Shown: piece by piece, positions 1 to 19,247 of the stretch | Numbering within the stretch: the stretch's first letter is position 1 | Layout of the letters: the number at the start of each line of letters is the position of its first letter | Assembly: GCA_031257455.1 (NCBI GenBank) | Contig: JAIROQ010000217.1 | Span: 1 to 19,247 of the forward strand | Origin: Prevotellaceae bacterium | Lineage (GTDB): Bacteria; Bacteroidota; Bacteroidia; Bacteroidales; UBA932 | Reading direction: 5' to 3' | DNA length: 19,247 nt | Made by a program: the position numbers and the translations under genes | Notes under the pieces: model-generated | What the model saw: only the letters and a program-made list of their open reading frames with translations | What the model was told of the DNA's origin: nothing | Database searches by the model: none

Positions 1-18
1 CGGACGTCCGTAACTGCG

Positions 19-26
19 TACCTTTG
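19..26 (+). promoter_or_regulatory. Possible upstream Bacteroidota -7 box
   Basis: The sequence TACCTTTG matches the Bacteroidota sigma-factor -7 consensus TAnnTTTG. It lies about 150 bp before the first gene and upstream of a second identical box at 115. It could be a second promoter for the hemerythrin-regulator operon or belong to something outside the window. The -33 region would fall almost at the window edge and cannot be judged. Confidence 0.35.
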
Positions 27-65
27 CATCCGTATTGAGCCATTTTAAAAGATTTAAAAGGAATG

Positions 66-89
66 AAGGTTTTGAGCAATCAAAACCTT
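66..89 (+). other. 10-bp perfect hairpin between two promoter boxes
   Basis: AAGGTTTTGA (66-75) is followed by a GCAA loop and the exact complement TCAAAACCTT (80-89), then a T-rich stretch. RNA started at the first promoter box would form this stem with a GNRA-type tetraloop and a T-rich tail, so it could act as a terminator or attenuator. As DNA it could be an operator for the downstream operon. The symmetry is seen; the function is inferred. Confidence 0.5.
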
Positions 90-92
90 TGT

Positions 93-122
93 TTTGTTTA
101 CGCGATAAAAATCGTACCTTTG
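93..122 (+). promoter_or_regulatory. Promoter of the hemerythrin/LuxR operon
   Basis: A TTTG at 93-96 and a TACCTTTG at 115-122 are separated by 18 bp, close to the usual spacing of Bacteroidota -33 and -7 boxes. Transcription would start about 130, leaving a leader of about 45 nt. That leader consists mostly of an 8-bp repeat (AAATCCGT or AAACCTGT, 138-165) running up to the start codon at 175. Confidence 0.6.
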
Positions 123-174
123 TGATGTGCTAAAATCAAATCCGTAAACCTGTAAATCCGTAAATAGAAAAACC

Positions 175-873
175 ATGTACAGACTTGGAAAATATAAAGC
201 CGGCGACACTATGAGCAGTTTGATAACCGGGAATTACCGGATGCTTTTAGTGATAAGCCGTTTTGGCATTGCGCTTGGCTTCGGCGATAAAACTATCGGC
301 GAAGTGTGCCTCGAAAACCATGTGGACGTAGCCACCTTCCTTGTTATTGTGAATATGCTGCTCGATGAGGACGGCGCTACAAATTATGCGAAAGCGGCCT
401 TTTCCATTGAGTCGTTAATTTCGTACCTGCGCAATTCACACGACTATTTTTTGAACTTCCGCCTGCCGGCCATACGCGCCGATTTGAAAGCCATCCTCTG
501 CAGGGGCAAAGACGAACTCTCGCAAGCTATCCTGCATTATTTCGACGAATATGTGGCGGAAGTCCGCAAACACATGGCCTACGAAGAAGAAACGGTTTTC
601 CCTTATGTACGCGCATTGCTTGCCGGACAACGCCGGGAAGATTATACTATTGCTATTTTCCGCCGGCAGCACGACCATGTGTCGGCGCGGCTCACGGAAT
701 TTAAGAATATTATCATCAAATACTATCCGGCAAAAAGCGCCAATGAAATCAATAGCGTGCTGTTTGACATTTTTAATTGCGAAGATGATTTGGCTTCGCA
801 TAACGCCATCGAAGACCACCTGTTTGTGCCGGCTATCGTGGCGTTGGAAAATAAAAACGCGATGAAGGTATGA
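175..873 (+). CDS. Hemerythrin-like di-iron protein (HHE domain)
   Basis: A 232-residue cytoplasmic protein with no signal peptide, resembling the RIC/YtfE/ScdA group. Residues 1-80 look like the small helical N-terminal domain of that group, but the usual CCGG motif is absent (MLLDEDG at 61-67). Residues 85-225 form the four-helix hemerythrin domain. Candidate metal ligands are H89 (NSHDYF), H133 and E137 (RKHMAYEEE), H166/H168 (RRQHDH), H209 and E213 (SHNAIEDH). Family members bind oxygen or nitric oxide or help repair iron-sulfur clusters. The stop codon overlaps the next start as ATGA at 870-873, so it is translationally coupled to the LuxR-type regulator, which suggests a joint role in oxygen or nitrosative sensing (inference). 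Met13 at 211 is an alternative start. Confidence 0.8.
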   Translation: MYRLGKYKAGDTMSSLITGNYRMLLVISRFGIALGFGDKTIGEVCLENHVDVATFLVIVNMLLDEDGATNYAKAAFSIESLISYLRNSHDYFLNFRLPAIRADLKAILCRGKDELSQAILHYFDEYVAEVRKHMAYEEETVFPYVRALLAGQRREDYTIAIFRRQHDHVSARLTEFKNIIIKYYPAKSANEINSVLFDIFNCEDDLASHNAIEDHLFVPAIVALENKNAMKV

Positions 874-1481
874 GCTACGTTTCGGTAAGAATAACATTGG
901 CTGACTCGTCAGTCGTCATCCGGAGCGGCATACTGGCGGTGCTGAAACGCTTGGATACATTCCATTTCAGGGTATTTGAGATAAGCGACCCCGAACAGTT
1001 GAAAAGTTCGCTGGCATGGCAAAATCCCGATGTATTAATTATAAATCCGGTTTTTTTGAGCGCCATTTCATTGCAGCAAATAAAAAAAGAAACGCCGCAA
1101 ATCAAATGCGTAGCGTTGCAAAATTTCCTTATCGACAGCGCCGTTTTCAAACCCTATGACGAAGTTATTTCGATTTATGACGGCGAAGAACAAATCATCG
1201 ATAAAATAACAAAATTAGTGCATGCCCCCGAAGAAGAAAAACGCCACGAATCGCTGAGCGCACGCGAGAAAGAAGTAATTGTGTGCGTCATTAAGGGGAT
1301 GACCAATAAACAAATTGCCGACAACTTGTGCCTTTCTACGCATACGGTTATTACGCACCGCCGGAATATTTCCGCCAAGCTGCAAATCCACAGCACAGCG
1401 GGGCTTATCATTTATGCCATCGTGAATAAATTAGTGGAACTGGACGACATCAAAGGCCTTGTCGCCGACACAGACGCATGA
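870..1481 (+). CDS. LuxR/NarL-type regulator with degenerate receiver domain
   Basis: A 203-residue protein. Residues 1-120 have the fold pattern of a response-regulator receiver, and about 128-190 are a clear GerE/LuxR helix-turn-helix (LSAREKEVIVCVIKGMTNKQ, then QIADNLCLSTHTVITHRRN). In the receiver the strand-3 motif reads PDVLIINP: Asn59 stands where the phosphorylated Asp is normally found, while acidic Asp12 is kept. The switch Thr/Ser position also looks changed (KCVALQ). It is therefore probably not controlled by ordinary phosphorelay. It is co-transcribed and coupled with the hemerythrin-like gene (4-nt overlap), so its input may come from that protein or from a small ligand; this is inference. 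It ends 18 nt before the acyl-CoA reductase. Confidence 0.8.
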   Translation: MSYVSVRITLADSSVVIRSGILAVLKRLDTFHFRVFEISDPEQLKSSLAWQNPDVLIINPVFLSAISLQQIKKETPQIKCVALQNFLIDSAVFKPYDEVISIYDGEEQIIDKITKLVHAPEEEKRHESLSAREKEVIVCVIKGMTNKQIADNLCLSTHTVITHRRNISAKLQIHSTAGLIIYAIVNKLVELDDIKGLVADTDA

Positions 1482-1499
1482 CCGCCACAAAGAAGCCCC

Positions 1500-2561
1500 A
1501 TGTATTTTAATCGTCCGGCATTCATATCCCATTTTTCAACACTCGGCAAGCGAATACAGGCATGGCTGCGGGACGAAAAAACCTGCCCTGCATTGAGCGC
1601 TGCCGTGCAAAAAAGCATGGCGGGGAACAGCTGGTTTACCGCCGGCAACATAAGGTACGCCCTTGCCGCCATAGCGGCGGACATGCTGGACGAACAATGC
1701 CTGCAACAATGGCTGGCCGCTTATCCGGCAGCAAAAAGCACGAAGAGGGCAGGGGTAATCATGGCGGGGAATATTCCGTTAGTGGGCTTTCACGATTTCC
1801 TGTGCGTATTGGCGGCGGGGCATTCCTTTACAGGAAAATTGTCGCACAGGGACGCTTTTTTGTTGCCTGCGCTGGCAGACATTCTGGCGGATATACATCC
1901 CGGATGGCGCAGCCGTATTGCATTTAATGAAACGTTGCCGGTAAACGGCATGGATTTTTTCATCGCCACCGGCTCGGATAATTCGGCACATTATTTTGAA
2001 ACAATAGCCGCGACATTGCACGCCTCCGGCGGCGGACGCAGCCTTATTCGCCGCAACCGGCGGAGCGTAGCCGTGCTGAGAGGCGATGAAACCGGAGAAG
2101 AATTAAATGGTCTGGCGAATGATTTATTCGGTTATTTCGGATGGGGTTGCCGCAATGTGTCGTTGCTGTATGTGCCGGCCGGCTATCATTGGCAACCGTT
2201 GGCGGCAGCGCTTTCGGCGCAGCAAACATTATTGCAGCACACCGGTTATGCAAATAACTACCGTTACCAAAAAGCGTTGCTTACCTTACAAAACAAGCCG
2301 TTTCAGGATGTGTCGGTGGCGTTATTGTGTGAGGATGCGTCATTGCATGCGCCGCCGGCGGTGGTGCATTACCGCTATTACCCGACTATTGACGATGCGC
2401 TTGTATCCATTGAGCAGCAACGCGGGCAAATACAATGTGTCGTGAGCAGGGCGGTGAATTGCGATAATTTTTGTACCTTTGGCCATGCGCAGCATCCTTC
2501 ATTGCACGACTATGCCGATGGCGTAGATACAATGAAATGGATGACGGGCAGTGAACAGTGA
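1500..2561 (+). CDS. LuxC-like acyl-CoA reductase
   Basis: A 353-residue member of the LuxC family of the aldehyde dehydrogenase superfamily, which reduces acyl-CoA to aldehyde with NADPH through a thioester. The nucleotide-binding part contains AGVIMAGNIPLVGFHDFLCV (84-103). The expected catalytic Cys is C217 in GWGCRNVSLLYVP (214-226). No luxAB-like genes are nearby, so bioluminescence is not implied; Bacteroidota commonly carry this gene alone. It lies 18 nt after the LuxR-type regulator on the same strand and may be in its operon. The last residues (GSEQ) and the TGA stop are encoded by the first units of a heptad array, an ending shared exactly with murA, so the native C-terminus has been replaced. 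Confidence 0.78.
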   Translation: MYFNRPAFISHFSTLGKRIQAWLRDEKTCPALSAAVQKSMAGNSWFTAGNIRYALAAIAADMLDEQCLQQWLAAYPAAKSTKRAGVIMAGNIPLVGFHDFLCVLAAGHSFTGKLSHRDAFLLPALADILADIHPGWRSRIAFNETLPVNGMDFFIATGSDNSAHYFETIAATLHASGGGRSLIRRNRRSVAVLRGDETGEELNGLANDLFGYFGWGCRNVSLLYVPAGYHWQPLAAALSAQQTLLQHTGYANNYRYQKALLTLQNKPFQDVSVALLCEDASLHAPPAVVHYRYYPTIDDALVSIEQQRGQIQCVVSRAVNCDNFCTFGHAQHPSLHDYADGVDTMKWMTGSEQ

Positions 2562-2730
2562 GCAGTGAGCAGTGAATAGTGAACAGTGAATAGTGAATAG
2601 TGAATAATGAATAATGAACAGCGAATAATGAATAATGAACAGTGAATAATGAGAGGGCGTCAGCCCAATTAGTCACATTAACAAATCAACACATCAACAA
2701 ATCAACAAATCAACAAATCAACACATCAAC
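2547..2730. repeat. Bipartite short-period array after the acyl-CoA reductase
   Basis: Left arm 2547-2654: about 15 heptads such as GTGAACA, GTGAGCA, GTGAATA and ATGAATA, starting inside the upstream coding sequence. Centre 2655-2666: GGGCGTCAGCCC, a 4-bp stem with a GTCA loop. Right arm 2683-2730: six exact or near-exact 8-bp units (AAATCAAC or ACATCAAC) ending directly against the ATG at 2731. The right arm therefore forms the whole visible leader of the next gene. TGA recurs every 7 bp in the left arm, so all three frames close within three units. Confidence 0.9.
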
Positions 2731-3165
2731 ATGATATACCGATTTACCGCTACTGTTGCGTCCTTGAAAGGATTTATGCGCCGGTATGAATTACGCGGCG
2801 CTGATACCTTGTACGATTTCCATGAGCATATCGTAAATGATTTGAATTTTGCTCCCGACCAGATGGTGTTATTCCGCGTGGAAAGCGCGAAGGGAAAGCC
2901 ACTGAAAGAATATGGCCTGTTCGATTTGGGAGACGGCTCAATGGACGAAATATCCATTGAGAAGCTGGTAAAGCAACAGGAAACGACTTTGCTGTATGTA
3001 TTCGATATGCGCGATAACCGTGTCCTGCGATTGTCTTTCGTGGGAACGGACGAGGAATTGCCGCGCAAAAGCTATCCGCGCACTTCGGACGAAAAAGGCG
3101 ATGCGCCCTCGCAGTTCCTCGACCGGCAAGGCCCCGAAGCCTACGAAGACGATGAAGAAGTATGA
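2731..3165 (+). CDS. pRiA4b ORF-3-like / IS1096 passenger TnpR-like protein
   Basis: A 144-residue soluble protein. Residues 1-115 match the plasmid pRiA4b ORF-3 type fold found in many Bacteroidota: a start like MIYRFTATVASLKG, then DTLYDFHEHIVNDL, QMVLFRVESAKG, and a later LLYVFDMRDNRVLRLSF. About the last 30 residues are charged and acidic (EAYEDDEEV). The biochemical role of the family is not established, and the transposon-derived name should not be read as recombinase activity. From memory, Bacteroidales chromosomes often keep this gene next to miaA, as here. The start codon directly follows an 8-bp-period array with no Shine-Dalgarno sequence. Confidence 0.65.
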   Translation: MIYRFTATVASLKGFMRRYELRGADTLYDFHEHIVNDLNFAPDQMVLFRVESAKGKPLKEYGLFDLGDGSMDEISIEKLVKQQETTLLYVFDMRDNRVLRLSFVGTDEELPRKSYPRTSDEKGDAPSQFLDRQGPEAYEDDEEV

Positions 3166-3171
3166 GGTAGA

Positions 3172-3257
3172 ATGGAGAATGGAGAGTGGAGAATGCCGGC
3201 GTTAGCCAAATCAGAAATCAGAAATTAGAAATCAGCAATCAAAAATCCGCAATTAAT
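3172..3257. repeat. Heptad array overwriting the miaA 5' region
   Basis: Left arm 3172-3194 has ATGGAGA/GTGGAGA units. A GC-rich centre CCGGCGTTAGCC (3196-3207) follows. Right arm 3209-3257 consists of seven consecutive heptads: AATCAGA, AATCAGA, AATTAGA, AATCAGC, AATCAAA, AATCCGC, AATTAAT. The array runs straight into the codons for the first beta strand of MiaA, so no untouched leader or conventional start codon remains. Confidence 0.85.
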
Positions 3258-3264
3258 AGTCATC

Positions 3265-4128
3265 TTGGGGCCAACGGGCGTTGGAAAAACGGACTTCAGT
3301 CTGTCGTTGGCGCGCCGTTTGTCCACCGTCATTGTGTCGGCGGATGCGCGACAGGTGTACCGCGAAATGAAAATAGGCACCGCGCCGCCGGACGAACAGC
3401 AGCTGGCAGCCGTTCCGCATTATTTTATCGGCACGCATTCCATTCATGAACGCTATACCGCCGGCCAATACGAGCTGGAGGCGCTGGCATTATTGGAGAC
3501 GCTTTTTGTTTCGCATCCGGTGGTGTTGTTGGTTGGCGGCTCCGGTTTGTATATCGATGCGGTGTGCGCCGGCATGGATAATTTCCCTGAAACCGACCCT
3601 TCGTTGCGGGCCATGCTCACAGAACGCCTGCAAACAGAAGGCATCGAAAGTCTGCGTTTGCAACTGAAACAGCTCGATGCCGCTTCTTACCACGCTATTG
3701 ATTTGAAAAACCCGCAACGGATTATGCGGGCGCTGGAAGTATGCCTTTCCTCCGAAAAGCCTTTTTCCCAATGGAAAACAGGCGTCATGAAGAAACGGCC
3801 TTTTGAGATAGTAAAAATCGGACTGCAACGGCCGCGCGGGGAATTATACGCCCGCATCAATGCCCGCACACAGCGCATGATGGATGACGGGCTGCTGGAA
3901 GAAGCGGAAAAACTCTATCCCCACAGGAATTTGCCGGCCTTGAAAACCGTTGGCTATACGGAATTGTTCGATTACCTGGACGGCAAAACGACACTGGAAA
4001 AGGCCGTACAGCTCATCCGGCAACACACGCGCAATTATGCTAAAAAGCAACTGTCGTACTGGGCGCGCTATGATGACATACAATGGTTAGTGGAGAATGG
4101 AGAGTGGAGAATTGAGAGTGTCTTTTGA
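3265..4128 (+). CDS. miaA: tRNA dimethylallyltransferase MiaA (start uncertain)
   Basis: MiaA transfers the dimethylallyl group to N6 of A37 in tRNAs reading UNN codons. Numbering from the TTG at 3265: P-loop GPTGVGKT at 2-9, SADARQVYREMKIGTAPP near 24-41 (usual SADSRQ), GGSGLYIDAV near 91-100, DLKNPQRIMRALEV, VGYTELFDYLDG, and a final TRNYAKKQLSYWAR. The family normally starts with a strand such as LIVILGPTG. Those residues are encoded just upstream in frame (3253-3264), but the open frame back to a TAG at 3226-3228 contains no ATG, GTG or TTG. Position 3265 is the first listed start but would delete strand 1. The last 12 residues (VENGEWRIESVF) and the stop come from the downstream array, giving an array-coded tail. 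The gene is converging with lolA. Confidence 0.88.
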   Translation: MGPTGVGKTDFSLSLARRLSTVIVSADARQVYREMKIGTAPPDEQQLAAVPHYFIGTHSIHERYTAGQYELEALALLETLFVSHPVVLLVGGSGLYIDAVCAGMDNFPETDPSLRAMLTERLQTEGIESLRLQLKQLDAASYHAIDLKNPQRIMRALEVCLSSEKPFSQWKTGVMKKRPFEIVKIGLQRPRGELYARINARTQRMMDDGLLEEAEKLYPHRNLPALKTVGYTELFDYLDGKTTLEKAVQLIRQHTRNYAKKQLSYWARYDDIQWLVENGEWRIESVF

Positions 4129-4375
4129 GTGGAGAGTGGAGAATGGAGAGTGGAGAGTGTCTTTTGAGTGGAGAGTGGAGAGTGGAGAGTGTCTTTTGAG
4201 TGGAGAGTGGAGAATGGAGAGTGGAGAGTGTCTTTTGAGGCGTCAGCCCATTCTCCACTCTCCATTCTCCACTCTCCATTCGCTAACCATTCTCCACTCT
4301 CCATTCGCTAACCATTCTCCACTCTCCATTAGCTACCCATTCTCCACTCTCCACTCTCCATTCTCCACTTTCAAC
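4089..4375. repeat. Large oppositely oriented heptad array between convergent miaA and lolA
   Basis: Left arm 4089-4238: GTGGAGA/ATGGAGA heptads interrupted four times by the 11-mer GTGTCTTTTGA at 4118, 4157, 4189 and 4228 (spacings 39, 32, 39). Centre: GGCGTCAGCCC at 4239-4249. Right arm 4250-4375: CTCCATT/CTCCACT heptads interrupted by CATTCGCTAACCATT-type joints. The arms are largely complementary, so transcripts from either side could fold into a very long stem and end transcription of both genes (inference). Open frames on both strands here (MESGEW-like and LHSPFS-like repeats) are artefacts of the 7-bp period. Confidence 0.92.
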
Positions 4376-4378
4376 TAA

Positions 4379-5029
4379 TCATCTCAGGTCAATAATTTCC
4401 ACATCTGGATACCGGTGTTTCGGAAAGGCGAAGTAGCCGTCAAATGCTTCCACATTGGGCGTGATACGCGTGATACGCAGGGTATAGTTACCGCTTTTGG
4501 CAAGGTATTTTATGGCATACGGGTTTGCGGTCGCTTCTTCCAGCGTCAATATAATAGAAGTATAAGCGGCCTTTTTATTTTTGGGCGTGAATACTATATC
4601 GGCAAGCGTTTTTCCGTTTTCCGTCCGGGTTGTGTGGCGTTGGTACGTAAAATCCTTTTGGAACAGCGTGAGGAATTTCAACGGGTGGTCGGTAATATCT
4701 GCGGCCGTTTCATCGTCCGACACATATTGAATGATTACTTCGTTGGTTTCTTTGTGGCACATCCACTTGTTCCGCCCATCGCTGTATACGTCCAGCTCAT
4801 CGGTCAGCAGGCGGTATTTGTTGCCGTTGCACAGGAATGTTCCCTCATAGTTATGTCCTATTCCTTTCACAGGATTATCCAGCGTCAGGGTAAATGCCAT
4901 TTCTATGGTCTGGTAGCCGTTGATTTTCCCGGTAAAATCAGCCAGCAGCTGTTGGGTATTTTGTGCGGGAATGCCTGCGGCGTAAAGAAAAATCAGGGCA
5001 AATACGGAAAGAAGTCGTTTTTTAGTCAT
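4379..5029 (-). CDS. lolA: LolA-like outer-membrane lipoprotein carrier
   Basis: A 216-residue protein with a clean signal peptide (MTKKRLLSVFALIFLYAAGIPAQ, cleavage near residue 22 or 23), so it acts in the periplasm. The mature part has the LolA half-barrel pattern: a first helix plus strand around YQTIEMAFTLTLDNP, EGTFLCNGNKYRLLTDELDVYSDGRNKW, DHPLKFLTLFQKDF, and a last strand with the family-typical pattern of alternating residues. LolA ferries lipoproteins from the LolCDE exporter to the outer membrane. In Bacteroidota a LolA-like gene commonly follows ftsK, as here with one gene in between. Upstream lies a 23-bp palindromic repeat instead of a recognisable promoter, so it may be read through from the DUF4469 gene. 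Confidence 0.72.
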   Translation of the reverse strand: MTKKRLLSVFALIFLYAAGIPAQNTQQLLADFTGKINGYQTIEMAFTLTLDNPVKGIGHNYEGTFLCNGNKYRLLTDELDVYSDGRNKWMCHKETNEVIIQYVSDDETAADITDHPLKFLTLFQKDFTYQRHTTRTENGKTLADIVFTPKNKKAAYTSIILTLEEATANPYAIKYLAKSGNYTLRITRITPNVEAFDGYFAFPKHRYPDVEIIDLR

Positions 5030-5046
5030 AAGTCATAATTTTTTAC

Positions 5047-5152
5047 CCGGTCATCGGGTATGGACATACCCGATGGACGGGTATGGACGTACCCGATCGA
5101 CGGGTATGGACATACCCGATGGACGGGTATGGACAGCCCCGTCCACCGGGTA
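5047..5152. repeat. Tandem 23-bp palindromic repeat in the lolA leader
   Basis: Four 23-bp units start at 5056, 5079, 5102 and 5125, with a partial fifth at 5148. Each has the form GGGTAT-GGAC-ATACCC followed by GATGGAC. Units 1 and 3 are identical, unit 2 has two changes, and unit 4 has decayed. Within a unit GGGTAT pairs with ATACCC; across units TACCCG pairs with CGGGTA. Alternative mutually exclusive hairpins are therefore possible on either strand. This sits between the DUF4469 stop and the lolA start. Confidence 0.9.
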
Positions 5153-5188
5153 GGGGGTTATTCTTTTTCTATCCTGCCGTTCAACGCC

Positions 5189-5923
5189 TTATACCATTGA
5201 AACAGGGAAGGGATACGTGTAGCTCCGTACCTCTTTAGTAAACTGAGTGGATTTTGAAGTGGCTTGCGTCTTAATCGTCAGGGTATAGTCGCCGCGAAGA
5301 ACGAACGGGCATACGAGCTGTAACCGGGACGGGGTGTTGGGGAAGAGGTTTTCCGGCGTAATCCGGGCATGTTCTTCGCCCATGTCGAAGTAGAGCCCGA
5401 TTTCATCGGTCTTGTCGCCGCGCACGGCTATCCGCAGGCCTTCCACTACCATCAATTCGCCGCACGTGAGGATATTGGGCTGGTCGGGGGTACGGGGGTT
5501 GAATACCGTCTGAATGACCGGGCCGGTAGGCGCAGGCTGTTCAAATACATGCACGGAGGCGTTTTTAACCAGTTCCTGCACTTTTATGCCCTGTATGAAG
5601 CGCACGAACATGTGTACCTTGTCGGAGGAGAGGTTGTGTCCCAAGTCCTGCGAATGTATCGCGCCCCGCAGCCCGACGGTCGTATGGAACAGGTCGGTCA
5701 CCACGTTGTAGCCTTCGAGCGTAGCCAGCGCTATTTCTTCGAATACGAGGTTTACAAACGTTTCGCCGTTGGTGTTGTGGATAGCGATTTCGCGCCGTTC
5801 AAGGCGTTTGATTATGTCGCCGAGCGACAATGTTCCCGCCACATCCGGGAGCAGGAAGTAATCATTTTTTTTGTCTTCCGTCAGCTCGTTCAAGTGAGCT
5901 ACGGCATGAAGAAGTGTTGCCAT
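5189..5923 (-). CDS. DUF4469 protein with N-terminal HU-like DNA-binding domain
   Basis: A 244-residue cytoplasmic protein. Residues 1-125 resemble the HU/IHF-type DNA-binding fold seen in Bacteroidota DUF4469 proteins (DIIKRLERREIAIHNTNGET, then EEIALATLEGYNVVTDLFHT). Residues 130-240 are an Ig-like beta domain characteristic of DUF4469 (GELMVVEGLRIAVRGD, EIGLYFDMG, RLQLVCPFVLRGDYTLTIKT). Family members are small nucleoid-associated or regulatory proteins of unknown function. It has its own promoter box and is flanked by repeat arrays, separating ftsK from lolA. It may therefore be a later arrival at this locus (inference). Confidence 0.72.
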   Translation of the reverse strand: MATLLHAVAHLNELTEDKKNDYFLLPDVAGTLSLGDIIKRLERREIAIHNTNGETFVNLVFEEIALATLEGYNVVTDLFHTTVGLRGAIHSQDLGHNLSSDKVHMFVRFIQGIKVQELVKNASVHVFEQPAPTGPVIQTVFNPRTPDQPNILTCGELMVVEGLRIAVRGDKTDEIGLYFDMGEEHARITPENLFPNTPSRLQLVCPFVLRGDYTLTIKTQATSKSTQFTKEVRSYTYPFPVSMV

Positions 5924-5947
5924 AAATTTAATATTTAAAGTTTAGTG

Positions 5948-5955
5948 CAAATGTA
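5948..5955 (-). promoter_or_regulatory. Promoter -7 box of the DUF4469 gene
   Basis: Read on the minus strand the sequence is TACATTTG, matching TAnnTTTG, 25 bp before the start codon at 5923. No good TTTG -33 element is visible because the upstream region is the TTTAAAG heptad array. The leader would be short and A/T-rich, which suits translation initiation in this phylum. Confidence 0.6.
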
Positions 5956-5965
5956 AGAAAATATT

Positions 5966-6041
5966 TTTAAAGTTTAAAGTTTAAAGTTTAAAGTTTAAAG
6001 TTTAAACCTGAAACCTGAAACCTGAAACCCGAAACCCGAAA
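5966..6041. repeat. Heptad array between ftsK and the DUF4469 gene
   Basis: About six TTTAAAG units pass directly into three AAACCTG and two AAACCCG units with the 7-bp period continuing through the change of motif. The array abuts the ftsK stop codon (TAG, 6042-6044) on one side and the DUF4469 promoter on the other. It fills the intergenic space. Confidence 0.88.
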
Positions 6042-8366
6042 CTAAGCCTCCATCGCTGCAAGTTTTGCATCCAGCGTTATGAAGTCTGAAATCAGTACCT
6101 GCCGCGCTTTGCTTCCTTCCGGCGGGCCTACGATGCCGGCGGCTTCGAGCTGGTCCATCAGCCGTCCCGCACGATTGTAGCCAAGTTCCAGCTTTCGCTG
6201 GATAAGCGACGTCGAACCCTGCTGGCTTTGTACGATAATGCGTGCCGCGTCGGCAAACAGGTCATCGCGCTTGCTCAAGTCCACTTTTCCCGCATTACTG
6301 TTATTCTCTTCGCCTTTATATTCGGGCAAAGGAAACGCTTCGCCAAAGCCCTGCTGCCGCCCGATGAAATCGCAGATACGTTCCACCTCGGACGTATCGA
6401 CAAATGCGCACTGCACGCGTATCATCTCATTGCCGGTAGATACCAGCATGTCGCCGCGTCCAATCAACTGGTTTGCGCCGGTGGTGTCGAGGATCGTGCG
6501 CGAATCGATGCCGGAAATGACGCGGAAAGCAATACGCGCCGGGAAGTTGGCTTTTATCAATCCGGTAATAATATTCGTCGTCGGGCGCTGCGTGGCAATG
6601 ACCAAGTGCATGCCGACAGCCCTTGCCAGTTGCGCCAGCCGCGCAATAGGTTCTTCCACTTCCCTGCCGGCGGTCATAATCAAATCGGCAAATTCGTCAA
6701 TCACCACTACGATGAAAGGCATGTACCGGTGGCCTTTCAGCGGGTTTAACCGGCGATTGACAAACCGTTCGTTGTATTCTTTGATGTTGCGGACTTGCGC
6801 CCACTGCAGCAGCTGATACCGCTCGTCCATCTCGATACACAACGATTTCAGGGTATAGACCACCTTTTGCGTATCGGTGATAATGGCGTCATCGCTGTCG
6901 GGCAGCTTCGCGAGGAAATGCTGTTCCAGTTTTGTGTACAGCGACAGTTCCACCCGCTTGGGGTCTACCAGCACTAATTTCAATTCGGACGGATGCTTGC
7001 GGTAAAGCAGCGAAGTAAGAATGGCATTCAACCCGACCGATTTCCCCTGTCCCGTAGCGCCGGCCACCAGCAGGTGCGGCATTTTGGCCAAATCGAATGT
7101 ATAAATGGCGTTGTCGATTTTCTTCCCGAGCACGACCGGCAAGTCGTACTGCGCCTCATTGAATTCTGCGGATTTCACTACCGACAGCATGGATACGATA
7201 TTCGGATGTTCATTCGGCACTTCGATACCGACCGTTCCCTTTCCGGGAATGGGCGCAATAATGCGGATGCCCAATGCCGCCAGATTAAGTGCGATATCGT
7301 CTTCCAGCCGTTTGATGGAAGCAATGCGGATACCCGCTTTCGGGACTATTTCGTACAGCGTAACCGTAGGGCCGATAGTCGCAATGATTTTATCAATGCC
7401 GATATTGAAATTCTGGAGTACGGTTACGATTTTGTCCTTGTTGCGTTCCAGTTCCTCGTCTGTAGGCATTGCGCCTTTTCCTTTATGGTCTTCGAGCAAA
7501 TCCACCGGCGGCCTTTTGTAATGCGACAGTTCCTTCGTGGGGTCGTATAACTCGCTTTCGCCCTCGAAAAACCCGCCGTCTTCCGTGCTGTCGGTTATAC
7601 CGGGAGGAAGGCCGCCGGCGGGGGCGGGGTCTCCGCTGTGGTTATCTCCGGAATTTTCCGAAGTATCGTCACCCGGTCGATGTATTTCAAAGCCGCCATC
7701 ATCGTCTTTCGACTCCTTATCGTCCGGTACCGGTGGCTGCGGTTCCCCGCCGGACACGTCCTCCTTCTCCGGCTTTCTGTTTTTCTTCTTTACATGAAAC
7801 AGGCGGCGCAACCAGGGTATAAATTTCGGGCTGATGAATACACCCCAAGTTATAATCAACAGTAAAAGGAGCAACGCCGTTCCGGCAATGCCGATGACTT
7901 GAATAAGCCAGCCGCTGACCATATCGCCGGTAATACCGCCAAGTCCTTTTCCTGTCAAGCCTTTCAGCGAGGGCATCAAATGCCCGAATACAAATCCAAG
8001 TAATACGGAAAATAAAATACAACCGGTAAGCGCAGCGAGGATTATTTTATAAAAACAGGCAATGCGCATCCTCAGCAAATGCAAGCCCCATAAGCCAAAC
8101 AGGAATGGTATCCCGAAAGACGCCAGCCCGAAATATTCGCCCATCAACAAATTTGCCCAGCTGTAGCCGAGTTTCCCGATGAAGGGGGAAGTCTGCGCGC
8201 CGCTTTGGTAGGCGCCCCAACGAAAGATATACAAACCTAAAACGATGAGCGTAAAAAGCGCAAACAAAAGCGCCAGCACGCCGCCAATGAAACGGAGGTT
8301 GTCACTGCGCCGGTATTGTTCCTCTGTCGGCGGGACTTGCTTTCCGGTATTTTTCTTCTTTGCCAT
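6042..8366 (-). CDS. ftsK: DNA translocase FtsK
   Basis: A 774-residue hexameric ATPase that pumps chromosome ends through the division septum and activates XerCD recombination at dif. The N-terminal 190 residues hold four membrane segments (about 25-48, 78-98, 104-128, 150-178). A proline- and acid-rich linker covers about 195-270, shorter than in E. coli. The motor follows: Walker A GATGQGKSV (436-444), Walker B IVVVIDEFADL (552-562, D557/E558), and IATQRPTTNIITG (590-602). The C-terminal gamma winged helix (about 700-765, ELGYNRAGRLMDQLEAAGIV) reads KOPS-like sites. ATG at 8366 is preceded by an 8-bp-period TTTAAAGA array. Confidence 0.97.
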   Translation of the reverse strand: MAKKKNTGKQVPPTEEQYRRSDNLRFIGGVLALLFALFTLIVLGLYIFRWGAYQSGAQTSPFIGKLGYSWANLLMGEYFGLASFGIPFLFGLWGLHLLRMRIACFYKIILAALTGCILFSVLLGFVFGHLMPSLKGLTGKGLGGITGDMVSGWLIQVIGIAGTALLLLLLIITWGVFISPKFIPWLRRLFHVKKKNRKPEKEDVSGGEPQPPVPDDKESKDDDGGFEIHRPGDDTSENSGDNHSGDPAPAGGLPPGITDSTEDGGFFEGESELYDPTKELSHYKRPPVDLLEDHKGKGAMPTDEELERNKDKIVTVLQNFNIGIDKIIATIGPTVTLYEIVPKAGIRIASIKRLEDDIALNLAALGIRIIAPIPGKGTVGIEVPNEHPNIVSMLSVVKSAEFNEAQYDLPVVLGKKIDNAIYTFDLAKMPHLLVAGATGQGKSVGLNAILTSLLYRKHPSELKLVLVDPKRVELSLYTKLEQHFLAKLPDSDDAIITDTQKVVYTLKSLCIEMDERYQLLQWAQVRNIKEYNERFVNRRLNPLKGHRYMPFIVVVIDEFADLIMTAGREVEEPIARLAQLARAVGMHLVIATQRPTTNIITGLIKANFPARIAFRVISGIDSRTILDTTGANQLIGRGDMLVSTGNEMIRVQCAFVDTSEVERICDFIGRQQGFGEAFPLPEYKGEENNSNAGKVDLSKRDDLFADAARIIVQSQQGSTSLIQRKLELGYNRAGRLMDQLEAAGIVGPPEGSKARQVLISDFITLDAKLAAMEA

Positions 8367-8373
8367 TTTTTCT

Positions 8374-8452
8374 ATTTAAAGATTTAAAGATTTAAAGATT
8401 TAAAGCGTGAAGCGTAACACTGTTCACTGCTCACTGCTCACTGTTCACTGCC
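8374..8452. repeat. Bipartite array between ftsK and murA, overlapping the murA stop
   Basis: One arm (8374-8405) is four 8-bp ATTTAAAG units, ending 8 bp from the ftsK start. The centre is GCGTGAAGCGTAACAC. The other arm (8421-8452) is heptads of the GTGAACA type when read on the minus strand. Positions 8423-8452 are a 30-bp exact match, in reverse orientation, to 2547-2576 at the end of the acyl-CoA reductase gene. The murA stop codon (8438-8440) lies inside this match. Confidence 0.9.
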
Positions 8453-9757
8453 TGAAAGGCGTTCGATATGTGCGCCCAGCGCATTCAGCCGTTGGTCGAT
8501 GTGCTGGTAGCCGCGATCAATTTGGTCGATGCGCTGGATGAGGCTCACGCCTTCGGCGCTCATGGCGGCAATGAGCAATGCAATGCCGGCGCGGATGTCC
8601 GGCGAACTCATGCGGGCAGCGCGTAACGTGAAAGCATGGTTATGCCCGATAACGGTGGCGCGGTGCGGGTCGCAGAGGATGATTTGCGCGCCCATGTCAA
8701 TTAAATTATCCACAAAAAACAGGCGGCTTTCAAACATCTTTTGATGAATAAGCGCCGTGCCTTTGGCCTGTGTCGCCACCACGAGGAATACGCTGAGCAG
8801 GTCGGGCGTAAGTCCCGGCCACGGCGCATCGGCGATAGTCATTATCGAGCCGTCTATGAATGTTTCAATCTCGTAGTGTTCCTGTGCGGGAATATAAATA
8901 TCGTCTCCGCGCTGTTGCATCGCTATGCCCAGACGGGCAAACTGCGCGGGAATAATTCCCAGCTTTTCGTACGACACGTTTTTTATGGTCAGTTCGCTGC
9001 GTGTCATGGCGGCCATGCCGATGAAACTGCCTACTTCAATCATGTCGGGCAAAATCGTATGGTCTGCGCCATGCAGGCTGTCCACGCCTTCAATCGTGAG
9101 CAGGTTGGAACCTGTGCCGGATATTTTTGCGCCCATACGGTTCAACAGGCTGCACAATTGTTGCACGTAAGGCTCGCAGGCGGCATTATAAATCGTGGTT
9201 ACGCCGCGCGCCCTCACGGCTGCCATCACGATATTCGCCGTTCCGGTAACGGACGCCTCGTCAAGCAGCATGTATGTTCCTTTGAGATGTGCGGCTTCCA
9301 CCGTGTAGAAACTTTCGCCGGCATGATGCGAAAACACCGCGCCCAACTTTTGGAAGCCGATAAAATGCGTATCCAGCCGGCGGCGGCCTATTCTGTCACC
9401 GCCCGGACGCGGCATATAACCATAACCGAAGCGTGCCAGCAGCGGCCCTACAATCATCACCGAACCGCGCAAAGCAGCCGCTTTCGTTTGAAATTCGGCG
9501 GTCTTCAAATAATCCAGATGAACGTCTGCAGCCTGAAAAACATACGTGCCGGCAGAAAGCCGCTCTACGCTTACGCCCATATTCTTCAATAATGCAATCA
9601 GGTTGTTTACATCCAGAATATCGGGAATATTGTGAACGGTTACTTTCTCGGGCGTAAGTAATGTAGCGCACAGTATCTGCAATGCTTCGTTCTTCGCGCC
9701 CTGCGGTAATATTTCGCCTTTCAACCGGCAACCGCCATATACTTTAAATGTGGACAT
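8438..9757 (-). CDS. murA: UDP-N-acetylglucosamine 1-carboxyvinyltransferase MurA (Asp-type)
   Basis: MurA transfers enolpyruvate from PEP to UDP-GlcNAc, the first committed step of peptidoglycan synthesis, in the cytoplasm. The ATG at 9757 gives 439 residues starting MSTFKVYGGCRLKGEI, the normal family N-terminus. A longer open frame upstream (to 9877) only encodes the array (NYSNYFNYSN-like) and is rejected. Lys22 lies in AKNEAL. The active-site loop reads RPGGDRIGRRRLDTH with Asp121 where E. coli has Cys115. Asp at this position is known to block covalent inactivation by fosfomycin, so intrinsic fosfomycin tolerance is expected. The C-terminus SGSEQ and the stop are supplied by the heptad array, identical to the acyl-CoA reductase end. 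Confidence 0.96.
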   Translation of the reverse strand: MSTFKVYGGCRLKGEILPQGAKNEALQILCATLLTPEKVTVHNIPDILDVNNLIALLKNMGVSVERLSAGTYVFQAADVHLDYLKTAEFQTKAAALRGSVMIVGPLLARFGYGYMPRPGGDRIGRRRLDTHFIGFQKLGAVFSHHAGESFYTVEAAHLKGTYMLLDEASVTGTANIVMAAVRARGVTTIYNAACEPYVQQLCSLLNRMGAKISGTGSNLLTIEGVDSLHGADHTILPDMIEVGSFIGMAAMTRSELTIKNVSYEKLGIIPAQFARLGIAMQQRGDDIYIPAQEHYEIETFIDGSIMTIADAPWPGLTPDLLSVFLVVATQAKGTALIHQKMFESRLFFVDNLIDMGAQIILCDPHRATVIGHNHAFTLRAARMSSPDIRAGIALLIAAMSAEGVSLIQRIDQIDRGYQHIDQRLNALGAHIERLSGSEQ

Positions 9758-9771
9758 CGTCTTGTGGGGGG

Positions 9772-9903
9772 TAAAGTGGTTAGAGTAGTTAAAGTAGTTA
9801 GAGTAGTTAGAGGAGTTAGGGTAGTTTTTAGTTGTAAGTGGTAAGTGGTAAGTCGTAAGTCGCTGGCACCGGCACATTGTTCACTGTTCACTGTTCACTG
9901 TTG
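9772..9903. repeat. Bipartite array upstream of murA
   Basis: First a 9-bp-period stretch (GTAGTTAGA or GTAGTTAAA, about 9775-9826), then heptads AAGTGGT/AAGTCGT (about 9834-9861). The centre is CTGGCACCGGCAC (9863-9875), followed by TTCACTG heptads (about 9880-9903). It has the same plan as the other gaps: a G-type arm, a GC-rich centre and a C-type arm. It spans the whole space between the murA start and the inverted-repeat element at 9905. Confidence 0.87.
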
Positions 9904-9904
9904 A

Positions 9905-10141
9905 GAAAGCTCCGTAGGAGCGAAACATGAATAACCCCGGGCAAGTGCAGCCCCCACGCTACGCTCGGGGCAGGCTCCGCGGAACGCAGCCCGGGGAAGC
10001 ACGATGCCTCGCCCTGCACTCGCGCGGCGCACGGACATTCCACGATGCACCGGCAGTATGCCGCGCGAAAAGCAGGGGGATGCGTTGCACCCCCGCGCTA
10101 CGCACGGGGTTATTCATATTTCGCCCCTTCGGGGCTTTTTA
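9905..10141. repeat. 237-bp GC-rich element with 34-bp terminal inverted repeats (MITE-like)
   Basis: The ends are inverted copies: 9906-9939 and the complement of 10105-10138 agree at 30 of 34 positions (pattern AAAGC-YCCGNAGGRGC-GAAAYATGAATAACCCCG). Each end folds by itself (GCTCC-GTA-GGAGC and GCCCC-TTC-GGGGC). The interior is GC-rich and contains no credible gene; a 71-codon open frame there is a by-product of composition. GTTGA occurs at both borders (9900-9904 and 10142-10146) and could be a target duplication, though repeats nearby make this weak. It is probably a non-autonomous mobile element or a structured RNA (inference). Confidence 0.75.
10123..10140 (+). terminator. Rho-independent terminator-like hairpin at the element's right end
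   Basis: GCCCC-TTC-GGGGC followed by five T residues forms a compact stem with a T-tract on the plus strand. No plus-strand gene lies directly upstream. It may end a transcript of the inverted-repeat element itself or simply be part of its terminal inverted repeat. Confidence 0.45.
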
Positions 10142-10273
10142 GTTGAAAATGGAGAGTGGAGAGTTGAAAATGGGGAGAATGGTTAATGGTTAATGGTTAA
10201 TGGTTAATGGCGGCAAGCGCATTGTTCACTCTCCACTCTCCACTCTCCACTCTCCATTCTCCATTCTCCATTA
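10142..10273. repeat. Bipartite heptad array downstream of polA
   Basis: The left arm has ATGGAGA-like units, then about five ATGGTTA units up to 10210. The centre is CGGCAAGCGCATTG (10211-10224). The right arm has CTCCACT/CTCCATT units (10228-10273) ending 5 bp before the polA stop. Positions 10202-10248 match 18527-18573 at 44 of 47 positions, showing that junction, centre and arm travel as one dispersed unit. Confidence 0.9.
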
Positions 10274-10278
10274 CCTTC

Positions 10279-13062
10279 TCAATGCGCTTCCAGCCAGTTA
10301 TTGCCGATTCCCATTTCCGCGAGTAGCGGGACTTTCAGGGGCACGGCATTTTCCATTTCATGTTGCACGAGTTGTCTCACTTCATCCAGTTCCGGCAGGT
10401 AAACATCAAGCACCAGTTCATCGTGTACCTGCAGGATGAGCCGCGATTGGAGGCGGCGTTGCTGTAATTGTTCATGCACTTTTATCATCGCAATTTTGAT
10501 GATGTCGGCGGCAGAGCCTTGTATAGGCGTGTTGATAGCATTGCGTTGTGCATAGCTGCGCACGGTCATGTTTTTGGAATGGATATCGCGCAGTTTGCGG
10601 ATGCGCCCGAAAATAGTCGTTACAAACCCTTGCTGTTCGGCGGAGAGGATAGCTTTGTCCATATAACTTTTCACGCCGGGATAGGTGGCAAAATAGCCGT
10701 CAATTAGTTTCCATGCCTCTTCCCTCGACACCTGCAACTGTTGCGCCAGGCCGAAATGGGAGATACCGTAAATAATCCCGAAGTTAGCGGTTTTTGCCTG
10801 CCGGCGCTGTTCGCGCGTTATCTGCGCCAGCGGTATATGGAAGATTTTCGCGGCGGTGGCGGCATGTATATCTTCGTTGCGCTCGAATGCTTCGAGCATA
10901 TTCCGGTCTTCGCTCAGGTGCGCCATCAGGCGGAGTTCTATCTGCGAATAGTCCACCGAGAGGAGGACATGCTGCGCATCGCTTGCGATAAATGCTTTGC
11001 GGATTTCGCGGCCGTTTTCGTCCCGTATCGGGATATTTTGCAGGTTGGGATTATGCGAACTCAGGCGGCCGGTAGCGGTTATAAACTGGTTGTAGGTAGT
11101 ATGGATTTTCCCGGTACGCTTGTTCACCAATGCCGGCAACGTTTCTATATAACCCGAAAGTAATTTGTACAGCGACCGGAACGACAAAATCTTTGGCACT
11201 ACCGGATGCGTGCCCGCCAATGATTGCAGGGTTTTTTCATCGGTAGCATATTGTTTGGTGCGCGTTTTCTTTTGCAAGGGCAGGCGCAGCTTGTCAAACA
11301 GCACAGCGCCCAGTTGCTTCGGCGAAGCAATATTCAGTTCCGGCGCGCCCGCCAGTTCTTTTATTTCTTTATCGAGTTCCCGTAGCTGTATTTGCAGTTC
11401 CCGGCAGTATTCGTGCAATGCCGGCACATCAATTTTTACGCCTTCAAATTCCATATCCGCGAGGACATATACCAGCGGCATTTCAATGGTTTTATAAAGG
11501 TCGAACAGGTTATTTTTGATTAATTCGGTTTCCAGTAGCGGCTTTAATTGCCATGTTATATCGGCGTCTTCGGCAGCATATTCGGCAATTTTTTCCAGCG
11601 ACACCTGCGCCATCGAGCCTTGCCGGAGGCCTTTTTTGCCGATGAGTTCTTCGATTTCCACCGGCTGGTAGCGCAGGTAGGCATGACTTAATGCGGTCAT
11701 GTTGTGGCTGCCTTCGGGGTCGAGGAGGTAGTGCATGAGCATCGTGTCATACAGGAAGCCCTGCACTTCGATGTCATACTGTTTCAACATCAGGATGTCG
11801 AATTTTATGTTTTGCCCGATTTTCGGTTTGTCTGCCTGTCCGAACAGGGGCTTCAGGGGTTGCAGCATTTTCTTTGCGGCTTCCCGGTTGGCGGGAACAG
11901 GCACATACCATCCTTCGTGCGCCGCAATGGAGAATGACAATCCCACCAGTTCACTTTTCATCGGTTCGATGCCGGTAGTTTCCGTATCGAAGCAAAATAA
12001 GGCGCTCGCCTGCAAAGCCTGCGCCAGCGCCTTTATATCTTCTTCGCTTTGCGCGATGCGGTAACGGTGCGGCGTGTCCGCAACAGTCGCATAATATGAC
12101 GGGATGGCGGGCGTTGCTTCCGCAGGCGCATCGCCGAATAAGCTCAATTGCCCGTGTGCAGCGGCCGGCGGTGCAGCGGCCGGCTTCGACTGTTCCCGTC
12201 CCAATAGCGGCAGGAGGGGCATCAAGGAGGAAAACTCATATTTGGCAAATAATTCCTTCAGCCGTTCCGTATCCGGCCGGCATATTGCGGCGGCTTCTTC
12301 GCTCCATTCTACCGGCACGTGCGTATCGATGGTAATTAGTTCTTTCGACAGCGGCAAATGTGCGCGGGCGGCTTCCACAGCGGTGCGTTGCTGTTCCGGC
12401 AATGCGTCCGTGTGCTGCAATAAATTCTCTACGCTGCCGAAAGTGGAAATAAGTTTCCGTGCGCGCGCTTCACCGACACCGTCCACGCCGGGCACATTAT
12501 CGGACGCGTCACCCCATAAAGTAAGTACGTCTATCACCTGCTCGGGACGCTCGATAAGGTATTTTGCCTTGATTTCATTGACCCCGATGCGTTCCAGTTT
12601 TCCTGCCGTGCGCGGTTTGCAGATAAAAATATGGTCGGAAACCAATTGCCCGTAATCCTTGTCGGGTGTAACCATGAATACGTCAAAACCTTTCTGCTCG
12701 GCCTGTTTGGCAATCGTGCCAATCACATCGTCAGCTTCGTAGCCTTCTTTGGTAATTACCGGGATGCGGAAAGCCGCAAGCATTTCCTTTACCACCGGCA
12801 ATGACATTTTAATGACATCGGGCGTTTCCTGCCGGTTGGCTTTGTACAGGGGATATTTCTCGTGCCGGAAAGTTTTACCGCCCGGGTCGAACACCACAAT
12901 GAGGTGCGAGGGTTTTTCCTGCTCCATCAAATCAATCACCGACCGTATAAAGCCAAAAATAGCCGATGTATCCACACCGCCGGAGGTAGTGATCGGCCGT
13001 TTGATAAATGCATAATAGGCGCGGTAAATCAACGCATGCCCGTCTATCAAGTAAAGATTCAT
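10279..13062 (-). CDS. polA: DNA polymerase I
   Basis: A full-length 927-residue enzyme for Okazaki-fragment processing and repair. Residues 1-285 are the 5'-3' nuclease (LIDGHALIYRAYYAF, YEADDVIGT at 108-116, WGDASDNVPG at 183-192). Residues 330-520 are a complete DEDD 3'-5' proofreading domain (FDTETTG 358-364, NIKFD 418-422, YAAEDADITW 495-504). The polymerase has motif A VDYSQIELRL (703-712), motif B RRQAKTANFGIIYG (753-766) and motif C LQVHDELVLDV (877-887). The linker between the nuclease and proofreading domains contains QLSLF (305-309), a match to the canonical sliding-clamp binding pentapeptide. Its start is 72 bp from the queD stop and its stop is followed by a heptad array. Confidence 0.97.
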   Translation of the reverse strand: MNLYLIDGHALIYRAYYAFIKRPITTSGGVDTSAIFGFIRSVIDLMEQEKPSHLIVVFDPGGKTFRHEKYPLYKANRQETPDVIKMSLPVVKEMLAAFRIPVITKEGYEADDVIGTIAKQAEQKGFDVFMVTPDKDYGQLVSDHIFICKPRTAGKLERIGVNEIKAKYLIERPEQVIDVLTLWGDASDNVPGVDGVGEARARKLISTFGSVENLLQHTDALPEQQRTAVEAARAHLPLSKELITIDTHVPVEWSEEAAAICRPDTERLKELFAKYEFSSLMPLLPLLGREQSKPAAAPPAAAHGQLSLFGDAPAEATPAIPSYYATVADTPHRYRIAQSEEDIKALAQALQASALFCFDTETTGIEPMKSELVGLSFSIAAHEGWYVPVPANREAAKKMLQPLKPLFGQADKPKIGQNIKFDILMLKQYDIEVQGFLYDTMLMHYLLDPEGSHNMTALSHAYLRYQPVEIEELIGKKGLRQGSMAQVSLEKIAEYAAEDADITWQLKPLLETELIKNNLFDLYKTIEMPLVYVLADMEFEGVKIDVPALHEYCRELQIQLRELDKEIKELAGAPELNIASPKQLGAVLFDKLRLPLQKKTRTKQYATDEKTLQSLAGTHPVVPKILSFRSLYKLLSGYIETLPALVNKRTGKIHTTYNQFITATGRLSSHNPNLQNIPIRDENGREIRKAFIASDAQHVLLSVDYSQIELRLMAHLSEDRNMLEAFERNEDIHAATAAKIFHIPLAQITREQRRQAKTANFGIIYGISHFGLAQQLQVSREEAWKLIDGYFATYPGVKSYMDKAILSAEQQGFVTTIFGRIRKLRDIHSKNMTVRSYAQRNAINTPIQGSAADIIKIAMIKVHEQLQQRRLQSRLILQVHDELVLDVYLPELDEVRQLVQHEMENAVPLKVPLLAEMGIGNNWLEAH

Positions 13063-13093
13063 TTCTTTGAATTATGAATTAAAAATTATATAT

Positions 13094-13137
13094 CAAGCGT
13101 CAGCGCTCATACATCATACATCATACATCATACATCA
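13094..13137. repeat. Heptad array between polA and queD, supplying the queD stop
   Basis: The centre AGCGTCAGCGCT (13096-13107) is followed by CATACAT heptads up to 13137. Read in the direction of queD the units are TGATGTA, and the first TGA (13135-13137) is the queD stop codon. The other arm towards polA (13065-13094) is A/T-rich with AATTATGAATT-like units, less regular. Confidence 0.85.
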
Positions 13138-13566
13138 GGAAGTCCATTCGGCGCAGGAAGTAGCGGTTTCGTAGAGCCGGATGCTGTGCAGCGTTACCTG
13201 TTCGGGCAACGCGGCTTGCAGTGTTTCCGCAAAATCGATGACCATATTTTCGCAGGTCGGCTGGTACGGCACTGTTTCCACTTTCTCATAGGCAGCCGTC
13301 AATTCGGCAGCCATCGGCGCATCGCGGCGCAACAATAGTGCATGGTCTAACCGGTCGATAATCTGCCGCCGGACGATGTTTTTCAGTTCCGTAAAATCCA
13401 TCACCATGCCGTATTTCGGATGCGCGGGGTCGGATACCGGAACGCCTTTTACCGTTACATATAATATATAGGAATGTCCATGAATGTGGCGGCACTTGCC
13501 GTCATAGCCCGGCAACGCATGTGCCATCTCAAAGGTAAATTTCTTGGTTAAGCGGATTGTTGTCAT
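13135..13566 (-). CDS. queD: 6-carboxytetrahydropterin synthase QueD / PTPS family
   Basis: A 143-residue zinc enzyme of the 6-pyruvoyl-tetrahydropterin synthase family. The QueD branch converts dihydroneopterin triphosphate to 6-carboxytetrahydropterin on the way to queuosine in tRNA. Zinc ligands are H16 (FEMAHAL) and H29/H31 (HIHGHSY), with candidate catalytic C25 (GKCRHIHGH). D74/H75 (RLDHALL) and E133 (LYETATSCAEW) complete the active site, and the substrate-binding PTCEN motif is at 103-107. No queC or queE is in the window, so assignment to QueD rather than a folate or biopterin branch rests on the family. Its own promoter lies 18 bp upstream. Confidence 0.88.
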   Translation of the reverse strand: MTTIRLTKKFTFEMAHALPGYDGKCRHIHGHSYILYVTVKGVPVSDPAHPKYGMVMDFTELKNIVRRQIIDRLDHALLLRRDAPMAAELTAAYEKVETVPYQPTCENMVIDFAETLQAALPEQVTLHSIRLYETATSCAEWTS

Positions 13567-13583
13567 ACTGATTTTCTATGCGG

Positions 13584-13591
13584 CAAAGGTA
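13584..13591 (-). promoter_or_regulatory. Promoter -7 box of queD
   Basis: The minus strand reads TACCTTTG, a perfect TAnnTTTG match, 18 bp upstream of the queD ATG at 13566. An A/T-rich stretch upstream could contain the -33 element. The leader would be very short. Confidence 0.65.
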
Positions 13592-13686
13592 CGAAAAAGA
13601 TTAAAAAAATTAACGCCGGCACGTCCCCCAACCGGCATTTATCAAAAGATGTGAAAAAAATAATTGCGTACAATGATTTTTTTTAG

Positions 13687-13694
13687 TACTTTTG
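13687..13694 (+). promoter_or_regulatory. Promoter -7 box of the L25-Pth-S4 cluster
   Basis: TACTTTTG matches TAnnTTTG and is preceded by a T-rich tract. Transcription would begin near 13701 and give a leader of about 90 nt before the ATG at 13794. That is unusually long for this window, where most leaders are under 45 nt. Confidence 0.65.
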
Positions 13695-13724
13695 CACCCC
13701 CAAAATTAACGCTGCTTTTTAGCT

Positions 13725-13760
13725 ATGAATGCGATGGGATTGCACGGAAAGTGCAATTGA
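13725..13760 (+). other. Possible leader peptide and hairpin in the rplY leader
   Basis: Within the leader, a 12-codon frame runs from ATG at 13725 to TGA at 13758-13760 (MNAMGLHGKCN). It contains a perfect 7-bp stem, ATTGCAC-GGAAA-GTGCAAT (13739-13757). The hairpin is certain from sequence. Translation of the mini-frame and any attenuation or autoregulation by L25 are inferred. Confidence 0.4.
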
Positions 13761-13793
13761 GTAACACTTTTTTAACTAAAATTTTTGATTGCA

Positions 13794-14426
13794 ATGAAAA
13801 CAATTGATGTAAAAGGGACGGCTCGTAAAGATTTGAAAAAATCAGCCGTCAAAGCGCTTCGCCGCGCCGGACAGGTACCCTGTGTCATTTATGGCAATGG
13901 AAGTGAAAATATTCACTTCACGGTGGACGAAAAAGAATTGAAAAACTTGGTGTACACGCCGAATGTATATCTTGTAAACCTTGATGTAGAAGGCAAGGTA
14001 AGCCAAGCGGTCATGCGTGAAATACAATTTCATCCGGTAACCGACAAAGTTTTGCATATTGATTTTTATGCGGTAGATGCTGCAAAACCAATAGCAATAG
14101 ATGTTCCGGTAACTATTTCGGGTAACTCCGAAGGTGTTCGCGCCGGTGGTAAATTACATATCTTAAACCGCAAAGTAAAAGTATCGGCATTGCCGGAAGA
14201 CTTGCCCGATACGCTGCCTGTGGATATTACCAGCCTGGCATTGGGCAAAACCATTACGGCCGGCGACCTGTCATTTGACAAAGTAAATATCATCACGCCG
14301 AAAACGACTATTATTTGCACGGTGAAAATGACTCGTGCCGCTGTTGCATCAACGGAAGTTACCGCTGCGACCGCTCCTGCTGATGCGGCTGCTTCTGCGC
14401 CTGCTGCTGAAGAAAAGAAAAAATAA
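13794..14426 (+). CDS. rplY: 50S ribosomal protein bL25, Ctc form
   Basis: A 210-residue protein binding 5S rRNA in the large subunit. Residues 1-92 are the L25 domain (MKTIDVKGTARKDLKKSAV, RRAGQVPCVIYG, FHPVTDKVLHIDFYAV). About 95-182 are the C-terminal TL5/Ctc beta domain of long bL25 proteins (PVTISGNSEGVRAGGKL, LPVDITSLALGKTITAGDL). The last 25 residues are a low-complexity Ala-rich tail ending EEKKK. The ATG at 13794 is preferred over an in-frame TTG three codons upstream because homologues begin near MKTIDV. It leads an rplY-pth-S4 gene set on one strand, an arrangement common in bacteria that groups translation-fidelity functions. Confidence 0.95.
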   Translation: MKTIDVKGTARKDLKKSAVKALRRAGQVPCVIYGNGSENIHFTVDEKELKNLVYTPNVYLVNLDVEGKVSQAVMREIQFHPVTDKVLHIDFYAVDAAKPIAIDVPVTISGNSEGVRAGGKLHILNRKVKVSALPEDLPDTLPVDITSLALGKTITAGDLSFDKVNIITPKTTIICTVKMTRAAVASTEVTAATAPADAAASAPAAEEKKK

Positions 14427-14443
14427 CGAAATGTCGTAAATCA

Positions 14444-14501
14444 GGAATTGAGAATTAGGGAATGAATAATTCCTAATTCTTAGTTCTTAATTCTTAATTC
14501 C
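14444..14501. repeat. Array with inverted symmetry between rplY and pth
   Basis: GAATTAGGGAAT (14452-14463) pairs with the later ATTCCTAATTC (about 14469-14479, one bulge), followed by heptads TTAGTTC/TTAATTC up to 14501, one base before the pth ATG at 14503. The outer GGAATTGAGAATTA can also pair with the final TTAATTCTTAATTCC. It may partly terminate the rplY transcript while providing the pth leader (inference). Confidence 0.75.
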
Positions 14502-14502
14502 A

Positions 14503-15063
14503 ATGTCATTTCTTGTTGTAGGGTTAGGCAATATTGGTCTTGAATACGCCCATACGCGCCATAATATCGGATTTGATGTCGTGGATGCATGGGCGGGGGC
14601 GTCCGGCGCGGTATTCAGTACGGTGCGTTATGGCGCTATTACCGAAGTAAAATATAAGGCCAGGCGTTTTATGTTGCTCAAACCTTCGACCTACATGAAT
14701 TTAAGTGGAAAAGCCGTCAATTACTGGATGCAGGCGGAACGCTTCGCGATAGAAAACGTATTGATTATAGTAGATGACTTGGCGTTGCCGTTCGGCACAT
14801 TACGATTGCGCAAGCAAGGCAGCGATGGTGGACATAACGGGCTAAAAAGTATCAATGAACTGCTCGGGCATACCAACTATGCACGTTTGCGAATAGGCAT
14901 CGGCAACGATTTTAGCCATGGACAGCAAATTGATTTTGTGCTTAGCGAATGGACGGATGAGGAACAAAAATTGCTCCCGCCAATTATTGACAAGGCAATT
15001 GATGCGGTGAAATCCTTTGGAACAGCAGGTATCGAACGTGCAATGAATATATTTAATTCCTGA
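14503..15063 (+). CDS. pth: Peptidyl-tRNA hydrolase
   Basis: A 186-residue enzyme that frees tRNA from peptidyl-tRNAs dropped by ribosomes. The active-site set is complete: N10 (GLGNIGLEY), catalytic H20 (HTRHNIGFD), D91 (IIVDDLALPFG) and N112 (GSDGGHNGLKSI). STYMNLSGKAV (62-72) is the conserved substrate-groove motif. Length is typical of the bacterial family. It follows rplY by 76 bp. The stop TGA (15061-15063) is also the first triplet of the downstream TGATTTC heptad array, so the native C-terminal end may have been slightly altered. Confidence 0.97.
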   Translation: MSFLVVGLGNIGLEYAHTRHNIGFDVVDAWAGASGAVFSTVRYGAITEVKYKARRFMLLKPSTYMNLSGKAVNYWMQAERFAIENVLIIVDDLALPFGTLRLRKQGSDGGHNGLKSINELLGHTNYARLRIGIGNDFSHGQQIDFVLSEWTDEEQKLLPPIIDKAIDAVKSFGTAGIERAMNIFNS

Positions 15064-15166
15064 TTTCTAATTTCTGATTTTTAATTTCTGATTTGCTGAC
15101 GCCACTGTGCGCTTGTCGCAACCTTAAACCTTAAACCTTAAACTTTAAACCTTAAACTTCAAACCA
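15061..15166. repeat. Bipartite heptad array between pth and the S4 gene
   Basis: The left arm (15061-15094) has TGATTTC/TAATTTC/TGATTTT heptads starting with the pth stop codon. The centre is GCTGACGCC...GTGCGCTTGTCGC (15095-15118), containing the reverse complement of both common centre types (GGCGTCAGC and GACAAGCGCAC). The right arm (15120-15166) has AACCTTA/AACTTTA heptads. The plan is inverted relative to most other gaps. Confidence 0.88.
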
Positions 15167-15187
15167 AAACTAACCGCTAATTCCCGT

Positions 15188-15568
15188 ATGGTTCGTCTTG
15201 ATAAATACCTTTGGGCTATTCGTGTGTACAAAACCCGTAGCGAAGCGGCAGATGCCTGCAAAGCCGGCCGTGTCAAAGTAAACGGGACAGAAGCCAAATC
15301 CTCGCGGGAAGTGCGCGAAAACGATATGCTTACCGTGCGGAAATTACCGGTAACATATACTTATAAAATTATCCAGTTGGTTGAAAACCGGCAGCCGGCA
15401 AAGAATGTAGCATTGTATGCGGAAAATTTAACACCCGAAGAAGAAAGGAATAAATTAGATAAAAAAAATATCACCGTTTACATCCGGCGCGACCGCGGCG
15501 CCGGACGCCCGACCAAGAAAGAACGCCGCGAAATTGATAAATTATTTGAAAATTTATCTTACGAATAA
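15188..15568 (+). CDS. S4-domain RNA-binding protein, Hsp15 (HslR)-like
   Basis: A 126-residue basic protein. Residues 1-60 are an S4 RNA-binding domain (VRLDKYLWAIRVYKTRSEAA, CKAGRVKVNGTEAKSS, VRENDMLTV). A lysine- and arginine-rich tail follows (YIRRDRGAGRPTKKERREID), as in the heat-shock protein Hsp15/HslR family. E. coli Hsp15 rescues 50S subunits carrying stuck peptidyl-tRNA, which fits its position directly after pth and rplY. No separate promoter is visible; the 124-bp gap from pth is all array. The gene is followed by a strong terminator. Confidence 0.85.
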   Translation: MVRLDKYLWAIRVYKTRSEAADACKAGRVKVNGTEAKSSREVRENDMLTVRKLPVTYTYKIIQLVENRQPAKNVALYAENLTPEEERNKLDKKNITVYIRRDRGAGRPTKKERREIDKLFENLSYE

Positions 15569-15681
15569 TGATAAAATTAAGTAATGCGGAAAGAAAATTG
15601 TCCGTCTTGTTTTAAACCTTTTTCATGAAAGCATATCTATAGACCGAAATAATTTTTCATAAATTTTGTTTTAAGTGGGGA

Positions 15682-15712
15682 GGCGGATGAATATTCATTC
15701 GCCTTCTTTTTT
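15682..15712 (+). terminator. Rho-independent terminator after the S4 gene
   Basis: GGCGGATGAAT and ATTCATTCGCC (15682-15703) form an uninterrupted stem of about 10 bp with one G-T pair, followed by TTCTTTTTT. It ends the plus-strand rplY-pth-S4 transcript. The T-tract overlaps the stop codon of the converging manA (15711-15713). The 110 bp before it hold no gene. Confidence 0.85.
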
Positions 15713-16691
15713 ACATTATATATGTTTCCAATAATGTCGCTTTCGGCGAAGGTAACAGGGTAACATCAGCTATTGCTGCCGGAATTAAGAGCGTTTCGCC
15801 TTTCGTCACAGTTTCGAAATGCTTACCATATTGAATAATGGCGTCTCCGTCTATGCAAACATAAATGACAAAAGAATCGTTTCCCGACAAATTACGTTCC
15901 AATGGGTCGGTAATTTCTACCAGATTTGTTACAAAATAAGGCGAATCGACCAATTGCACAGGTTCATTCGGTAGCCTTGCATAATCTATTTTTGCGTTCG
16001 TCTTTTCTGTATAGTCAATAATGTCGATTGCCTGTTCCACATGCATGGCGCGGGCTGTAGCAGGGTCATGTTCGCGTCCCCAATCGTAAATACGGTACGT
16101 GATGTCGGATGTTTGCTGTATTTCCGCCAGTACAATTCCCTTGCCTATGGCATGGATAGTGCCCGGCGTAATGAAAAATGTATCGCCCGGTTGGACAGTT
16201 ACAAAATTCAGCGTTTCGAGCAGCGTATTATTTTGTACACGATTGTAAAATTCCATAGCCGTCAAATTACGATTAAACCCCACGTACAAACCTGCGCCAT
16301 CATCGGCTTGCAGTATATGCCACATTTCGGTTTTGCCATAAGCATTGTGCCGGATACGCGCTGTTTCATCATCAGGATGCACTTGTACCGACAGTGTTTC
16401 CGCCGCGTCTATCAATTTTACCAAAACAGGAAATTCGATACCGAAACGTTCGTAATTCTTCTCACCCATCAATTCGCCCAAATATACTTCCATCAATTCT
16501 TCAATCGTATTTCCTTTCAGGAAGCCATTGGCCAGTACCGACAGATTGCGTTGCACGGCGGACAATTCCCAGCTTTCGCCGATTTTTTTGGTAGCCGGAA
16601 ACGGTTTATTAAATAATGCGTTTAATTTATTGCCGCCCCACACGGTCGCTTTCGCCTGCGGCTTAAATTTCAAAGGATACAATGACGTCAT
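15711..16691 (-). CDS. manA: Mannose-6-phosphate isomerase, type I (class I cupin)
   Basis: A 326-residue zinc enzyme interconverting mannose-6-phosphate and fructose-6-phosphate, feeding GDP-mannose and surface glycan synthesis or mannose use. Zinc ligands are Q103 and H105 (SVQVHPDDET), E122 (GKTEMWHIL) and H180 (PGTIHAIGKG). R200 lies in YRIYDWGRE. The C-terminal cupin half (about 250-326) ends PKATLLETYIM. The ATG at 16691 is chosen over one at 16745 because a -7 box lies between them at 16706-16713, so the upstream 18 codons, partly array sequence, would not be transcribed from it. It converges with the S4 gene. Confidence 0.94.
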   Translation of the reverse strand: MTSLYPLKFKPQAKATVWGGNKLNALFNKPFPATKKIGESWELSAVQRNLSVLANGFLKGNTIEELMEVYLGELMGEKNYERFGIEFPVLVKLIDAAETLSVQVHPDDETARIRHNAYGKTEMWHILQADDGAGLYVGFNRNLTAMEFYNRVQNNTLLETLNFVTVQPGDTFFITPGTIHAIGKGIVLAEIQQTSDITYRIYDWGREHDPATARAMHVEQAIDIIDYTEKTNAKIDYARLPNEPVQLVDSPYFVTNLVEITDPLERNLSGNDSFVIYVCIDGDAIIQYGKHFETVTKGETLLIPAAIADVTLLPSPKATLLETYIM

Positions 16692-16705
16692 AAAAATATT
16701 TTTTG

Positions 16706-16713
16706 CAAAAGTA
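16706..16713 (-). promoter_or_regulatory. Promoter -7 box of manA
   Basis: The minus strand reads TACTTTTG (TAnnTTTG), 15 bp before the chosen manA ATG. The leader would be only about 8 nt or nearly absent. This site decides the manA start. Remnants of CTCCACT heptads lie just upstream (16735-16753). Confidence 0.6.
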
Positions 16714-16753
16714 AGAAAAAATAATTTGCCGTTTCCACTCTCCACTTTCCACT

Positions 16754-16796
16754 AAAAAAAAGCCGCCGGTACATTTCCATACCGGCGATTTTTTTA
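16754..16796. terminator. Bidirectional terminator between manA and the surface-protein gene
   Basis: CGCCGGTA (16764-16771) and TACCGGCG (16780-16787) form a perfect 8-bp stem with an 8-nt loop. A run of seven or eight A precedes it and seven T follow, so it works on either strand. On the minus strand it would stop the surface-protein transcript, which ends at 16937, before it reaches manA. Confidence 0.8.
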
Positions 16797-16936
16797 GTGC
16801 GCCAACCTTAAACCTGAAACTTCAATGGTTGCGCGATGAAACCCTATGGGTGTAAAGGCACGCTACTGCGTTGCGCTTCCCGCGCAAAGAAAAAAAGAAA
16901 CAAAGGAGAAAAGGTTCACCTCAAACCCAAAGACGG
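16797..16936. other. 140-bp gap without a gene
   Basis: The gap starts with a short AACCTTA/AACCTGA heptad piece (16805-16825) and then has GGTTGCGCGATG, a pyrimidine- or purine-rich block (AAAGAAAAAAAGAAACAAAGG) and GC-rich patches. No tRNA fold, promoter box or credible coding frame was recognised. Its purine-rich part is unlike the neighbouring arrays. It could be the downstream untranslated part of the surface-protein gene. Confidence 0.5.
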
Positions 16937-18457
16937 CTACTTAACGCACTTAACAAGCCAGAGATCATCATCGAAAGCGTCCAGCAACGTGCAGGCGTCG
17001 CAATTGTGGATTATGTACCTTATGCGACCAGGCCCCACATCGCTAGTCCACCATCCATAACACGAACCCATACTGCCGGGCAGGGACGTGTCGTTTTCAC
17101 ACATACAGAACGCCTCTGGCGAAGTGGGCAGTCGCCAACCTGCACCTTTATTTGAACAATACTCATTAGCGGCAGCCCATGCCATGATAGGAGCATTTTC
17201 GTATGATTCACTTGCTACATAGGTAATGCCGGCGCAGGTAGTCCATTTCGCGCAATTGCTAACGCAACAACTTAAACAGGTACCGCTGCAATCTTCCAAG
17301 CCCTCAGCGCAGCCGCAGGTATTGGCCGTTTGACCTTCAGCAGACGGGCTGGTAATGCTTATTGTACCGGTCGTTTCTGCGCTGGTGCAACCATAGGCAT
17401 TGGTTACCGTAACCGTAAAAGCGGTATCTTCATCTAATGTTTGGGTGGTTATTGTGTTTGTTTCGGTAGTAGTTGCCGCCGCGTTGCCGATTGTCCATGT
17501 ATAGCTCATGGAAGAAGTCGTGCCGCTGCTGAGGGTAGCGGTCAGTTCGGCGGTATTGCCCGCGCAGGGGGTAGAGGCGGTTACCGTAGAGACGGTGGGC
17601 AGGTCATGCACCGTAACGGTAATGGTCGTGGACGAAGTAACCGTGCAGCCGCCCTCTGAGCGGACTTGTAATATATAGTCGGTCGTGGTCAAAGGCGACA
17701 CGACAGTGGATGAACTGTTGTCCCATGTCACGCCATTGTCGAAGCTGTAGCGTTGGGCATTGGTCGCGGTAGCGGTCAGCGTTACGCTCTCTCCCGCGCA
17801 GATAGTCATCGTGGAAGCGGCGAAATCAGTAATCGCCGGCATGGGCGACGGTTCGCCCGGACAGCCGGTGAGGTCGGTGAGGGCATAAATACAATTACTA
17901 TAGGTATTGGCGCTCACAGAAACGGTACTGCCGGTGTTGATCGGGTCGGTTTGTATAATAAAGTCCGGCATACCGTTCAGGGTATAACTGCCGGCCTGTT
18001 CGACGGCGTTGGGCGGCCGGTCGATCGCCACGCCGCACCAGCCGAACTGCGGGGCATAACCCACCAAATCTACCGTTACCGGCACGGTTACGGTGGCGGC
18101 AAACGCGCCGGCCGTTCCCTGCAACCAGAAGCCGCTGGTATTGCCCACTTCGAGCGACACCGTGCCGCCGGCGGTGGCGGTGGGCGTTCCGGCAATGCCC
18201 GCCCGCAACCAATCCACATAGGCGTTATCCCTTACCCGCCGGTAATCTACGAACACCCACACTTTGGAGCGGTGGTCGGCATCCCGCGTATTGGCCGGCC
18301 AGGACACCTCAAAGGTCACGGTCGGGGTCGCGGCGTCATAGTCGGCGGTAATGGGCTGTACGCGCACGGTAGAGGCGGTCTGGGCGCTTGCAGCAGTCGG
18401 CAGTAGCAGTAGGCAGCAGGCAGTAAGCAGTCGGCAGCAGGCAGTAAGCAGTGGCAA
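16937..18457 (-). CDS. Secreted Ig-like surface protein, signal peptide out of frame with its ATG
   Basis: A 506-residue open frame. Residues 1-26 are a hydrophobic Ala/Leu/Cys-rich segment ending TAASAQ, like the end of a signal peptide. About 28-200 are an N-terminal beta domain seen in Bacteroidales surface proteins (KVWVFVDYRRV, GFWLQGTAGAF, FGWCGVAIDRPPNA). 206-283 and 284-371 are two Ig/PKD-like repeats. 381-408 is a Cys-rich linker (eight Cys). About 410-506 resemble the Fibrobacter major-paralogous or C-lectin-like module (GWRLPTSPEAF, GWWTSDVG). In this frame the only start is TTG at 18457. The natural ATG (18497, encoding MKKQSTITAKGRI, a good positively charged n-region) lies one base out of phase and runs into a stop near 18337. 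A heptad array in between could switch the frame. Confidence 0.72.
   Translation of the reverse strand: MPLLTACCRLLTACCLLLLPTAASAQTASTVRVQPITADYDAATPTVTFEVSWPANTRDADHRSKVWVFVDYRRVRDNAYVDWLRAGIAGTPTATAGGTVSLEVGNTSGFWLQGTAGAFAATVTVPVTVDLVGYAPQFGWCGVAIDRPPNAVEQAGSYTLNGMPDFIIQTDPINTGSTVSVSANTYSNCIYALTDLTGCPGEPSPMPAITDFAASTMTICAGESVTLTATATNAQRYSFDNGVTWDNSSSTVVSPLTTTDYILQVRSEGGCTVTSSTTITVTVHDLPTVSTVTASTPCAGNTAELTATLSSGTTSSMSYTWTIGNAAATTTETNTITTQTLDEDTAFTVTVTNAYGCTSAETTGTISITSPSAEGQTANTCGCAEGLEDCSGTCLSCCVSNCAKWTTCAGITYVASESYENAPIMAWAAANEYCSNKGAGWRLPTSPEAFCMCENDTSLPGSMGSCYGWWTSDVGPGRIRYIIHNCDACTLLDAFDDDLWLVKCVK
18393..18454 (-). repeat. Heptad array inside the signal-peptide coding region
   Basis: Nine consecutive units on the plus strand: GCAGTCG, GCAGTA (6 nt), GCAGTAG, GCAGCAG, GCAGTAA, GCAGTCG, GCAGCAG, GCAGTAA, GCAGTGG. 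They encode hydrophobic peptide in two frames (LLTACC-like and AYCLLPT-like). Because 7 is not a multiple of 3, each unit gained or lost shifts the reading frame. Loss of one unit would join the ATG at 18497 to the 506-codon frame. Confidence 0.88.
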
Positions 18458-18509
18458 CGATACGCCCTTTTGCAGTAATGGTTGATTGTTTTTTCATAGT
18501 GCCTTTTTT

Positions 18510-18592
18510 AGTTTTTAGTGATTAGTGGTTAGTGGCGGCAAGCGCACTGTTCATTCTCCACTCTCCACTCTCCATTCTCCACTCTCCATTCT
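18510..18592. repeat. Bipartite heptad array upstream of the surface-protein gene
   Basis: The left arm has TTAGTGA/TTAGTGG units (18510-18535). The centre is CGGCAAGCGCACTG (18536-18549). The right arm has CTCCACT/CTCCATT units (18551-18592). Positions 18527-18573 are the second copy of the 47-bp unit at 10202-10248. No TAnnTTTG box was found between here and the ATG at 18497. Confidence 0.88.
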
Positions 18593-18593
18593 T

Positions 18594-18731
18594 CCGTCAT
18601 TCCGAGCGGAGCGGAGCGAAGTCGAGGAATCTCCTGCGTCCTGCACCCACTGCTTTGCATCGCCCTGCGTTGGGTAGGGGATTTCTCCACTCCGCGCGCT
18701 CGTTCCTCGCGCGCTCCGGTCGAAATGACGG
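18594..18731. repeat. 138-bp inverted-repeat intergenic element
   Basis: The left end reads CCGTCATTCCGAGCGGAGCG and continues to GAGGAATCTCC; the complement of the right end reads CCGTCATTTCGACCGGAGCG and continues to GTGGAGAAATCCCC. The ends are imperfect inverted repeats, with further internal GCGCGC palindromes. Sequences of this type (CGTCATTTCGA...GGAGAAATC) are, from memory, widely dispersed in Bacteroidota genomes. There is no coding potential. It sits between the two surface-protein genes, flanked by heptad arrays on both sides. Confidence 0.75.
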
Positions 18732-18735
18732 GGTC

Positions 18736-18826
18736 TTTTAGTCATAAGTTGTAAGTCATAAGTCGTAAGTCGTAAGTCGGCTGGCGCCGGTGCGCTTCCG
18801 CGACTAACCATTAACCACTAACCATT
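18736..18826. repeat. Bipartite heptad array after the truncated surface-protein gene
   Basis: The left arm has AAGTCAT/AAGTTGT/AAGTCGT heptads (about 18739-18778). The centre is CTGGCGCCGGTGCGCTTCCGCGAC (18780-18803). The right arm has AACCATT/AACCACT heptads (18805-18826) that run onto the stop codon of the minus-strand remnant (TAA, 18825-18827). Confidence 0.88.
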
Positions 18827-19129
18827 ATCTTGCGATATTAAACGCAATCGTCTTTTGTCCCTTGTAGTCGCCTTTGCCGTGAATGGTCAGTTCGGCCATA
18901 CCTACGTTGGTGTTGTTCTTGTAGGTAACCGAGAAGTCTTCGCCCATGTACAGCCGTTTTGTTTCCTTGCCCTCTTCGCGGTAGTGCACGGCGGGCACGA
19001 GGGTTATCGGCCTTCCGGTGTACTGTTGCGTAGCGATGGGCTCGATTACGGTATGGTCGCCGGCGCCCAAGTCTTTTATGGGATGGCGGCGGCCGGCTTC
19101 CTGTGCGAGGATATCCTTATAGCGTTCCA
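18825..19129 (-). pseudogene. 3' remnant of a repeat-type surface protein, cut by an insertion sequence
   Basis: About 101 codons remain. They contain a domain like the bacterial surface module with the pattern YTG-x-PI ... DFSVTYKNNTNVG ... IHGKGDYKGQKTIAFNI, usually repeated in large secreted proteins of Bacteroidota and Firmicutes. There is no signal peptide. The only start in frame is a GTG (19128-19130) whose last base already belongs to the insertion sequence, and a stop follows ten codons further upstream inside that element. The gene is therefore 5'-truncated, and the missing part should lie beyond the element outside the window. Confidence 0.65.
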
Positions 19130-19247
19130 CAGGGCCAACGCATTTAAATTTTGAGGAGTTTTAGAAGAAATTCCCTGTTCCATCCGGCCTTGAGACGTTT
19201 TGAGCGCAGGCTTTCCTTGCCGGAGTCTTTTTTGAGGAGATTGAGGG
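19130..19247 (-). mobile_element. End of an ISAs1-like insertion sequence
   Basis: The element appears to begin at CAGGGCCAACGCATTTAAA (19130-19148), which would be its terminal inverted repeat, and continues past the window edge. It carries the transposase 3' end directly beside the repeat. The boundary is placed where the surface-protein frame breaks off and CAGGG begins. The other end and the target duplication (which would include part of AGCGTTCCA, 19121-19129) cannot be seen. Confidence 0.6.
19144..19247 (-). CDS. ISAs1-family transposase, C-terminal fragment
   Basis: On the minus strand a frame entering from the window edge (first full codon at 19245) encodes 33 residues and stops at 19144-19146. 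It reads LNLLKKDSGKESLRSKRL then KAGWNREFLLKLLKI. The pattern LNLLKKD...KRLKAGW...LLKLL is what I know from the C-terminus of ISAs1-family (COG5433) transposases. The stop lies 14 bp from the presumed element end, as expected for such compact elements. Only this fragment is in the window, so activity cannot be judged. Confidence 0.62.
   Translation of the reverse strand, partial: LNLLKKDSGKESLRSKRLKAGWNREFLLKLLKI

Follow-up and report, generated by a model that had tools for sequence, protein, structure and literature searches.

Heptanucleotide arrays between the genes of an uncultured Prevotellaceae bacterium as probable arms of composite mosaic elements

Arrays of tandem 7-mers between the genes of an uncultured Prevotellaceae bacterium are probably the arms of a composite element, in which G-rich words, a near-palindromic core (GCTGRCGC), and C-rich words succeed one another. 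The spacers between arrays, overlooked in the preliminary description of this DNA, are often conserved and contain the core. With moderate confidence, we interpret the elements as miniature, apparently nonautonomous intergenic mosaics that resemble the NIME of Neisseria and carry heptad arms evolving by slippage.

Results

The window, which is the whole stretch of DNA analyzed here, comprises 19,247 nt of contig JAIROQ010000217.1 (assembly GCA_031257455.1); its host genome is designated G000. Periodicity was quantified in a G000 sample of 187,630 bases, consisting of the window and contigs C1 to C20. Between hand-listed genes, we counted 15 window gaps of at least 15 bp (range 873 to 18825) and searched for arrays with Tandem Repeats Finder and a separate array caller. 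All 12 motifs named in the preliminary description were recovered by Tandem Repeats Finder, and period-7 arrays are present in 11 of the 15 gaps examined, so the arrays it reported are real. The array caller found no period-7 array in the other four (1482-1499, 5030-5188, 13567-13787, and 15569-15710).

A lag-7 peak, which the preliminary description proposed to seek elsewhere in the genome, is sharp in noncoding DNA and missing from coding DNA of the G000 sample. Base identity at lag 7 is 0.343 in noncoding DNA, where other lags up to 40 give 0.26 to 0.30 except lags 1 (0.336), 8 (0.316), and 14 (0.310); in coding DNA it is 0.256, intermediate between adjoining lags. Noncoding arrays in the sample have period 7 (n = 41), 8 (n = 23), or 9 (n = 2), and the array caller detected none of period 5, 6, 10, 11, or 12. 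When each of 112 gaps was dinucleotide-shuffled once, no array of any period resulted. With an ORF cutoff of at least 80 amino acids, 19 period-7, 3 period-8, 2 period-9, and 2 period-12 arrays fall inside ORFs, many of which are spurious. When the cutoff was raised to at least 200 amino acids, ORF interiors (127.7 kb) contained 5 period-7, 1 period-9, and 2 period-12 arrays, and ORF edges 6 period-7 and 3 period-8 arrays, with 49 period-7, 23 period-8, and 3 period-9 arrays outside (46.7 kb). In the broad sense, these are intergenic heptanucleotide repeats, that is, 7-nt tandem units overrepresented in noncoding DNA.

The period is less constant than first described (7, sometimes 8 or 9): 7 leads in G000, but period 8 reaches over half its frequency. 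Among congeners, G001 favors period 7 (31 arrays versus 1 of period 8) and G002 favors period 8 (17 versus 8 of period 7; outside ORFs in all 60 sampled contigs, 44 versus 33). These ratios are hard to reconcile with the initially suggested polymerase copying in steps of exactly 7. It is possible, if rather unlikely, that each gap grows its own heptad array by slippage in situ, the core being irrelevant or merely slippage-prone. Consistent with that idea, period 7 is favored across Bacteroidota, both in 80 named FtsK-centered loci (22 of 37 arrays, or 19 of 32 without the congener locus L107; 20 loci hold any array) and in five other genera (G018, G026, G045, G049, and G057, sampled partly at hits), and among long simple repeats, heptamers reportedly form the largest class in most genomes (PMC4679880). 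The differing dominant periods of congeners argue against it, as do the samples of G009, G012, and G016, in which no array was found. Heptad arrays without a GCTGRCGC core occur in other genera; core and arrays are therefore separable.

Several window gaps display the composite arrangement. Arrays lie on the plus strand and were detected by Tandem Repeats Finder, with AC or CS marking those also found by the array caller or the core-site search; cores come from the core-site search unless read by eye. A left arm of (CAGTGAA)n, including C/T and G/A variants (2549..2652, AC), in which the upstream ORF terminates (stop codon, 2559-2561), is followed by the core GGCTGACGCC (2656..2665, minus strand) and a right arm formed by the 8-mer array AACAAATC (2680..2731, AC). 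The core GGCTGACGCC recurs at 4239..4248 (minus strand), between a left arm of (GGAGAGT)n blocks with GTCTTTTGA spacers (4089..4238, AC) and a right arm of (CTCCATT/CTCCACT)n blocks (4249..4369, AC); the miaA frame crosses the first (GGAGAGT)n block and stops in the first GTCTTTTGA spacer. Long cores on the plus strand are GCTGACGCCACTGTGCGCTTGTCGC (15095..15119), with a left arm of (TAATTTCTGATTTC)n that starts within the last pth codons (15054..15094, CS) and a right arm of (AACCTTA)n (15120..15165, CS), and GCTGGCGCCGGTGCGCTTCCGCGAC (18780..18804), with arms of (AAGTCGT)n on the left (18740..18779, CS) and (TAACCAT)n on the right (18805..18827, CS). Read by eye, a degenerate core that the core pattern does not match, GCCGGCGTTAGCC (3195..3207, plus strand), is flanked by a left arm of (AGAATGG)n (3169..3195) and an (AAATCAG)n array (3208..3253). 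A second core type, GGCGGCAAGCGCAT (10209..10222, plus strand, also read by eye), stands between a left arm of (AATGGTT)n (10178..10210, AC) and a right arm of (CACTCTC)n (10227..10272, AC); its CAAGCGCA is enriched in noncoding DNA (27 occurrences, versus 16 in a roughly eightfold larger amount of coding DNA). The core GCTGACGC (13097..13104, minus strand) adjoins a (TCATACA)n array of about four copies in the QueD-PolA gap (13107..13137).

Several window arrays lack a recognizable core. The 8-mer array AAATCCGT (138..165) lies beyond both the range of the preliminary description and the counted gaps. The array at 5966..6042 (AC) passes from TTTAAAG to AAACCTG in phase, the motif change that the preliminary description placed at 6004. 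An 8-mer array, ATTTAAAG (8374..8405), has a similar counterpart with other unit variants in the G002 gap; the (CACTGTT)n array at 8418..8451, which is CAGTGAA on the minus strand and contains the murA stop codon, is missing from the corresponding gap of G002 and G001. Further arrays consist of the 9-mer AGTAGTTAG (9775..9826), AAGTGGT/AAGTCGT (9830..9862, AC), TGTTCAC (9878..9902, AC), (TAATTCT)n (14467..14500, AC), a short run of TCCACTC (16734..16753, AC), GCAGTAG inside the start of ORF 16937-18457 (18393..18456), TTAGTGG-type words (18505..18535, AC), and CTCCACT/CTCCATT (18545..18592).

The association between cores and arrays extends beyond the window. Of 87 noncoding core sites in the G000 sample, in which palindromic cores enter once per strand (69 to 71 distinct cores), 79 lie no more than about 50 bp from an array on either side, compared with 539 of 2,340 random noncoding, nonarray positions (Fisher P ≈ 2e-39); arrays on both sides accompany 50 of 87 cores and 118 of 2,340 random positions (P ≈ 4e-38). 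For G001, the counts are 40 of 59 (either side) and 17 of 59 (both sides), against 182 and 25 of 1,200 controls. GGCTGRCGCC far outnumbers its reversed control in G000 (166 versus 6), G001 (437 versus 7), G002 (101 versus 2), G005 (123 versus 4), and G007 (99 versus 3). The outer ends often read TTTTTAGT...ACTAAAAA, and ACTAAAAA occurs 32 times in 37 kb of noncoding DNA versus 15 times in 288 kb of coding DNA; neither the target duplication nor the parent transposon expected of a MITE was identified.

Arms are polar about the core. G exceeds C in the left arm at 175 of 192 cores (61/69 in G000, 39/41 in G001, 75/82 in G002), and C exceeds G in the right arm less consistently (52/69, 25/41, and 34/82). 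Gaps with elements show G-left/C-right over the reverse at 35:1 in G000 (of 63), 16:3 in G001 (of 33), and 26:2 in G002 (of 60), versus 10:5 (of 41), 2:8 (of 30), and 26:10 (of 92) in element-free gaps. Element-free gaps of G002 and of 79 named loci (60:26 of 233) also lean the element-like way. Slippage in situ does not predict polarity about one core. Mean complementarity of true versus mismatched arms, a property expected of hairpin or terminator elements, is 7.45 versus 7.01 in G000, 9.66 versus 7.37 in G001, and 6.19 versus 6.34 in G002. Scores of at least 14 occur in 6/69 versus 8/274, 8/41 versus 14/158, and 3/82 versus 10/325 pairs, respectively, indicating a minority of elements with strongly complementary arms, above chance in G000 and G001.

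An improbable alternative is that the arms are selected regulatory sequence, with C-rich, G-poor RNA arms acting as putative bidirectional rho-utilization sites or unstructured leaders before start codons and with G-rich arms following stop codons; the period would be a by-product or reflect repeated protein contacts. In co-directional gaps of three genomes, sense-strand G exceeds C in 60 of 81 nontied near-stop arrays and C exceeds G in 43 of 62 nontied near-start arrays, as this explanation expects, but the symmetry of the element alone yields the same strand pattern. ACT/AGT is the top enriched trinucleotide among 57 words (30 versus 16.5 in shuffles), and arrays are rare in divergent G001 gaps (1 of 15), both in its favor. 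Against it, the frequency of array-bearing gaps is similar in co-directional, convergent, and divergent gaps (0.40, 0.37, and 0.31 in G000; 0.12, 0.19, and 0.14 in G002), and arms are freely lost or changed in orthologous gaps.

Pairs of elements sharing the left 24 nt number 150 in G000, 46 in G001, and 187 in G002, and only 5, 4, and 14 of them, respectively, also have the right arm in common. Such pairs are no more alike than background once about +9 is reached in G000 and +10 to +11 in the other two genomes. Elements with a shared left arm thus diverge just past the core, and arms therefore re-assort there. The exchange point is not finely placeable because core positions +0 to +3 and +5 to +7 are set by the search pattern. 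The free base at +4 shows no link with the left arm in G000 (0.58 versus 0.52) and G001 (0.83 versus 0.80); in G002, three positions are partly linked to that arm (+4, 0.83 versus 0.61; +8, 0.60 versus 0.39; +9, 0.68 versus 0.41). Left and right arms, sorted into coarse types, pair almost at random in G001 (10 elements) and G002 (24 elements) and are less mixed than random in G000 (34 elements, 18 combinations, 5 to 95% range 20 to 24). Nine left-arm clusters, containing 149 of 244 core sites, are found in more than one species.

The preliminary description regarded the motifs as unrelated between sites, but its 12 words collapse to about eight families. GTGAACA and TTCACTG represent a single word on opposite strands, as do AATCAGA and TGATTTC; TTTAAAG, AACCTTA, and AAACCTG differ by one or two bases; and GTGGAGA or its one-base variant AATGGAG occurs in five window gaps. 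Sharing extends across the genus, with 11 of 20 words common to G000 and G001 (1.9 expected), and is not clear beyond it. Free sequence, as opposed to spread of a repeat, is not supported, given a genus-wide lexicon, 24-mers that extend across arm and core and are found unchanged at 5 to 10 places of the sample, and the fixed polarity; slippage in situ would need dispersal to account for the shared words and stretches. In the narrow sense, STRR are few fixed words per genome; with 36 distinct 7-words among 114 arrays in the G000 sample, we rejected that identity for the arrays. Neighboring units are closer than distant ones (mismatch 0.082 versus 0.147 in G000, 0.064 versus 0.079 in G001, and 0.092 versus 0.113 in G002). 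Derivation of 8-mers from 7-mers by one added base fits no better than for shuffled words.

Orthologous gaps in relatives contain different words, copy numbers, and even periods. In 42 syntenic comparisons (22 with G002 and 20 with G001; two window gaps enter both), a G000 array was called in 14 and arrays in both species in 4, none with an identical called unit. A copy-number change, which the preliminary description had proposed to look for between strains, is seen between species in the QueD-PolA gap, where TCATACA has about four copies in G000 and about one in G002; this change fits slippage by whole units, including slippage in situ. The MiaA-LolA gap holds AATGTGCT words in L107 and GGAGAGT in G000. 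No empty site with a target duplication was identified.

An assembly or binning artifact of a fragmented metagenome bin is highly implausible. All nine genomes of the genus are fragmented (80 to 270 contigs), and tandem repeats assemble poorly; however, the arrays are internal to contigs, lie between syntenic genes, and have heterogeneous units. Other bins of the genus also hold arrays, and G001, G002, and G005 display this architecture too; L107 probably derives from the G001 organism because the DNA after ftsK agrees. Heptads also occur in a 2.66-Mb contig of G018.

No mobilizer was found among the nine genus genomes, in which Y1 transposases match in two, IS110-type transposases in three, and reverse transcriptases in four. 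That a RAYT (Y1) transposase moves these repeats as a REP/BIME-type element is very improbable. The near-palindromic core, head-to-head pairs, intergenic location, high copy number, and single Y1 match in each of G000 and G002 would suit it, but G001, which is 94% complete and has the most cores of the genomes counted, has neither a Y1 nor an IS110-type match, the Y1 gene of G000 (L099) has a different palindromic repeat of its own on its flanks, and the published CGTC-REP features are missing from the core. We therefore rejected a REPtron assignment in these incomplete bins.

Discussion

In the mosaic-element interpretation that we prefer, a module would consist of a tandem 7-, 8-, or 9-mer array as its arm, read on the G-richer strand, and a short terminal cap, GGCTGRC. 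Two oppositely oriented modules would meet at their caps, giving G-rich arm, core, and C-rich arm, so that the junction would read as the near-palindromic GCTGRCGC(C/GYCAGC). Replication slippage or unequal exchange, one unit at a time, may make arms grow, shrink, and homogenize, which would keep the period while the word drifts. Recombination or template switching, at the core and at shared words, may carry modules into new gaps and give them new partners. Insertion would be tolerated mostly outside genes, hence arms that reach, and sometimes contain, stop codons. The preference for 7 (or 8) is assumed to be a property of slippage, an origin proposed for bacteria generally by Mrazek and colleagues in 2007 (cited in PMC4679880). 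A dedicated recombination process at GCTGRC half-sites, by which hundreds of intergenic sites swap their heptad arms, is a more doubtful proposal; if it were true, an uncultured Bacteroidota clade would keep rewriting gene ends and leaders from a common lexicon of 7- and 8-mers.

The accessible text on heptamer arrays published from several phyla yielded no explanation for the coexistence of many words. The anatomy offered here, in which words form polar arms around a shared core that is also the place of arm exchange, predicts junctions at the core, unit-step changes, and lexicon inheritance, and it makes intergenic turnover traceable between still-syntenic species. Some arms contain stop codons and C-terminal codons; turnover therefore reaches proteins.

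Like the NIME of Neisseria, composed of dRS3 and RS repeats (PMC3898611), these elements combine a short palindromic repeat, present in hundreds of copies, with variable segments in intergenic mosaics, here a core with re-assorting arms. dRS3 has almost 700 copies, between which recombination by a phage integrase has been suggested (PMC3898611). It is a 20-bp ATTCCC(N8)GGGAAT accompanied by RS families of 30 to 160 bp, which the accessible text does not describe as heptad arrays (PMC3898611), unlike the 7- or 8-mer arrays of fixed polarity here. We rejected dRS3 identity for the core, which is GCTGRCGC(C/GYCAGC).

The STRR and long simple sequence repeats of cyanobacteria, Xanthomonas, Beggiatoaceae, and a few Bacteroidota are likewise mostly intergenic tandem 7-mers, with several words per region, indels between close strains that mostly come in steps of 7, and frequent proximity to start codons (PMC4679880, PMC4692102). 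The preliminary description knew of no comparable system in Bacteroidota, but heptamer arrays from that phylum were already published (PMC4679880). Those accounts, as far as their accessible text goes, proceed mainly word by word, with no common core, head-to-head arms, or arm exchange (PMC4679880, PMC4692102); convergent inverted repeat pairs are reported in Xanthomonas (PMC4692102).

REP/BIME and CGTC repeats are also palindromic, mostly intergenic, and often head-to-head dimers (PMC3733652). The CGTC type, which includes Bacteroidetes members and dRS3 (as CGTC-1), apparently lacks a dedicated transposase and has an 8- to 9-bp stem, whose first two bases are almost always A/T, and a tail that is mostly CCA (PMC3733652). 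Our core differs in its G/C-rich stem and heptad arms; judged by eye, with no CGTC in the GCTGGCGCCAGC forms, CGTC-REP identity was rejected. BrickBuilt, a minisatellite MITE of Porphyromonas gingivalis, shares with the present elements a Bacteroidota host, intergenic location, and tandem repeats in a small dispersed element, and differs in its 23-nt unit, leader, tail, small inverted-repeat ends, 19 copies, and consensus (PMC4596501).

Period of the arrays

Tandem arrays were present in 11 of the 15 gaps examined in the window, where TRF and our own caller recovered the noted motifs; a further 8-mer array at 138-165 lies outside the range given in the preliminary description. Unbiased counts were taken from the window and contigs C1 to C20 of its source bin, G000 (187,630 bases). 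There, the lag-7 value was 0.343 in noncoding DNA compared to 0.256 in coding DNA, defined by ORFs rather than by a gene finder, with additional noncoding peaks at lags 8 and 14. Noncoding arrays in these 187,630 bases numbered 41 with period 7, 23 with period 8, and 2 with period 9; none had a period of 5, 6, 10, 11, or 12, and shuffled gaps yielded no arrays. Throughout, we excluded arrays with a unit that consists of a still shorter repeat, and thresholds varied between analyses (9 to 12).

Among congeners, G001 had 31 arrays of period 7, 1 of period 8, 2 of period 9, and 2 of period 11, and G002 (first 20 contigs) had 8 of period 7, 17 of period 8, and 1 each of periods 6 and 11. Period 7 accounted for 22 of 37 arrays from 80 named Bacteroidota loci centered on FtsK, or 19 of 32 when L107, a congener locus probably from the same organism as G001, is excluded; small samples of three genomes from other genera (G009, G012, and G016) contained no arrays. 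Given the period-8 majority in G002 and the period-7 majority at the named loci, the preference for period 7 extends beyond the genus, and the dominant period can shift to 8 within it. The proposal that a generating process copies by 7 at a constant period is supported in part: the period-7 signal stands, and copying by exactly 7 is difficult to reconcile with G002, which uses mainly 8.

Words shared among genomes

The preliminary description regarded array sequences as unrelated between sites, which they are not: with strands folded, the 12 motifs of the window reduce to about 8 families (hand count), and array units, or words, are common to congeners. Words of the GGAGAGT type occur in five gaps of the window. 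The 114 period-7 arrays of the G000 sample draw on 36 of the 1170 possible words. Common words numbered 11 of 20 for G000 and G001 (shuffled words: 1.9 expected, maximum 6 in 400), 7 of 15 for G000 and G002 (1.4 expected, maximum 7), and 5 of 15 for G001 and G002 (0.9 expected, maximum 4). For G000 compared to five other genera, 3 of 23 words were common (1.6 expected, maximum 6), and compared to 79 named loci, 3 of 20 (0.8 expected, maximum 3). The lexicon is therefore inherited within the genus, with mostly other words beyond it. Word counts, like those of core, polarity, and synteny, used all 41 G000 pieces; the second G000 sample comprised 20 contigs, 16 of them picked for CAGTGAA matches, and G045, G049, G057, and three of the four G018 stretches, all from other genera, were sampled at matches.

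We rejected a derivation of 8-mers from 7-mers by one added base, given that 16 of 27 lay at distance 0 compared to 9 to 16 in six shuffles. At most one substitution separates 54 of 57 words from another word, a weak excess over the 40 to 48 in four shuffles. Transitions are in excess inside arrays (235:103, 38:20, and 120:29), which is not diagnostic because mutation in general is rich in transitions.

A near-palindromic core between arrays

When noncoding, non-array DNA was compared to coding DNA by k-mer, GCGTCAGC was the second-ranked 8-mer in G000, and CTGGCGCC ranked second in G001. We call the near-palindromic GCTGRCGC junction the core, the G-rich repeats to its left and the C-rich repeats to its right the arms, and GGCTGRC the cap. 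GCTG[AG]CGC occurs 14, 19, and 10 times per 10 kb of noncoding DNA in G000, G001, and G002, respectively, compared to 1.4, 3.0, and 3.2 times in coding DNA. Genome-wide, GGCTGRCGCC occurs 99 to 437 times in G000, G001, G002, G005, and G007, and its reversed control 2 to 7 times. The excess is weak in G003 (36/17) and G004 (47/14), hardly present in G006 (19/11), and absent in G008 (15/16). In 50 genomes of other genera, the motif was nowhere near as frequent (top count 19, in G031, control 3), with small excesses, for example in G052 (13/1) and G057 (10/1).

Cores and arrays lie together. An array was found within about 50 bp of 79 of 87 noncoding core sites in the G000 sample (random positions, 539 of 2340) and on both sides of 50 of them (118 of 2340). 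For G001, 40 of 59 cores had a nearby array and 17 had arrays on both sides, compared to 182 and 25 of 1200 random positions. Palindromic cores were counted once per strand in these analyses and in those of left-arm clusters and shared-left-arm pairs. Chains of the form array-core-array-core-array are also present (loci L037 and L047). In the gap 3' of polA in G003, a congener with weak core excess, GTAAGAC, ACAATAG, and TTCGTAA arrays surround a different, longer hairpin, CCGCGAAGCGGTGATATTATTATAG... (locus L088, 1234-1539), which is perhaps another core type.

Polarity and re-assortment of the arms

G exceeded C in the 48 nt left of the core at 61 of 69 sites in G000, 39 of 41 in G001, and 75 of 82 in G002; C exceeded G on the right at 52 of 69, 25 of 41, and only 34 of 82 sites, respectively. 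Counts of G-left/C-right polarity in gaps with and without an element covered gaps of 80 to 600 bp, and those of gap orientation and of array sense relative to start or stop codons covered gaps of 15 to 1200 bp. A hairpin or terminator reading predicts complementary arms. Mean complementarity was better than that of mismatched arms in G001, and little or no better in G000 and G002. Scores of at least 14 were reached by 6 of 69 elements in G000 (mismatched arms, 8 of 274), 8 of 41 in G001 (14 of 158), and 3 of 82 in G002 (10 of 325). Complementary arms are thus a feature of some G000 and G001 elements, a minority, and we rejected the hairpin as the general rule.

Nine left-arm clusters were found in more than one species, covering 149 of 244 core sites. 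Among pairs alike in the left 24 nt, identity drops to the level of unrelated pairs just past the core: 0.31 compared to 0.26 at +9 in G000 and 0.48 compared to 0.59 at +10 in G001, with some linkage in G002 up to +9 (0.68 compared to 0.41) that is gone by +11 (0.25 compared to 0.30). At the free core base, +4, the values for such pairs and unrelated pairs were 0.58/0.52, 0.83/0.80, and 0.83/0.61 in G000, G001, and G002. The right arm was also common to only 5 of 150, 4 of 46, and 14 of 187 pairs, respectively. This analysis omitted cores <50 bp from a contig end, keeping 86, 56, and 93 cores. Under random re-pairing of the arm types, themselves coarse (single linkage), 8.7 combinations were expected in G001 and 9 observed (10 elements), and 18.1 expected in G002 and 18 observed (24 elements); in G000 re-pairing overshoots, at 21.6 compared to 18 (34 elements). 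The simplest anatomy of the element is a pair of modules, each an arm with its cap, that meet at their caps.

Turnover at orthologous gaps

Arrays are gained, lost, and replaced across the genus in the gaps adjoining ftsK, polA, and pth. The murA-ftsK gap holds CAGTGAA and ATTTAAAG in G000, only a similar 8-mer array in G002, no array in G001, and CATCATCA/CATCACCA arrays flanking a core in G005. In 22 gaps syntenic between G000 and G002, arrays were found in both species in 2, in G000 alone in 2, in G002 alone in 0, and in neither in 18; for the 20 gaps syntenic with G001, these counts were 2, 8, 0, and 10. The comparison listed only gap pairs <450 bp and is tilted toward G000 arrays because that sample was partly chosen for arrays. 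In none of these 22 and 20 gaps was the same unit called in both species. By eye, the plan of words, core, and reversed words is kept with other words in three of the gaps compared to G001 (L046 at 4411, L012 at 3850, and L047 at 6792), and TCATACA is present about four times in the QueD-PolA gap of G000 and about once in the G002 element. The MiaA-LolA gap holds 8-mer AATGTGCT words and two cores in L107, and 7-mer GGAGAGT words in G000.

Mechanism and comparison with known repeats

Identical stretches are dispersed, arms are re-assorted at the core, and the left arm is polar; one orthologous site has changed in unit steps, and word turnover is rapid. The arrays are best read as intergenic mosaic repeats with heptad arms. 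Change inside an arm may be driven by slippage or unequal exchange, and exchange between arms may occur at the core through recombination or template switching. No mobilizer was tied to the core in the nine genus genomes (bins 63 to 94% complete). RAYT, IS110, and reverse-transcriptase mobilizers were rejected, as their distribution (Y1 transposase in 2, IS110-type in 3, and RVT_1 in 4 of the nine) mismatches that of the core; tyrosine recombinases, present in all nine, have no bearing either way. At L099 (G000 contig C217), a Y1 transposase gene lies between copies of a CCGTCCCTGACGGGACGG-type palindrome in a REPtron-like arrangement; this palindrome is unrelated to the heptad core. Rfam gave no match in the window at gathering score.

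Of the published systems compared, NIMEs (PMC3898611) come nearest in plan. PMC4679880 describes TAACTGA arrays, mixtures of heptamers, and indels that largely come in steps of 7 nt, and relays a 2007 proposal that the length interacting with the polymerase may be 7 nt. Heptads in Xanthomonas and Nostoc (PMC4692102), CGTC-REPs (PMC3733652), and BrickBuilt (PMC4596501) have also been described; passages of PMC4060949 give nothing further on heptamers. Among the papers listed by searches of open-access literature, none describes the element as judged by its title or the opening of its abstract; this is weak evidence of novelty, subscription papers being mostly outside this scope.

Genes and other features of the window

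The window is contig C142 of G000, a Bacteroidota bin (1,586,482 bases in 225 contigs, 80% complete), and its gene content looks ordinary. Profile matches identified miaA, a LolA-type chaperone, and an S4-domain protein, with a QueD-like match slightly under cut-off; polA was named via annotation of relatives, and we take other translations, by resemblance, to be those of ftsK, murA, a ribosomal L25-type gene, and pth. The closest named relative of FtsK among the matches listed was Prevotellaceae bacterium Roe453_bin86 (85%), and polA, compared to plasmids at the DNA level, gave only distant matches. Neither Pfam nor NCBIfam yielded a match at E 0.001 for the 353-aa ORF at 1500-2561, which shares 81% identity with an ORF in L107.

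Some reading frames run into arrays. ORF 1500-2561 (at 2549-2561) and murA (at 8438-8450) each enter an array that contains their stop codon; the miaA frame enters an array (4089-4128) and ends in the spacer that follows its first block. Of the 112 ORFs in the unbiased sample that reach 200 aa, 11 have a stop codon that lies within an array or touches one. A GCAGTAG array at 18393-18456 lies at the predicted start of ORF 16937-18457; its in-frame translation would be a signal-peptide-like hydrophobic stretch, MPLLTACCRLLTACCLLLLPTAASAQ.

Three further repeats lie in the window. At 5044-5152, in the LolA-DUF4469 gap, a 23-bp unit with palindromic parts, CGGGTATGGACATACCCGATGGA, is repeated in tandem about four times; this is not a heptad array, and it lacks the core. 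A G+C-rich dispersed repeat at 9905-10140 has identical 24-mers at three other places in the sample (L007, L010, and L032), and another at 18596-18738, GTCATTCCGAGCGGAGCGGAGCGAAG..., has identical 24-mers at four to five other places.
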